From assembly GCF_000295095.1 (NCBI RefSeq), contig NZ_JH806633.1:622369-686368 (forward strand): 64,000 nucleotides of DNA, read 5' to 3'. A program made the position numbers and the translations under genes. Below the pieces are notes generated by a model. It worked only from the letters and a program-made list of their open reading frames with translations, was not told the origin of the DNA and ran no database searches. Below are positions 1-64,000 of the stretch, piece by piece; positions within the stretch are counted from its first letter, which is position 1, and every line of letters begins with the position of its first letter. The DNA is from Actinomyces timonensis DSM 23838. GTDB taxonomy: Bacteria > Actinomycetota > Actinomycetes > Actinomycetales > Actinomycetaceae.

Positions 1-3000
1 CGGCCTCAGCGGGGGCGCTGGCCGCGGGAGCCGCCTCTGCGGCGGGCGCGGGAGCGGGGGCCTCGGCGACGTCGACGGCCGGCTCGGCGAGCTCGACGGC
101 GGGGTCGGTGTCGGTGGCGAGCACGCGGGCCTCGTCGCGGCGGGCGTTGTGGACGGTCACGTGGCGCCCGGCGTGGGCCGGGAGCTTGAGGGTGTTGGTG
201 GCCAGGTTCGCCAGGGTCGGGGAGGCCGCGAGGCCCACCTCGACGACGTGCTCGATGCCGAGCCCGCCCTCGGCGGGCGAGCGGAACATCACGTCCTGGG
301 TCTCGATCCAGCGCACCGGGGAGGCGAACTGCCAGGCGAGGAGCTCGATGAGCAGGAGACGGCCGAGCTCGGTGCGCCGGGCCGACCAGCTGTCCCAGTC
401 CTCCAGGGCTGCGCGGACCTGCTCGGAGGGCACGACGTCGAGGATCGAGGCGGCGAACTCGCGGGTCAGCGCGAAGGGGCGGGCCACGAGGTTGGGAACG
501 TAGCAGTTCTCGAGGCGGTCGACGTCGAGGTCGGCCGGGATGAGCTGCTCGAGGCGCTCGCGGAACTCGGCGACGCCGGGGCGCAGGACCTCGGAGTGGA
601 AAGGCAGGTCGATGCCGGGCACGAGCATGAAGGGGTTCTTGCCGCCGCGGGCCTTGGCCTTGGCGCGCGCGTCGGCGGCCAGGGCGTCCAGTCCCTTGAT
701 GGTCCCGGCGATGGCGTACTGGACGCCGGCCAGGTTGTAGTTGACGATCTGCAGGAACTCGCCGGTGGCCTCGGAGATGGAGGCGACGTAGGACTCGACG
801 TCCTCGGCGCGGATGCCGGCGTGGTTGGGGCGCAGGGCGCCCATCCGGTAGTCGGAGGCGCCTGTCTCGTCACGCGGGACGAGGGAATGCATCGTGGAGC
901 CGCGCTGGAAGACGATGGAGATCGTCGTCTCCACCGGCATGACCCGCCCGTAGGAGGACAGTGCCGTGTACTCGCCCAGGGAGTGGCCGGCGAAGACGGC
1001 GCCCTCGACGAGCGCGCCGGCCTCGGCCAGCCGCGCGGTGGAGGCCATGGCGACGGTGGCCAGGGCGACCTGCGTGAACTGGGTGAGGTTGAGCAGGCCC
1101 TCGGGGTGGCGGTAGGTCACGCCGCGGGCGGTCATCTCCGTGGGGTTGTCGCGCACGAGGGCGATGACGGAGAAGCCGAGCTCGGCGCGGGTGTGGGCGT
1201 CGGCCCGCTCCCAGACCTCGCGGGCGGCCTTGGAGGAGGCGCGCTCGTCCAGGCCCATGCCGGCGGCCTGGATGCCCTGGCCGGGGTAGATGTAGGCGGT
1301 GGGCTCGGGCAGGGTGACGGCGGTGCCGCGCGAGACGACCTCGCCGTTGATACGGCACACGACCTCCAGGACGTAGCCACCGCCACGCACGAGCTCGGTG
1401 CGCTCGACGCTGATCTCGACGTCGTCGTTCAGCTCCACGGGGCCGGTCATGACGTAGGTCCAGCCGGCGAGCTCGTGGTGGGTGCCATCGGCGGCGGCGG
1501 AGGCGGCGACCTGCTGGGCGGTCGCCGACAGCCACATTCCGTGGACGAGCGGGGCGTCCATGCCGGCGACCTTCGCGGCGTGGTAGCTGGTGTGGATGGG
1601 GTTGAAGTCGCCGGTGACGCGGGCGAAGGCCGTCATGTCCGCGGGCGCGGTGACGGTGACGCGGCGCAGGAGGCGGCGGGCGGCGGGGGCGGTCTCGCGG
1701 CCGGTGCCGCCGGCGGGCTCGGGCGCCGAGGGAACGGCGGAGCCGGTGGCGCGCCCGCGGATGGCGAAGCGCTCGCGCAGGAGGGCGATGAGCTCGCCGT
1801 CGTTCTCGCCGCCGGAGCAGTCGGTCATCTGCAGGCGCACGTCGACGATGCGGCCGGCGCTGGACTCCTCCAGGGCGGCGACCCAGCCGTCGACCTGCAC
1901 GCGGGCGCCCGCGCCGGCCCAGGACTCGAGCTCGTCGAGCGGGCGGCGCAGGTCGATGGTGTGGTCGAGGTGGACGGCGCCGAGCAGGCCCTCGATGAGC
2001 GGCATGCCGTCCTCGACGACGCTGCCCAGGGCCGCGTAGACGACGGGCCAGGCGGGGCCGAGGAGGGCGTCCGGCACGAGGGGCACGGCGGACAGGTCGG
2101 TGGGCAGCGCGTCGGCGGTCACGGCGGCGTGGTCGTGGCCGAGGGTGTCCGCCAGGGTGAACTGGGCGTGGACGGTGCCGAAGGGCTGGTCGACCGGCCT
2201 GCCCAGGGCGTCGGTGGCGCCGTCGGCGGCGGGGCGCACCTGGGGCAGCTGCTCGACGAAGTCGCCGGTGATGGAGGTGGCGCCGACGCCGGCGGTGACC
2301 CGCAGGAGGTCGTTCATGGTCTCGCTGATGCGGCCGGGGTCCACCAGGGGGGCGGCGCCGTCGGCGGCGCGGGCCAGGCGCAGCGGGATGACGAGGCGGC
2401 GCACGGCGTGGATGTCGTCCCCGCCGGGCGTGGAGTCCCAGTGCGTGTCGAGGTGGATGTCGAGGTCGTAGGCGTCGGCCGCGACGTCGGGGCGGGCGGT
2501 GACGGTGTAGGCCTCGTCGGGCAGGACCCGGGCGGGGTTGATGGACAGGTGGCCGTTCCACAGGACGTGGGGGGCGGTGCGCACGAGGGCGAGCGCGTCG
2601 GCCACGGGGGCGCCGTCGGGGCCCCAGGCGGCGCCGATGCGGCCCGCGGCGTCGCCGGGCTGCTCGCCGGCGGCCTGGAGGGCCTCGACGGCGGCGGTCT
2701 CGAAGCGGCCGAGGAGCTCGCCGATCGGCTCGTTGATGGTGGTGATGCCGGCCACCGCGACGGGGCCGGGGATGATACGGACCTGGTCGGCGGTGTAGCG
2801 CGGGTCCTGGGACTGCCACAGGGAGTCGGTGCCCCACCAGCGCAGGATGTCGGCGTCGACGACGGGCACGAAGGGGATCGGCTTGGGGTGCTTGCGGCAC
2901 AGGTCGACGAACCAGGCGGCGTCGATGGGCTCGACGCGCGTGGTGGCGGCGCCCGGGTAGGCCCCCGCGAGGGCGGCCAGCGCGGCGTCGGAGTCGATGA

Positions 3001-5422
3001 CGTCGTCGTAGTCGGCGAAGAGAGTGGCGATGGAGCCCCGGTCGGTGGCCGACAGGCGGGCCTCGATGCGGTGGAGGAGGTCGAGGAAGCGGTCGTACCA
3101 GCCCTCGTCGGCCCAGTCGGCCTCGACAGCGGCGCGCCCCTCGTGCGGGGCGACGCACAGCTCGGCGTAGCGGGTGGCCCACTCGAGGTAGGTCATGGTC
3201 TCGACATCGCCGAAGTAGGGCTTGGCGGTGCGCGAGAGCGCCTCGATCATCTCGTCGCGGCGCTCGCTCATGGCGGCCTCGTCGCCGGCGAGCTCCTGGA
3301 TGAGGCGGGAGGCGCGGGCCGACGAGTTGTCGATCTCGTAGAGGTCGGCGCGCAGGTGGGACAGGCCGGAGGTCATGCCGCCGCGCGAGGCGCCGGAGGC
3401 GACCCAGCCGCCCTCGTCGGACGGGTCGATCCCGGGGGTGTCGACGAGCAGCTGCTTGACGTCGTCGTTGGTCTTGGCCTCCAGGCAGGTCATGGCGGCG
3501 GTGCCGACCATGACGCCGTCGACGGGGGCGGCGGCGGTGCCGTAGGCCAGGGCCCAGCGGCCGGTGAGGTAGTCGGCGGCGCGCTCGGGGGTGCCGATGC
3601 CGCCGCCCACGCACAGCACGACGTTGTCGACGGCGCGGATGGCGTCGTAGGTGGCCAGGAGCATCGTGTCCAGGTCCTCCCACGAGTGGTGGCCCCCGGC
3701 GTGCCCGTCCTCGATCTGCATGATGACGGGGGTGTCCTCGTTGGCGCGGGCGATGGCCAGGACCTGGCGGATCTGGTCGACGGTGCCGGGCTTGAAGGCG
3801 ATGTAGGGGAAGCCCTCGGCGCGGAAGCGCGCCAGCAGGGCGGTGGCCTCCTCCAGCTCGGGGATGCCCGCGGAGATGGTGATGCCGTCCACGGGGGCGC
3901 CGCCGGTGCGGGCCTTGGACAGGAGCCGCTGGGTGCCCAGGTGGAGGTTCCACAGGTAGCGGTCCATGAACATGGCGTTGAACGCGGCGGTGCGGCCGGG
4001 GTCGAGGAGCCTGGTGAGCCCGGCGATGTTCTCGGTGAGCACGGGGCCGGTGGTCTGCCCGCCGCCGGCGAGCTCGGCCCAGTAGCCGGCGTTGGCGGCC
4101 GCCGCGACGATGGCCGGGTCCACGGTGGTGGGGGTCATCCCGGCGAGCATGACGGCGCTGCGGCCGGTCAGGCGGGTGAAGGCGGTGTCGACGGTGACGC
4201 GCCCGTCGGGCAGGCGGGTCAGGCGCGGGGCGAAGCGGGAGCGGTCGACGGTGCGGGTGGGCTCGGCGCCCTCGCGGTCGAGCTCGTCGAGGGCGGAGGC
4301 GGTGCCGGCCGCGACGATGGTGGAGCCCGTGCCGGCCAGGACGGCGTCGGTGAGGCGGGCGAGCACCGTGCCGGGGCCGAGGTCGACGATGGTGCGGGCC
4401 GGGGCGCCGTGGGTGCTGGCGCCGGCCAGGGCGCCGGTGACCTGGGCGGGCCAGTCGACGACGTCGATGAGGACGGCGACGGCGAGCTGGCGGGCGGCGG
4501 TCTGGTCGAGGCCGCAGCGGCCGGCCCAGTCGACGACGTCCTCGACGGCGGGGGCCAGCAGCGGGGTGTGGAAGGGCACGGAGGTCGCCAGGAACTCGGT
4601 GACGGGGGCGAGCACCGCCCCGCCCAGGCGGCGCTCCTTGCGGGCCTTGGCGCTGCGGGCGGCGGCTGCCTCCAGCGCGGTGACGACCTGCTCGAGGTCG
4701 GCGGGGCGCCCGGAGAGGATGTGGGCCTGGCGGCCGTTGATGACGCCCACCGAGATGCCCTCGGCGGCGGGGACGCGGGCGAGCACGGCGTCGAGGACCT
4801 TGCGGGTCACGCCGCGCACGGACAGCATGGGGGTGGACTCCCCCACGGTGCCCAGGTCGAGGCGGCGGGTGGTGCGGGCGGCGGCGGCGCCGATGAGCCG
4901 GGCGATGGCGTGGATCTCGACGGCGCGGGCCTCGCGCTGGTCGGCCGGGCCCTGGAGGGCGCCGAGCAGCGCGACGCCGAGGACGCCCTGGGAGTGCCCG
5001 ATGGCGCCCGCGGGGCGGGAGGAGGCCTCGCCGGTGGCGTCGAGGCCGCAGGAGCGCATGGTGTCCAGGGCGGCGTGCTGGGCCAGGAGGATGCCGGGCA
5101 CGGAGACGTCGGCGGTGTCAGCGGCGGCGGCTCCCCTGCCCGACGGCATGGGGACAACCGGCGCGGCGGCATCGTCGAGGAGGCGGGACCCGCGCGGGGA
5201 GATGGTGAGCAGCTCGGTGGCCACCGGCGCGAGACGCTGCGCGACGGCGACGTCGATGGAGGCCAGGCGGGCCGAGAGCTCGCGGTCGAGCCCGACGAGC
5301 TCGGACAGGACGGCGCGCCAGGGGGTGGCCTGGCCGCCGAAGGCGAGGATGTAGGGCTCGCCGGCGCTCAGTCGGGCGGCGGTGGTGCGGGCGGTCGGCG
5401 TGGTGGAGATGGGCTGGCTCAT
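1..5422 (-). CDS. fas: Type I fatty acid synthase, N-terminal part (C-terminus beyond left edge)
   Basis: Multifunctional cytosolic synthase that builds acyl chains from acetyl- and malonyl-CoA. About 1,807 codons are visible. Domains in order: acetyl transferase with GHSQG near residue 142; enoyl reductase starting near residue 424 (MLAGMTPTTVDP, then IEDGHAGGHH); dehydratase regions including a MaoC-like hot dog near residue 1285 (GDFNPIHT, LVHGMW); malonyl/palmitoyl transferase with AGHSLGEY near residue 1477. The ACP, KR and KS parts expected from mycobacterial/corynebacterial FAS-I (about 3,000 residues) would lie off the left edge. The ATG start follows GAGGA 4 to 5 bases upstream. The gene lies about 100 bases downstream of accD on the same strand, so it is probably co-transcribed with the carboxylase that makes its extender unit. 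Confidence 0.95.
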   Translation of the reverse strand, partial: MSQPISTTPTARTTAARLSAGEPYILAFGGQATPWRAVLSELVGLDRELSARLASIDVAVAQRLAPVATELLTISPRGSRLLDDAAAPVVPMPSGRGAAAADTADVSVPGILLAQHAALDTMRSCGLDATGEASSRPAGAIGHSQGVLGVALLGALQGPADQREARAVEIHAIARLIGAAAARTTRRLDLGTVGESTPMLSVRGVTRKVLDAVLARVPAAEGISVGVINGRQAHILSGRPADLEQVVTALEAAAARSAKARKERRLGGAVLAPVTEFLATSVPFHTPLLAPAVEDVVDWAGRCGLDQTAARQLAVAVLIDVVDWPAQVTGALAGASTHGAPARTIVDLGPGTVLARLTDAVLAGTGSTIVAAGTASALDELDREGAEPTRTVDRSRFAPRLTRLPDGRVTVDTAFTRLTGRSAVMLAGMTPTTVDPAIVAAAANAGYWAELAGGGQTTGPVLTENIAGLTRLLDPGRTAAFNAMFMDRYLWNLHLGTQRLLSKARTGGAPVDGITISAGIPELEEATALLARFRAEGFPYIAFKPGTVDQIRQVLAIARANEDTPVIMQIEDGHAGGHHSWEDLDTMLLATYDAIRAVDNVVLCVGGGIGTPERAADYLTGRWALAYGTAAAPVDGVMVGTAAMTCLEAKTNDDVKQLLVDTPGIDPSDEGGWVASGASRGGMTSGLSHLRADLYEIDNSSARASRLIQELAGDEAAMSERRDEMIEALSRTAKPYFGDVETMTYLEWATRYAELCVAPHEGRAAVEADWADEGWYDRFLDLLHRIEARLSATDRGSIATLFADYDDVIDSDAALAALAGAYPGAATTRVEPIDAAWFVDLCRKHPKPIPFVPVVDADILRWWGTDSLWQSQDPRYTADQVRIIPGPVAVAGITTINEPIGELLGRFETAAVEALQAAGEQPGDAAGRIGAAWGPDGAPVADALALVRTAPHVLWNGHLSINPARVLPDEAYTVTARPDVAADAYDLDIHLDTHWDSTPGGDDIHAVRRLVIPLRLARAADGAAPLVDPGRISETMNDLLRVTAGVGATSITGDFVEQLPQVRPAADGATDALGRPVDQPFGTVHAQFTLADTLGHDHAAVTADALPTDLSAVPLVPDALLGPAWPVVYAALGSVVEDGMPLIEGLLGAVHLDHTIDLRRPLDELESWAGAGARVQVDGWVAALEESSAGRIVDVRLQMTDCSGGENDGELIALLRERFAIRGRATGSAVPSAPEPAGGTGRETAPAARRLLRRVTVTAPADMTAFARVTGDFNPIHTSYHAAKVAGMDAPLVHGMWLSATAQQVAASAAADGTHHELAGWTYVMTGPVELNDDVEISVERTELVRGGGYVLEVVCRINGEVVSRGTAVTLPEPTAYIYPGQGIQAAGMGLDERASSKAAREVWERADAHTRAELGFSVIALVRDNPTEMTARGVTYRHPEGLLNLTQFTQVALATVAMASTARLAEAGALVEGAVFAGHSLGEYTALSSYGRVMPVETTISIVFQRGSTMHSLVPRDETGASDYRMGALRPNHAGIRAEDVESYVASISEATGEFLQIVNYNLAGVQYAIAGTIKGLDALAADARAKAKARGGKNPFMLVPGIDLPFHSEVLRPGVAEFRERLEQLIPADLDVDRLENCYVPNLVARPFALTREFAASILDVVPSEQVRAALEDWDSWSARRTELGRLLLIELLAWQFASPVRWIETQDVMFRSPAEGGLGIEHVVEVGLAASPTLANLATNTLKLPAHAGRHVTVHNARRDEARVLATDTDPAVELAEPAVDVAEAPAPAPAAEAAPAASAPAEA

Positions 5423-5523
5423 GTTTTCCTCGTAGTGGCGGGAATGGGCGGTCGTGATGGTCTGAGGGGGCTGGCTGGCGCGGGCGCCGCAGAATGCGGG
5501 GCCCGCGCCGGGGTGGCGGGGCG

Positions 5524-7125
5524 TCATAGGGGGACGTTGTCGTGCTTCTTGTGGCCCACGGCGCGGGCCCCGCGCTTGGCGCGGAGGGCCGCCAGGGACT
5601 CGGCGATGACGCCGCGGGTCTCCTCGGGGGCGATGACGGCGTCGATCTCACCGATGGCCACGGCCTTGTCCGGGTTGATGACGGTCTCGGTGTAGGCGGC
5701 GGTCAATCGCTCCTGCTCGGCGGCGGCGGCCTCCTCGCCGGACTCGGCGCGCACGGCGGCGAGCTCGCGGCGGTGGATGATGCCCACGGCCCCCGCGGCG
5801 CCCAGGACGGCGATCTCGGCGCCGGGCCAGCAGAAGTTGAGGTCGGCGCCGATGGCCTTGGAGCCCATGACGATGTAGGCGCCGCCGTAGGCCTTGCGCA
5901 GGATGATGGTCACCAGGGGGACGGTGGCGGTGGCGTAGGCGTTGATGACCTTCGCGCCGCGCCGGATGATGCCGGCGTGCTCCTGCTCGGCGCCGGGCCG
6001 GTAGCCGGGGACGTCGACGAGCGTGACCACGGGCAGGCCGAAGGCGTCGCAGAAGCGCACGAAGCGGGCGAGCTTCTCGGAGGCGGCGGTGTCGAGGGTG
6101 CCGGCGTCGACGAGCGGCTGGTTGGCGACGATGCCCACGGGGTGGCCCTCGAAGCAGGCGAAGCCGACGACGACGTTGGGCGCGTACTCCTCCTGGACCT
6201 GGACGAGCTCGCCGTGGTCGACGATCGCCGAGACGACCTCGACGACGTCGTAGGCCTGGCGGGTGGAGGCCGGCACGAGGGCGCCGACCCCTGCGGCGGA
6301 GGCCTCGTCCTCCTCGCGGTCGGCCGGGGTGTAGTCGTACAGGGGGGCCTCGAGCTCGGCGGAGGAGGGCAGGTAGGCGAGCAGGGTGCGCACCTGGTCG
6401 AGGGCATCGGCCTCGTCCTCGGCGACGTAGTGGACGACGCCGGAGACGCTGCCGTGGACGCGGGCCCCGCCCAGGTCCTCGGCGCTGATGGACTCCCCGG
6501 TGACGGCGCGAACGACGTCGGGGCCGGTGACGAACATATGGGAGGCCTCGCGGGTGGCGATGACGAAGTCGGTCAGGGCCGGGCTGTAGACGGCGCCGCC
6601 GGCGCAGGGGCCGAGGATGACGCTGATCTGGGGGACGAGGCCGGAGGCGGCGCAGGTGCGGTTGAAGATGCGCCCGTACTGGCGCAGCGCCCCCACTCCC
6701 TCCTGGATCTTCGCGCCGCCGGAGTCGATGAGGCCGACGACGGGGACGCGCAGGCGCAGGGCGTCGTCGAGGAGGCTGACGATCTTGTCCCCCTCGACAC
6801 TCCCCAGGGCGCCGCCGGAGACGGAGAAGTCCTGGGAGTAGACGGCGATCTGGCGGCCGTCGACCTGCCCGAAGCCGGTGACGACGCCGGAGGGGCGGGC
6901 CCCCGCGCCCGCGCCGGAGCCGGTGTAGCGGCCGATCTCGAGGAAGGTGCCCTCGTCGAGCAGGGCGTCGATGCGCTCGCGGGCGGTCTGCTTGCCCTTG
7001 GCGTGCTGGCGGGCGGCGGCGGTCTCCTCGGCCTGGGCGTCGACGCGGGCGATGCGCTCGCGGAAGGCCTGGGTGGCCGCCGAGTCGGCCATGGTGGAGC
7101 CTCCCGTGCTGGCGGTGTCTGTCAT
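5524..7125 (-). CDS. accD: Acyl-CoA carboxylase beta subunit (carboxyltransferase)
   Basis: Transfers CO2 from carboxybiotin to acetyl- or propionyl-CoA, giving malonyl- or methylmalonyl-CoA. The 533-residue protein has the usual PccB/AccD5 length. Its N-terminal half has GTFLEIGRY and the oxyanion-loop region SGGAKIQEG with GPCAGGAVYSPA. Its C-terminal half has DVPGYRPGAEQE and GGAYIVMGSK. The chosen ATG lies 8 bases after a full AAGGAGG embedded in the end of the alpha-subunit gene, with only 3 bases between the genes, so translation is probably coupled. A second in-frame ATG at 7092, also preceded by GGGAGG, could give a form 11 residues shorter. Whether acetyl- or propionyl-CoA is the main substrate cannot be decided by eye; position before fas favours malonyl-CoA supply. 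Confidence 0.93.
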   Translation of the reverse strand: MTDTASTGGSTMADSAATQAFRERIARVDAQAEETAAARQHAKGKQTARERIDALLDEGTFLEIGRYTGSGAGAGARPSGVVTGFGQVDGRQIAVYSQDFSVSGGALGSVEGDKIVSLLDDALRLRVPVVGLIDSGGAKIQEGVGALRQYGRIFNRTCAASGLVPQISVILGPCAGGAVYSPALTDFVIATREASHMFVTGPDVVRAVTGESISAEDLGGARVHGSVSGVVHYVAEDEADALDQVRTLLAYLPSSAELEAPLYDYTPADREEDEASAAGVGALVPASTRQAYDVVEVVSAIVDHGELVQVQEEYAPNVVVGFACFEGHPVGIVANQPLVDAGTLDTAASEKLARFVRFCDAFGLPVVTLVDVPGYRPGAEQEHAGIIRRGAKVINAYATATVPLVTIILRKAYGGAYIVMGSKAIGADLNFCWPGAEIAVLGAAGAVGIIHRRELAAVRAESGEEAAAAEQERLTAAYTETVINPDKAVAIGEIDAVIAPEETRGVIAESLAALRAKRGARAVGHKKHDNVPL

Positions 7126-7128
7126 GGC

Positions 7129-9018
<1,890 letters not shown>

Positions 9019-9226
9019 CAATAGCTCCTTGGGGCCGTCTGCGCGAGACCGGGCCGATCGCCGCTGCCCCTGGCCCAGCGGCGGGCGTGGGAGGCGGCGG
9101 GTTCGGGCCGGGGCTGCCGGCGGTGTCGACGTCGCATCCCGACGGGTGCCGGGCGCGGGCCGCGCGGGGCGCCTGTCGAAACAGACAGCCGTTGCGGTCA
9201 TGTCCCACGCTACGTCCCAGGCCCGT

Positions 9227-9253
9227 GTTTTACCGATTGTGGAATCCTCACAA
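9227..9253 (-). promoter_or_regulatory. Candidate promoter/operator of the acc-fas operon
   Basis: A 17-base imperfect palindrome (TTGTG, 7 bases, CACAA) sits at 9237-9253. On the minus strand it overlaps a TTGTGA that could act as a -35, followed 15 bases later by TAAAAC (9227-9232). It lies about 210 bases upstream of the accA start and nothing else separates it from that gene. A FasR-like lipid regulator would be one possible ligand. That is inference from position only; spacing and match are not ideal. Confidence 0.25.
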
Positions 9254-9480
9254 ACGCACTCTGGGGCCTTGAACCTGCGTGACCCTTCCGAGATATCCCG
9301 CGCCAGAACAGGGGAAAGGCGTTATGAGACAAGCGCCTCACCCCGCCTGGCGGCGCGCCCGCCACGGCGTGTCGCCAGGCGCGCACGGCGGCCCCGACTG
9401 AGGGAAATCCCCTATGAGGAGCCGGGCAGAGCAGCGCGGCAGCAGCCCTCCTGCCCCGGGTACGTCCGGTAACATGGGGG
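9254..9480. other. Non-coding stretch between the acc-fas operon and a small plus-strand gene
   Basis: No open frame here has a ribosome binding site or recognisable product; the short frames on both strands are arginine- and proline-rich, typical of chance frames in high-G+C DNA. It separates divergently read transcription units (accA leftward, the small gene at 9527 rightward) and presumably holds their promoters, but I cannot place one firmly. Confidence 0.4.
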
Positions 9481-9522
9481 CACGTGTCTTCGGAAGGTGG
9501 GCACGTGTCTTCGGAAGGTGGG
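9481..9522 (+). repeat. Perfect 21-base tandem duplication carrying a ribosome-binding-like GGAAGG
   Basis: Two identical 21-base copies lie head to tail at 9481-9501 and 9502-9522, each starting CACGTGTCTTCGG and ending GGTGGG. The second copy ends 4 bases before the ATG at 9527, so its GGAAGG is at Shine-Dalgarno distance. Because 21 is a multiple of three, the copies also keep an in-frame GTG at 9497 open. Confidence 0.85.
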
Positions 9523-9526
9523 GACG

Positions 9527-9808
9527 ATGTTCTGGGGAAAGTCCGCACAGAGCCTCCGGAGCGAGTTGGCCGCAGTCGAGGAGCAGATTGCGGCGCACCC
9601 GCTGTCCGATCCATCAGTCAAGCGCGCCCATGAGATCATCGAGGGGCATCGTCCTGGGGACAATGACGCGATCGCGGCGGAACTGGAGAGACTGGGACTG
9701 CCCTCGCTCGATGATGTGGGAAAGATCCAGGCCAAGCACACCGCGAGTTGGTGGCGCCTCCATCGCAGGCGCAGGAACTTGACCAAACGCCTCGGCATCG
9801 CCGACTGA
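9527..9808 (+). CDS. Small charged hypothetical protein
   Basis: This is the only plausible gene on the plus strand. It encodes 93 residues, beginning MFWGKSAQSL and ending with a basic helix rich in Arg (WWRLHRRRRNLTKRL). The middle looks alpha-helical and mixed-charge with the heptad-like stretch LRSELAAVEEQI, so a small helical adaptor or DNA/RNA-binding role is conceivable. No family was recognised. The ATG at 9527 has GGAAGG 8 bases upstream, inside the duplicated 21-base unit. An in-frame GTG at 9497 would add 10 residues encoded by the repeat. The base composition is more balanced than the neighbouring shadow frames, which supports real coding. Confidence 0.6.
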   Translation: MFWGKSAQSLRSELAAVEEQIAAHPLSDPSVKRAHEIIEGHRPGDNDAIAAELERLGLPSLDDVGKIQAKHTASWWRLHRRRRNLTKRLGIAD

Positions 9809-10403
9809 CGAGCCTCCTTCCGCCATGGCCCCATGAACCTCTCCTATGCCGCCCGCCCCGTCCCACGCTGCCCGTTGTGCCTGGCCCCGGATAATCGCTG
9901 GGGAGGCGCGGTGCCGACACGAGCCCAGGTGGACCATCCCCCTGATAGGTCGCTGTCGTGGCTCTCTGGACGGGGTTTCGACCATCTGACCGGGGTCTTC
10001 GCCATCGGGACGGGGGTAGAGACCCCGTTCTGCGCACTGAACCCCCGGCATGTTCCCCGAACCCCCGTACAGACAGGCGGCGAGGAGCACGACGTGGGAG
10101 TCGTCAACGACGCCGCGCCGTCGAAAGCACCTGCAGACCAGCTGAAGCCCCCCAGACCATCGTGAGCATCCTGTAGCGGGGTGCTCAAGGAAGTCTGAGG
10201 ATGCTCTGGACGGCTTGGAGATGCTCTCAACGAAGTGGGCCAGGCGGCCAGCGCTGTTGCGGCGAGGCAATCGTCTGACCTCCCCAACCTGGCGAGCCTC
10301 ACCGATCAGCCCACCAACCCCGACCAGGCGCACCACAACCAACAGAAAACGTCCAACGTGCGTCGGGCCCGAGACGTCGCAGCGTCGTGGGCCCGGCGCT
10401 CCT
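9809..10403. other. About 600 bases with no convincing gene
   Basis: Several frames are open (for example 9833-10165 on the plus strand) but none has a ribosome binding site, a recognisable motif or normal residue composition. Short inverted matches are visible: ACGGGG/CCCCGT around 10008-10026 and AGCATCCT/AGGATGCT around 10163-10206. The latter lies about 200 bases beyond the 3' end of rpe. The region may hold decayed coding DNA or the convergent 3' regions of the small gene and rpe. Confidence 0.4.
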
Positions 10404-11090
10404 TCAGTGGCTGTGGGCCGCGGCCAGGGATCGGAGCTCGCCGATGGCCGCCAGCGCGTCGTCGGCCCGGTAGACGGCCGATCCCGCGACGAAGACGTTC
10501 GCGCCGGCCTCGGCCGCTCGCTCGATCGTCGCGGCCGAGACACCGCCGTCGATCTGGATGCTCAGCTCCAGGCCGCGCTCGCCCACGAGCCGGCGGGCGC
10601 GCTGGATCTTGGGCAGCATCCTCTCGATGAAGGACTGGCCCCCGAAACCGGGCTCCACGGTCATGATGAGGAGCATCTCGAAGTCGCTTAGCACATCGGC
10701 CACCGCCTCCAGGGGCGTGGCCGGGCGCAGCGCGATACCGGCGCGCGCCCCGAGGCGGTGGAGCTCGGCGGCCAGGCGCACGGGCGCCATGGTGGCCTCG
10801 GCGTGGGCGGTGACGGTGGCGCAGCCGGCCTCGGCGTAGGCGGGGGCCCAGCGGTCGGCGTCCTCGATCATGAGGTGGGCGTCGATGGGCAGATCGGTGC
10901 AGCCCAGGACGGCCTCGGCCACGGGCAGGCCCCAGGACAGGTTGGGCACGAAGTGGTTGTCCATGACATCGACGTGGACGCCGTCGGCGCCACCGGGCCC
11001 GGAGATGCGGGCGATCTCATCGGCCAGGCGCGAGATGTCGGCGTTGAGGATGGAGGGGTGGATCGCGGGGGTGGTCGGCGCTGCGGTCAT
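10404..11090 (-). CDS. rpe: Ribulose-phosphate 3-epimerase
   Basis: Interconverts ribulose-5-phosphate and xylulose-5-phosphate in the pentose phosphate pathway. The 228-residue TIM-barrel protein has the family landmarks in order: [12 protein letters not shown] at the N-terminus, the metal/catalytic stretch [26 protein letters not shown], and the phosphate-binding loop [10 protein letters not shown] followed by IQIDGGV. The ATG has GAGGAG about 8 bases upstream. The gene follows rsmB on the same strand with a gap of about 60 bases, the usual fmt-rsmB-rpe arrangement. Confidence 0.95.
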
Positions 11091-11153
11091 GGTTGCTTCT
11101 CCTCGGTGAGATGTCGGGGCGGGTGGTGCGGGCGCGGGCCGCTGGGCTCCCCG

Positions 11154-12782
11154 TCAGCGGTCCCGGCGCAGGAGCGCGCAGAACATGGCGTCGGTGCCGT
11201 CCAGGTGCGGCCAGAGCTGGAGCTGCTCGCGGTCCGCCCCAGCAGGGGGGCGCGGCGCGATGCGGGTGGCGGCGTTGCCGGCGTGGAGCGCCTCGATGCT
11301 CATGCCCTCGCGGGTGGCGCGGCTCAGGGCGTCCTTGACGACGAGGCCGGTCTCCAGGGCGTGGGGCGAGCAGGTCACGTAGGCCACCAGTCCCCCGCGC
11401 CGCACGGCGCTCAGCGCGGACAGCAGCAGCTCGCGCTGGAGGGCCGCGAGCTCGGTAACGTCCTTGGGGTCGCGGCGCCAGCGGGCCTCGGGGCGGCGGC
11501 GCAGGGAGCCGAGCCCCGTGCAGGGGGCGTCGACGAGGACGCGGTCGTATCTCCCGGGCTCGTCGCGCCCGATCTGGCGGCCGTCCCCGCAGCGGATGTC
11601 GACGACGCCGTCGGGGATGGCGCGCAGGGCGGCCTCGACGAGCCGGGCGCGGTGCGGCGCGACCTCGTTGGCGGTCAGGCGCGCGCCCCGCTGCGCGGCC
11701 CGGGCGGCGAGGAGGGCCGCCTTGCCGCCGGGGCCGGCGCACATGTCGAGCCAGCGCTCATCACGGCCGCTGATGGCGGGCTCACTGGCCATGAGGGCGA
11801 CGAGCTGGGAGCCCTCGTCCTCCACGCCCGCGCGGCTGCTCCGCACGGCGGGGATCCGGCCGGGATCGCCCCCGGGCAGGACCACCGCGTAGGGGCTCGT
11901 GTCTCCCAGGCGGGGCTCGTCGCCGACGGCGCGGCGGGCCTCCACGGCCAGGCGCTCGGTCTCGATAAGGCCGGGACGCGCGCAGAGCACCACCTCGGGG
12001 TCGGCGTTGTCCGCGGCGAGGAGGCTCGCGAGCTCACCGGGGTCGCGCCCGTTGACGACGAGTGCCTGGCGCAGCGCCTTGGCGATCCACACGGGGTGGG
12101 ACTCGACGGCGGCCAGGGCGGTCAGGTCGTCCGGGGCGGCCTCGCGCGCCTCGGCCAGCCAGGCGTCGAGGTCCTTGGCGGCGACCTTCCGCAGGACGGC
12201 GTTGACGAAGCTGGAGGCGCCGCGTCCCGCGGCGTGGGCGGCGAGCTCCACCGTCGCCGAGACGGCGGCGTGGGAGGGCACGCGCATGCCGAGGAGCTGG
12301 TGGGCGCCCAGGCGCAGCGCGTCGAGGACGACGCCGTCGACCCGCTCCAGGGGCCGGTCGATGCAGCGGGCGAGGATCGCGTCATAGCGGCCGGACAGGC
12401 GCAGGGCGCCGTAGGCCAGGGCAGTGGCGAAGCCGGCGTCGCGGCGGTCGAGGCGGGCTGCGTCGAGTATCGGCGGGAGCACGAGGTTGGCGTATGCGCC
12501 GTCCTCGCGGACCCTCGTGAGCGCCTCGAGGGCGGCCAGGCGCGCGGCGTCGGGATTCGGGCGCGCGCGGCGGGGGCCGGAGTCGTCGCGCGGGCCGCGC
12601 CCCCGCTGGTCACCGGTGCGCGCCGGGTTGTGGCGGCCGCCCTCGTTGCCGTAACCGCGCTCGCGGCCCTGGCCCCGGCGCTGGGAGGCGGCGTGTCCGC
12701 GCTGCTGACCGCGGTGGTCGCCCCCACGTCGGTTCTGGCCGCTCCCCCGGCGGTCCTGGTGACCGCCCGCGCGCCCGGCCAT
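11154..12782 (-). CDS. rsmB: 16S rRNA (cytosine-967 C5)-methyltransferase RsmB
   Basis: SAM-dependent methyltransferase acting on 16S rRNA during ribosome assembly. It has 542 residues: an Arg/Gly/Gln-rich low-complexity N-terminus (about residues 1-70, unusually long), a NusB-like RNA-binding domain, then the Rossmann methyltransferase fold. The SAM motif MCAGPGGKAALLAA, DAPCTGLGSLRRRP and the catalytic-cysteine motif VTCSPHALE are present. The start ATG shares one base with the TGA of fmt (TGATG), so translation is coupled. The basic tail may add non-specific RNA affinity (inference). Confidence 0.92.
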   Translation of the reverse strand: MAGRAGGHQDRRGSGQNRRGGDHRGQQRGHAASQRRGQGRERGYGNEGGRHNPARTGDQRGRGPRDDSGPRRARPNPDAARLAALEALTRVREDGAYANLVLPPILDAARLDRRDAGFATALAYGALRLSGRYDAILARCIDRPLERVDGVVLDALRLGAHQLLGMRVPSHAAVSATVELAAHAAGRGASSFVNAVLRKVAAKDLDAWLAEAREAAPDDLTALAAVESHPVWIAKALRQALVVNGRDPGELASLLAADNADPEVVLCARPGLIETERLAVEARRAVGDEPRLGDTSPYAVVLPGGDPGRIPAVRSSRAGVEDEGSQLVALMASEPAISGRDERWLDMCAGPGGKAALLAARAAQRGARLTANEVAPHRARLVEAALRAIPDGVVDIRCGDGRQIGRDEPGRYDRVLVDAPCTGLGSLRRRPEARWRRDPKDVTELAALQRELLLSALSAVRRGGLVAYVTCSPHALETGLVVKDALSRATREGMSIEALHAGNAATRIAPRPPAGADREQLQLWPHLDGTDAMFCALLRRDR

Positions 12783-13783
12783 CAGCGCTTCCCACCCGTC
12801 GTCGAGGCGGTCGTCGCGGAGGTGGCAGCGGTCTGCTCACCGAGGCGGGCGCCGGGCTCCGGCCTGGCGCCGCGGGCCCAGGCGGCCGCGTCCATCCAGT
12901 TCTTCCCCGCGGGCGCCACCTGGCCCAGGCGCAGCGCGCCGGAGCCGGTGCCCACGAGGACCTCCCGCTTGGTGGCGCGCAGCTCGCCGGGAGCGAGACT
13001 GCCCGCATCGTCGGCGTCGGCGACCGGTTCGATGGGGGTTGCGGGCCCGAGGCGGAAGCGGGCGCCCCCATAAGTGGTGTGCGCGCCGGGCGCGGGGGTG
13101 ACGCCGCGGATCTGGCGGTCGATGTCGGCCGCGGGTCGGGTCCAGTCGATGCGCCCGTCGTCGGGCATGAGCATGGGAGCCAGGCTCACGCCGTCGCTCG
13201 GCTGGGGTGTGGGGCTGGCGGTTCCGGCGTCCAGGGCGGCCAGGACGTCCAGGACGAGGGGCGCTCCGGCGTCGGCGAGGCGTGCCAGGAGGTCCCCGGC
13301 GGTGTCGGTGGGGCCGATGGGCTCGGTGAGGCGCGCGTGGATGGGGCCGGTGTCCAGGCCCTCCTCGAGGCGGAAGACGCAGGCGCCGGTGACGTCGTCG
13401 CCCGCCATGAGGGCGTGCTGGACGGGGGCGGCGCCGCGCCAGGCGGGCAGGAGGGAGAAATGGAGGTTGAGCCATCCGTGCGCGGGGACGTCGAGGAGGG
13501 CCGGGGGGACGATCCTCCCGTAGGCGACGACGACGGCCGCGTCGGCTCCCAGGGCGCGCACCCAGTCCTGGGTCCCGGGGTCCTTGAGGGTGGCTGGGGT
13601 GCGCGTGTCGATGCCTGCCTCGCGGGCGAGCGCTGCCACGGGCGAGGGGCGCAGGGCGCGGCCGCGGCCGGAGCGGGCGTCGGCGCGGGTGAGGACTCCG
13701 ACGATCTCGTGCTCGGGTGAGTCCATGAGTGCCCGCAGCACGGGGAGCGCCGGCTCCGGGGTCCCGGCGAAGAGGATGCGCAT
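12782..13783 (-). CDS. fmt: Methionyl-tRNA formyltransferase
   Basis: Formylates initiator Met-tRNA using 10-formyl-tetrahydrofolate. The 333 residues match the family length. The N-terminus reads MRILFAGTPEPALPVL. The catalytic region NLHFSLLPAWRGAAPVQ contains the asparagine and the SLLP motif, followed by GLDTGPI. No Shine-Dalgarno sequence precedes the ATG; instead TAGACT lies 7 bases upstream, suggesting a leaderless transcript. It forms an overlapping pair with rsmB. Confidence 0.95.
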   Translation of the reverse strand: MRILFAGTPEPALPVLRALMDSPEHEIVGVLTRADARSGRGRALRPSPVAALAREAGIDTRTPATLKDPGTQDWVRALGADAAVVVAYGRIVPPALLDVPAHGWLNLHFSLLPAWRGAAPVQHALMAGDDVTGACVFRLEEGLDTGPIHARLTEPIGPTDTAGDLLARLADAGAPLVLDVLAALDAGTASPTPQPSDGVSLAPMLMPDDGRIDWTRPAADIDRQIRGVTPAPGAHTTYGGARFRLGPATPIEPVADADDAGSLAPGELRATKREVLVGTGSGALRLGQVAPAGKNWMDAAAWARGARPEPGARLGEQTAATSATTASTTGGKR

Positions 13784-13790
13784 GGGCGCC

Positions 13791-13796
13791 AGTCTA
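13791..13796 (-). promoter_or_regulatory. Candidate -10 (TAGACT) for leaderless fmt mRNA
   Basis: TAGACT ends 7 bases before the fmt ATG, placing the expected transcription start at the A of the start codon. No purine-rich ribosome binding site and no clear -35 is seen. Confidence 0.4.
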
Positions 13797-14519
13797 GGAG
13801 CGGGCCGCTCGGGCTGGGAGGATGCCGCGCTCGATGAGCTCGGCGCGCAGGGCCCCCGCGCCGGTGAAGGTGTGGGTGAGGATGCCGAGGCCCGCGGCGC
13901 TGGCGGTGTTGGCCGGGGAGTCGTCGATGAAGAGGGTGCGGGCGGGATCGAGGCCGAAGCGCTCGAGGGTGACGCGGTAGATCGTGGGGTCGGGCTTGAT
14001 GAGGTGCTCCTTGCCGGAGACGACGATCCCGGCGAAGCGGTCGAGCTGCGGGATGAGGTCGCGGGTGTCGTCGAAGGTGGGGCCGTCGTAGTTGGTCAGG
14101 CAGTAGAGCGGGATGCCGGTGGCGAGGAGCTCGTCGACGAGGTCCCTCATGCCGGGCACCGGCCCGGTGAGGGCATCGCGGAAGCAGGCGCGGTAGGTGC
14201 GCAGGATCTCCACCCAGTCGGGCCGCTCGGGGTGGGCTGTGGCGAGGCTGGCGACGACGGACTCGAAGTCCTCGCCGAGGTCGGAGCGGCGGTTGAGGGC
14301 GGCGAAGTCGGCGCCCTCGCAGAACTCCTGCCAGGCGGGGAGGCTCACGCGCCCGGCGACGGCGGCGATGGCCTCCCAGACGTAGAGCACATTGCCCAGG
14401 TCGAGGATGATCGTGTCGATTGGCGCCCCGGCGTCGATGCTGCTGGGACGGGCCTGGCCCGGGGACGGCTGGGTGGCTTGGGGCCGCGAGGAAGAGGGAC
14501 CTGTGCTCGTCGTGCTCAT
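13794..14519 (-). CDS. HAD-family hydrolase (YihX-like phosphatase)
   Basis: Predicted phosphatase of HAD subfamily IA. With the ATG at 14519 it has 241 residues. Motif I is ILDLGNVLYVW (the DLGNV form common in YihX-type sugar phosphatases), motif II is around LTNYDGPTF, motif III is the lysine in SGKEHLIKPDP, and motif IV is LFIDDSPANT. Substrate is unknown; alpha-glucose-1-phosphate and related sugar phosphates are known for the family. The frame is open to 14591, but the upstream codons give an Arg/Gly-rich tail, and TACAGT sits exactly 6 bases before the 14519 ATG, so I prefer the shorter form. Confidence 0.8.
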   Translation of the reverse strand: MSTTSTGPSSSRPQATQPSPGQARPSSIDAGAPIDTIILDLGNVLYVWEAIAAVAGRVSLPAWQEFCEGADFAALNRRSDLGEDFESVVASLATAHPERPDWVEILRTYRACFRDALTGPVPGMRDLVDELLATGIPLYCLTNYDGPTFDDTRDLIPQLDRFAGIVVSGKEHLIKPDPTIYRVTLERFGLDPARTLFIDDSPANTASAAGLGILTHTFTGAGALRAELIERGILPARAARS

Positions 14520-14525
14520 CGTCCG

Positions 14526-14531
14526 ACTGTA
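14526..14531 (-). promoter_or_regulatory. Candidate -10 (TACAGT) for leaderless HAD-hydrolase mRNA
   Basis: TACAGT is followed by 6 bases and then the ATG at 14519. There is no Shine-Dalgarno sequence in between, so the transcript would start at or next to the start codon. Confidence 0.4.
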
Positions 14532-14555
14532 GCGCCAGTCACGCCTCCCGTTCCG

Positions 14556-14693
14556 CGCTCCCGCGCCCTCAGCCCGCCTTTGCGACCTCACCCCGGTCCC
14601 GCGCCCTCGGCCCGCTTTCGCGCCCTCAAACTGCGAGGATGAGAGGGCGAGAGCGGGATGAGACGGTTTCTGCGGGCTGAGGGCGCGGGAGCG
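14556..14693. repeat. 22-base perfect inverted repeat with nested partial repeats
   Basis: The 22 bases at 14556-14577 (starting CGCTCCCGCGCC) are the exact reverse complement of 14672-14693. Between them are further diverged copies: GCGCCCTC near 14620-14629, GAGGGCGAGAGCGGG near 14643-14657 and GAGCGGGATGAGAC repeated after the right arm. The block lies between the 3' end of the excalibur lipoprotein gene and the HAD gene. It could fold into a long hairpin acting as a terminator or transcript-stabilising element, or be a dispersed REP-like element. Confidence 0.6.
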
Positions 14694-14738
14694 GGATGAG
14701 ACGGCGGGAGCGGGTCGAAGGCACGAGGATCTCGCTCG

Positions 14739-15299
14739 TCACCTCTCGCAGGCGATGCCGTCCCGATCCCAATCAAGACCTCGCCTATATCCGGGCTCGC
14801 CCCGGTAGAGCGGCGCAGCGCCAGCCGCCTTGGCCTCCTTGCAACTCGAGTAGTAGACGGACCCGCCCTGGTTGGAGGATGAGGAGCCGCCGCCACCCGC
14901 GAACGGGGCGATCTGCTGGTAGTCCTGGCTGGAGGAAGTGTCCTGCTCCGCCTGCTGAGCGGCCTCCGCCTGGCGGGAGGCCTCAGCCTCAGCCTCGGCC
15001 GCCACGCGGTCGGCCTCCTCCTTGGCCGCGCGACTCGCCTCGGCAGCGGCCGCCTGGCTCGCCTCGGCCTCCGCCTTCTTAGTCGCGGCAGCTTCCTGGG
15101 ACGCCTTCACCTCAGCCTGCTTGGTCGCCTCCGCCTGGCGGGAGGCCTCAGCCTCCGCGGCGCTGGCGTCGGTCGTCACAACGGCCTTCGGAGTCGGCTT
15201 CGTCGAGGAGGCAGCGGCATCGGTGTCGCAGCCGGCGAGCAGGGGAAGGGCGAGCGCTGCGCAGGCAGCACAAGCGAGGGAACGGCGCAGGGGTAGCAC
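14739..15299 (-). CDS. Lipoprotein with coiled-coil stalk and C-terminal excalibur domain
   Basis: 186 residues. The N-terminus is a lipoprotein signal: LPLRRS, a hydrophobic stretch, then the lipobox LLAGC (cysteine near residue 24), so the protein should be anchored to the outer face of the membrane. Residues about 45-125 are an Ala/Glu/Lys/Gln-rich, strongly helical stalk with repeated ASRQAEA-type units. The last ~38 residues form an excalibur domain: YYSSCKEAKAAGAAPLYRG, then the calcium-loop-like DWDRDGIACER with the paired cysteine. The GTG start has AGGAG 6 bases upstream. Excalibur domains are found on surface nucleases and other cell-surface proteins; the role here is unknown. Confidence 0.85.
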   Translation of the reverse strand: MLPLRRSLACAACAALALPLLAGCDTDAAASSTKPTPKAVVTTDASAAEAEASRQAEATKQAEVKASQEAAATKKAEAEASQAAAAEASRAAKEEADRVAAEAEAEASRQAEAAQQAEQDTSSSQDYQQIAPFAGGGGSSSSNQGGSVYYSSCKEAKAAGAAPLYRGEPGYRRGLDWDRDGIACER

Positions 15300-15399
15300 G
15301 GTTGGCTCCTAGGGAGAGGGACGGGAGGGGCTCGCGCGGTGACGTCGCCAGCGAGCCTCAGGAGACCGTCGTGGGGATCGACGAGGACCTGATATCGGC

Positions 15400-15405
15400 A
15401 TCGTA
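15400..15405 (-). promoter_or_regulatory. Extended -10 promoter upstream of the excalibur lipoprotein gene
   Basis: On the minus strand the sequence reads TGCTACGAT: a TGN extension directly before TACGAT. It lies about 100 bases upstream of the GTG start at 15299, downstream of the priA stop. No good -35 is visible, which is tolerated for extended -10 promoters. Confidence 0.4.
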
Positions 15406-15444
15406 GCACCAGAATCCGGCCGATCCGCCGGTGTCACCGAATCG

Positions 15445-17514
15445 TCACCACAGGTGCGTGGGATCGAGCTCGACCCGGACGGGGTCCTCCCGGTGGGCGG
15501 AGCGGTCCCGCAGGCGGTGGCGCAGCCAGAGCGCGAGCTCGCGGCCCCGGGACACCGGCGCGCGCAGCACCCCGCGGTGGGCGCCCTGGACGGCCTCCTG
15601 GGAGGCCTTGACCCGCCCGGCACCCACGCGCGGCGCCTCAACGGGCCCCAGCGCCTCATAGCCCTCGGCCTGGCCGGCCATGAGCAGGTCCTCGATGGCC
15701 CGGCGAGGGCCATCCAGGCGGGCGGTCCTCCAGGCCGGCGGCAGGTGCAGCTCCTCGCGCTCGGCCAGCTCGCGCCGGGCGAAGCCCTCGTGGTCCCAGC
15801 GCAGGAAGTGCTGGGCGGCCACGGGCTCCGGGCCCCCGAGCACGATGATCCGCGCCCCCGGGCCCGCCAGGACGGCCGCGTTCGTCCAGCGGCGCGCCGC
15901 CTCCACGGTCGCGCCCATATCCACCCGGGAGGACAGCGCGCCAGCGTCCATGAGGATGACCGCCCGGTAGCCGCCCTGGGCGACGGGCTCGGCCCCGGGC
16001 GTGGCGACGACGAGCCTCGGCGAGTCGTCCACCTCGGCGATGACGCCGTGGTCCTCCCTGGCCCCCGAGACGACGACGCCGACGCCGGGAAAGGCCCGCC
16101 CCAGCTCCTCCCCCGTGCGGGCCGAGCCGACACTGCGCATCCGCAGGCGGTCGGACCCGCAGCTGGCGCAGTGCCAGCCGTGCGGCGCCCGGCCGCACCA
16201 TCGGCAGGCCACCGCTCCCCCGCGCTCCATGGTCATCGGCCCGCCGCAGGTGGCGCAGGCCGCGGGCGCCCGGCAGGTGGCGCAGGCCACGAGCGGCGCG
16301 TAGCCCCCGCGCGGCACCTGGATGAGGACGGGCCCGTCGTCGACGGCGGCCCGCACCGCCCTGTGGGCGAAGGACGGGAAGCGCGCGGCGCCCGAGGCCC
16401 CCTCCGCCTCCAGCTCGACGCCCGGGACCTCCACGCGCGGGGCGGCCGCGCGCACGACGCTCCTGGGCGCGACCAGGCTCCTCGCCCATCCGCGCTCCAC
16501 ATAGGCCTGGGCCTCGACGCTGCGCGCATGGGAGGCGATGAGCAGGCCGCAGTGCTCCAGGCTCGAGCGCAGGGCAAGCACGGTGCGGGCGTGCGTGTAG
16601 GGGGCGTGACGCTCGTCGAGGCGGTCGTCGCCGTCGTCCCAGATGACGGCCAGGCCGAGGTCCGGCACCGGCGCGAAGGCGGCGCCGCGTGTGCCCACGA
16701 CGACGCGGGCTTGCCCGAGCAGCAGCCGGGTGAAGGCCCGGTAGCGCCGCGCGGGCCCGTGATCCGCGGCGAGTGCCACCACGGGCTCGTCCGGCAGGAG
16801 CTCCGTGAGGGCGCTCGCGAGGTCCTCGGCCATCTCGGCGGTGGCGACGAGCACGAGCACGCCCCGCCCGGCGCTCAGCGCCGCTCGGGCGGCGTCGGCC
16901 AGCAGCTCGGGCCACGGCCGGGTGAAACCCGCCCTCCCGGGGAGGACGGTGACCACGCTGCGGGGGGCGCCGCCGTCGGCGAGGGCGCGCAGCATCTCCT
17001 CGCCGCCCTCGTAGGCCCCCCACCCGATCGCCTCGGGGAATCGCCACTGCGGCAGTACCGGCGCGGGGCTCTCCCGAACGGAGGCCGCGGCCCGGGCGTG
17101 GCGCGGTGGGATGGCCACGCGCAGGACGTCGGGGCGAGACCCCGCGCTCCGCTCGGCCACGGCCTCGGCCAGGCGCATCGTGGCGGGAGTGACGACGGGA
17201 AGGTCGGAGACGACCCTTCGCACCGGTGTGAGCGTGCCCGGGTGGGTGGTGGTCGAGCCGCGCTCCCAGATCCAGCCGCGCGTCTCCTGGCCGCCGAAGC
17301 GCACGGCCACGCGCGTGCCCACCTGGGCGCTGGCGTCGAGCGCGGCGGGGACGAGGTAGTCGAAGAGCCGGTCGAGGTGCGCGACGGGCGTGTCGAGGAG
17401 CACGCGGGCAACGGGGTCGACGACGCCGTCGGGCGAGGTGACGCGGCGCTCGGGGCGCGCGGGCGCGGCGATGAGCTCGCCCTGCTGGGCCGCGCCCGTC
17501 ATCGGCTCGCCCAT
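15445..17514 (-). CDS. priA: Primosomal protein N' (PriA), actinobacterial form lacking a P-loop
   Basis: Replication-restart protein; 689 residues. The N-terminal DNA-binding part begins VARVLLDTPVAHLDRLFDYL. The zinc-binding region near the C-terminus has four CxxC pairs (CATCRAPAACATC, CRWC, CASC). Where helicase PriA carries a Walker A motif this protein has VVTVLPGRAGFTRPW with no GKT/S, and the Walker B position reads WDDGDD instead of DEEH. It is therefore probably ATPase-inactive, as is common in Actinobacteria, and may serve as a DNA-binding scaffold. It starts 18 bases after the metK stop without a clear ribosome binding site. An alternative ATG lies at 17502. Confidence 0.88.
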   Translation of the reverse strand: MGEPMTGAAQQGELIAAPARPERRVTSPDGVVDPVARVLLDTPVAHLDRLFDYLVPAALDASAQVGTRVAVRFGGQETRGWIWERGSTTTHPGTLTPVRRVVSDLPVVTPATMRLAEAVAERSAGSRPDVLRVAIPPRHARAAASVRESPAPVLPQWRFPEAIGWGAYEGGEEMLRALADGGAPRSVVTVLPGRAGFTRPWPELLADAARAALSAGRGVLVLVATAEMAEDLASALTELLPDEPVVALAADHGPARRYRAFTRLLLGQARVVVGTRGAAFAPVPDLGLAVIWDDGDDRLDERHAPYTHARTVLALRSSLEHCGLLIASHARSVEAQAYVERGWARSLVAPRSVVRAAAPRVEVPGVELEAEGASGAARFPSFAHRAVRAAVDDGPVLIQVPRGGYAPLVACATCRAPAACATCGGPMTMERGGAVACRWCGRAPHGWHCASCGSDRLRMRSVGSARTGEELGRAFPGVGVVVSGAREDHGVIAEVDDSPRLVVATPGAEPVAQGGYRAVILMDAGALSSRVDMGATVEAARRWTNAAVLAGPGARIIVLGGPEPVAAQHFLRWDHEGFARRELAEREELHLPPAWRTARLDGPRRAIEDLLMAGQAEGYEALGPVEAPRVGAGRVKASQEAVQGAHRGVLRAPVSRGRELALWLRHRLRDRSAHREDPVRVELDPTHLW

Positions 17515-17532
17515 CGCGTCGCGCCCGCCGTC

Positions 17533-18735
17533 TCAGACCGCTGCGCGCAGCGCCTCAGCGCGATCGGTCCCCTCCCAGCTGAAGCCCGGGCGGCCGAAGT
17601 GGCCGTAGGCGCTCGTGGCCGCGTAGATGGGGCGCAGGAGGTCGAGGTCGCGGATGATGGCGGCGGGGCGCAGGTCGAAGACCTCGTCGATGGCGGCCTG
17701 GATGCGCTCGACGGGGACGGTGTGGGTGCCGAAGGTCTCCACGTAGAGACCCACGGAATGGGCGGCGCCGATGGCGTAGGCCACCTGGATCTCGCAGCGG
17801 GTGGCGAGCCCCGCGGCGACGACGTTCTTAGCGACCCAGCGCATGGCGTAGGCGGCGGAGCGGTCCACCTTGGACGGATCCTTGCCGGAGAAGGCGCCAC
17901 CGCCGTGACGGGCCATGCCGCCGTAGGTGTCGACGATGATCTTGCGGCCGGTCAGGCCCGCGTCCCCGGTGGGCCCGCCGATGACGAACTGGCCGGAGGG
18001 GTTGATGAGGAGCTCGATGCCGTCGACCGCGATGTCCATCCCGGCGGCCTGCTCGGCGGCGATGACGGGGTCGATGACCTCGGCGGCCAGGGCGTCTGTG
18101 AGCCAGGCGCGGCTGCGGTCCTCATCGTGCTGGCTGGAGATGACGATGCTCTCGATGCTCACGGCGCGATCGCCGTCGTAGCCGATGGTCACCTGCGTCT
18201 TGCCGTCGGGGCGCAGGCCGGGGAGGATCCCCTGCTTGCGCACGGCGGCCAGGCGCTCGGCGAGGCGGTGCGCGAGGTGGATGGGCAGGGGCATGAGGGC
18301 GGCGGTGTCGGTGCAGGCGTAGCCGAACATGAGGCCCTGGTCCCCCGCGCCCTGGAAGTCGAGGGGGTCGAGGCCCGAGGAGTCGTCCCGCGCCTCGAGG
18401 GCCTTGGTGACGCCGGCGTTGATATCCGGCGACTGCTGGCCGATGGAGATGGACACGCCGCAGGAGCGGCCGTCGAAGCAGACGTCGGAGGAGTCGTAGC
18501 CGATGCGCACGATCTCGTCGCGCACGATCTGGGGAATCTCGACGTAGGCCGAGGTGGTGACCTCCCCCGCGACATGCACCAGTCCCGTGGTCACCATGGT
18601 CTCGACGGCCACATGCGCATCGGGGTCCTGGGCGAGGATGGCGTCGAGGATGGAGTCCGAGATGCGGTCGCAGACCTTGTCCGGGTGGCCCTCGGTGACG
18701 GACTCGGAGGTGAAGAGGCGCAGTTGGGATGTCAC
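17533..18735 (-). CDS. metK: S-adenosylmethionine synthetase
   Basis: Makes SAM from methionine and ATP. The 400 residues match the family. Motifs: [20 protein letters not shown] at the N-terminus, the [15 protein letters not shown]-binding hexapeptide region, and [19 protein letters not shown] near the active site. The start is GTG; no Shine-Dalgarno sequence is present and TAAGAT lies 6 bases upstream. It sits between coaBC and priA, both on the same strand, the conserved actinobacterial order. Confidence 0.96.
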
Positions 18736-18741
18736 GGCCGC

Positions 18742-18747
18742 ATCTTA
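18742..18747 (-). promoter_or_regulatory. Candidate -10 (TAAGAT) for leaderless metK mRNA
   Basis: TAAGAT is followed by GCGGCC and then the GTG start codon at 18735. The gap fits transcription starting at the start codon itself. No SAM riboswitch fits in the roughly 90-base gap to coaBC. Confidence 0.4.
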
Positions 18748-18826
18748 ACCACGGCCACCGACATGTTTGACCGCTGGCTCACCGCCCCGCCGCGTGGCGA
18801 TCAGCGCGTCGCGCGCCGGGCAGGGC

Positions 18827-20209
18827 TCAGCGGGGCAGGCGCTCGGCGATGAGATCGAGGAGCAGCTCGGCGACCTCCGCCTTCGTCCCCTCGCCCCGGG
18901 CCACCTCCGCGCCCTGGGCGTCCAGGACGACGACGGCGTTGGGCACGTCCCCGAATCCCTTGCCATCGCCGACGGCGTTGACGGCGAGCAGGTGCGCGCC
19001 CTTGCGGCGGGCCTTGGCCGCGCCGTGCGCGAGGGCGTCGCCCTCCTCGTCCCCGGTCTCCGCGGCGAAGCCGACGATGAGCTGGCCGGGCTGGGGAGGC
19101 TCGGCGACGAGCCCGGCGAGGATGTCGGGGTTGGTCACGAGCTCGATGGGCGCCGGGCTCTCCCCGCCCGCGCCCCCGGGCTCCCCCGCCCCGGTCTCCC
19201 CCAAGGGCTCGGCCAGGCGGTGCTTCTTGATCTTGGCGCTCCCGGGGCGGGCGGGCCGGAAGTCGGCGACGGCGGCCGCCATGACGACGGCGTCGGCGGT
19301 CGATGCCTCGGAGCGGACGGCGGTCTCCATGTCGAGGGCGGTGGGCGCCTCGACGATCCGCACGGTCCCAGCGCCCGGTGCCGCCGTCGACTCGCCGAGC
19401 GGGGCGAGGACCTCGGGCGAGATATTGGCGGCGATGAGGGCGACATCGGCTCCCCGCGCGGCGGCGGCGCTCGCGATGGCCACCCCCTGGCGGCCCGAGG
19501 AGCGGTTGCCGATGAAGCGGACGGGGTCGATGGGCTCGTGGGTGCCGCCCGCGGAGACGACGAGGCGCCTGCCGGCCAGCGGCCCCGGCGAGGCCTGCGC
19601 CGCGGGGCGCGGTGCGCCGGCAGTCCCGGCAGGGCCCTCCAGCGCCGCGAGGGCCTCGGCGACGATCCGCTCGGGGGCGGGCAGGCGGCCCGCGCCGGAG
19701 TCCCCGCTCGTGAGGGAGCCGACGTCGGGCTCGATGATGGTCAGCCCGCGGCGCCGCAGGGTGGCGACGTTCTCGACCGTCGCGGGGTTGGCCCACATCT
19801 GCGTGTGCATGGCGGGGGCGAGGACGACGGGCGCCGTGGTGGTCAGGATCGTCGCGGTGAGCATGTCGTCCGCGCGGCCGGCGGCGATGCGGGCGAGCAG
19901 GTCGGCCGAGGCGGGGGCGACGAGGACGAGCTCGGCCCACTCCCCCGTGCCGACGTGCTCGACGGCGGCCGGGTCATCGAAGACACCGGTGCGCACGGGC
20001 CCGCCGCTGACGGCGGCCAGGGCGGGGGCGCCGATGAAGCGCAGGGCGGCCTCGGTCGCCACGGCGCGCACCTCGTGGCCCCGCGCGCGCAGGAGCCGGA
20101 TGACGGTGGGCGCCTTGTAGGCGGCGATGGAGCCGGCGACGCCGACGACGACGCGCCGCGGCCCCGTGGGGGTCGCGGCGCGGTGGGCGCCCTCGTTGCG
20201 CGGTGGCAC
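18827..20209 (-). CDS. coaBC: Phosphopantothenoylcysteine decarboxylase/synthetase
   Basis: Bifunctional coenzyme A biosynthesis enzyme, 460 residues. The N-terminal CoaC flavoprotein decarboxylase half has VVVGVAGSIAAYKAP, the histidine region VEHVGTGEWAELVLVAPASA and PAMHTQMW. The C-terminal CoaB synthetase half begins near RLVVSAGGTHEPIDPVRF with NRSSGRQG, and later TKAEVAELLLDLI. The start is GTG, 13 bases after the rpoZ stop. Its product ultimately supplies the CoA used by the fatty acid and polyketide machinery elsewhere in the window and the phosphopantetheine arm installed by the PPTase. Confidence 0.94.
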   Translation of the reverse strand: MPPRNEGAHRAATPTGPRRVVVGVAGSIAAYKAPTVIRLLRARGHEVRAVATEAALRFIGAPALAAVSGGPVRTGVFDDPAAVEHVGTGEWAELVLVAPASADLLARIAAGRADDMLTATILTTTAPVVLAPAMHTQMWANPATVENVATLRRRGLTIIEPDVGSLTSGDSGAGRLPAPERIVAEALAALEGPAGTAGAPRPAAQASPGPLAGRRLVVSAGGTHEPIDPVRFIGNRSSGRQGVAIASAAAARGADVALIAANISPEVLAPLGESTAAPGAGTVRIVEAPTALDMETAVRSEASTADAVVMAAAVADFRPARPGSAKIKKHRLAEPLGETGAGEPGGAGGESPAPIELVTNPDILAGLVAEPPQPGQLIVGFAAETGDEEGDALAHGAAKARRKGAHLLAVNAVGDGKGFGDVPNAVVVLDAQGAEVARGEGTKAEVAELLLDLIAERLPR

Positions 20210-20222
20210 GAGCGGGCTCGCG

Positions 20223-20633
20223 TCAGAACTCGATGCTGTCGACGCCGGGGCTGGTGGTCCCGGAGGCGTCCGTCTCGTCGAAGGAGATGGCGGTGTCGAG
20301 CGAGATGTCGGAGAACATGTCCTCCTCGGCGGCGCGGCGGGCGGCGTCGGCCTCGGCGCGGCGGGCGCGGGCCTCCTCGCCGCTGATGACCTGGAGCTTG
20401 TCCTCGGCGATCTCGCGCAGGGCGATGCCCAGGGGCTTCTCCTCCGGGGCGACCTCGACGAGCGGGCCGAAGTACTCGAACTGGTTGGACTCCAGCTGCT
20501 GGGTGTAGGTGTTGATCTGACGGGCGCGCTTGGCGGCCTCCACCACGAGCCCGTACTTCGAGTCGACCTTCTCCAGGAGATCGTCGATCGGCGGGTTCGT
20601 GATGCCCTCGGGCTGGGGGGAGGTTCCGAGCAT
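20223..20633 (-). CDS. rpoZ: DNA-directed RNA polymerase omega subunit
   Basis: Small RNA polymerase assembly subunit, 136 residues. The core is [20 protein letters not shown] followed by [15 protein letters not shown] and [15 protein letters not shown]. The tail after residue 90 is an Ala/Arg/Glu-rich helix then an acidic Ser/Asp/Thr stretch, longer than the E. coli protein and common in Actinobacteria. The ATG at 20633 is fixed by GAGGAG immediately upstream; the open frame extends further but only with proline/arginine-rich codons. Confidence 0.93.
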
Positions 20634-20857
20634 GAGCTCCTCTTTCGGATCGATCGGGTGTCGATGGGCCTGGCCGGGCGCCGCCGCGGCGGGCGAGGGG
20701 CGGCGAGGGCCTCGATATGTCCGTGCGCTGGCCGATGGGCCGAGCCAGGACATCCTAGCGCTCAGGGCGCGGCGAATCATCACCCGCCCCGCCCACGGGC
20801 GCCGTGGTCCCCGTCTCAGCCTGCGATGACGGGAACGCCGAGCGCCAGCGAGGCCTC

Positions 20858-21259
20858 CTAGTAGCCGCCGAGGTCCAGCACTGAGGTGAAGCCCTTGGCC
20901 GTCATCGCCTGGGCGGCCTTGGCCGAGCGGTTGCCCGACTGGCAGTAGACGGCGTAGCTGGCGCCGTGGTCGAGGGCGTCGATGGCGGTATCGAAGCCGG
21001 CGGAGGACACGTCGATGTTGATCGCTCCCTCGAGATGGCCCTGCGCGTACTCCTCGGGGGTGCGCACGTCGATGATCGTGCCGTCCGCCGGGAAGCTCAC
21101 TGAGGGCTTGGGGGCGTGGGGCTGGCCGGACGTCGCGGAGGCCTGCGAGGAGGCATCGTCGGAGGAGCATGCGGCGAGCAGGCCGCCCGTGGCGGCGAGG
21201 GGCAGGATCGTGAGGACGTGGCGCCGGGAGGGCGAGGTGGGGAGAGCCATGCGCCTCAT
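20858..21259 (-). CDS. Exported rhodanese-domain lipoprotein (Tat-type signal)
   Basis: 133 residues. The N-terminus combines a twin-arginine motif (SRRHVL) with a hydrophobic segment and a lipobox (LLAAC), so export by Tat and lipid anchoring outside the membrane are likely. The rest is a single rhodanese domain: [20 protein letters not shown] and the active-site loop [11 protein letters not shown] with the catalytic cysteine. It would bind or transfer sulfane sulfur at the cell surface; the substrate is unknown. The ATG at 21259 lies one base after the gmk stop. The ATG at 21250 (MALPTSPS) is a possible alternative. This gene interrupts the usual gmk-rpoZ adjacency. Confidence 0.82.
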
Positions 21260-21260
21260 C

Positions 21261-21926
21261 CTAGGAGGCCGCGGGTGCGAGGGAGAGGAGGCGCTCGAGC
21301 TCGGCCGCGGCGCGCTCCACCGTGTCGTTGACGACAACGACGTCGAACTCGTCGGCCGCCGCCATCTCGGTGCGGGCGGTGGCCAGGCGGCGCTCGCGTT
21401 CAGCGGCGCCCTCGGTGCCGCGGCCGACGAGCCGCTCGACGAGCGCGTCCCAGCTGGGAGGGGCGATGAACACGAAGAGCGCGTCCGGCATGGACTCGCG
21501 CACCTGCCGGGCCCCGGCGAGGTCGATCTCGAGGAGGGCGGGACGCCCCTGGGCGAGGGCCTCGGCGACCGGGCCCCGGGGGGTGCCGTAGCGGTGGGCG
21601 CCGTGGACGAGGGCCCATTCGAGCATGTCGCCGCGCTCGACCAGCGCGTCGAACTCGGCGTCGTCGACGAAGCGGTAGTGGACGCCGTCGATCTCCCCCG
21701 GGCGCGGCGCGCGGGTCGTGCAGGACACCGAGACGAAGAGCTCGGGGTGGCTGTCGCGCAGCGCGGCGACGATCGTCCCCTTGCCGACGGCGGTGGGCCC
21801 GGCGACCACGGTGAGTCGGGCCGGTGGCGCCGCCGGGGAGGGCGCGGGGGTCAGTGGGGTCTCAGGGGACGCGGGGGTCGGGGAGGTCGCTGAGGTCGGA
21901 AAGGTCACTGCCCCATCATGGGGCAT
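21261..21926 (-). CDS. gmk: Guanylate kinase
   Basis: Phosphorylates GMP to GDP. The P-loop [10 protein letters not shown] lies near residue 43, followed by the GMP-binding segment [19 protein letters not shown] with [12 protein letters not shown]. The 221-residue reading includes a Pro/Thr/Ala-rich N-terminal extension of about 35 residues; a GTG at 21908 (VTFPTSAT) would shorten it by 6. The order mIHF-gmk-rpoZ is typical of Actinobacteria. A strong hairpin separates it from mIHF, so it is probably transcribed from its own promoter in 21927-22017. Confidence 0.93.
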
Positions 21927-22017
21927 CCGGCGCCGTCGCCGGAAAACCGATCAGGGCAGCGGGGCCATTGGGCGCGCCGCGCGCATCGGGAGCGGCGGGG
22001 GCACTGCGGCAGAAGAG

Positions 22018-22053
22018 GGCTCCCCGCGATGCCGAGGGCGATCGCGGGGAGCC
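22018..22053 (-). terminator. Strong hairpin terminator after the mIHF gene
   Basis: Perfect 13-base arms (GGCTCCCCGCGAT at 22018-22030 and its reverse complement at 22041-22053) enclose a 10-base loop. It starts 43 bases beyond the stop codon of the integration host factor gene. On the minus strand the hairpin is followed by CTCTTCTG, a weak pyrimidine tract rather than a true U-run. Confidence 0.75.
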
Positions 22054-22096
22054 TTTCAGGGTACTGAGTTTGTCAGGGATGGGAACCCGGGGAAGC

Positions 22097-22408
22097 TCAG
22101 TGGAAGCGGCGCAGGAGGGCAGCGCGCTGCTGCGCTCCCAGGCCGCGGACACGACGGGACTCGGAGATCCCGATCTCCTCGATGAGGGCGTGAGCCGTCG
22201 TCGAGCCAACACGAGGGAGCGACTGGAGAAGGTCGAGGACCTTCATCTTGCCGATCGCCTCGTCGGTCGCAGCGAGGTCGAAGAGCTCTGACAGGCTCAT
22301 CGCACCACGCTTGAGTGCAATCTTCACCTCCGCGCGGCGGGTGCGCGCGACGGCGGCCTTAGCGAGGGCCTCGGCCCGCTGCTCGGGGGTGAGGGTGGGA
22401 AGCGCCAT
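22097..22408 (-). CDS. mihF: Integration host factor, actinobacterial type (mIHF)
   Basis: Nucleoid-associated DNA-bending protein of 103 residues. It begins MALPTLTPEQRAEALAKA, continues with the basic helix ARTRRAEVKIALKRG, then the helix-two-turn-helix part LLQSLPRVGSTTAHALI and ISESRRVRGLGAQQ, all standard for mIHF. GAAGGAG lies 10 bases before the ATG. It stands between pyrF and gmk, its usual place in Actinobacteria, and is followed by a strong terminator hairpin. The 148-base gap to pyrF probably carries its own promoter. Confidence 0.93.
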   Translation of the reverse strand: MALPTLTPEQRAEALAKAAVARTRRAEVKIALKRGAMSLSELFDLAATDEAIGKMKVLDLLQSLPRVGSTTAHALIEEIGISESRRVRGLGAQQRAALLRRFH

Positions 22409-22556
22409 GACCTGTAATCTCCTTCATATCGGTCACTTTGTGCGGTGATGAAAGGTTATGACTCGAAACCGCCGCCTACGGGCAGTTTTGCGAAGACGTT
22501 ACGAGGTATCGTTCCGGACACCGTAACGCTCCGGCTACCCGCGCAGGTCAGGGGCA

Positions 22557-23573
22557 TTACAGCCGAGCAACACCCTCCCGCAAGTGATGAGGGCCACAGT
22601 TCGAGGGCGTGTCGTTTTGCCTCCTCAGAGCCCTTCCGGCCTCCGATGCCGCACGTCCGGCCGCCCCGCACAGGGCGTCAGGATCCGGGCCGGCGCTGAG
22701 CACGCCTCTCGACGTCGAGGCGAGGACCTGGGCGCGCGCCGCCCCGAAGACATGGGCCAGCTCCGCCTCCCCGGCGCCCTGGGCGCCGACCCCCGGGGCG
22801 AGCAGGGGCGCGTTGGTCGCGGCGAGGTCGATCCCTGTCTCGCGGACCGCGTCGCCGACGGTCGCGCCGACGACGAGGCCGACGCTTCCCAGGGTGCCCG
22901 CGGCCCGCGCGGCGGCGTTGGAGGCGGCGGCGCCGTCGGCGATCGCCGCGGCGACGGCCCGCCCCGAGGCGGTGACGGCGTGCTGCACGGTGGCGCCCTC
23001 GGGGTTGGAGGTGAGCCCGAGGACGAACAGGCCGCGCCCGGTGGCGCTGGCGGCCTCGAGGGCCGGGGCCAGGGAGCCGTAGCCGAGGTAGGGGGACACG
23101 GTGATCGCGTCGGCGGCCAGGGGGGCGCCGTCGGCGAGGTAGGCCTGGGCGTAGCCGCCCATGGTCGAGCCGATGTCCCCGCGCTTGACGTCGAGGATCG
23201 ACAGCGTTCCCGCGGCCCTCAGCGCCTGGAGGGTCTCCTCCAGGACAGCGATGCCGGCGCTGCCGTGCCGCTCGAAGAAGGCGGACTGCGGCTTGACGGC
23301 GGCCACCCGCCCGCCGAGGGCCTCGACGACGCGCAGGCTGAACTCCCGCAGCCCGGCGGCGTCGTCGGGCAGGCCCCACGCGGCCAGGAGGGCGGCGTGC
23401 GGGTCGATGCCCACGCACAGGGGGCCGTGGTCATCCATCGCCGCGGCCAGTCGGGCGCCGAAGGGCAGGGTGCCCGGGAAACCGGTCTCCTCGGCCTGCG
23501 GGCTGCCGCTCTCGGGCGCGGGGGTCGTGGGGCCGGGGCCGCCCTCGGCGCTGGTGGTGTGGACGCTGCTCAT
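22557..23573 (-). CDS. pyrF: Orotidine 5'-phosphate decarboxylase
   Basis: Last step of UMP synthesis. 338 residues, of the longer (type 2) actinobacterial form. Active-site motif LSILDVKRGDIGSTM; N-terminal substrate region LCVGIDPHAALL; AVKPQSAFFERHG and LGLTSNPEGATVQ follow. Non-conserved Ser/Thr/Gly/Pro-rich residues occupy about the first 35 positions. The ATG has GAGGAG at good spacing. It starts 9 bases after the carB stop, so it is the last gene of the pyr operon; the protein ends with an unusual polar tail of about 20 residues. Confidence 0.93.
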   Translation of the reverse strand: MSSVHTTSAEGGPGPTTPAPESGSPQAEETGFPGTLPFGARLAAAMDDHGPLCVGIDPHAALLAAWGLPDDAAGLREFSLRVVEALGGRVAAVKPQSAFFERHGSAGIAVLEETLQALRAAGTLSILDVKRGDIGSTMGGYAQAYLADGAPLAADAITVSPYLGYGSLAPALEAASATGRGLFVLGLTSNPEGATVQHAVTASGRAVAAAIADGAAASNAAARAAGTLGSVGLVVGATVGDAVRETGIDLAATNAPLLAPGVGAQGAGEAELAHVFGAARAQVLASTSRGVLSAGPDPDALCGAAGRAASEAGRALRRQNDTPSNCGPHHLREGVARL

Positions 23574-23582
23574 CGTGACTCC

Positions 23583-26918
<3,336 letters not shown>

Positions 26919-26919
26919 C

Positions 26920-28236
26920 TCAGGCCTCCTTGGCAGTGGTGTCGGGATGGGCGGGGGCGCCGGCTCCGGTCTGCGGGGCGCCGGGCGCGCTCTGGGCGCC
27001 GCGCCGGTCACGCATGAGGCGGATGAAGCGGTCGAAGAGGTGCTCGCCGTCGTGGGGGCCGGCGGCCGCCTCGGGGTGGTACTGGACGGAGAAGGCGGGG
27101 ATGTCGAGGGCTCGCAGGCCCTCGACGACGCCGTCGTTGAGCCCCACGTGGCTGACCTCGACGCGCCCGTAGCGCCCGGAGTCGAAGGGCGCGGTGGTCG
27201 GGGCGCCCGTGGGGGCGTCGACGGCGAAGCCGTGGTTGTGGGAGGTGATCTCGACTCGTTCGGTGGCACGGTCGAGGACGGGCTGGTTGATGCCGCGGTG
27301 CCCGTAGTCGAGCTTGTAGGTGCCGTAGCCCAGGGCGCGGCCGAGCAGTTGGTTGCCCAGGCAGATCCCGAAGAAGGGGATGCCGGCGTCCAGAACGCCT
27401 CGCAGGAGGTCGATCTCGGCGGTGGCGGTCGCGGGGTCGCCGGGGCCGTTGGAGAAGAAGACGCCGTCGGGGCCCAGGGCGAGGACCTCGGCCAGGGTGG
27501 TGCTCTGCGGCAGGACGTGGACGCGGGCGCCGCGCTCGGCGAGCTGGGCCGGCGTGCGGCTCTTGATCCCCAGGTCGATGGCGGCGACGACCGCGACGGG
27601 CTCGCGCCCGGCGAAGGCCCCGCTGGGCTCGACGACGTAGCCGCTGGCAGTGGTCACCTCCCCGGCGAGGGCCTGGCCGGCCATGGCGGGGCTGGAGCGG
27701 ACGATGTCGAGGCAGATCTCGATGGCGGCGGCCGAGCCGGGCCCCTCGTGGGCGGCGCCGACTGGGAGGGCCTCGCCGGAGAAGATGCCGGCGCGCATGG
27801 CGCCGCGCTCACGCAGATGGCGGGTGAGCGCCCGCGTGTCGACGTGGCACAGCCCCACGACGCCCGCGTCGATGAGCGCGTCCTCCAACTCGCCGGTGGA
27901 GCGCCAGCTCGAGGCCCGCCTGGCGGGGTCGCGGACGATGAAGCCAGCGGCCCAGATGCGTGAGGACTCGGCGTCGGCGCCGTTGATGCCCGTGTTGCCG
28001 ATATGCGGCGCGGTCATCGTGATGATCTGGCGGTGGTAGGAGGGGTCGGTGAGGGTCTCCTGGTAGCCGGTCATGCCGGTGTTGAAGACGATCTCGCCGA
28101 GGGCGCGGCCTTGGGCGCCGTAGGCGCGCCCGCGCAGGACGTAGCCGTCCTCCAGGACGAGGATCGCGGGTGGCCTGGCAGTGGTGGGCGTGTGGCCGGG
28201 GGCTGTGACAGGCCCGGCGCTTCCGTTGGTTGGCAT
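26920..28236 (-). CDS. carA: Carbamoyl-phosphate synthase small subunit
   Basis: Glutamine amidotransferase subunit, 438 residues. The N-terminal CarA domain starts [17 protein letters not shown] and has [14 protein letters not shown]. The class I amidotransferase domain has the cysteine in [11 protein letters not shown] and the histidine/glutamate in [11 protein letters not shown]. The ATG at 28236 has AGGAG 6 bases upstream, which decides against the longer open frame. The first 30 residues are Pro/Thr/Gly-rich. Confidence 0.95.
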
Positions 28237-28392
28237 ATGCGGCTCCTGAGGAGTGAGTGGTGGAGCGGGTGGGAGGGGCGCAGGGCCCAGGGAGCGTCCG
28301 GGGTACGGGGATGGATGGGCTCGGCGGGCGGGTGGGCGCGCCGAGCCGGCGGGCAGCGCCAAGGGGCGCCGCCCGCCAGGAGGGCCGATGGC

Positions 28393-29693
28393 TCAGGCGG
28401 CCTCGACGGGCTTCCCGTCCAGGACCGTGGGGCGGCCGTGGAGGAAGGTGGCCATGACCTGGCCGGGCAGCTCCATGCCCGCGTAGGGGCTGTTGGAGGA
28501 GCGGGTCCACTGGGCGGCGGGGTCGACGACGCGCTTGACCGCCGGATCGACGAGGCACAGGTTGGCGGGAGCGCCGGCCTCGAGGCCCTGGCCCTGGTCC
28601 TCGGCGCGGCCGATGAGGGCCGGCGTGGTGGACAGGACGCGGGCGACGTCGCGCCAGGTCATGCGGCCGGGCTCGACCATCGTGGCGATGATGATCGGCA
28701 GGGCCGTCTCCAGGCCCGTCATGCCGAAGGCGCCGGCGGCCCACTCGCAGTCCTTGTCCTCCACCGGGTGGGGGGCGTGGTCGGTGCCGACGACGTCGAT
28801 GGTGCCGTCGGCCAGCGCCTCGCGCACGGCCTCGACGTCCTCGGCGGTGCGCAGCGGCGGGTTGACCTTGTACAACGGCGAGTAGGTGCGCGCCTTCTCA
28901 TCGGTGAGCATGAGGTGGTGCGGCGTGACCTCGGCGGTGACGTTGATTCCCCGGGCCTTGGCCCAGCGGATGATGTCGACGCTGCCCGCGGTGGACAGGT
29001 GGCACACGTGCAGGCGCGAGCCGACGTGCTCGGCCAGGAGCACGTCGCGGGCGATGATCGACTCCTCGGCGACGGCGGGCCAGCCGCGCAGGCCGAGCTC
29101 GGCGGACAGGGCGCCCTCGTGCATCTGGGAGCCCTCGGTGAGGCGGGGGTCCTGGGAGTGCTGGGCGATGACGCCGTCGAAGGCCTTGACGTACTCCAGG
29201 GCGCGGCGCATGAGGACGGGATCGGACACGCACTTGCCGTCGTCGGAGAAGACGCGCACCCGGGCCTCGGAGGCCGCCATGGCGCCCATCTCGGACAGGT
29301 GCTTGCCCTGGAGGCCCTCGGAGACGGCGCCCACGGGGTGGACGTCGACCCAGCCGGCCTCGCGGCCGAGGCGCAGGACCTGCTCGACGACTCCGGCGTT
29401 GTCCTGCACGGGGTTGGTGTTGGCCATGGCGAACACGGCCGTGTACCCGCCGACGGCGGCGGCGCGGGTTCCGGTGAAGACGGTCTCGGCGTCCTCGCCG
29501 CCGGGCTCGCGCAGGTGCGTGTGGATGTCGACCAGGCCCGGCAGGGCGACGAGGCCGGTGGCGTCGTGGCGGGTGGCGCCGGCGGGCGCCTGGGCGGCGG
29601 CGTCGGGGCCGATCGCGGCGATGGCGCCGTCGATGATGAGGATGTCGGCGGTGTCCTCGCCATAGGGGCGGGCACCGGTGATGAGGTGGGCGG

Positions 29694-29697
<4 letters not shown>
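28393..29697 (-). CDS. pyrC: Dihydroorotase
   Basis: Zinc amidohydrolase closing carbamoyl aspartate to dihydroorotate; 434 residues, class I (multifunctional-like) type. Metal ligands: HTH in [16 protein letters not shown], histidines in VCHLSTAG and AQHSQDP, aspartate in VGTDHAPHP. The start is GTG at 29697, overlapping the pyrB stop by 4 bases (GTGA), which implies coupled translation. The 156-base gap to carA shows no promoter that I can identify. Confidence 0.95.
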
Positions 29698-31381
<1,684 letters not shown>

Positions 31382-31388
31382 TCAGAGG

Positions 31389-31834
31389 TTAGCGCGCCGT
31401 CGGCGGCGGGGCTGGCCCTGACCGCATCATGGGAGCGTGGTGCTGGTCACGTGGAAGCATGACTGGCGGGAACCGCGCCGGTGGGGGCGGGTCCGTGGGC
31501 AGGCGCTGCCAGGGACGGGTGGCGAGCGTGGCGACGGTGAGCGCGATGCCGCCGAACCACGCGATCCCGAATGCCGTGGTCCACACGGCAGGTTCGGCGG
31601 CCCCGCGCACTCCTGCCTTGAGAACACTGCCAGCGCCCCAGGCGCATAAGGGGCTCTTCCGGTTTGCAGCGCCATCATCAACGCGATGGGTGCCGACCCG
31701 CAGAGGATGCCTGTGAGGACGATCAGCCACGCGGTCGCGACCCGCATCCTGCGCGGCTCCTTGGGCGGGCGCGCTGGACGAACTGAGGCTGTCGCCTGGG
31801 GACCGCGGGCGGAGGGATTGGTGCTGGCGGTCAT
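31389..31834 (-). pseudogene. Frameshifted two-helix membrane protein gene
   Basis: Starting at the ATG at 31834 the frame encodes a Pro/Arg-rich N-terminus and a clear membrane helix (ATAWLIVLTGILCGSAPI). Around 31640-31670 the reading turns to nonsense, while the neighbouring frame takes over with a second membrane helix (WTTAFGIAWFGGIALTVATL) and a Pro-rich tail ending at 31389. Joined, the halves give one small protein with two transmembrane segments. Either a single-base indel has broken the gene, or the sequence has an error near the run GTGTTCTCAAGG. Family unknown. TAGGCT lies 6 bases before the ATG. Confidence 0.6.
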
Positions 31835-31840
31835 GTGTGG

Positions 31841-31846
31841 AGCCTA
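31841..31846 (-). promoter_or_regulatory. Candidate -10 (TAGGCT) for leaderless transcription of the membrane-protein gene
   Basis: TAGGCT, then 6 bases, then the ATG at 31834, with no Shine-Dalgarno sequence. The same arrangement is seen at the next gene upstream (32786-32791). Confidence 0.35.
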
Positions 31847-31912
31847 TGCCTTGCGGGGCGCTCGGCTATCGCCGCAGGACTGGGCAGCGCTCCCCCGTGC
31901 CAGTTCCGGCGG

Positions 31913-32779
31913 TCAATCGCGCTGGGCGCGGGCGGCCAGCAGGTCGGCCAGGGACACCGGGGCCCGGCCGATGAGGGCGCGCACATCGTCGGTGACGACG
32001 TCGAGCGCGCCGGAGGCGATGGAGGTGTACGTGCTCACCCAGCCGTCGACCTCCCAATTCGGAGCGCCGTAGGACTCGCGGCTGGCGTAGGCCTCCTCGA
32101 TGGTCTCCGCGCGGTAGACGGTGGGGCTGCCGTGCTCGGTGAGGATCTGCGCGATCTCGGCCATGGAGAGGCTGGCCGGGCCGGTGAGCCGGTAGGTGGC
32201 GCCCTCGTGCGACGATCCCGGGCGGCTTCCGGCGCCCGCGAGGTCGAGGAGCACCGCGCCGGCGCTCCGGCCCACATCCGCCCTGGCGACGGCGCCCACG
32301 CGCCCCTGCCCCGCCGGCCCCGCGATGACGCCGTCGACGGCGAACTCAGGGAAGTCGTCGGCGTAGAAGGAGTCCTGCAGGAAGGTCCAGCCCATGCCGG
32401 AGGCGGCCAGGGCCTGCTCGGTGGCCCAGTGGGTGCGCGCGTAGGTGAAGACGGCGTCGGGCGCGGCCGACAGGAACGAGGTGTAGACGACGTGCTTCAC
32501 CCCGGCCTCGCGCGCGGCCTCGATGAACGACAGGTGCTGCTCGAGCCGGTCCCAGGACTCGTGCGCCGAGACCATGAGGACGACGTCGATCCCCTCCAGC
32601 GCCGCCCGGCAGGCCTCCCGATCGCCATAGGGCGCGACGGCGACGTCGCCCGCCCACGAGGGGGCGCGGGAGGGGTCCCGCACGAGGAGGCGGGCGGGGA
32701 CGCCCTCGGTGTGGAGGATGCCGGCGGCCATGCCGCCGACGTGGCCGGTCGCGCCGGTGACAGCGATGCGGGTGCTCAT
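31913..32779 (-). CDS. NAD(P)-binding NmrA/QorB-like oxidoreductase
   Basis: 288 residues with an atypical short-chain dehydrogenase fold. The N-terminal nucleotide-binding motif is IAVTGATGHVGGMAA; LLVRDPSRAP follows at the end of beta-2, where an arginine favours NADP(H). KHVVYTSFLSAAPDAVFTY corresponds to the degenerate active-site region; no YxxxK catalytic pair is evident. The closest type I recognise is QorB/NmrA, which includes quinone reductases and redox-sensing proteins; the substrate is unknown. It lies outside the tight overlaps of the polyketide operon and has the host's high G+C, so I regard it as flanking chromosome. Confidence 0.8.
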   Translation of the reverse strand: MSTRIAVTGATGHVGGMAAGILHTEGVPARLLVRDPSRAPSWAGDVAVAPYGDREACRAALEGIDVVLMVSAHESWDRLEQHLSFIEAAREAGVKHVVYTSFLSAAPDAVFTYARTHWATEQALAASGMGWTFLQDSFYADDFPEFAVDGVIAGPAGQGRVGAVARADVGRSAGAVLLDLAGAGSRPGSSHEGATYRLTGPASLSMAEIAQILTEHGSPTVYRAETIEEAYASRESYGAPNWEVDGWVSTYTSIASGALDVVTDDVRALIGRAPVSLADLLAARAQRD

Positions 32780-32785
32780 GCGATC

Positions 32786-32791
32786 AGCCTA
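32786..32791 (-). promoter_or_regulatory. Candidate -10 (TAGGCT) for leaderless oxidoreductase mRNA
   Basis: TAGGCT is followed by GATCGC and the ATG at 32779. No ribosome binding site is present. This promoter would also separate the flanking gene from the polyketide operon upstream. Confidence 0.4.
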
Positions 32792-32907
32792 AACGAGCCC
32801 GTCAACGGGACCGGGGCGGGGTGGTGCGGTGAGCGCGGGGAGTCCGGTGAGGTCGACGACGTGGCCGAGCGGGCGGCCGAGGGCGCCTCCTCCTCGTGCC
32901 CCAGAAT

Positions 32908-33612
32908 CTAGGCGGTCCCAGAGCTATGAGATGCCTCAGTGCCCTCAGCCGCGAGGAGCACGATCGAGGTCATCAGGTGATTGGCATCGCAGCTCCACCT
33001 GCCTGCCAGCTCCCAGGTCTCCCTCCCCGAGCCCAGAACGAGGGGCCTGGCCAGGGCCGCGCGGAAGCCTCCCGAGGGGTCGATGACGACGTCGGCCTCC
33101 TCGAAGCCGAGCCACTGGCGCGCCAGGGGGAACCACGCCTTGTACACACTCTCTTTGGCACTGAACAGGAGCCTGTCCCAGGCGGTGCCAGGACGGCTAG
33201 CCAGGAGCAGCCGGAGCCGCTCGGCCTCAGCCTCCGAGGCGACAGCCCCCAGCACCCCCGCGGGCATCCTCTCGTTGGGCTCGGCGTCGATCCCTACCGC
33301 GCACACGTCACTGGCCAGCGCGACAGCCGCGGCCCGGTAGCCGGCGCAGTGGGTCATGCTTCCCACCACCCCATCTGGCCAGGTCGGTGAGCCCGCCTCG
33401 CCCGGGACCATGGGGGGCCGGCCGAGCCCCAGTTCTCCCAGCGCCTCGCGCGCGCAGCGCCGAACCGTGGTGAACTCACGCCGCCGTTTCACCACCGCCC
33501 GAGAGATGTGAGCAGCCTCCTCGGGATACAACGGCTCAGGATCATGATCATGACGACGCTCGCTAACCCGGACACACCGCGGCACCAACTCCCTCAAGGA
33601 CGCACCACTCAT
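32908..33612 (-). CDS. Sfp/PptT-type 4'-phosphopantetheinyl transferase
   Basis: Transfers the phosphopantetheine arm of CoA to the serine of carrier proteins; the obvious activator of the ACP domains of this cluster. 234 residues from the ATG at 33612, which overlaps the upstream stop by 4 bases (ATGA); the open frame continues to 33663 but inside the upstream gene. Signature motifs in order: PTWPDGVVGSMTHCAGYRA, the Mg-binding GIDAEPN, and LLFSAKESVYKAWFPL with the catalytic Glu and Lys. The EntD-like form (SMTHC) is as in mycobacterial PptT. It is the last gene of the operon. The pairing with a metallophosphoesterase is the PptT-PptH arrangement known from mycobacteria. Confidence 0.9.
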   Translation of the reverse strand: MSGASLRELVPRCVRVSERRHDHDPEPLYPEEAAHISRAVVKRRREFTTVRRCAREALGELGLGRPPMVPGEAGSPTWPDGVVGSMTHCAGYRAAAVALASDVCAVGIDAEPNERMPAGVLGAVASEAEAERLRLLLASRPGTAWDRLLFSAKESVYKAWFPLARQWLGFEEADVVIDPSGGFRAALARPLVLGSGRETWELAGRWSCDANHLMTSIVLLAAEGTEASHSSGTA

Positions 33613-34454
33613 GAGCCGCACCTGACGCGCCGCAGCCCCGGCCTCCGGGAACGCCCACTCCACTCCCGGGGGTAGCCCAACGAGACCTCCTCATAACGCA
33701 CCCCGTCGACCACACTGGAACTCGGCATGTGCAGGTGCCCATAGACCACAGTGTCAATCGGGTAGCGCAGGTGCCATCGCTCAGTCAGGCGCGTACCGCA
33801 CCACAACGGGAGATGGGGCGAGAACATACGAGCGGTCGGCTCGGCCCTCAGAGGATAGTGGTTGACCACCATAACCGGCTCACCACGCGGCAGCGCCGCC
33901 AGACGACCCTCAGTCACCCGCACCCGCTCCCGGCACCACTCAGCCCGACTCGCATAAGGGTCAGGATGCAGCACCACCTCGTCAGTCAGCATGTGCCCAG
34001 CCGCGACAGCACGCTCATAGGCCTCCTGGGAGGACAACCACGACGGGTGGAACGAGTAGTCATACAACAGAAAAGTAGGCACCACATGACTCACACGCCC
34101 CCACGGACCCCTCCAGACAGGAAACGGATCCTCCGGCGTCACGACACCAATCTCCCGACAGCACCTGACCAGCTCCTCATACTTGGCCTGCCCCCGCAGA
34201 CCGCCCCGATCCCTCGGAAGAGTCCACAGCTCATGGTTGCCGGGCACCCACACCACCCGCGCGAACCTGGCCGCCAGCGCCTCCAGCACCGAGACGACCT
34301 CGTCAACACGTTGACCAACATCCCCAGGCACCACGAGCCAGTCCTCCGGATGCTCCGGCACCAATGACGCCACAACCTCCTGATTAGCCTCATAATGCAC
34401 ATGCAGGTCACTCAACGCAAGCACATGAGGATGCAGACACGAGACGCACGACAT
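33609..34454 (-). CDS. PptH-like metallophosphoesterase
   Basis: Calcineurin-type phosphoesterase of 281 residues. All metal-binding motifs are present: SDLHVHYE, VVPGDVGQ, VPGNHELW, VVNHYPLR and YGHLHMP. In Mycobacterium tuberculosis the neighbour of pptT (Rv2795c, PptH) removes phosphopantetheine from carrier proteins, opposing PptT. The same gene pair here, overlapping by 4 bases, supports that role by analogy. The ATG at 34454 is fixed by AGGAG 6 bases upstream. The gene is distinctly poorer in G+C than the housekeeping genes. General phosphodiesterase activity on another substrate remains possible. Confidence 0.8.
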   Translation of the reverse strand: MSCVSCLHPHVLALSDLHVHYEANQEVVASLVPEHPEDWLVVPGDVGQRVDEVVSVLEALAARFARVVWVPGNHELWTLPRDRGGLRGQAKYEELVRCCREIGVVTPEDPFPVWRGPWGRVSHVVPTFLLYDYSFHPSWLSSQEAYERAVAAGHMLTDEVVLHPDPYASRAEWCRERVRVTEGRLAALPRGEPVMVVNHYPLRAEPTARMFSPHLPLWCGTRLTERWHLRYPIDTVVYGHLHMPSSSVVDGVRYEEVSLGYPREWSGRSRRPGLRRVRCGS

Positions 34455-34518
34455 AAACAACTCCTAACCCAGAACGCCCACCCACACAGGAACATAGGAT
34501 CGTCCGCCCATCACAGCC

Positions 34519-35244
34519 TCAGGCCGCCAGCCCACCATCCACACGAATCACCGTCCCAGTGACGTAAGTACTGTCAGGACCAGCCAGAAACGCGACGACG
34601 CTGGCAACCTCTTCAGGCAGCGCCGCCCTGCGCATGGGGATCTGAGACAGAGCGTCGTCAGAGATCGAGTCGTGCGCCATCTCCGTGCGGACCAGGCCAG
34701 GCGCAACAGCGTTGCAGCGCACGCCTCGCTCTGCGAGCTCCCTGGCCACCGACTTGGTCAGGCCGATCATCCCGGACTTGGCCGCAGCGTAGTTGGACTG
34801 GCCCACCGTACCAGTCAGCCCTGACACAGACGCCACGTTGATAATGGAGCCGTGACGCTGGCGCAGGAAGCCGAAGTAGCACTCGCGCGTCAGGAGGAAG
34901 GCTCCACGGAGGCTGACAGCCACGACCCGGTCGAAGTCCTCATCGCTGATCATGGCAGTTACGTTGTCCCGGATGACACCAGCGTTGTTCACCAGGACCT
35001 GGGGGTAGCCCAGCTCGTCGATAATCTCCTTGACCGTGGTGCGGACCTGGGAGGAGTCACTCACATCGCACTGATAGCCGACTGCCCGGCCGCCAGCCGC
35101 CCGGACCGCGGCACAGGCGTCATCGGTGGTCGACACTGCCGAGGAGCACAGCACCGCGACATCGTGGCCGTCCCGCCCCAGGCGCTCGACCACGGCGCGA
35201 CCGATACCGCGCGAGCCTCCGGTCACAACAGCCACCGGCCTCAT
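34519..35244 (-). CDS. FabG-type 3-oxoacyl-ACP reductase
   Basis: Classical short-chain dehydrogenase, 241 residues. Cofactor loop VVTGGSRGIGRAVV, NNAGVIRD, the active-site serine in NVASVSGLTGT and YAAAK with catalytic Tyr/Lys are all intact; PGLVRTEM and VDGGLA complete the fold. It overlaps the free ACP gene by 4 bases, so it is part of the polyketide operon. It may reduce an ACP-bound intermediate in trans, for example a unit whose module lacks an in-line KR, or a tailoring ketone. It is not part of the standard beta-branching cassette. Confidence 0.88.
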   Translation of the reverse strand: MRPVAVVTGGSRGIGRAVVERLGRDGHDVAVLCSSAVSTTDDACAAVRAAGGRAVGYQCDVSDSSQVRTTVKEIIDELGYPQVLVNNAGVIRDNVTAMISDEDFDRVVAVSLRGAFLLTRECYFGFLRQRHGSIINVASVSGLTGTVGQSNYAAAKSGMIGLTKSVARELAERGVRCNAVAPGLVRTEMAHDSISDDALSQIPMRRAALPEEVASVVAFLAGPDSTYVTGTVIRVDGGLAA

Positions 35245-35489
35245 TCCTGGCCCGCCTTCTGCTCGAGGACGTCAGCCAGCTCCCCGAGGTTCTGGGCGTC
35301 AGCAAAGCTGACCAACGCGGTCCACACACCCAGCTCCTCCATGGCATCGGTGATGATGTCGGCACGATCAACAGAGTTGGCTCCCAGGTCTCTGAGGCTA
35401 TCGGCCCGAGTCACAACCTGGTCCTCAGGCAGCCCGAGAATCTCCCGGGCAGAGGCGACGAGAGCCTCGAAGGCGGTATCCGTGGTCAT
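35241..35489 (-). CDS. Free-standing acyl carrier protein, AcpK-like donor of the beta-branching cassette
   Basis: 82 residues. The modification site is GANSVDRADI (serine near residue 39), where the usual DSL is replaced by NSV; this GANS-DRA form is characteristic of the dedicated donor ACP (AcpK/AcpC type) of HMG-CoA-synthase cassettes. It should carry the acetyl group that the PksG-like enzyme adds to a beta-ketone on the assembly line. AAGGAAG precedes the ATG. It lies 35 bases after the PksI-like gene and overlaps fabG. Confidence 0.88.
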   Translation of the reverse strand: MTTDTAFEALVASAREILGLPEDQVVTRADSLRDLGANSVDRADIITDAMEELGVWTALVSFADAQNLGELADVLEQKAGQE

Positions 35490-35524
35490 TGTTCTTCCTT
35501 TCTCTCGAGAAGTGTTCCTGGGGA

Positions 35525-36286
35525 TCAGCCGTCATACAGGGTCGCTAGGCGCTCAGCGACCTCAGGCCGGTGAATGGTGCGCTCGTGCATAACGAGCTCG
35601 ATCTCAATCTGCGAGGCGAGCCGCGCCCGCAGGTCGGCGACGAGGGCATCCTTCAGGATGATCAGCGAGTGACGGGGGCGCTCGGCGTACACACGCGCCA
35701 GTTGCAGCGCCTCATCCACCACGTCGCTCCGTGTCACCACAGGGTACGGAACACCGCGCCGCCCGAGCTCGACACCACGGTAGGTCTTGGCGCTGAGCAG
35801 CATCTCATTGCCCAGCACCTGCCCCAGCCGGGCTGGAAAGACCAACGTGGAGCCGAACCCTGGGGTGAAGCCGTACTTCATGAAAGTCGCCCCATAGACG
35901 CCCTCGGCCGCCAGGACGGCAGAGTCCGCGAACAGTCCCAGCGACAGTCCCCCGCCGATAGCGTGGCCCTGCATCGCCGCGATCACAGGCACCGGGCAGG
36001 ACAACGGGAGCGAGTACACCGCCGCCCCGGAGTTCTCACCCAAAAAAGTGGAACGACCGGCATGCAGGTCAATCAGCGATTCCCGGGTTCCTCCGCAGCA
36101 GAAGTAGGGGCCCACCCCCGTCAGCACGACCGCGCGCACCGACTCATCCTCCTCCACGGCCGCGAAACGCTCCTGCAGCTGTCGCAGCAGACTGGCAGTG
36201 AATGTGTTCCCGCCCTCCTGGTCGCACATCTGGATGAGGGCGATCCCGTCATATGGGTGATTCAGTGTGACGACGTCCCCGCTCAT
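35525..36286 (-). CDS. PksI-like enoyl-CoA hydratase-family decarboxylase (ECH2)
   Basis: 253-residue crotonase-fold protein. CGGTRESLIDLHAGRSTF, VIAAMQGHAIGGGLSLGLFA and FMKYGFTPGFGSTLVFPAR follow the PksI type closely; the GGT(R/Q)E segment and the KYGFTPG segment separate it from dehydrating ECH1 (PksH). It should decarboxylate a glutaconyl-ACP intermediate to leave a beta-methyl branch. The chosen ATG lies 1 base after the pksG-like stop; the open frame upstream overlaps that gene and is out-of-frame noise. No ECH1 partner is in the window. Confidence 0.88.
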   Translation of the reverse strand: MSGDVVTLNHPYDGIALIQMCDQEGGNTFTASLLRQLQERFAAVEEDESVRAVVLTGVGPYFCCGGTRESLIDLHAGRSTFLGENSGAAVYSLPLSCPVPVIAAMQGHAIGGGLSLGLFADSAVLAAEGVYGATFMKYGFTPGFGSTLVFPARLGQVLGNEMLLSAKTYRGVELGRRGVPYPVVTRSDVVDEALQLARVYAERPRHSLIILKDALVADLRARLASQIEIELVMHERTIHRPEVAERLATLYDG

Positions 36287-36287
36287 C

Positions 36288-37538
36288 TCACACCCACTCG
36301 TACTCGCGGTGGTACTCACGTATACGTGACAGGACCAGCCGTCGCCCACCCCGCGCGCGAGCACCCGGAATAAGATCCAGGTCAAGGTCCACGTTACGGG
36401 TGCCGAAGGCCACGGCCCCGTTCGTGCGCAGCAGCATCTCGTACTCGGGGATGCTGAGCCGGTACCGGCTGTCCAGGTGGTCGGCGATGCGGCGTTTAGC
36501 CACCAGCTCCTGGCTGTCCCGGTCGAAGACGCCGCTGTAGAACTCCGAGGAACAGCCCGAGCCGTAGGAGAATACTCCCAGTCTGCAGGAACGCGACACC
36601 TCGGCGTGGTGGATGGTACTGAGGATATTAAGGTACACCGTCGCCCCCATGACGTTTCCGACTCTGCGACAGAACTCGATACCGGGACGCACACGGGAAT
36701 CAAAGTCGCGGTCAATCTCCTCCTGCTTGCGCACCTTGGCGACGCGACGCATCATCGTGCGGTGCGCCCCCTTGACCATTCCCCCGAAAGGCGTGTGGAA
36801 GCTCAAGTAGTCAAAGGTCCCCTGGTAGTCCACACCGGCCACGCGCGAGGCGTAGTCGCGGTAGGCGTTCTCGCAGCAGTCCAGGTAGGACAGCAGTGAC
36901 AGGTCCGCGTCACCTGCCTCGCTGTCCGGGACCGGTCGGCAGGTGTCCATCACCTCGTAGCTGTAGAGCCCGTAGGCCCCCGGATCCAGTCGGAGCACAT
37001 GCGGCTGCTGACTCACGAGCATGGCAATCGCCCCCGCTCCCCCACTTGGCTCAGCGAAGGACCAGTCCGACTGCAGGGCCTCACCGGCGTCAGCGGCAGT
37101 GAAACGGGCCAGATCGGTGGCGACGACGAGCGCCTTGGCTCCCGAGGAGAGCGCGTAGGAGGCTGCCATCATCAGACCAGCGGTACCCGAGAAGCAGGCG
37201 TTCTTGACCTCGAACAGCCGGCACCGGCGTGACAGCCCCAGCATCTCGTGGATGTAGGTACTCATTGACTTCCCGAAGTCAATGCCGGACTCGGTGCAGG
37301 TGATAACCATCTCGATGCTGTCGCGCTCTCGCGGGGACATGGCGGAGACGATCGGCTCGGCCGCGTTGACGCCATAGGACACCGGATCCTCATAGGGAAG
37401 CGGGACAGAGCGCTGCGACATCAGCAGGTTCTCAAAGCGGCTATTATCCAACTGGCGGTGGCGCGCCAGCTCCTCGACATCCAGGTACGCGCTTCCTCCA
37501 TAGAAGTTGATGGCCTCAATTCCTGACAGCCGGCTCAT
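36288..37538 (-). CDS. HMG-CoA synthase-like beta-branching enzyme (PksG type)
   Basis: 416 residues. Condenses donor acetyl-ACP with the beta-keto group of a polyketide held on an ACP. The active-site cysteine sits in EVKNACFSGTAGLMMA, preceded by the catalytic glutamate region (CTESGIDFGKS); the histidine region is YLSFHTPFGGMVKGAHR. SYGSGCSSEFYSG near residue 335 is another family landmark. The ATG overlaps the stop of the terminal PKS gene by 4 bases. Together with the ACP and PksI-like protein it forms most of an HCS cassette. Confidence 0.92.
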   Translation of the reverse strand: MSRLSGIEAINFYGGSAYLDVEELARHRQLDNSRFENLLMSQRSVPLPYEDPVSYGVNAAEPIVSAMSPRERDSIEMVITCTESGIDFGKSMSTYIHEMLGLSRRCRLFEVKNACFSGTAGLMMAASYALSSGAKALVVATDLARFTAADAGEALQSDWSFAEPSGGAGAIAMLVSQQPHVLRLDPGAYGLYSYEVMDTCRPVPDSEAGDADLSLLSYLDCCENAYRDYASRVAGVDYQGTFDYLSFHTPFGGMVKGAHRTMMRRVAKVRKQEEIDRDFDSRVRPGIEFCRRVGNVMGATVYLNILSTIHHAEVSRSCRLGVFSYGSGCSSEFYSGVFDRDSQELVAKRRIADHLDSRYRLSIPEYEMLLRTNGAVAFGTRNVDLDLDLIPGARARGGRRLVLSRIREYHREYEWV

Positions 37539-40500
37539 CTCTGGACCCTTTCGTCTTCGTCCCGGCTTTCGCTCGAGGGGCGCGCCTCAGGCAGGCTGGC
37601 AAGAAGCTCGGCGCGCACAATTTCCAGTACTTGCGCCTCTGACTGCTCTACGTTGATGAACTGATGATCCCCCGCGAGGACGTGAAGGTTGACCTCTCGC
37701 GCTCCCAGGTCCTCCCACGCACGCGATTCTGCCAGAGAGACCCCGTAGTCGTCAACGCCGTGGAGCACCGTCATAGGCACGTCCAGCTTCTCACCTTCCG
37801 CGTGTTTGTATCGGTCGATCAGGCAGCAGGCCGCAAGCAGTTGCGGAAGAGTAGCGCGTGTCTCCGCCTCAGAGTACTTCCACGCCTTCACGTAGGCAGC
37901 CACTACCGCATTGAGGCGATGCTCGTCTCCCTCGATTTCATCGAACTGGGGAATCCGGTCGAATCCCTCGCGCTGCAACTCACGCAGCACTTTCTCGGTG
38001 CCTCCGTTGGGACGATTAGGGGCGGTGAACCCCGAGACAAAGGCGCGGACCACGTTAAGCGCCCCGCTGGTGCGCAGGCGGTGAGCCAGACGGAAAGAGA
38101 AAAGCGATCCCCAACTGTGCCCGAAGGTGGCGACGGGCAGATCTGAGAGGGCCTCTCCGACAATGCTCTCCAGCGTTTCGCAGAACCTGTCGACGTAGAC
38201 CGGGGGCGCCTCGCGCAGGCGTGACGCGTCCATTCCCGGTAGCTGGACTGCCAGGACCTGGATCTCGGGCCCCAGGACCTCTTGCCACCCGTCGAACATG
38301 TCCGCGCTTCGGTACCCGTTCGGGAAGCACAGCAGCCTCACCCTCGCGGGCCTCGAGAGTTTCTCAGTGCCGCGCAGCCAGTGCGACAGGGAGGTGTCCA
38401 CGGCATCATCCCCACGCCGGTCCTGCCGGTGCCGCTGCATCGCCGCGGCGATGTCCTGCGCGAGCCCGGCCAGGTCGTCCGCGTCCAGAAGGTCGGTGAG
38501 GGTGAGCGTCGTGCCAGTGCGCTCAGACACCTTGGTGTAGAGCTCCACACCCGTCATCGAGTCCAGCCCGAGGTCCTGCATCGCTAGCGCCGCTGATACC
38601 TCTGCCCGCTCCATCCCAAGGACCTCACTGACCAGATCCTGGAGCATCTCGAGCACAAGAGCGACCTTCCCCTCCTGCGAAGAACGCTGGAAGCGCGCGA
38701 GCAGAGCCTCGTCGACGCCCCGCTGGGAGGACTGAGCGGCCGTCATCAGAACGATCCTCTCCTCATCAAAGGCCTTGAGGACAACACGACCCATGTCAAG
38801 CTGTACAGCACCAGCATCGCTGGACACAGACAAGGAACCACTGAGGGTGCCCGAGTCGACGTCGATATCGTCAACGGTCACACGACCCCACCGCGGACCT
38901 TCCACGTCGTCGGGCGCGGTGGAGCCCCACAGCCGCACCCGCTCCACCCTCTGCACCATGTACTTCTGGCCAGCCGGTGTCCGCTCGTGAGAGAACCGGT
39001 TGAACGCCTGCGCGCAGGCATCGACGAAACCAGGGTGGAAGCCAAGCGCGTACTGGCCCCGACGGGGGGTGCCATCGGCTCTGCTCAGCTCCACGATCCC
39101 GCAGGTGCCATGTCGACGGCCAGAGACGACGGCCCGCACGGAGGGGCCGAAGTAGAAGCCCTTGTCGTTCTCCAGCGGACCATAGAACTCCTCCTGCGAG
39201 AATGGGACAGCCTCCTCGTCGTCAGCGAACGGCGCATCGGGGCACGGGTCGTGCGTCACCGACAACGCGCCACGCGCGATTGACGCCCACGACGCGCCCC
39301 CAGCCTCCCGGGTGTAGATCTTGAACGTCCCGGCAGGAAAGTCCTCGCTGAAGCTCAGCAGCACCTCGACCGGAGTATCCGGCGGGACGACCAGAGCCTG
39401 CAGCAGCTCCATCCACTCGACAACGAGGTGCCCCTCGTCCAGGACGGGGCTGGCCGCGCGCGAAAGGAGCTCCATGTAGTAGCCGATATGGACGATTCCA
39501 GAGTTGTCCGCCGCCTCACTGAAGCTCTCAGCGGAGAAGACATGCAGGATGTTGGGGTCAGTCCCGGGAAGGTCCAGTCGCGCCCCGTCGAGGGCGAACC
39601 TGTGAGCGTCGAGCAGCGTGCGCGGTCCTGGCTCATCCGCCTCCAGCCAGTAGCGCCCATGCTGGAACGGGTAGGTGGGAAGCTGTACTCCTCGCTCCAA
39701 GAGAGGCCCTCCCCTGGGCCACCGCACTGACCCTCCCAGAGCAGTTGTCTGAGCCAGAACCCTCGAGATCTCGGGTTTGCCGTCACCGTCGCCGGTGCGC
39801 AGCAGGACAACGTCGTCGCGCGCGCTCTGCAGGTGTCCGACCCCTCCCAGGAGCACGAAGCGGTAGCCCATCCTCTCGATGCCGGGCAGCGGGGACGACG
39901 AGGACGCCCCAGAGGCCGCATCAGCGCAGGCCATCTCCCAGGCAGCACGAGTGTCCCGCTCCACGGCGCCCGCCTCCCAGGAGCAGTAGCGCACACGGGG
40001 ACTGCGCAGCCGGGGAGCCCCGGGCCTCTCCCCCCGCGCTATCCGGCACAAGGCCCCGGCCGCAGAGTCCAGGTCGACCAGGCCAGCCAGCACGGCGGCA
40101 GCCATCGCCCCGCCTCCACAGCCAGTGACCAGGCTCGGCTCCACGCCCAGCTGTCGAAGCATCGTTCCCAGCGCGTAGGCATGGGAGAAGACATCTGCCA
40201 GGTCGCCAGCGCCCTGTGCGGCGGCAGCCGCGACCGCGCGGGCCTCGGCGTAGCCCGGCCACCTCGCCCACAGCTCCTGCTGGTCAGCGTCAGTCTTGTC
40301 CGACCCAAGAGCGAGAACGAACTTGGGTGGGATCTGGTCATCGGTGTGCGCCAGCAGCGCACGACCGTCGCTCAAGGTCAGGAACAGACGCCGACGGGCA
40401 GCGTAGCGGTCCCGGCCGTGGCTGGTTCCGAGAATCTCAACGGCGTCAGCGTAAAGATCCTTTCTGCCCTCCGCCCATCGACTCATCTCGTCAAGCACCT

Positions 40501-42088
40501 GGACGGCCTCGGAGACCGAGCGCGGAAGAACCAGCAGCCGGTGCTCGAACAGCGCCCGGCCCAGGTTGGTCTGCTGGCACACCGCGTCCAGGTCGACGTC
40601 GGGGTGGGCACGGAAGAAGTCCGCGTACCGCCGTACCTGCTCGAGCAGGGACTCCGAGGTCCTCGCTGACAACGTCAGCACCGGATCACTAGCAGAGGGC
40701 GCGGCCGCCGGCGGAGTCGGAGCCTCCTCGAGCACGACGTGGGCGTTGGTCCCGCTGAAGCCGAACGCGCTCACCGCGGCACGACGCGGTCGCCCCTCCG
40801 GACGCGGCCACTGCTCGCGTTCTCGCGGGAAAGCGATACCACGGCCCTCGCCGACGCGGGGATTCACCTCGGTGAGGCCAGCGACCGGGACGAACTCACC
40901 GTGGTACACCTGGAGCACAGCCTTGATCAGCCCGGCCATGCCGGAGGCGCACTCCAGGTGGCCGATGTTGCCCTTCGCCGCCCCTAGCCGCAGCGGCTCC
41001 TGCCGGTCCCCGTAGACGCTGCGAATCGCGTCGGTCTCGATCGGGTCCCCGAGCAGGGTTCCAGTGCCGTGGGTCTCAAGCATGTCGATCTCATCAGGGC
41101 TGACCTCGGCGACCTTGAGCGCCCGGGCGAGGACATCACGCTGGGCATGCGCGCTGGGCACCGTGAGTCCGCTGCTCTCGCCGTCGTTGTTGATGGCGGC
41201 GCCGCGCAGCACCGCCCAGACACGGTCACCAGCGTCTATCGCGGCTCCAAGCCGCTTGAGCACGACGACACCGCACCCCTCGCCGCGGCCGTAGCCGTCA
41301 GCGTCGGCGGAGAAGGGCTTACTGCGGCCGTCCGGAGCAAGAGCGTTCATGGCGCACAGACTGGACATCACAGACGGTGCCAGCATCAGGCTGCAGCCCG
41401 CCGCCAGGGCGACGTCGCAGTCCTCCTGGCGCAGCGCGTCCATCGCGAGCTTGACGGCGACCAGCGACGACGAACAAGCCGTGTCGACGGACACCGCAGG
41501 ACCGTTGAGGCCAAGGGTGTAGCAGACGCGCCCAGCGGCCACGCTGGAGACGACTCCCGTGGACACGTACTGATCTACATCTGACACCGAGCCGATCAGG
41601 TTGCCGTACTCGGAGTTGCCCGAGATACCCAGGTACACCCCGGTCTGGCTGCCAGCCAGACTCAGAGGGTCGATTCCAGCGTCCTCAAGGGACTCCCACA
41701 CGATCTCGAGCAGCAGCCGCTGCTGCGGATCCACCGAGCGGCACTCGACCGGCGCCATCTTGAAGAACCTGGCGTCGAAGCCCGCGACGTCGTCCTCCAA
41801 GAAGTGGGCACTGCGCACGTAGGACCGGCCAGGCCTGGCCGGGGCGGGACTGTAGAAGGCGTCCGCGTCCCACCGCTGCTCCGGGACCGGTACGACGGTC
41901 GTGACACCGTCCCGCACAACGCGCCAGTAGTCCTCGGGGCTCCTTGCAGCACCCGGAAACCGACAGGCCATGCCGACGATGGCGATCGGCTCCGGGTGGC
42001 TGCGTCGTCGCACCGCCTCAAGGTCCGCCCGCAACTCGCGGATGGTGGAGATTGACTGCTTCAGTAAGCCGACGGTACTAGTTGCCAT
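37535..42088 (-). CDS. Terminal PKS protein: KS - inactive AT - DH-like - ACP - TE
   Basis: 1,517 residues. A short coiled-coil docking segment (1-30) is followed by KS (33-460; Cys205, His340, His377 intact), whose sequence resembles cis-AT KS domains (SADADGYGRGEGCGVVVLK). About residues 585-760 are an acyltransferase remnant: the position of GHSLGE reads GCGGGA (656-661), so the serine nucleophile is lost, and the domain is about half normal length. Then a double-hotdog DH-like domain (about 815-1110) with His867 in GIVHIGYY and Asp1023 in FVDACAQ, an ACP (Ser1177), and an alpha/beta-hydrolase thioesterase (1235-1500; GHSWG with Ser1325, late GDHQF) that should release the product. The ATG at 42088 overlaps the upstream gene by 11 bases; the frame is open to 42259 only by chance. 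Confidence 0.92.
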   Translation of the reverse strand: MATSTVGLLKQSISTIRELRADLEAVRRRSHPEPIAIVGMACRFPGAARSPEDYWRVVRDGVTTVVPVPEQRWDADAFYSPAPARPGRSYVRSAHFLEDDVAGFDARFFKMAPVECRSVDPQQRLLLEIVWESLEDAGIDPLSLAGSQTGVYLGISGNSEYGNLIGSVSDVDQYVSTGVVSSVAAGRVCYTLGLNGPAVSVDTACSSSLVAVKLAMDALRQEDCDVALAAGCSLMLAPSVMSSLCAMNALAPDGRSKPFSADADGYGRGEGCGVVVLKRLGAAIDAGDRVWAVLRGAAINNDGESSGLTVPSAHAQRDVLARALKVAEVSPDEIDMLETHGTGTLLGDPIETDAIRSVYGDRQEPLRLGAAKGNIGHLECASGMAGLIKAVLQVYHGEFVPVAGLTEVNPRVGEGRGIAFPREREQWPRPEGRPRRAAVSAFGFSGTNAHVVLEEAPTPPAAAPSASDPVLTLSARTSESLLEQVRRYADFFRAHPDVDLDAVCQQTNLGRALFEHRLLVLPRSVSEAVQVLDEMSRWAEGRKDLYADAVEILGTSHGRDRYAARRRLFLTLSDGRALLAHTDDQIPPKFVLALGSDKTDADQQELWARWPGYAEARAVAAAAAQGAGDLADVFSHAYALGTMLRQLGVEPSLVTGCGGGAMAAAVLAGLVDLDSAAGALCRIARGERPGAPRLRSPRVRYCSWEAGAVERDTRAAWEMACADAASGASSSSPLPGIERMGYRFVLLGGVGHLQSARDDVVLLRTGDGDGKPEISRVLAQTTALGGSVRWPRGGPLLERGVQLPTYPFQHGRYWLEADEPGPRTLLDAHRFALDGARLDLPGTDPNILHVFSAESFSEAADNSGIVHIGYYMELLSRAASPVLDEGHLVVEWMELLQALVVPPDTPVEVLLSFSEDFPAGTFKIYTREAGGASWASIARGALSVTHDPCPDAPFADDEEAVPFSQEEFYGPLENDKGFYFGPSVRAVVSGRRHGTCGIVELSRADGTPRRGQYALGFHPGFVDACAQAFNRFSHERTPAGQKYMVQRVERVRLWGSTAPDDVEGPRWGRVTVDDIDVDSGTLSGSLSVSSDAGAVQLDMGRVVLKAFDEERIVLMTAAQSSQRGVDEALLARFQRSSQEGKVALVLEMLQDLVSEVLGMERAEVSAALAMQDLGLDSMTGVELYTKVSERTGTTLTLTDLLDADDLAGLAQDIAAAMQRHRQDRRGDDAVDTSLSHWLRGTEKLSRPARVRLLCFPNGYRSADMFDGWQEVLGPEIQVLAVQLPGMDASRLREAPPVYVDRFCETLESIVGEALSDLPVATFGHSWGSLFSFRLAHRLRTSGALNVVRAFVSGFTAPNRPNGGTEKVLRELQREGFDRIPQFDEIEGDEHRLNAVVAAYVKAWKYSEAETRATLPQLLAACCLIDRYKHAEGEKLDVPMTVLHGVDDYGVSLAESRAWEDLGAREVNLHVLAGDHQFINVEQSEAQVLEIVRAELLASLPEARPSSESRDEDERVQR

Positions 42089-45000
42089 GGTTTCCCAATT
42101 CCGTAGTTGACATCTCGATCTCTGTCCTGAGCAGCTCGGCCAGCGCTTCCTCGTCCAAGTTGTCCAGATCGTCCGGCAGGGGCGACGTTGAGAATGCGAC
42201 CGCGTCCTGGCCCGCGCCGAAGCCGTCCATCTCACCAGCAGCCACCACCTCGGTATCAAATACCGTGGACAGCCTCTCCAGATCGCCCTTGGTCACAATG
42301 ACGTGAGGCCTGCCGCTGGCCAAGGCCCAGGTGAGGCATCTCCACGCGTCCTCTGCCTCCAGCGGCTCGACACCCATGTGCCTGCGCATCTGCTTACGGA
42401 CCGCCTCAGTGGCGGGCATGCCGCCCACCCCTCCCCAGAACGACCAGCTGATCGACACGGAGCGCCCAGGGCACAAGGCTTCGCGTCGGACCATGGACTG
42501 GTCCAGCGACGCGTTGGCGAAGCAGTAGTCGCTCTGGCCGTAGTTTCCAAGCACGCCCGCCACCGAGCTAAAGGCGACGAAGACGTCCAGGTCGAGACCG
42601 GCAACAGCCTCCTCAAGAGCTGCGGTACCAGCGACCTTGGGGGCCAGGACGGCCGCCGCGTCCTCAGGGGACTTGCCCAGCATGGCTCCGTCACGGACGA
42701 GACCAGCCGCGTGGATCACGCCGTTCAGGCTCCCGTGACGAGCGAGGATGTCGTCAACGCGCTCACGGACCGCACCGCCGTCGCCAAGGTCCATGCTGAT
42801 GTACTCAGCACTGCCACCAGCGGCGCGAATCTCGGCAACCACCTTGTCGGACTCCTCGTCTGGCCGACGGCGTCCCGCGAGCACCACAGTCGCCCCGTAC
42901 CGGCTCGCAAGCTCACGGGCGAACAGGGAACCGAGCCCGCCGCGCCCGCCGGTCACCAGGTAGACACCGCGCTCCCGGAAGGGCAAAGGCGCCGAGACGC
43001 CGGGTAATCCGGTGAAACCACGTCTCTCCAGGTCCGGGGCAAGACGGGACTCAACCGCCGCGCTATCGGCGCTCAGTACCCGGAGCGCGCTCTCGGCCAC
43101 CTTCGCGCACGGCAGCGAAGGCGCCGCCACCTCAAGGGTACGCACATCCAGGCCCGGCACCTCTATCCGGACCGCACGGGCGAAGCCGCCGATACCAGCC
43201 GCGGCCGATGGCGCGAACCCGTCATCGGCGCGGCCGTATCCCACCAGCACCCTGGTGGGTTCCTCGGTAGACGCTCGCAGGGCCTGGCACAGAGCCATCA
43301 CCGTGTAGTAGCCGGCATCCAACTGCTCGGACAGCGCCTCATCGTCTCTGCTCCACCACACCAGGACGTGGGAGATGGTCTCGCCTACCTGTTCGAGAAG
43401 CCAGTCCAGGTCAGGTCTGCTGCTCGTGCGGACGCAGAAGCTGTCCGCGCCGACGCGCTGCCGAGACGCGCCCGGGCGAACAAGGACGATGCGACGCGGA
43501 CGAGCTCCGGGCGGCAGCGCCACCAGCGCGTCATACAGGTCAGGAGTGTCAGCCAGCAGAAGCAGGACATCCGGAGCCTTCTCGTCGCCGTCCTCGGACG
43601 GAACAGGGATCCAGGTCGGTGCCAGCAGGGTGACCGGGTAGTCCGGTGCCGCGGGCGGCGCAGCCAGTGCCTCATGGTCCTGCCCATAGTCCTGTTCCAG
43701 CTCTTCCAGCAGGTAGCCGGTCAGCTTCTCGATCGTCGGATAGGTGAAGACCATCTGCATGTCCAGCGCCCTGCCCACACGCTCCTCGATCGCGTTCGAC
43801 AGATCAGTGGAGCTGATGGAGTCCATGCCCATGTCAAAGAAGCCTCTGGACGCCTCCAGCGCCCCAGGATCCTTGTACCCGAGAGTGGCCGCCACGAGCC
43901 GTCTTACCTCGGCCTCAACAGCGGCCTCGCGTTCGGCGGGCGTCGCACCGCTCAGAACCACGGCAAGCGATGGCTCGACAGTGCTGTCCTCGGCGGCCGC
44001 AGCGGCCTCGCTCTCACCCTCACCGGCCCCCTCCTGGGCCGGTAGCACGGGCGCATCGTTGTAGAGCCAGTGCTCCGTTCGGGCAAAGGAGTAGCCCGGC
44101 AGGGGCACGACCGAGCCCGTTCGCCATCCCTCGCCCCACAGCAGCCGCCCCCGGGTCCAGGCCCGGCCAGCGTCAAGAAGCTGCCCAGGACCGGGGCGCG
44201 CTGTCACGCGCGCCGGCTCAGCATCCGCGTCTGGCTCGGCCGTGCCCAGGACGACGGGTCCTTCGTCGCCGTCAAGATAGGAGCGCAGCGCGGAGCGCAC
44301 TTCGCCCACGGTGGAGGCAACCAGCGCGAGCCGGTGGGACAGCGCGGGCCGTGCGAGCCGCATTGTCGTGGCCACCGCTGCCAGCGACGGCTGGCCAGCG
44401 TCGCCGCCATCAAGCGCGGTGAGGAGAGCCCGGACCTGACGACCAAGCGAGTCCCCGTCCGTGCCGGAGACGACGACGAGCTCCGGCTCACGACCCTCTG
44501 CGAGCTGGACCCGAGCAGGCGCCTCTTCAAGAACAAGGTGCGCGTTGGCCCCTCCTGCGCCGAAGGAACTGATGCCCGCTCGTAGCGGGACCTCGGCGCC
44601 GTCAACGACTTTGCGCTGCCACGGCTCGCCCTTAGTCGGCAGCCGGAACGGCGTGCGCTCCAGCGCAAGGCGGGGATTGACCGTCGCCGAGTTGGTGCGA
44701 TGAGGAAAGCACTCGCCCCTGCTCATCTCAAGCACTACCTTGATCACCTGCGCGATCCCGGCAGCGGCCTCGGCATGACCCATGTTCGCCTTGACCGAGG
44801 AGATCACCACGCTGCCCTGCTCCGCGCCCTCGTAGGCCGCCGTCAGCGCCTCAACCTCGATAGGGTCACCGAGGTCGGTACCCGTTCCGTGCGCCTCCAG
44901 ACGCGTCACTGTGCGGGCATCGACCCGTGCTGAGGCCAAGGCCTCACGCACCAGCGCCGTCTGGGCAGCCGGGCTGGGGACGGTGTAGCCGTGCACTCGA

Positions 45001-48000
45001 CCACCATGGTTCACCGCGGATCCCCTGACCACAGCGTAGACGTGGTCTCCATCCGCACGAGCGTCGCTCAGACGCTTGAGGAGGACCGCACCGACTCCGT
45101 CGGATGGGACGTATCCGCTGCCTCCGTCGCCAAAGCTGTGGCAGCGGCCGTCCTGCGCGACGAACCCGAGCATGGACAGAGTCGCCATCTTGGCGGGATG
45201 GAGGAGAAGGTTGACGCCCCCGGCCACTGCGGCATCCGCGCGACCGGCGCGCAGGTCGGCGCACGCCGTGTGCAGCGCGGTGAGCGAGGAGGAGCACGCG
45301 GTGTCCACGGCGATACTGGGGCCCTGCAGGTCCAGGTGGTAAGAGACACGATTGGCCGCGGAATAGTGCTGGGAGTCCACCGGCACCAGTCGTCCGCGTG
45401 CCAGCTCCTGCGCGCCGAGCAGGGCGTAATCCTTGAATGACACACCGGCGTAGACGCCGGTGCGTGTGGTCAGGACCCGCTGACCGGTAGCAGCGTGGGA
45501 GGGCGGCACGTATCCGGCGTCGGCCACGCACTGCCAGACGCACTCCAGGAGGATCCGCTCCTGCGGATCCATATAGGCAGCCGTGGCAGGAGCGATGCCG
45601 AAGAACTCGGCGTCGAAGCACCGCTCCTCGTCAATGAAGCCGCCCCAGCGCAGCCGGAGCTCTTCGTAGCGGCGCCAGTCCCACCGGTGCGGCGGCGCCT
45701 CGCTCACCAAGTCCTCGCCCGCCCGCAGCCGTGCGGCCAGCGCACCGGTGTCCGGAGCGCCCGGGAAGCGCCCAGCGACACCGACAATGGCGATATCGTC
45801 ATCCTCCCCGGTACCCGCGTGATCCGCTGGACTCGCTTGAGACACCACCGGCACCGGCACCGCCTCGGCCAGGTCATCGGCATCCCTGCTGTCAGCGCAA
45901 CGGGTGACAATGGCGTCGACAACGTCACCCACCGTCCTCGCCTGGAACATCAGGGAGGCTGGCAGCTTCGGCAACCGCGTCTCGAGCGCGGAGAGGAGCT
46001 GACGGATGCGGATGGAGTCCGTCCCGTACGCCTCCAGCGGGCTGCCGACGTCCAGTCGGTCCCGCGGGATACCCAGGACCCGAGAGAAGGTGCTCAGGAC
46101 GAAGTCCTCGACGGAGCCGGTCCTGTGCGGGGCATGGTCCGGCAGCTCTGGCGCTGGCTCGCCCGCGGCGGTCGCGGGTGCCAGGGGCCGGCCCGCGCCA
46201 GTCGGTGTCAGCCAGCACACGTCCTCACGGAAGGGGTACAGCGGCAGAGACACACGACGTGGTCGGCGCCCCTGCCACGCCGGGGCCCAGTCGACGGGCA
46301 CCCCCAGGACCCACATACGCGCGGCGTCGGCCCAACGGCGCTGCCGAACGGCGTCGGCGACGAACCCCTGCGTGAACTGCGTGCCCAGCACGTCAGTCAG
46401 ACCGGCAGGCTGGCTGGATGGCGCGGTCAGCAGGGCGTCATGCTCCCTCCCCCGCACCAGTGCCTCCAGGGCCTCGCTCAGCTCCTGAGTGGAGCTGGCC
46501 AGCACCGCCACCCGGTGGGGGTGCGCGACACGGCCCAGCTGGGACGTGGCGGCGATCTGGGCAAGGGTCGGTAGTGGCGCGGCCGCAGGACCTGCCGGAG
46601 CGTCGAGGGCCTGGATCTCGCTCACGCGCCGCGCTCCCGGCGACATCACGTCAAGTCCAACCCGCTCCAGCACCCGGCCCCAGGTGACAGCGTCCAGTCC
46701 CAGATCCTCAAGGCAGTCGTCCTCATCCACGCTGCCGGCGGGCAGGGCAAGAACCTCCTCCAGCGCCGCGGTCAGGGGCGCGCCGGAGCCCACAGGCCGC
46801 GGGCGCAGCCAACGACGCCAGGAGTCCACCACGGCATCAAGGCGCTCAGCGTCGGGAGCGGACAGCACCACCAGCTGCGGACCGTCGTCACCAGCGTGCG
46901 GATCTGGCTGGGCAGGAGCCTCCTCCACCACGATGTTCGCGTTGGCCCCTCCTGCTCCGAACGCGCTCACAACGGCTCGCAGGGGCTCATCAGCACGTAG
47001 CGGGGCCCAGGTGGCGGCGCGCTGGGGAACCCGGAAGCCTGCCGACGCGAGGTCCAGGTTCGGGTTGGGCGGCGCTGAGTGCAGCGACGGGACGACCGTA
47101 CGGTGCCGCAGCTGGAGGACCACCTTGGTCAGCGCCGCCACACCCGCAGCAGACTCCGCGTGGCCGATGGAGGACTTCACCGAGCCTAGCCAGACCTGGG
47201 GGTGGTCACTGGCGTCACCAAGCGCGTGGGTCAGGCCGACCAGCTCGATGGGATCCCCCAGCGCAGTCCCAGTGCCATGCGCCTCGACGCAGCTCACCGT
47301 CGCCGGGTCGACACCAGCAGCGCTCAGGGCCGCGCCGATCACATCGCCCTCGGCGACGGGGCTGGGCACCGTGTACCCGTTGGTCCTGCCGGCGGCGTTG
47401 AGCGCGCTGCCCCGCAGGACAGCATGGACGTGATCCCCGTCAGCCAGTGCCCTCCGCAGCGGTTTGAGCACGACCGCGCCCACGCCCTCTGCCGGGACGT
47501 AACCGTCACCACCGGCACCGAAGGAGCGGCAGCGTCCGTCGGTGGAGAGGAACCCCGCCTGCGACAGGGTCACATACTTCGCCGGGTGGGGCATGATGTT
47601 GACACCACCGACGATCGCGGCCTCGCACTCACCCGTCGCCAGGCTCCTGCACGCCAGGTGGAGGGCTGTCAGGGATGACGAGCACATGGTGTCGACCGCG
47701 ACGCTGGGGCCACGCAGCCCAAGGGTCCAGCTCACTCGGTTGACGATGGAGGAGAAGGAGCCCCCTCCGCGCACGCCGGCCGCATCAGCAAGCAGCTGGT
47801 AGTGGCTGAACATGGCTCCAGCGAAGACGCCGATCTCGCGCCCGTCCAGCTGGTCAGGCGCATACCCCGCCTCCTCCAGCGCGTGCCAGGCTGTCTGCAG
47901 GAACAGCCGTTCCTGCGGGTCGATATAGGCGGCCTCGGCCGGCGAGATGCCGAAGAAGAGCGGGTCAAAGCATTCGATACCGTCGAGGAAGCCTCCCCAG

Positions 48001-49982
48001 CGACTGACCGTGCTGCCGGGGCGGCGCCCCTCTGGGTCGAAGATCCTCTCGTGGTCCCAGCGCGAGCCCGGCACCTCCGTCACCGCGTCCACACCTTCGC
48101 GCAGGTTGTGCCAGAAGCTGTCAAGGTCGGGAGCCTGCGGGTAGCGTCCGGCGATACCGATGATCGCGATATCACGACAAAGCGATCCGGACGACTCAGC
48201 GCTGCCTGCTGGTCCTGAGGCGCTCACGCCCGCCCCAGCACGTGCCCGGGCCGCGAGCAGGTCCCACTTGCCAGGCAGCGGGCTCGTCGGCGGAGGCGGC
48301 ACCGCGACGCCAGCGGGCCCGCCGCTGGGGCGCTCGGAGGGCTCGCTGGCACCGGGACCGGTATCCGGAGCGGCCTGGTGCTGGGCAGCCAGACGCGCGG
48401 CGAGCTCACGAGGGTTGTCGTGCTCGAAGAACAAGGTCTTGGGGAGCTGGCCGAAGTGCTTCTCCAGGGCCGCAGTCAGGGACAGCGCCAGGATGGACTC
48501 CACGCCCATCCTCCGAAAACTGGTGACAGGCGTCACCTCCTCAGCGTCCAGTCCGGTGACCTCCCGAACAACCTGTAGCACGATCTCCTCAACACGGTCC
48601 CCAGCGATGCGCGCGTCCGGAGCCGCTGACTCGCCGCCCCGCGCCAAGGCGGTCATCACGGACTGGGCGCCCTCGCTCACTGGCACCAGGACCGGCACCC
48701 CCGCCGACACCGCGTGCTGGCAGGCGCTGACAGCCTGCTCAGTGGACAGGCTCACCGCGGTACTTGCCGTCTCCGGCACGCTGTCCACCATCGCGGTGCC
48801 GCGCACGGCGGGCAGGACCACTGAGCACGTCGCGCCATGCCGCTCGCCCCGGAGCCGCTGAGCCTCCCGCCGTACAGCGAAACCGTCGAGAAAACCGTTG
48901 GCAAAGGCGTAGTCGGCCTGGCCCACATTGGCCAAGGTCCCCGCGAGGGAGGAGCAGAGCAGGAAGAACGCGAGCGGGTCATCGCGCGTCATCTCGTCGA
49001 TGCAGGTGGCCCCAAGGACCTTGGGAGCGGCCACCGCCCGCGCGGACGCGGCGGTCTTCATCCTGACAAAGGCGTCGTCAACCGCGCCAGCGGCGTGGAC
49101 AACACCCCGCAAGACGCCATCGGCGCGCAGGCGCGCGGTCATGTCCGCAACCGCGACGCGGTCGGTCACGTCGCACCGCTCGTAACGCACGGCGAAACCA
49201 GCCGCCCTCAGGTCCGCGAGCACCCGGGCCGGTCCAGGGGCATCCTGCGGGCTGCGGCCCACCAGAGCAAGGGTGCAACCGCTCTCGGCACCGATGCTGC
49301 GTGCCAGGACTCTGCCGACGTCACCGGTGCCGCCAGTAACCAGCACGATCTCCTCAGTCGACATCGCCGGCCACTGGGGCACTGGCTCGTGGCCAACTGC
49401 TGGAGCAGGCACGACCTGGAGCACCTCCCGGCCCTGCGTGGAGACACGCACCCAGTCGTCGTGCCCGCGCAGCTCAGCGCATAGGCGCTGAGCCAGGTCA
49501 GCCGTCACAGGGCCGGCCACAACCATTGAACGCAGCCGCACCAGCGGATCCTCCAGCGTGACCACCCGGCCCATTGCCGCCTCGGCCCACGGCAGCGCCT
49601 GGGCGGGACCGGATGCCGCGTCGTGCACGACGATCACGTCCACAGCCCTGTCACGCCGGAGAGCCATCACGCTGTGAACCAGCTCCAGCAGCACCTCGAG
49701 CCACGCGACAGGATCGGCGCACGATCCGGGAACCAGGACGGCGGCAGGAGGACGGCCCTGCCGGTCCATGTCCCTGAGCGCAGGTGCCACAGCGCTCCAC
49801 TCCCCGACCCTGTTGACAGCCACGCCCGCCTGAGCGAGGCAGTCGCGGATCCCGGTCCCAGGCCACTGGCCACCAGGTGGATCGACGGCGATGACGTCGC
49901 GGATATCGCCGTCCACCGCCCGAGGCCCCGTCGACGCCCGCGTCGCTGCAACACGTAAGTAGCTGAGCTCCTGTTCAGGCAT
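42078..49982 (-). CDS. Trans-AT PKS protein: KR-ACP / KS-(ACP-like)-ACP / KS-ACP-KR
   Basis: 2,634 residues, no acyltransferase. Domains: KR completing the previous protein's module (structural part 1-195; TGGTGDVG near 215, catalytic Tyr in VGQADYAFAN), ACP (Ser496, GVESI), KS (595-1030; Cys767, EAHGTGT, GHAESA), an ACP-like insert (about 1075-1130) whose modification site reads GLDAV with Ala1098 instead of Ser, a post-KS linker, ACP (Ser1323, GTDSI), KS (1395-1825; Cys1563), ACP (Ser2055, GMDSI), KR (2130-2590; TGGRGGLGS, Tyr in YGQSDYCFAN) and an acidic docking tail. KR after ACP is the reverse of the usual order. AAGGAG lies 7 bases before the ATG, inside the end of the preceding PKS gene (8-base overlap). 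Confidence 0.93.
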   Translation of the reverse strand: MPEQELSYLRVAATRASTGPRAVDGDIRDVIAVDPPGGQWPGTGIRDCLAQAGVAVNRVGEWSAVAPALRDMDRQGRPPAAVLVPGSCADPVAWLEVLLELVHSVMALRRDRAVDVIVVHDAASGPAQALPWAEAAMGRVVTLEDPLVRLRSMVVAGPVTADLAQRLCAELRGHDDWVRVSTQGREVLQVVPAPAVGHEPVPQWPAMSTEEIVLVTGGTGDVGRVLARSIGAESGCTLALVGRSPQDAPGPARVLADLRAAGFAVRYERCDVTDRVAVADMTARLRADGVLRGVVHAAGAVDDAFVRMKTAASARAVAAPKVLGATCIDEMTRDDPLAFFLLCSSLAGTLANVGQADYAFANGFLDGFAVRREAQRLRGERHGATCSVVLPAVRGTAMVDSVPETASTAVSLSTEQAVSACQHAVSAGVPVLVPVSEGAQSVMTALARGGESAAPDARIAGDRVEEIVLQVVREVTGLDAEEVTPVTSFRRMGVESILALSLTAALEKHFGQLPKTLFFEHDNPRELAARLAAQHQAAPDTGPGASEPSERPSGGPAGVAVPPPPTSPLPGKWDLLAARARAGAGVSASGPAGSAESSGSLCRDIAIIGIAGRYPQAPDLDSFWHNLREGVDAVTEVPGSRWDHERIFDPEGRRPGSTVSRWGGFLDGIECFDPLFFGISPAEAAYIDPQERLFLQTAWHALEEAGYAPDQLDGREIGVFAGAMFSHYQLLADAAGVRGGGSFSSIVNRVSWTLGLRGPSVAVDTMCSSSLTALHLACRSLATGECEAAIVGGVNIMPHPAKYVTLSQAGFLSTDGRCRSFGAGGDGYVPAEGVGAVVLKPLRRALADGDHVHAVLRGSALNAAGRTNGYTVPSPVAEGDVIGAALSAAGVDPATVSCVEAHGTGTALGDPIELVGLTHALGDASDHPQVWLGSVKSSIGHAESAAGVAALTKVVLQLRHRTVVPSLHSAPPNPNLDLASAGFRVPQRAATWAPLRADEPLRAVVSAFGAGGANANIVVEEAPAQPDPHAGDDGPQLVVLSAPDAERLDAVVDSWRRWLRPRPVGSGAPLTAALEEVLALPAGSVDEDDCLEDLGLDAVTWGRVLERVGLDVMSPGARRVSEIQALDAPAGPAAAPLPTLAQIAATSQLGRVAHPHRVAVLASSTQELSEALEALVRGREHDALLTAPSSQPAGLTDVLGTQFTQGFVADAVRQRRWADAARMWVLGVPVDWAPAWQGRRPRRVSLPLYPFREDVCWLTPTGAGRPLAPATAAGEPAPELPDHAPHRTGSVEDFVLSTFSRVLGIPRDRLDVGSPLEAYGTDSIRIRQLLSALETRLPKLPASLMFQARTVGDVVDAIVTRCADSRDADDLAEAVPVPVVSQASPADHAGTGEDDDIAIVGVAGRFPGAPDTGALAARLRAGEDLVSEAPPHRWDWRRYEELRLRWGGFIDEERCFDAEFFGIAPATAAYMDPQERILLECVWQCVADAGYVPPSHAATGQRVLTTRTGVYAGVSFKDYALLGAQELARGRLVPVDSQHYSAANRVSYHLDLQGPSIAVDTACSSSLTALHTACADLRAGRADAAVAGGVNLLLHPAKMATLSMLGFVAQDGRCHSFGDGGSGYVPSDGVGAVLLKRLSDARADGDHVYAVVRGSAVNHGGRVHGYTVPSPAAQTALVREALASARVDARTVTRLEAHGTGTDLGDPIEVEALTAAYEGAEQGSVVISSVKANMGHAEAAAGIAQVIKVVLEMSRGECFPHRTNSATVNPRLALERTPFRLPTKGEPWQRKVVDGAEVPLRAGISSFGAGGANAHLVLEEAPARVQLAEGREPELVVVSGTDGDSLGRQVRALLTALDGGDAGQPSLAAVATTMRLARPALSHRLALVASTVGEVRSALRSYLDGDEGPVVLGTAEPDADAEPARVTARPGPGQLLDAGRAWTRGRLLWGEGWRTGSVVPLPGYSFARTEHWLYNDAPVLPAQEGAGEGESEAAAAAEDSTVEPSLAVVLSGATPAEREAAVEAEVRRLVAATLGYKDPGALEASRGFFDMGMDSISSTDLSNAIEERVGRALDMQMVFTYPTIEKLTGYLLEELEQDYGQDHEALAAPPAAPDYPVTLLAPTWIPVPSEDGDEKAPDVLLLLADTPDLYDALVALPPGARPRRIVLVRPGASRQRVGADSFCVRTSSRPDLDWLLEQVGETISHVLVWWSRDDEALSEQLDAGYYTVMALCQALRASTEEPTRVLVGYGRADDGFAPSAAAGIGGFARAVRIEVPGLDVRTLEVAAPSLPCAKVAESALRVLSADSAAVESRLAPDLERRGFTGLPGVSAPLPFRERGVYLVTGGRGGLGSLFARELASRYGATVVLAGRRRPDEESDKVVAEIRAAGGSAEYISMDLGDGGAVRERVDDILARHGSLNGVIHAAGLVRDGAMLGKSPEDAAAVLAPKVAGTAALEEAVAGLDLDVFVAFSSVAGVLGNYGQSDYCFANASLDQSMVRREALCPGRSVSISWSFWGGVGGMPATEAVRKQMRRHMGVEPLEAEDAWRCLTWALASGRPHVIVTKGDLERLSTVFDTEVVAAGEMDGFGAGQDAVAFSTSPLPDDLDNLDEEALAELLRTEIEMSTTELGNHGN

Positions 49983-52900
49983 GATATGGCTCCTTCAGCT
50001 CACGCAGGACAAGGCCGTCGATCTCGACAATCACGCGTCCCGCCTCGTCTGCCACAGACAGGTCCAGGACGAACCGGTCTGCTGGCCCACGGCGTCGGAT
50101 GAGGTGCGCCCACGCCCGCATGGGCAGGGGGCCATCACTGAACCTCGCCGACTCCGCCGCGTATGGGAGGTACAGCCCTTGCTCGGAGCCGAGCAGGACC
50201 GCGCACTCGAACGCCGCGTTCAGCATGGGAGCCAGCAAGGAGGGGCTCTCGCTCTCCAGGGCACCCAGGCGCGCAAGCACCTGGTCGCCGCGAGAGCTGC
50301 ACGCCCGCAGCTGGCGGTAGCAGCCGAGATGATCGAGACCGCAGGAGGCCAGCAGCCGGCGCACAGGCGCGGCGTCACTGGGCTCGCCGCAGATCCCACG
50401 CAGGGCGTCAAGGTCAAGCCCCGGCACGACCGGGGCAGTCGGCTCCAGGCTCACCGTCGCGCTGGCCGCTGGCACCGCGCGGTCCTGCGCCACGACCTCG
50501 GCGCGCAGGGACTCAGCCGTTGGAGTCAGTACAGTGCGCACGTCAATGGGCGAATCGAGAGGAACCATGGCGGGCCACACGATGTCAGTCAAGGTGTGCG
50601 CAGGATGCTCAAGGCTGGCGGAGGCGGCGGTCCGCATCATCTCGAGCGATGCCGCGCCAGCCAGCACCGGCTGACCGGCGACGCGGTGGTCAGCCGCCTG
50701 CGGTACCCCCGGGCCCAGGCTGCTCACGAACTGCTGGGTGAACAGGGTTGACTCGTTGCGGTGCAGCAGTGGGTGCAGTGTCTCCCTCGCGCCCGGGAGC
50801 GAGGCGCCGTGGGTGGGGGGAACGGGTGGGACGGTGACAGCCGTTGGTCTCCAGTGGCGACGGCGGGCAAAGGGGTAGCCCGGCAGCGAGATCCGTCGGC
50901 TGCCCTGGGGACGTGGCCACGCGACCTTCTCCCCGGCCAGCCAGGCGCGTCCGGTGTCCGTGAGCGCAGGACGCCCGGTCTTCCCGGACACCAGCGCGTC
51001 AAGCTCCCGTTCCAGCTCCTCCTGGCTGCCGGCCACGACAAGGGCGCGGTGATCCTGAGCCAGGCGCCCCGCCTGGAGGGTGAAAGCGATGTCGACGAGG
51101 TCCTCGGGCTGCAGCGAGCGCGACCGCGACCACTCGAGGAGCTGGCTCGCCAGCACGCCCAGGTCACCCTGACGGCACGCGGAGAGCGGGATCTCCACCG
51201 TCACCGGCATGGCGGGGGCGGGGCGCTCCCGCTCTGGCTCAGGCGCAGAAGTCACGATGACATGGGCGTTGGTACCACCCGCGCCGAAGGTCGAGATCCC
51301 GGCCGTGCAGTGCGCGGGATCGGGCCACGGACGGGTACTGGTCACCAGCTCCAGGCCAGCACCGTCCCAGTCGACCTCAGGGTTGAGCTCGTCGGCATGG
51401 ATGCTGGGGACCAGCGTGCCGTGCTGCATCTGGAGCAGGACCTTGGTCAGCGACACGATGCCAGCAGCGCTCTCGCAGTGGCCGATGTTGGACTTGACAG
51501 ACCCGACAAGGCAGGCCCGCTGCCGGCCTGGGCCCAGCGCCATGCCCAGCGCCTCGATCTCGAGCGGGTCGCCCAGCCTGGTCCCAGTCCCGTGCGCCTC
51601 GACGTAGGCCACATCGGATCCCTTCACCCCCGCCCGGTCCAAGGCGAGCGAGACGACCCTCGCCTGCGCCGCTGGCCGGGGCACCGTGAACCCGTTGCTG
51701 CGCCCGCCGTGGCCCACCGCCGTCGCCGCGATCACGCCGTACACGTGGTCGCCGTCGGCCAGCGCCCGGGAGAGCGGCTTCAGCACAGCCACACCGACCC
51801 CCTCGGAGGGGACGTAGCCGTCTGCGTCCGCCCCAAAGGCCTTGCACCGCCCGTGGGAGGCAGCGAAGCCGGAGGAGTGGAGGAGGCGGAACTTGTTCGG
51901 GTGCGGCGACAGGTTCACCCCGCCGACCAGCGCGGCCTCGCACTCGCCCCTTCCCAACGACTCGCACGCCAGGTGCAGCGCCGTCAGCGAGGACGAGCAC
52001 ATGCTGTCGATGGTGAGGCTCGGTCCGCCGAAGCCGTATGTGTAGGAGATACGGTTGGCCAGGGACGCTGGCGCGCCGTTGAGCGTGTAGCCCGTCCCCG
52101 TCATCTGGGACTGCGCCGCGTAGAGCTGGTACTCCGAGTACATCGCACCGACATAGACGCCGACGCTCATCGAGCGGTCCTCCTGCGGCATTCCGAGATC
52201 CTGGGGAACGTACCCGGAGTCCTCAAGGGCGTGGTGGGCGCACTCCAGCAGAATCCGCTCCTGGGGATCCATCACCTCGGCCTCGACGGGCGCGATCGAG
52301 AAGTACCTGTCGTCGAAGCAGTCGGCATCCTTGAGCAGCCCCGCCCAGCCCGTAGCCGGGTCCTGGTCCCACACGGGGGCGCCGAGCGCCTCCCAACGCG
52401 CGCGGTCGAGCCTGTCGACACAGTCGCGCCCGGCGACCAGGTTCTGCCAGAACTCTGCCAGCCCCTCAGCGTGCGGGTAGCGACCCGCCAGCCCGATGAC
52501 CGCGATCTGCTCGTGGGCCGGCGGGTCATCCTCGGCCTGGCGCTCGTGCGCGGCGGCCTCACGCGCTGACGCGTCCTGTCGCCCGGACTCTCCCCCCTCT
52601 CCGGCGCCCAGCAGGACGGCGCACTCCTGCGGCCGCGTCTCCAGCAGGCTGCCAGCCAGCTCCCGCAGCGTGCGGTTGTCGAAGAAGAGGCTCTTGGGCA
52701 CCCGGCCCATCGTCGGGCGCAGCCGCTCGGCGAAGCTCATGACGATGATGGAGTCGACGCCATAGCTCTCCATCTCCTCGTCCAGGTCCAGGCGCGCCCG
52801 GTCGATCCTGGTCAGGGACGCCAGGATCTCGCGCAACCGGTCCGCCACCTTCTCGGTGTCCGAGCCGCCGCCGATCCCCGGCGCCTGTGGTTGTCTCCGC

Positions 52901-55900
52901 GATCGCCTCTGCGGCACGGCCTCTGCTTCTCGGGTCAGAGGACCGCCCCGCTCACGTGAGTCGTTGCGGCGGCAGCGCGACAGATAGCCGCGGACAGCGG
53001 GCAGGCTGCCCACCAGTGGGACCAAGCGGGTCTCGTCCCCATGGCGAGCGGCGTGGAGGACTTCCAGCGCGTCGCGTGTCGGCAGCGGGACCATCCCCGT
53101 GCTGACGTCCATACGCTCGAGCGCATGCCTGCTGAGCGTCATACCACCGTCCTGCCACAGTGGCCAGGCGATTGACACCGTGGCGCCACTGACCTTGCCG
53201 CGACGGACCAGGTCACGGCGCCAGGCGGCGAACTCGTCCTGGAAACCGTTCGCAGCCGCGTAATCGCTCTGTCCCGCGTTGCCAACCGTGCCTGCCAGCG
53301 AGGAGCACAGCACAAAGCTGCGCAGCGGCTGATCCGCGGTCGCGCGGTGCAGCGCCATCGTGCCAGTCACCTTCGGCCTCAGGACCTCGCGCACGGCCTC
53401 AGCCGACTTGGTCGCCACAAGCCCGTCGCGCAGCACGCCAGCGGCGTGGATCACGTCGGTGACCGGACCCGCCTCGGCGACGACCTCTGCGACAGCACGT
53501 CGCAGGGCAGGTTCGTCACAGATGTCGACCTGGATGTACCGGCAGCTGACACCGTCCCCGCCAAGACGCGCTGTCAGTGCGCGGATCTCCTCCTGAGGCT
53601 CCGTGCGGCCAAGCAGCACCAACGTGAGCGGGTCACCGTTCCGCCGCGCCCGGTCCGCGAGGTCCTCGGCGACGAGGCGGCCAACTCCACCCGCGCCCCC
53701 GCTGATCAGCCAGACACCATCGGCATGCCGGGGCGCGGTAACGGGCCACGGCTCCTCCCGCAGGGTCTCGGTCTCACGCTCGTGCTGGCTTCGCCGGACC
53801 GCCTCGTGGAGGACCGCCGCTCCTGCCTCCTCACCCGCCCATCTCGCTACCGAGGCAGGATCGCTGGCATCCGGGCAGAGCAGGGCCTGGACCTCGATGT
53901 CCTCCTCCTCCGCCCTGACGCTGCGCAGCATCGCGAGCAGCCCCGCCAGCAGGGAGCCGTCAGGGAGGACCAGTTGCACCACGGTGCGGCCACAGCGATC
54001 CGACGGGAGGCGCTGCAGCATCGACAGCGTCGTCTCCGCCGCCCGGATGTAGTCCTGCTCGAAAGAAGCATCCGAGGGCAGGAGTGTCGTCTCGGCCAGG
54101 GCCGGCATGTACGTCCCCAGGCGCTCGAAAGCGGTGAGGACTCGCCAGGTCGTGGGCAGGTCCTGCCGCTCCCTGGCGAGCGGTGCCGGACGCCACTCAG
54201 GAACCTGGATCATGCGCCCGGTCGAGGACGCGCGGAAGCGCAGGTCGCTGATACGGGCCAGCACGTCGCCAGTGGGCGAGCAGATCCGCACGTGCACGCA
54301 CCGCTCGTCGCCGTGATCCGTGTCAGCAGGCGTGGTCACTACAGCTGCCTCGTCCCATGACTGCCAGCCGCCACTGCCAACCTCGACACGCCCGATCGAG
54401 AACGGAAGCATCTGGCCCGCAGCCGCATCATCACCCTGGTTGAGGAAGGCCCACGTGCTCTGGAACGCGCCGTCGAGCAGCGCGGGGTCGAGAAGCGCGC
54501 CCGTCACCGCGGCCCCCGAGCGCCGCAGCATGGCGACCGCCGCATCCGTGCCGACTATGACGTCTCGGACCACCCGGTGCGTAGGGCCGTAGTCCAAACC
54601 GGAACCCGCGAGGGCCGAGTACACCTCGGCCCCCTCAACCCGGGTGCGGGCGGCCGCCCGCAGCTCCGCGAGCGCCACCCGCTCCTGTGACGCGGGAGTG
54701 GTCGCCATCTGGGCAAGGGCGTCGCAGTACTCCACCTCAGCGCCCTCATCGGTGCCCACGAGCCGAACGTGAACGCCGTCGCCCTCCCGCTCAGCATGCA
54801 CCTCCAGGGGCGCGCTGGCCGGTTCACGGCAGGCTCGGACAAAGGTGACCTGGGAGAGGACCACTGGTGCCCTGAGCGCCATCTGGGCAGCCGCGCGAAG
54901 CATCTCCACCATAGCCGCGGCCGGTAGGACAGGACCGCCGTCAACGTGATGATCACGGATCCATGACTCCGCACCGGTGAACGACGTCGTGAAGACCACC
55001 TGGTCCATGGTCGAGCGGTTGGCGTGCAGCAGCGGGTGCGGATACCGCCCAGCCCGCTCCTCGGCATCCGCGGGTGGCTCTGCCCAGCAACGCTCCCTGG
55101 CGAAGGGGTAGCCGGGCAGGCTGACCCGGCGCGCTGCGCGCCCCTGCCAGCCAGCCTGCCAGGGCACAGCGCGTCCGGCCACCCAGGCACGAGCCAGCTC
55201 GTCGAGCCGTGCGGCTCGCAGGAGCCCCATGACCCGCTGCTCGTCATCGGGATCCTGCTCCAGCACGGAGCCGTGGTGCTGCGCTCGGCCCAGCAGCACG
55301 GAGGAGCCCTGGCCATCGAGCACATGCTGGATCTGTTCAACCGCCTCATCGAGCGAGCCCACGACCACCGCAGCCCGCTGGGCCATCTCCTCTCGCCCGG
55401 TCTGCAGGGTCAGTGCCACGTCATCGAGCCGCAGCAATGGCGTGCGGGTGACATAGGCGATGAACTCCTGCAGGACCGCGCGTAGGCGGTCCTCGTCGCG
55501 CGCCGAGAACACCAGCACGTGACGGCCCTGGGACTCGGGACACCGAGCCACGGCAGGCGCCTCTTCCACGACGACGTGAGCGTTGGCGCCACCGGCCCCG
55601 AACGCGCTCAGTCCTGCCCGGCGCGGCGGGTCCGCCGTCCACGGGACCAGGCTTTTCGCGACGGCGACACCGGCCCCGGCGAAGTCGATATGCGGATTGG
55701 GCGGGTCAGCGTGCAGCGACGGCGCGACTTGGCCGTGCTGGAGCTGTAGCAGAATCTTCGCCAGACCCGCCACACCAGCCGCCGACTCACAGTGCCCGAT
55801 ATTGGACTTGACCGACCCGATAAGACACGGCTGGTCGCGGTGCCCGCCGCCCAGGACCGTGGCCAGTGCCCGCACCTCAATAGGGTCTCCTAGCTCAGTC

Positions 55901-58900
55901 CCGGTGCCGTGCGCCTCGATGTAGGAGATCGAGTCCGGGTCGACCTCGGCGTCGTGCAGGGCCGCCGTGATCACCTCGGCCTGGGCCTGGGAGCTCGGCA
56001 CGGTGAAGCCGCCAGCGTGACCACCAGAGTTCACAGCCGTGCCACGGATCACTCCCCAGATGTGGTCACCGTCGGCGACCGCCCGGTCGACAGGCTTGAG
56101 CAGCAGGGCGGCGACAGCCTCACCCGGCACGTAGCCGGTGCCTCCCTGACCGAACGCGCGGCACCGCCCGTCCCTCGCGGCGAACTTGCCTTGGGACAGC
56201 AGGACCAGCTTGTCCGGGTGGATGGTGAGGTTGACTCCCCCGACCAACGCCATCTCGGCCTCTCCCGAGCGGATACTGGCCGCTGCGGCATGCAGCGCCG
56301 TGAGCGAGGAGGAGCACATGGTGTCGAACGCGATGCTGGGCCCGCGCAGATCCATGAAGTGCGACACCCGGTTCGCCACGGCGGCGAAAGACGACGGGAC
56401 AGGGACACTGCGACCCTCGATGTCACCACGCAGCATGCCGTAGTGGCCGTACATGATCCCGACGAAGACGCCGATCGCACGGCCAGCCAGCTGAGCGCGG
56501 CTGTAGCCCGCGTCCTCCACGGCGTGCCAGCACTCCTGCAGGAACAGACGGGCCTGGGGGTCGAGGAAGGAGGCCTCGGCCGGCGAGATGCCGAAGAAGA
56601 GCGGGTCAAAGGCGTCGACGTCCTCGAGGAAACCGCCCCAGCGGGCATAGGTGGTGCCAGGAGTGCCGTCGTCACTGACGTAGGCCGCGTGGTCCCAGCG
56701 GTCCAAGGGCACCTCAGTGATGCAGTCGCGCCCCTCGCGCAGCAGCGTCCAGAGCTCGGGCAGGTCGCGCGCCCCGGGGAAGCGCCCGCTCATACCGATG
56801 ACCGCCAGGTCTCGATTCCCGGAGCTGGCACCGTGATGCTGGGCGCTCGTCCTTCCGCTGGGAGACGCCACGCCCGGCCCACCCTCCGTCCCAGGCCGCG
56901 CGGGGTGGTCCACCGAGGCCTCGGGGGTCGGAGCGGGCTCCTGCGCCCGGGCAAGGGCCGCGCATGTGTCCGCGTGGGTCCCGGCCAGCGTGAGCGCCAC
57001 CTCGTCGATGGAACGGTGCTCAAGGAACAGTGTCTTGGGCAGCGACCCGAAGTCCCGCTCCAGCGCCCGGGTCGCCGTCATCATCACGATGGAGTCCATG
57101 CCGAGGTCCTCGAAGGTGTCGTCCAAGCGAACACGCTCCGGCGGCGTACCAGTCGCCTCGCAAACGGCCTGCCGCACTCGGCCAGCGGCAGCAAGCGCCA
57201 ACTCACGAGATCCCGCGCCCGCGCGCTCCGGCGACCCGGCCTCTTCCTGTGGCTGGAGCAGGGCGCGACGCATCGCCGGGACAGATCCTTGTCCGCAGGC
57301 GATCGCGGATTCGGAGGAGGCCACTGCTCGGTCGATCAGCGACAGCGCCACCGCCGTGTCCAGCGGCACCATTCCCAGATCTCGACGCGCGGCCTCGACA
57401 GCGTCGTCGCTGATGGTCATACCGCCCTCGGCCCAGTAGGGCCATCCAATGCTCACTGTCCGGCCCTGGCGCTCCCCCGCCTCCCGCTGGCGCTCGCGCC
57501 TGGCCGCGGCCTCGTCGAGGTAGGCGTTGGCGACGCAGTAGGCCGCCTGCCCCGGGTTGCCCAACCAGGCCGACAGCGAGGAGAACAGCACCACACGCTC
57601 AAGAGGCTCCTCGCGCAGCACCTGGTCGACCACGTCAAAACCGCCTGCCTTGGGAGCCAGAACACGTGACACCTGGTCGGCAGTGGTGCTGCGCACCAGC
57701 GCGTCGTCAAGCACGCCCGCGACGTGATAGAGCGCGTCGACGGTTCCCCATACCTGGTGCACGCGGTCCACGGCCCGAGCGACGTCAGACTCGACGGCGG
57801 CATCGGCAACCAGGTACAACAAGTTGTCCCCTGCCGCCTCGGCCCAGTTCGGAAGCGGGTCGGGAGCCCCGGAACGAGACAGCACAGCGGCACGACCACC
57901 GGCTGCGACCACCGCCCGCGCGACGAGCGCGCCGACTCCCGAGGAGCCGCCGACGACGAGAGCCGTCTCGGCTCGCGGCTCGACGTGCTCCGGGAGCTCC
58001 ACTTCGGCCATGACAGCGACGCGCCGCTGGTCATTGGCGACCCGGACCAGCAGGTCGGCCTGGGCAGTCTCCTCCAGGACATGACGCGCCAGGTCCTCCG
58101 TCGCCCGGATCTGCAGCAGCGAGACGACGAGGGAGGACTCCAGCCGCAGTGTGGCCGCATACCCGGCCATGGCGGCTGCCGCCGGGCTGGATCCGCCAGC
58201 AAGGTCCACTAGCAGCACACGCGTCCCTCGGACGCCGTCGGTCAGGAGTGGCCTGACCACCTCCTGGCAGCACTCGAACAGATCCTGGACCCCCTGCGCG
58301 TCCGCGGAGGTCGTGGGCAGCACGATGATGACGGCGTCGCTGTCCTGCGCCCGAGAGACGAGGTCGGCCACGCCCTCCAGCGCGGGCTGGAGGCGCCCGG
58401 CGTCACCAGCGAGGCACACCCGTGGGCGAGCGGCGGGCCGCGGTCCGGTCTCTGCGCCAGGCGTCCACCTGCGCGCCACGGCAACGACACCGGTTCCGCC
58501 CACGGGGGCGAGGACCAGTCCGCTCGTCGAGGCCAGGACGGTGCCGTCGGCAGCGGTGATGTCGACATCGAAGCACAAGGACTCACCTGCGCGCCGGGTC
58601 GCGACGACGTGGCGCGCCTGCTGGGCCTCTCCCCAGATCTCGAAGCGCTCCGCCGCGAGCGGAAGATAGGTGCCGCCCGCGGGCAAGAGCGGTCCGACGC
58701 ACTGCCACGCCGAGTCCATGACGCCCGCCCAGGCGGAGTCCTCCGAGTCCTCCGGAGGAACCAGCAGGCCGGTGGCCTGACCGCCCTCGGCGCGAGGGTC
58801 TCGCAGTGCCTGGTAGCGGGGACCGTAGGTGATGGCCGCGGGAGCGGTCCTCGCCGTCACCTCGGGCAGGGCTGACACGGACGCCAGGTCCACCGAGCGC

Positions 58901-61047
58901 GAGGGGCCCGCCGTCGCCTCCCGGGCGACGACGCAGACCCGGGAATGGGAAAGAATGCTGAGCTGACCGTCATCACCTCGCTGGACGTCCAGCTCCAGGT
59001 GCTCCTCACGCGCCTCCAGCGGGTGCTCCCAGCGCAGGTCGACCAGGGCCGGGGCGCTGTCGCCGTGACGCTCATCAGCCTGGCGCAGGAGGATCTCGGC
59101 GGACGCTGTGGCAGGCAGCACCGGTACTCCCTCAATGCGGTGCTGGTCCACCCGCCAGTCCCTGGAGTCGATCGACACGCGGGAGCGCTCCTCACCCCGA
59201 CGCGCGCCACGAGCCTGCCCAGAGCCCTCGAACCACAGCGGCACACGCTCGAAGGGGTACGTCGGCAGGACGACGGACCTGCCGGATGACGTCTGTGGCA
59301 ACGTCGCCCAGTCGACCTCGTTCCCGCCGACCCACGCCTGCGCCACGGCATCCAGGCCGTCTGCCGCAGTGACAGCCGCATCACGGGTGGGCCGGGCACG
59401 GCCGCGGTACCAGCCCTGCCCGGAGGCGGCCAGCTGATGCAGCAACGAGAGCGCCTCCGACCTGTCCCGAGCCACGGCGGCTGCCCGCTCGGGCAACGCG
59501 TCACGGCCGCGTTGAAGTGTCAGCGCGACATCAGTCGCCGCCAGTTCCGGCTCCCGCTCAAGAGCAGCGGCCAGCCGCTGGGCGCACAAGCGCAACTGCT
59601 CCGGCGAGTGAGCCGACACGACCAGCACCACGGGAGTATCGCCCGCGTCCGGTCGCCGCGGCTGCTCCACGTGCTCCTGCACCACCAGGTGAGCGTTGGT
59701 GCCGGAGAAGCCGAAGGAGCTCAGCACTGCGCGGCGCGCGGACTCGCTCCTCCACTGACGGTGCTCGGTCCCGACCGTGAACGGGGAGCCGGCGAGATCG
59801 AAGTGCCGGTTGGGGGCGGAGAAATGCAGGGTCGGGACCAGCTCCCGGTGCTCCAGGCACATCACTATCTTCTGCAGCCCAGCGACCCCGGCCGCGGCGG
59901 AGGTGTGGCCCAGGTTGGACTTCACCGAGCCCACGGAGCAGAAACCGGTGTCGGAGGTCCAGCGCCGGAACGCGCCAGCAAGGGCAGTCAGCTCGACCGG
60001 GTCGCCGAGGATCGTGCCCGTGCCGTGCAACTCAGCGTAGGAGATCGTCCGAGGATCGATCGACTCCCGCTCGTACACCTCCTCGGCCAGGGCGCGCTGT
60101 GATGCCAGGCTGGGGGCGGTGATGCCGTTGGTCCGCCCGTCCTGGTTGATGCCGGAGCCGATGATCAGTGCGCGGACAGGATCACCGTCGCGCAGTGCGT
60201 CAGCAAGCCGCTTGAGCACCACCGCGCCCGCGCCCTCACCCGGCACGAAGCCATCGGCGTCATCGGACAGCGCGTGACAGGCACCCGTCGGGGACAGCAT
60301 CCCGGCGTCGGCCATCTGCGCCAGACCGTCTGGCGAGAGGTAAGTGGCCGCTCCCCCAGCCACCGCCATGTCGATCTCGCCGCTGCGCAGCGCGGTCACC
60401 GCCAGGTGCACCGCCACGAGGGACGACGAGCATGCCGTGTCGATAGTCAGCGCCGGACCCGCCAGGTCATAGAAGTAGGACACACGGCCAGCTGCGATCG
60501 CGTTGCTGGAGCTGGTCACGGAGGCCCTGGGCGACCCCGCGCGGTCGCCCAGGAGCAGATAGTCACCGTTGGCAAGGCCGAGGTAGACGCCGCACCGAGT
60601 GCCGGCCAGCCGGGCCCGGGCGTAGCCCGCGCTCTGGAACGCAGCGGCGCACTCCTCCAGGAACATCCGATGCTGCGGATCCATGGCCCGCGCCTCGGCG
60701 TGGGGGATCTGGAAGTAGGTCGGGTCGAACATCTCAACACCGTCGAGGTAGCCGATGCGCGGCGAGACGATGTCCCTCATGTCGGCCCCGCCGAACCGCG
60801 GCGGTAGCGGGCGCACCCCGTCTGCGCCGTCGGCGAGCATGCGCCAGTAGGCGTCCAGGTCCCCGGCCGCCGCATAACGACCGGACATGCCCACGATGGC
60901 GATGGGCCCGGTGCCGGGGGGCTCCGCCTCGGCTCTGGTGGCGGCTACCTGGTCAGCGCCGACCGTGAGCAGCCGCTTCGCCTCCGCCGGAGTGATGCGG
61001 TGCGTGCGAAGCGCCTCGAGGACCGCGGCACGATCCACCTGGCTCAT
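49975..61047 (-). CDS. Trans-AT PKS protein: KS-DH-KR-ACP / KS-DH-KR-ACP / KS-DH
   Basis: 3,690 residues. Residues 1-35 are a helical docking segment. KS1 (from 45; Cys206), DH1 (His near 637 in HRIEGVPVLP, Asp near 777 in VMDSAWQ), KR1 (GGSSGVG near 1030, Tyr in GQAAYCVAN), ACP1 (Ser1319). KS2 (from 1410; Cys1578), DH2 (His2033 in HHVDGGPVLP, Asp2192 in LLDGAFQ), KR2 (GGAGGVG near 2445, Tyr in GQSDYAAAN), ACP2 (Ser2766). KS3 (from 2850; Cys3017), DH3 (His3454 in HRVAGQPVLA). In DH3 the catalytic aspartate position is Asn3610 (MLNAAFE), so it is probably inactive. No AT domain is present anywhere. The third module is completed by KR-ACP at the start of the next protein. The start overlaps the upstream PKS stop by 4 bases. 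Confidence 0.94.
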   Translation of the reverse strand: MSQVDRAAVLEALRTHRITPAEAKRLLTVGADQVAATRAEAEPPGTGPIAIVGMSGRYAAAGDLDAYWRMLADGADGVRPLPPRFGGADMRDIVSPRIGYLDGVEMFDPTYFQIPHAEARAMDPQHRMFLEECAAAFQSAGYARARLAGTRCGVYLGLANGDYLLLGDRAGSPRASVTSSSNAIAAGRVSYFYDLAGPALTIDTACSSSLVAVHLAVTALRSGEIDMAVAGGAATYLSPDGLAQMADAGMLSPTGACHALSDDADGFVPGEGAGAVVLKRLADALRDGDPVRALIIGSGINQDGRTNGITAPSLASQRALAEEVYERESIDPRTISYAELHGTGTILGDPVELTALAGAFRRWTSDTGFCSVGSVKSNLGHTSAAAGVAGLQKIVMCLEHRELVPTLHFSAPNRHFDLAGSPFTVGTEHRQWRSESARRAVLSSFGFSGTNAHLVVQEHVEQPRRPDAGDTPVVLVVSAHSPEQLRLCAQRLAAALEREPELAATDVALTLQRGRDALPERAAAVARDRSEALSLLHQLAASGQGWYRGRARPTRDAAVTAADGLDAVAQAWVGGNEVDWATLPQTSSGRSVVLPTYPFERVPLWFEGSGQARGARRGEERSRVSIDSRDWRVDQHRIEGVPVLPATASAEILLRQADERHGDSAPALVDLRWEHPLEAREEHLELDVQRGDDGQLSILSHSRVCVVAREATAGPSRSVDLASVSALPEVTARTAPAAITYGPRYQALRDPRAEGGQATGLLVPPEDSEDSAWAGVMDSAWQCVGPLLPAGGTYLPLAAERFEIWGEAQQARHVVATRRAGESLCFDVDITAADGTVLASTSGLVLAPVGGTGVVAVARRWTPGAETGPRPAARPRVCLAGDAGRLQPALEGVADLVSRAQDSDAVIIVLPTTSADAQGVQDLFECCQEVVRPLLTDGVRGTRVLLVDLAGGSSPAAAAMAGYAATLRLESSLVVSLLQIRATEDLARHVLEETAQADLLVRVANDQRRVAVMAEVELPEHVEPRAETALVVGGSSGVGALVARAVVAAGGRAAVLSRSGAPDPLPNWAEAAGDNLLYLVADAAVESDVARAVDRVHQVWGTVDALYHVAGVLDDALVRSTTADQVSRVLAPKAGGFDVVDQVLREEPLERVVLFSSLSAWLGNPGQAAYCVANAYLDEAAARRERQREAGERQGRTVSIGWPYWAEGGMTISDDAVEAARRDLGMVPLDTAVALSLIDRAVASSESAIACGQGSVPAMRRALLQPQEEAGSPERAGAGSRELALAAAGRVRQAVCEATGTPPERVRLDDTFEDLGMDSIVMMTATRALERDFGSLPKTLFLEHRSIDEVALTLAGTHADTCAALARAQEPAPTPEASVDHPARPGTEGGPGVASPSGRTSAQHHGASSGNRDLAVIGMSGRFPGARDLPELWTLLREGRDCITEVPLDRWDHAAYVSDDGTPGTTYARWGGFLEDVDAFDPLFFGISPAEASFLDPQARLFLQECWHAVEDAGYSRAQLAGRAIGVFVGIMYGHYGMLRGDIEGRSVPVPSSFAAVANRVSHFMDLRGPSIAFDTMCSSSLTALHAAAASIRSGEAEMALVGGVNLTIHPDKLVLLSQGKFAARDGRCRAFGQGGTGYVPGEAVAALLLKPVDRAVADGDHIWGVIRGTAVNSGGHAGGFTVPSSQAQAEVITAALHDAEVDPDSISYIEAHGTGTELGDPIEVRALATVLGGGHRDQPCLIGSVKSNIGHCESAAGVAGLAKILLQLQHGQVAPSLHADPPNPHIDFAGAGVAVAKSLVPWTADPPRRAGLSAFGAGGANAHVVVEEAPAVARCPESQGRHVLVFSARDEDRLRAVLQEFIAYVTRTPLLRLDDVALTLQTGREEMAQRAAVVVGSLDEAVEQIQHVLDGQGSSVLLGRAQHHGSVLEQDPDDEQRVMGLLRAARLDELARAWVAGRAVPWQAGWQGRAARRVSLPGYPFARERCWAEPPADAEERAGRYPHPLLHANRSTMDQVVFTTSFTGAESWIRDHHVDGGPVLPAAAMVEMLRAAAQMALRAPVVLSQVTFVRACREPASAPLEVHAEREGDGVHVRLVGTDEGAEVEYCDALAQMATTPASQERVALAELRAAARTRVEGAEVYSALAGSGLDYGPTHRVVRDVIVGTDAAVAMLRRSGAAVTGALLDPALLDGAFQSTWAFLNQGDDAAAGQMLPFSIGRVEVGSGGWQSWDEAAVVTTPADTDHGDERCVHVRICSPTGDVLARISDLRFRASSTGRMIQVPEWRPAPLARERQDLPTTWRVLTAFERLGTYMPALAETTLLPSDASFEQDYIRAAETTLSMLQRLPSDRCGRTVVQLVLPDGSLLAGLLAMLRSVRAEEEDIEVQALLCPDASDPASVARWAGEEAGAAVLHEAVRRSQHERETETLREEPWPVTAPRHADGVWLISGGAGGVGRLVAEDLADRARRNGDPLTLVLLGRTEPQEEIRALTARLGGDGVSCRYIQVDICDEPALRRAVAEVVAEAGPVTDVIHAAGVLRDGLVATKSAEAVREVLRPKVTGTMALHRATADQPLRSFVLCSSLAGTVGNAGQSDYAAANGFQDEFAAWRRDLVRRGKVSGATVSIAWPLWQDGGMTLSRHALERMDVSTGMVPLPTRDALEVLHAARHGDETRLVPLVGSLPAVRGYLSRCRRNDSRERGGPLTREAEAVPQRRSRRQPQAPGIGGGSDTEKVADRLREILASLTRIDRARLDLDEEMESYGVDSIIVMSFAERLRPTMGRVPKSLFFDNRTLRELAGSLLETRPQECAVLLGAGEGGESGRQDASAREAAAHERQAEDDPPAHEQIAVIGLAGRYPHAEGLAEFWQNLVAGRDCVDRLDRARWEALGAPVWDQDPATGWAGLLKDADCFDDRYFSIAPVEAEVMDPQERILLECAHHALEDSGYVPQDLGMPQEDRSMSVGVYVGAMYSEYQLYAAQSQMTGTGYTLNGAPASLANRISYTYGFGGPSLTIDSMCSSSLTALHLACESLGRGECEAALVGGVNLSPHPNKFRLLHSSGFAASHGRCKAFGADADGYVPSEGVGVAVLKPLSRALADGDHVYGVIAATAVGHGGRSNGFTVPRPAAQARVVSLALDRAGVKGSDVAYVEAHGTGTRLGDPLEIEALGMALGPGRQRACLVGSVKSNIGHCESAAGIVSLTKVLLQMQHGTLVPSIHADELNPEVDWDGAGLELVTSTRPWPDPAHCTAGISTFGAGGTNAHVIVTSAPEPERERPAPAMPVTVEIPLSACRQGDLGVLASQLLEWSRSRSLQPEDLVDIAFTLQAGRLAQDHRALVVAGSQEELERELDALVSGKTGRPALTDTGRAWLAGEKVAWPRPQGSRRISLPGYPFARRRHWRPTAVTVPPVPPTHGASLPGARETLHPLLHRNESTLFTQQFVSSLGPGVPQAADHRVAGQPVLAGAASLEMMRTAASASLEHPAHTLTDIVWPAMVPLDSPIDVRTVLTPTAESLRAEVVAQDRAVPAASATVSLEPTAPVVPGLDLDALRGICGEPSDAAPVRRLLASCGLDHLGCYRQLRACSSRGDQVLARLGALESESPSLLAPMLNAAFECAVLLGSEQGLYLPYAAESARFSDGPLPMRAWAHLIRRRGPADRFVLDLSVADEAGRVIVEIDGLVLRELKEPYHA

Positions 61048-64000
61048 TCCGGCACCTCCTGCGCCATCAGCTCTGCGGCCTGGGTGGGAGGCACCGCGCC
61101 GTCGTAGACCTGGTGCAGCAGGGCGTCGAGGTCGTCCTGGGCACCAGCCGGCGCGTCAAGCATGCGGGTCTCCTGCGGAGGCGCGCTGGCAGCCACCTCT
61201 GCGGCCACCATCGTCGCGAATCTCTCCACCGTCGGGAACTCGTACAGCCTGGCCGTCCCCAACGCCAGCCCGAACTCCTTGTTCACCGCACGAATCCACT
61301 CCACCCCGACGACCGAGTCCAGCCCCTGCTCAGAGAATGTCAGGTCGAGATCCACGTCCTCGGGTTCCACGAACAGCTCCCGCGCCAGGCTCGCCACCAG
61401 GCGGTCCCTCACCTCCGACATGTCGGGAGCGGGCGGTGCCTCCTCACCCGCTGGCTGCTCCCGCACCGCGCCCACGGCTTGCCCCTCGGGCGAGGCGGGC
61501 GGCTCAGAGGAAGGCTCATCAAGGGTGACCTGCTGCGACGACGCGCATGGCGTCTCTGCGGGCACGGGCTCATCCAGCGGCATCAGGTGGACCAGCCCCT
61601 CCGGCTCAGGAGGCTCGGCCGGGCTGCTGGGCACATGCGCGCGGCTGGGAAGAGACTCGCGTGCCAGCGGATCCTGCGAGGTCGCTGGTGACAGCCTTCC
61701 TGGTGCCGGGGCCGTGGCACGAGTCGAGTCCGGACGCACCCAGTAAGCGCTGCGCTCGAACTCATAACCAGGAAGACTGATCAGCGGAGCGTCCTCGAAC
61801 AGGCGGGTGGGCAGCGAGTAGCCCTGGCAGTACAGCTGCGCGACGGCGCGAAGCGCCTCGTCGACGGCGACGGGATCGACCGCGTCCGCCACCACGGCCG
61901 CCTGATGGTCCATGAAGGCCGCCAGCCCAGCCACGGAGGCGGTGTCATGTCCCGAGGCACCGGAGAAGACACGCGCCCCGGTGTGGGACCCGGCAGCCTC
62001 GGCGAGTGAGGCGCACGCCTGGGCCCAGTCCGCGCAGACCACGGCGACCCGGTGCGACAGGTGGCGGCGGCCCACAGCGAGCGTGCGCGCGACAGCGTCC
62101 AGCGGTACGCGGGGGTGCGCCTCCAGCCACGTGCGCAACGCGCGTACCTGGCGTCCCAGAGCCTCCTCGTCCACCGCCGACACCGCGAGCAGGACGGGAG
62201 CCGCTGATGGCCGCATGTCAGGCAGGGGGTCGCCCTGCTCCAGGATGAGGTGCGCGTTGGTGCCGCTGAACCCGAAGGCGCTGGTCGCAGCACGGCGAGG
62301 GTGGGAGGCCTCGGGCCAGGCGCGGGCCTCACGGTTGAGATACAGGGCTGCCTCGTCCCAGTCGACGTAATCGCTGGGCTGATCGCAGCAGGCTGTCGGT
62401 GGAAGGGCCTCGTGCTCCATGGCCCCGATCGCGACGAGCGCGTTGACCAGGCCGGCGGCCGCCTGCGTGTGACCTATGGATGGCTTGACCGACATCAGCG
62501 CGCAGCTGTGCGGGGGCGCGGAGGAGTAGGCGCTCGCCAGGGCGCGCACCTCGACGGGGTCCCCAAGACGGGTGCCCGTCCCATGCCCAACCACCAGCCC
62601 CAACGTAGCCGGCTGGACACCAGCGGCCTCCAGGGCACGCGCGATGACGTCCTCCTGCGCGGACCCGCTCGGAGCTGTGATGCCGTTGCTGCGACCGTCA
62701 TAGTTCACGGCCGTCGCAAGAACCCGAGCGCTGACCCGACGACCCCGCCGACGCGCCGAGCCCTCGCGCTGAAGCACCAGCGCGACAACCGCCTCACCAG
62801 GCACCATGCCGTCGGCCCCGGAGTCGTAGGCACGACACCTCCCAGTGGGCGAGAGCATCTCAGCGTCAGCCATCGCGTCGAAGGTGGGAGGGGCGCTCAG
62901 CACGTTGGCGGCCGCGACGATCGCGGTGTCGCAGTCGCCCTGCTGCAGCGCGAGCCGAGCCTGGTGCAGCGCGACCAGGCCAGAGGAGCACGAGGTATTG
63001 ATGGCCATGCAGGGACCGGACAGGTCAAGGAAGTAGCTCAGCCGCGCCGCAAGCACTGAGTTGGTGTTGGACGTGACGCTTGCCTGGTCCAGGAGACGCG
63101 AGTAGTCGCCTTCCTCGATACCGACGTAGACGCCCACGCGCTCGCCGTGCAGCTCCTCATCCGTCAGCGCGGCATCCTCTACCGCGTGCCACATCTCCTG
63201 CAGCAGCAGACGCTGTCGCGGATCCATCTGGTAGGCCTCGCGGGGAGCGATGTCGAAGAACCTGGCATCGAACTCCGCGACCCTCTCCAGGCAGCCCATG
63301 CGACGGACGACGTCGTCGACGTGCCACTCCCGTCGTTCCTGCGGCACCGAACCGATCGCGCAGCGACCCGAGGCCACCAGGTCCCACAGCTCCTCCACTC
63401 CACGGGCCTGCGGGAACTGGCCGCTGGCTCCGACAACGACCACCTCGCCTGGCTGGCTGTCCCTCGCTGGCGCCTGGTCACTGCCCGGCCGGGCACCAGG
63501 ACCGTGGGGGTGCTCGCCCGCCGGGGCGGGAGCGGGCGCCTTCCCAGCGCGATCGGCATCCGCACCGGCCCCCGGCGCCCTCAGCAGCGCGGAGATCTGC
63601 TGCTCGTGACGCGACACCAGGCTGGCAACGACGTCGTTGACCGTGGACTCCTGATAGAAGTCCGAGGGCTGGACGGTCACCCCCAGCTTCTCGGTCAGGG
63701 CGCCTGCCAGCTCGACGAACGTGATCGAGTCGAAGCCGTAGCTCTGCAGACGCGCAGTGGGGTCGATGCGTGAGTGGTCCAGTCGCAGCACCGCTCCGAC
63801 CTCATCACTCACCACGGCACGAAGGCGCTCCTCAACAGGCCACCCGACCATGCGCGGCTCCCACGCCGCCCCAGCCCTGTCCTCAGGATCCTCGGCAACG
63901 GCCGGCGCATCAGGGACCGATGCCGGGACCTGGCCGGTCCGGGGCGCCTGGGGCCAGAAGCGCTCCCGGGAGAACACGTACCCGGGGGCCGAGACCAGCG
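61044..64000 (-). CDS. Trans-AT PKS protein, C-terminal part: ACP / KS-ACP(beta-branching); continues beyond right edge
   Basis: About 985 codons are visible and the frame is open through the right edge; the segment VFSRERFWP near 63970 is the linker that normally follows a KS, so another module lies upstream. Visible domains: ACP (serine of GFDSI near 63745), KS (about 62230-63450; cysteine in NTSCSSGLVAL, then GHGTGTRLGDP and IGHTQAAAG), a Pro/Ser/Glu-rich linker (about 61440-61760) and ACP (about 61190-61430). The last ACP reads GLDSVVGVEW: the tryptophan six residues after the serine marks beta-branching ACPs. The C-terminal tail (LDALLHQVYDGAVPP) looks like a docking segment for the next protein. 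No AT domain is visible. Confidence 0.92.
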   Translation of the reverse strand, partial: LVSAPGYVFSRERFWPQAPRTGQVPASVPDAPAVAEDPEDRAGAAWEPRMVGWPVEERLRAVVSDEVGAVLRLDHSRIDPTARLQSYGFDSITFVELAGALTEKLGVTVQPSDFYQESTVNDVVASLVSRHEQQISALLRAPGAGADADRAGKAPAPAPAGEHPHGPGARPGSDQAPARDSQPGEVVVVGASGQFPQARGVEELWDLVASGRCAIGSVPQERREWHVDDVVRRMGCLERVAEFDARFFDIAPREAYQMDPRQRLLLQEMWHAVEDAALTDEELHGERVGVYVGIEEGDYSRLLDQASVTSNTNSVLAARLSYFLDLSGPCMAINTSCSSGLVALHQARLALQQGDCDTAIVAAANVLSAPPTFDAMADAEMLSPTGRCRAYDSGADGMVPGEAVVALVLQREGSARRRGRRVSARVLATAVNYDGRSNGITAPSGSAQEDVIARALEAAGVQPATLGLVVGHGTGTRLGDPVEVRALASAYSSAPPHSCALMSVKPSIGHTQAAAGLVNALVAIGAMEHEALPPTACCDQPSDYVDWDEAALYLNREARAWPEASHPRRAATSAFGFSGTNAHLILEQGDPLPDMRPSAAPVLLAVSAVDEEALGRQVRALRTWLEAHPRVPLDAVARTLAVGRRHLSHRVAVVCADWAQACASLAEAAGSHTGARVFSGASGHDTASVAGLAAFMDHQAAVVADAVDPVAVDEALRAVAQLYCQGYSLPTRLFEDAPLISLPGYEFERSAYWVRPDSTRATAPAPGRLSPATSQDPLARESLPSRAHVPSSPAEPPEPEGLVHLMPLDEPVPAETPCASSQQVTLDEPSSEPPASPEGQAVGAVREQPAGEEAPPAPDMSEVRDRLVASLARELFVEPEDVDLDLTFSEQGLDSVVGVEWIRAVNKEFGLALGTARLYEFPTVERFATMVAAEVAASAPPQETRMLDAPAGAQDDLDALLHQVYDGAVPPTQAAELMAQEVPE

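Follow-up and report, generated by a model that had tools for sequence, protein, structure and literature searches.

We assign the trans-AT polyketide operon in the analysed DNA, with a probability of roughly 85%, to the marinomycin/SIA7248 family, and place it in Actinomyces on a horizontally exchanged island at the nusB 3' end. The order of genes and domains, homology, the positions of the KSs, the predicted fold of a presumed ring-forming domain and the island borders were established directly. We regard the cluster as related to a known antibiotic pathway, here with an unusual host, and not as wholly new; to our knowledge, the marinomycin-type polyene antibiotic class is otherwise known from Streptomyces-like bacteria.

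Organization of the operon and its trans-AT character

The operon spans positions 32908-64000 of the window (the whole stretch of 64,000 nucleotides that was analysed) and about 28 kb past its right edge. The initial annotation had expected such a continuation, and extension of the contig carried the operon to C2:713997, 27.6 kb beyond the window. All ten genes that had been read as one unit are present on the minus strand (Table 1). Their junctions were described as mostly tight, and seven of the nine are (4-11-base overlaps or a 1-base gap); the other two have gaps of 35 and 58 bases, all distances depending on the chosen gene starts. Seven modular KSs were found on four proteins as annotated before, one on the protein cut off by the edge and then three, two and one, and the domain annotation reproduces the module series given for them (two KS-DH-KR-ACP, a split KS-DH / KR-ACP, KS-ACP, KS-ACP-KR and a terminal hybrid). 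The region beyond the window encodes FAAL-KR-ACP-KS.., two ABC genes, ACP-KS-DH, ECH1, AT-ER, a KS-decarboxylase and a second AT-like protein. The full cluster has 13 modular KSs, two of them interrupted by N, since assembly N stretches of 1112 and 732 bases conceal the P0011 end and some of the sequence of two KSs.

Table 1. Features of the operon and its left flank in window coordinates.
Feature	Position	Strand	Basis and remarks
NmrA-like NAD(P)-binding protein P0019	31913..32779	-	Pfam; chromosomal left flank, outside cluster
Decayed nusB 3'-end copy, att-like repeat, left island edge	32849..32889	.	nusB alignments
Sfp/PptT-type 4'-phosphopantetheinyl transferase (PPTase)	32908..33612	-	Pfam and PDB; longest frame extends to 33663
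PptH-like metallophosphoesterase	33609..34460	-	Single PDB match up to E 1: 6unc, 1.8e-82
Free SiaM-type trans-acting ketoreductase	34519..35244	-	IRD motif; best PDB match SiaM 3woh, 1.1e-81; next 2.1e-61
Donor acyl carrier protein, beta-branching cassette (P0004)	35241..35489	-	NF005502, 78.9 bits, just under cut-off 79
ECH2, decarboxylating enoyl-CoA hydratase of HCS cassette (P0005)	35525..36286	-	NF005496 over cut-off; start chosen
HMG-CoA-synthase-like enzyme, HCS (P0006)	36288..37538	-	Pfam/NCBIfam; beta-branching
Terminal module protein P0007	37535..42088	-	KS 40529-41989, AT remnant 39980-40294, DH-fold 38675-39559, ACP 38450-38638, TE 37580-38359
PKS P0008	42078..49982	-	KR-ACP / KS-(degenerate ACP)-ACP / KS-ACP-KR
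PKS P0009, polyene part	49975..61047	-	KS-DH-KR-ACP, KS-DH-KR-ACP, KS-DH; third DH 50008-50775 with HxxxGxxxxA and NxxxE
PKS P0010, C-terminal part	61044..64000	-	KS 62040-63446; beta-branching ACP 61209-61394 (DSVVGVEW); remainder outside window, to C2 695666

The genome is that of an Actinomyces close to A. denticolens, its best named relative, and a free AT-ER is present, which agrees with the earlier view of a trans-AT cluster in an Actinomycetaceae chromosome. A functional in-line AT had not been seen, and Acyl_transf_1 is absent (Pfam, E<=0.001) from the six modular PKS proteins searched (P0007-P0011 and P0014, with part of P0011 hidden by the two N stretches). The AT remnant in P0007 matches mycocerosic acid synthase weakly (E 0.009). 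P0016 is a free AT fused to a PfaD-type ER, with a fabD score of 345.5 bits over the cut-off of 260.9 and a pfaD_fam score of 431.7, just below the cut-off of 449.25. This free AT would supply every module, and the second AT-like protein P0018 may proofread.

The operon ends, as proposed from the letters, with a beta-branching cassette, a PPTase and a PptH homologue. The full HCS cassette of the cluster comprises HCS P0006, KS-decarboxylase P0017, the ECHs P0015 and P0005 and donor ACP P0004. Both ECHs exceed the cut-offs of polyketide-type ECH models; HCS, KS-decarboxylase and donor ACP score below their best NCBIfam cut-offs. The HCS residues E83, C115 and H248, which we take to be catalytic, are unchanged across an alignment of seven sequences. 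HCS matches in four other Actinomyces (31-34% identity) were put aside as probable ordinary HMG-CoA synthases. The motif DSxxxxxW, presumably the mark of a beta-branching ACP, occurs in one of the 15 PKS ACPs, and its location agrees with that in the two Streptomyces clusters compared below. The PPTase, the sole match of Sfp/PptT type in its genome at E<=1e-15, has PptT as its best NCBIfam model, yet below cut-off (211.4 of 365). The structure matched by its neighbour is titled Metallophos domain-containing protein in the structure file, and we take it to be PptH. Full-length PptH-like proteins were found in two of 49 Actinomyces genomes.

Genomic island at nusB

The block forms an island that separates the NmrA-like gene from nusB and is bordered by a repeated nusB 3' end. 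The intact nusB gene occupies C2:718950-719516, and the decayed repeat matches it over 34 bp at 88% and the nusB of A. denticolens over 41 bp at 90%. In the cluster-less relatives G008 and G016, the NmrA-like gene is about 650 bp from EF-P, which leaves space for nusB only. A single 52-bp segment of the empty site in G008 is matched by both flanks of the island; a direct target repeat is present at both island ends, and the empty site was read in three genomes. A 64-kilobase block has apparently been transferred.

New here, besides the island with its flanking repeat, is the difference between the cluster core, about 99% identical to A. denticolens, and the flank blocks, which differ by 7-14%. 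P0001 and P0002 were considered part of the 99% block and rejected, both being as divergent as the flanks in the dS table; the recently exchanged part therefore starts at the SiaM-like gene. The island and the near-identity in two species point to a recent exchange inside Actinomyces.

Collinearity, predicted product and competing readings

Two Streptomyces clusters, of S. buecherae and 7-21, served as family reference, standing in for the published SIA7248 and marinomycin BGCs, the latter deposited as OL688631. The module series had been thought to match no recognised pathway, a claim that is not supported: the cluster is collinear with these marinomycin/SIA7248-type clusters, and SiaM is the nearest solved relative of its free KR. 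Gene order, domain order, the SiaM-type KR, one beta-branch point and a terminal KS-ATremnant-DHfold-ACP-TE are shared with the family. The order of PKS and accessory genes agrees with both references except for two genes inverted in S. buecherae, where the KS-decarboxylase and the second AT are encoded on the other strand. Per-protein identities are about 33-68%; the best BLAST matches of P0014 in S. buecherae are other PKS proteins, and in 7-21 the best match of P0009 is the adjacent PKS, its counterpart being second. All three clusters have 13 modular KSs. A KS tree, as the initial annotation had suggested, supports pairing by position for eight of the 13, which fall in same-position clades with the Streptomyces clusters, but not for the five polyol-type KSs, which group by organism. 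A count by nearest KS gives 9/13; we prefer 8/13 because KS06 matches by default, one 7-21 KS being nearest to all five polyol-type KSs.

The predicted product is a polyol-polyene chain with a terminal 6-alkenyl-salicylate, probably dimerised. The chemical steps, starter, dimerisation and antibiotic function are what we infer from this organization. The FAAL domain would activate a small acid and load the first ACP, after which 13 KSs would add 13 C2 units. KR-less KS-ACP modules would be reduced by the free SiaM-like ketoreductase to give a 1,3-polyol, the HCS cassette would put one beta-methyl branch at the seventh KS with its marked ACP, and three KS-DH-KR modules would form the conjugated polyene. 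The three final modules (no KR / KR / no KR) and the DH-fold domain of P0007 may close the 6-alkenyl-salicylate ring. In a structure search with its predicted fold, DH folds rank first and product template lower; the domain is presumed to be ring-forming. The TE would release the product, probably as a head-to-tail dimer (macrodiolide).

It is possible, though a good deal less probable, that the operon makes another scaffold of the wider salicylate-terminated trans-AT group, e.g. a monomeric macrolactone with another starter and a shorter polyene, and not a dimer like those of marinomycin/SIA7248. The clusters of Ruminococcus bromii YE282 and Paenibacillus apiarius share a comparable terminal module (without a detected ACP in P. 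apiarius), a SiaM-like KR, HCS, ECHs and KS-decarboxylase; R. bromii also has AT-ER, and P. apiarius shows the ER part of it. They differ in module numbers and order, so that sharing an end module is not enough to define the product. The resemblance of this module to AjuH of ajudazol was noted in a 2023 paper (PMC10127220). The family starter is lactate or acetate; the FAAL-type domain here is displaced relative to 7-21, and the starter may thus differ. For the conjugated tetraene of the family, which needs three active DHs plus the branch, two polyene DHs are canonical and the third is altered, with possibly one double bond fewer in the polyene. Against another scaffold, the 13 KSs and their order agree with both Streptomyces clusters, unlike R. 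bromii and P. apiarius.

A transferred remnant decaying in Actinomyces, making no product, is unlikely. GC and GC3 of the cluster are lower than in the flanks, the single beta-branch ACP and degenerate DHs (P0014 likewise has a DH lacking the canonical motif) might reflect losses, and among the larger, annotated ORFs of the island outside the two N stretches no integrase was recognised. However, dN/dS is 0.25 with 0 inner stops in the ten genes compared, and regulator and transporter genes lie within the same exchanged block. The active-site Cys was seen in 13/13 KSs and both His motifs in all 11 KSs free of N interruption, KR Tyr/Asn in 6/6, ACP Ser in 14/15 and canonical DH motifs in 3/5. 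A truly new trans-AT pathway, favoured by low identity to named clusters and the unusual host, is highly improbable: the collinearity, the SiaM match and the KS positions speak against it, and the first two led to its rejection.

Within the preferred marinomycin/SIA7248 assignment, a possible but less probable reading is that Actinomyces exchanges a recent nusB island carrying a working marinomycin-type factory for a new analogue, with a FAAL-loaded starter acting across proteins and possibly one double bond fewer. The megasynthase could be switched by the accompanying PptT and PptH as writer and eraser, this PptH being otherwise absent in full length from the Actinomyces compared. The lineage concerned would be animal- and human-associated Actinomyces.

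Comparison with known systems

A 2024 paper reports the SIA7248 BGC in the human oral cavity (PMC10813093), so the kind of cluster, perhaps this very cluster, is already known. Activity of marinomycin against MRSA and VREF has been reported (PMC10813093). Should a relative be produced by an oral Actinomyces, the oral community would hold a polyene antibiotic. Neither a marinomycin-Actinomyces link nor an isolated product from an Actinomyces trans-AT cluster appeared among the literature matches listed. A survey lists A. timonensis DSM 23838 and Propionibacterium propionicum as having homologues of bacillaene and pristinamycin (PMC6469967). Judged by KS sequences, bacillaene is not the closest match of our cluster; a bacillaene or thiomarinol relationship was rejected, with single KS resemblances only (KS08 with a bacillaene KS) in about 41 kb compared per reference region.

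The myxobacterial AjuH, by description, has a similar terminal KS-AT-DH-TE module tied to an aromatic ring, in an otherwise different pathway. With SIA7248 (Streptomyces sp. A7248) the cluster shares trans-AT character, a free ketoreductase whose closest solved relative is the iterative SiaM of that pathway, a loading module (the first KS groups with that of the FAAL-bearing 7-21 with support 1.0) and 13 extensions, which agree with a C30 monomer. It differs in having the FAAL on the second PKS protein, a different one than in 7-21, one beta-branch ACP, the PptT-PptH pair and an in-operon ABC pair; the first three and the altered polyene DH are new here. The DH of the fourth KS module is canonical, whereas SIA7248 reportedly has none there by the numbering used (PMC10813093).

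With marinomycin ('Marinispora' CNQ-140; predicted in S. buecherae) it shares the PKS protein order, the placement of HCS and ECH2 behind the terminal gene, a KS11 module whose first ACP is degenerate, the terminal KS-AT-DH-ACP-TE and a DH in the fourth KS module. The HCS gene of the marinomycin pathway has been deleted in published work (PMC10813093). A pattern search for HxxxGxxxxP in the fourth-module DH of S. buecherae gave no match; marinomycin needs activity there if the module numbering is right. Marinomycin reportedly differs in an acetate starter without loading module; the KS01 of S. buecherae does not group with ours, and the 90 kb examined there yielded no FAAL. The compact version in Actinomyces, with its displaced loader and a single beta-branch ACP where marinomycin has three in tandem, provides naturally occurring variants that could help to understand the assembly line.

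Organization of the trans-AT PKS operon

The window corresponds to C2:622369-686368 of the A. timonensis contig (C2), so that a window position equals the C2 position minus 622368. Its right part is occupied by ten genes, all on the minus strand, and at seven of the nine gene junctions the neighbours overlap by 4-11 bases or are separated by a single base. The cluster genes were annotated with Pfam, NCBIfam and profiles built for this analysis, and together with the gene calls these bear out the genes and domains described for this region in the initial annotation. The first six products are a PptT-like PPTase, a PptH-like phosphoesterase, a free ketoreductase (KR), a donor ACP, ECH2 and HCS. 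The presence of KR-less modules together with a free SDR suggests a trans-acting KR. We followed C2 rightward to 741 kb, and the modular KSs of the whole cluster total 13. The N-terminal parts of both KSs in P0011 are near-identical, with assembly N stretches shortly after; the A. denticolens contig likewise ends near this region, as a repeat would cause. At the other end, a 316-base N stretch lies directly left of the window.

Features of the cluster, its flanks and related stretches
Feature	Location	Content
Operon in window	window 32908-64000 (-)	ten genes
P0007		KS-ATremnant-DHfold-ACP-TE
P0008		KR-ACP, KS-degenerate ACP-ACP, KS-ACP-KR
P0009		KS-DH-KR-ACP x2, KS-DH
P0010, end inside window		KS-ACP
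P0010, remainder	past window edge	ACP-KS-DH-KR-ACP-KS-ACP-KS-ACP-KS-ACP
P0011	L011:1059-9386, upstream of P0010	FAAL-KR-ACP-KS..ACP-KS..
Further genes	upstream of P0011	ABC permease and ATPase, P0014 (ACP-KS-DH), ECH1, AT-ER didomain, KS-decarboxylase, second AT-like protein
Divergent genes	after these, before nusB and EF-P	response regulator, ABC ATPase, protein without Pfam hit, histidine kinase
N stretches	C2:696126-697237, C2:699455-700186	mask parts of two KSs and P0011 end
Decayed nusB 3' end copy	window 32849-32889
Perfect 19-bp inverted repeat	C2:718820-718838/718912-718930	between histidine kinase and nusB, beyond window
Match to 19-bp repeat	A. denticolens C7:43717-43735
Block shared with A. 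denticolens	C2:655260-695920	99.0% identity, 40.7 kb
Block shared with A. denticolens	C2:704827-718824	98.7% identity
A. denticolens ABC-F gene/insert	L110:1683-3341 = C7:41683-43341
G024 operon	L125:2000-10900	between nusB/EF-P and NmrA-like gene
Left window edge	window 1-9201	long ORFs, then carboxyltransferase and biotin carboxylase genes
KS match	C2:618829	1513-aa frame, probably type I FAS

Probable insertion at nusB and probable exchange with A. denticolens

Both flanks of the island map onto one 52-base segment at the nusB 3' end of the Actinomyces genome G008, and the decayed copy of the nusB 3' end makes this an att-like duplication. No integrase was recognised among the annotated ORFs of the island. 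Homologues of the NmrA-like left gene were found in 29 of the 49 genus genomes, and EF-P in all 49. The gap between the two genes in the 28 other genomes is below 1 kb in eight, 1-2.6 kb in ten (one with EF-P on the opposite strand) and 8-10 kb in two; in the remaining eight, A. denticolens among these, they are not on one stretch. G008 and G016, the nearest in the NmrA-like gene after A. denticolens, have a gap of about 650 bp which contains nusB. A sugar-use type operon occupies the same site in another Actinomyces, G024, indicating that this spot is variable; its genes belong to the phosphotriesterase, PfkB kinase and sugar transporter families. The 19-bp inverted repeat may be either a terminator or an element end.

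Identity to A. denticolens is 85.7-92.9% in the left flank blocks and 91.5% in the right one, below both blocks of the core. The dS values range from 0 to 0.031 across 18 genes, from the SiaM-like KR gene through the histidine kinase gene (P0011 and P0012 left out), against 0.08-0.28 in seven of eight flank genes; efp, the eighth, has 0.03. The core was thus recently exchanged or homogenised, whereas the PPTase and PptH-like genes, with dS of 0.13-0.14, place that end at a flank-like age. Across ten genes, dN/dS is 0.25 with no inner stops. An additional 3.1 kb separates the island from the NmrA-like gene in A. denticolens and is absent at this place in A. timonensis. One gene on it, of the ABC-F type, resembles those for ribosomal protection (324.8 bits to NF000355, whose cut-off is 380), and the nusB 3' end is present there in a better preserved copy.

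Distribution of HCS, PPTase and PptH

HCS matches at E<=0.001 occur in six of the 49 genus genomes, with 100% identity only in A. timonensis and A. denticolens and 31-34% in the other four. At E<=1e-60, HCS is limited to two of 213 family genomes and one of 36 genera; five of 394 genomes in the class sample possess it, A. timonensis included. Among the best 80 of 347 relatives in a collection of named genomes, the top one is from A. denticolens DSM 20671 (contig C7); Streptomyces sp. 7-21 follows with 68% and S. mutabilis with 66%.

The PptH-like P0002 has a single PDB match, 6unc (1.8e-82), which we take to be PptH. Full-length matches were found in two of the 49 Actinomyces genomes, both cluster carriers, and partial matches in three more. 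PptH-like genes are present in 133 and PPTase genes in 130 of the 394 class genomes, often adjacent (e.g. G566, G444, G560, G269 and G513); in G231, which has a related HCS, PptH lies 1.4 kb from the AT genes. The A. timonensis genome has one Sfp-type PPTase match.

Relationship to the Streptomyces clusters

Eighteen proteins were compared with the clusters of S. buecherae AC541 and Streptomyces sp. 7-21. Fourteen have a counterpart in 7-21 with conserved order and orientation, which is the top BLAST hit for all but P0009, where it is second. No counterpart of P0012, P0001 or P0002 was found in either cluster by BLAST, and the match of P0013 is a generic ABC ATPase located elsewhere. In S. buecherae the strand is reversed for the second AT and the KS-decarboxylase, and position alone identifies the counterpart of P0014. 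Local identity to the Streptomyces counterparts ranges from 33% (P0018, the second AT-like protein) to 68% (HCS). Domain strings match per protein, except that the Streptomyces proteins contain weak DH-like stretches and that FAAL placement and the number of beta-branch ACPs differ. FAAL starts P0011 here but resides on a FAAL-ACP-KS-DH protein in 7-21, and was not found in the S. buecherae stretch compared. One beta-branch ACP is present here versus three per Streptomyces cluster, all with DSxxxxxW.

A KS tree was constructed from the 13 KSs of each cluster and 14 from bacillaene and thiomarinol regions. KS05 and KS08-KS13 form same-position clades spanning all three organisms and KS01 groups with that of 7-21 (support 1.0), giving same-position clades for eight of the 13. 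KS02-04, 06 and 07 cluster by organism, a tree pattern that looks as if they had been homogenised within each cluster. For nine of 13 (KS06 by default), the closest KS from outside occupies the same position; position shuffling gave a mean of 1.0 matches, a maximum of 7 and none reaching 9 in 100,000 shuffles.

The Firmicute Ruminococcus bromii YE282 (G622:C52, L144-L148) also has a large trans-AT cluster, which ends in a similar terminal module and includes a SiaM-like KR and an HCS cassette; a related cluster is found in Paenibacillus apiarius (L149-L153). This wider spread of the terminal module is new to us, as are the island, the A. denticolens exchange, the different placement of the FAAL, the occurrence of just one marked ACP and the PptT-PptH pair; for the island, nusB and PptH we make no claim on the literature.

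The cluster is a member of a known family, apparently already reported from this host setting. The top PDB match of the free KR is SiaM (1.1e-81; runner-up 2.1e-61, among 177,635 distinct PDB sequences), and both share the IRD motif. The SiaM report describes IRD where LDD is otherwise found, and an enzyme said to act iteratively in reducing SIA7248 dimer intermediates (PMC4046962). Strain ID71268, given as S. buecherae, is reported to show marinomycin-like masses and UV; of the modules in its predicted cluster, six are of the KS-ACP type and six of the KS-DH-KR-ACP type, and the cluster ends in a KS-AT-DH-TE that is compared with AjuH (PMC10127220).
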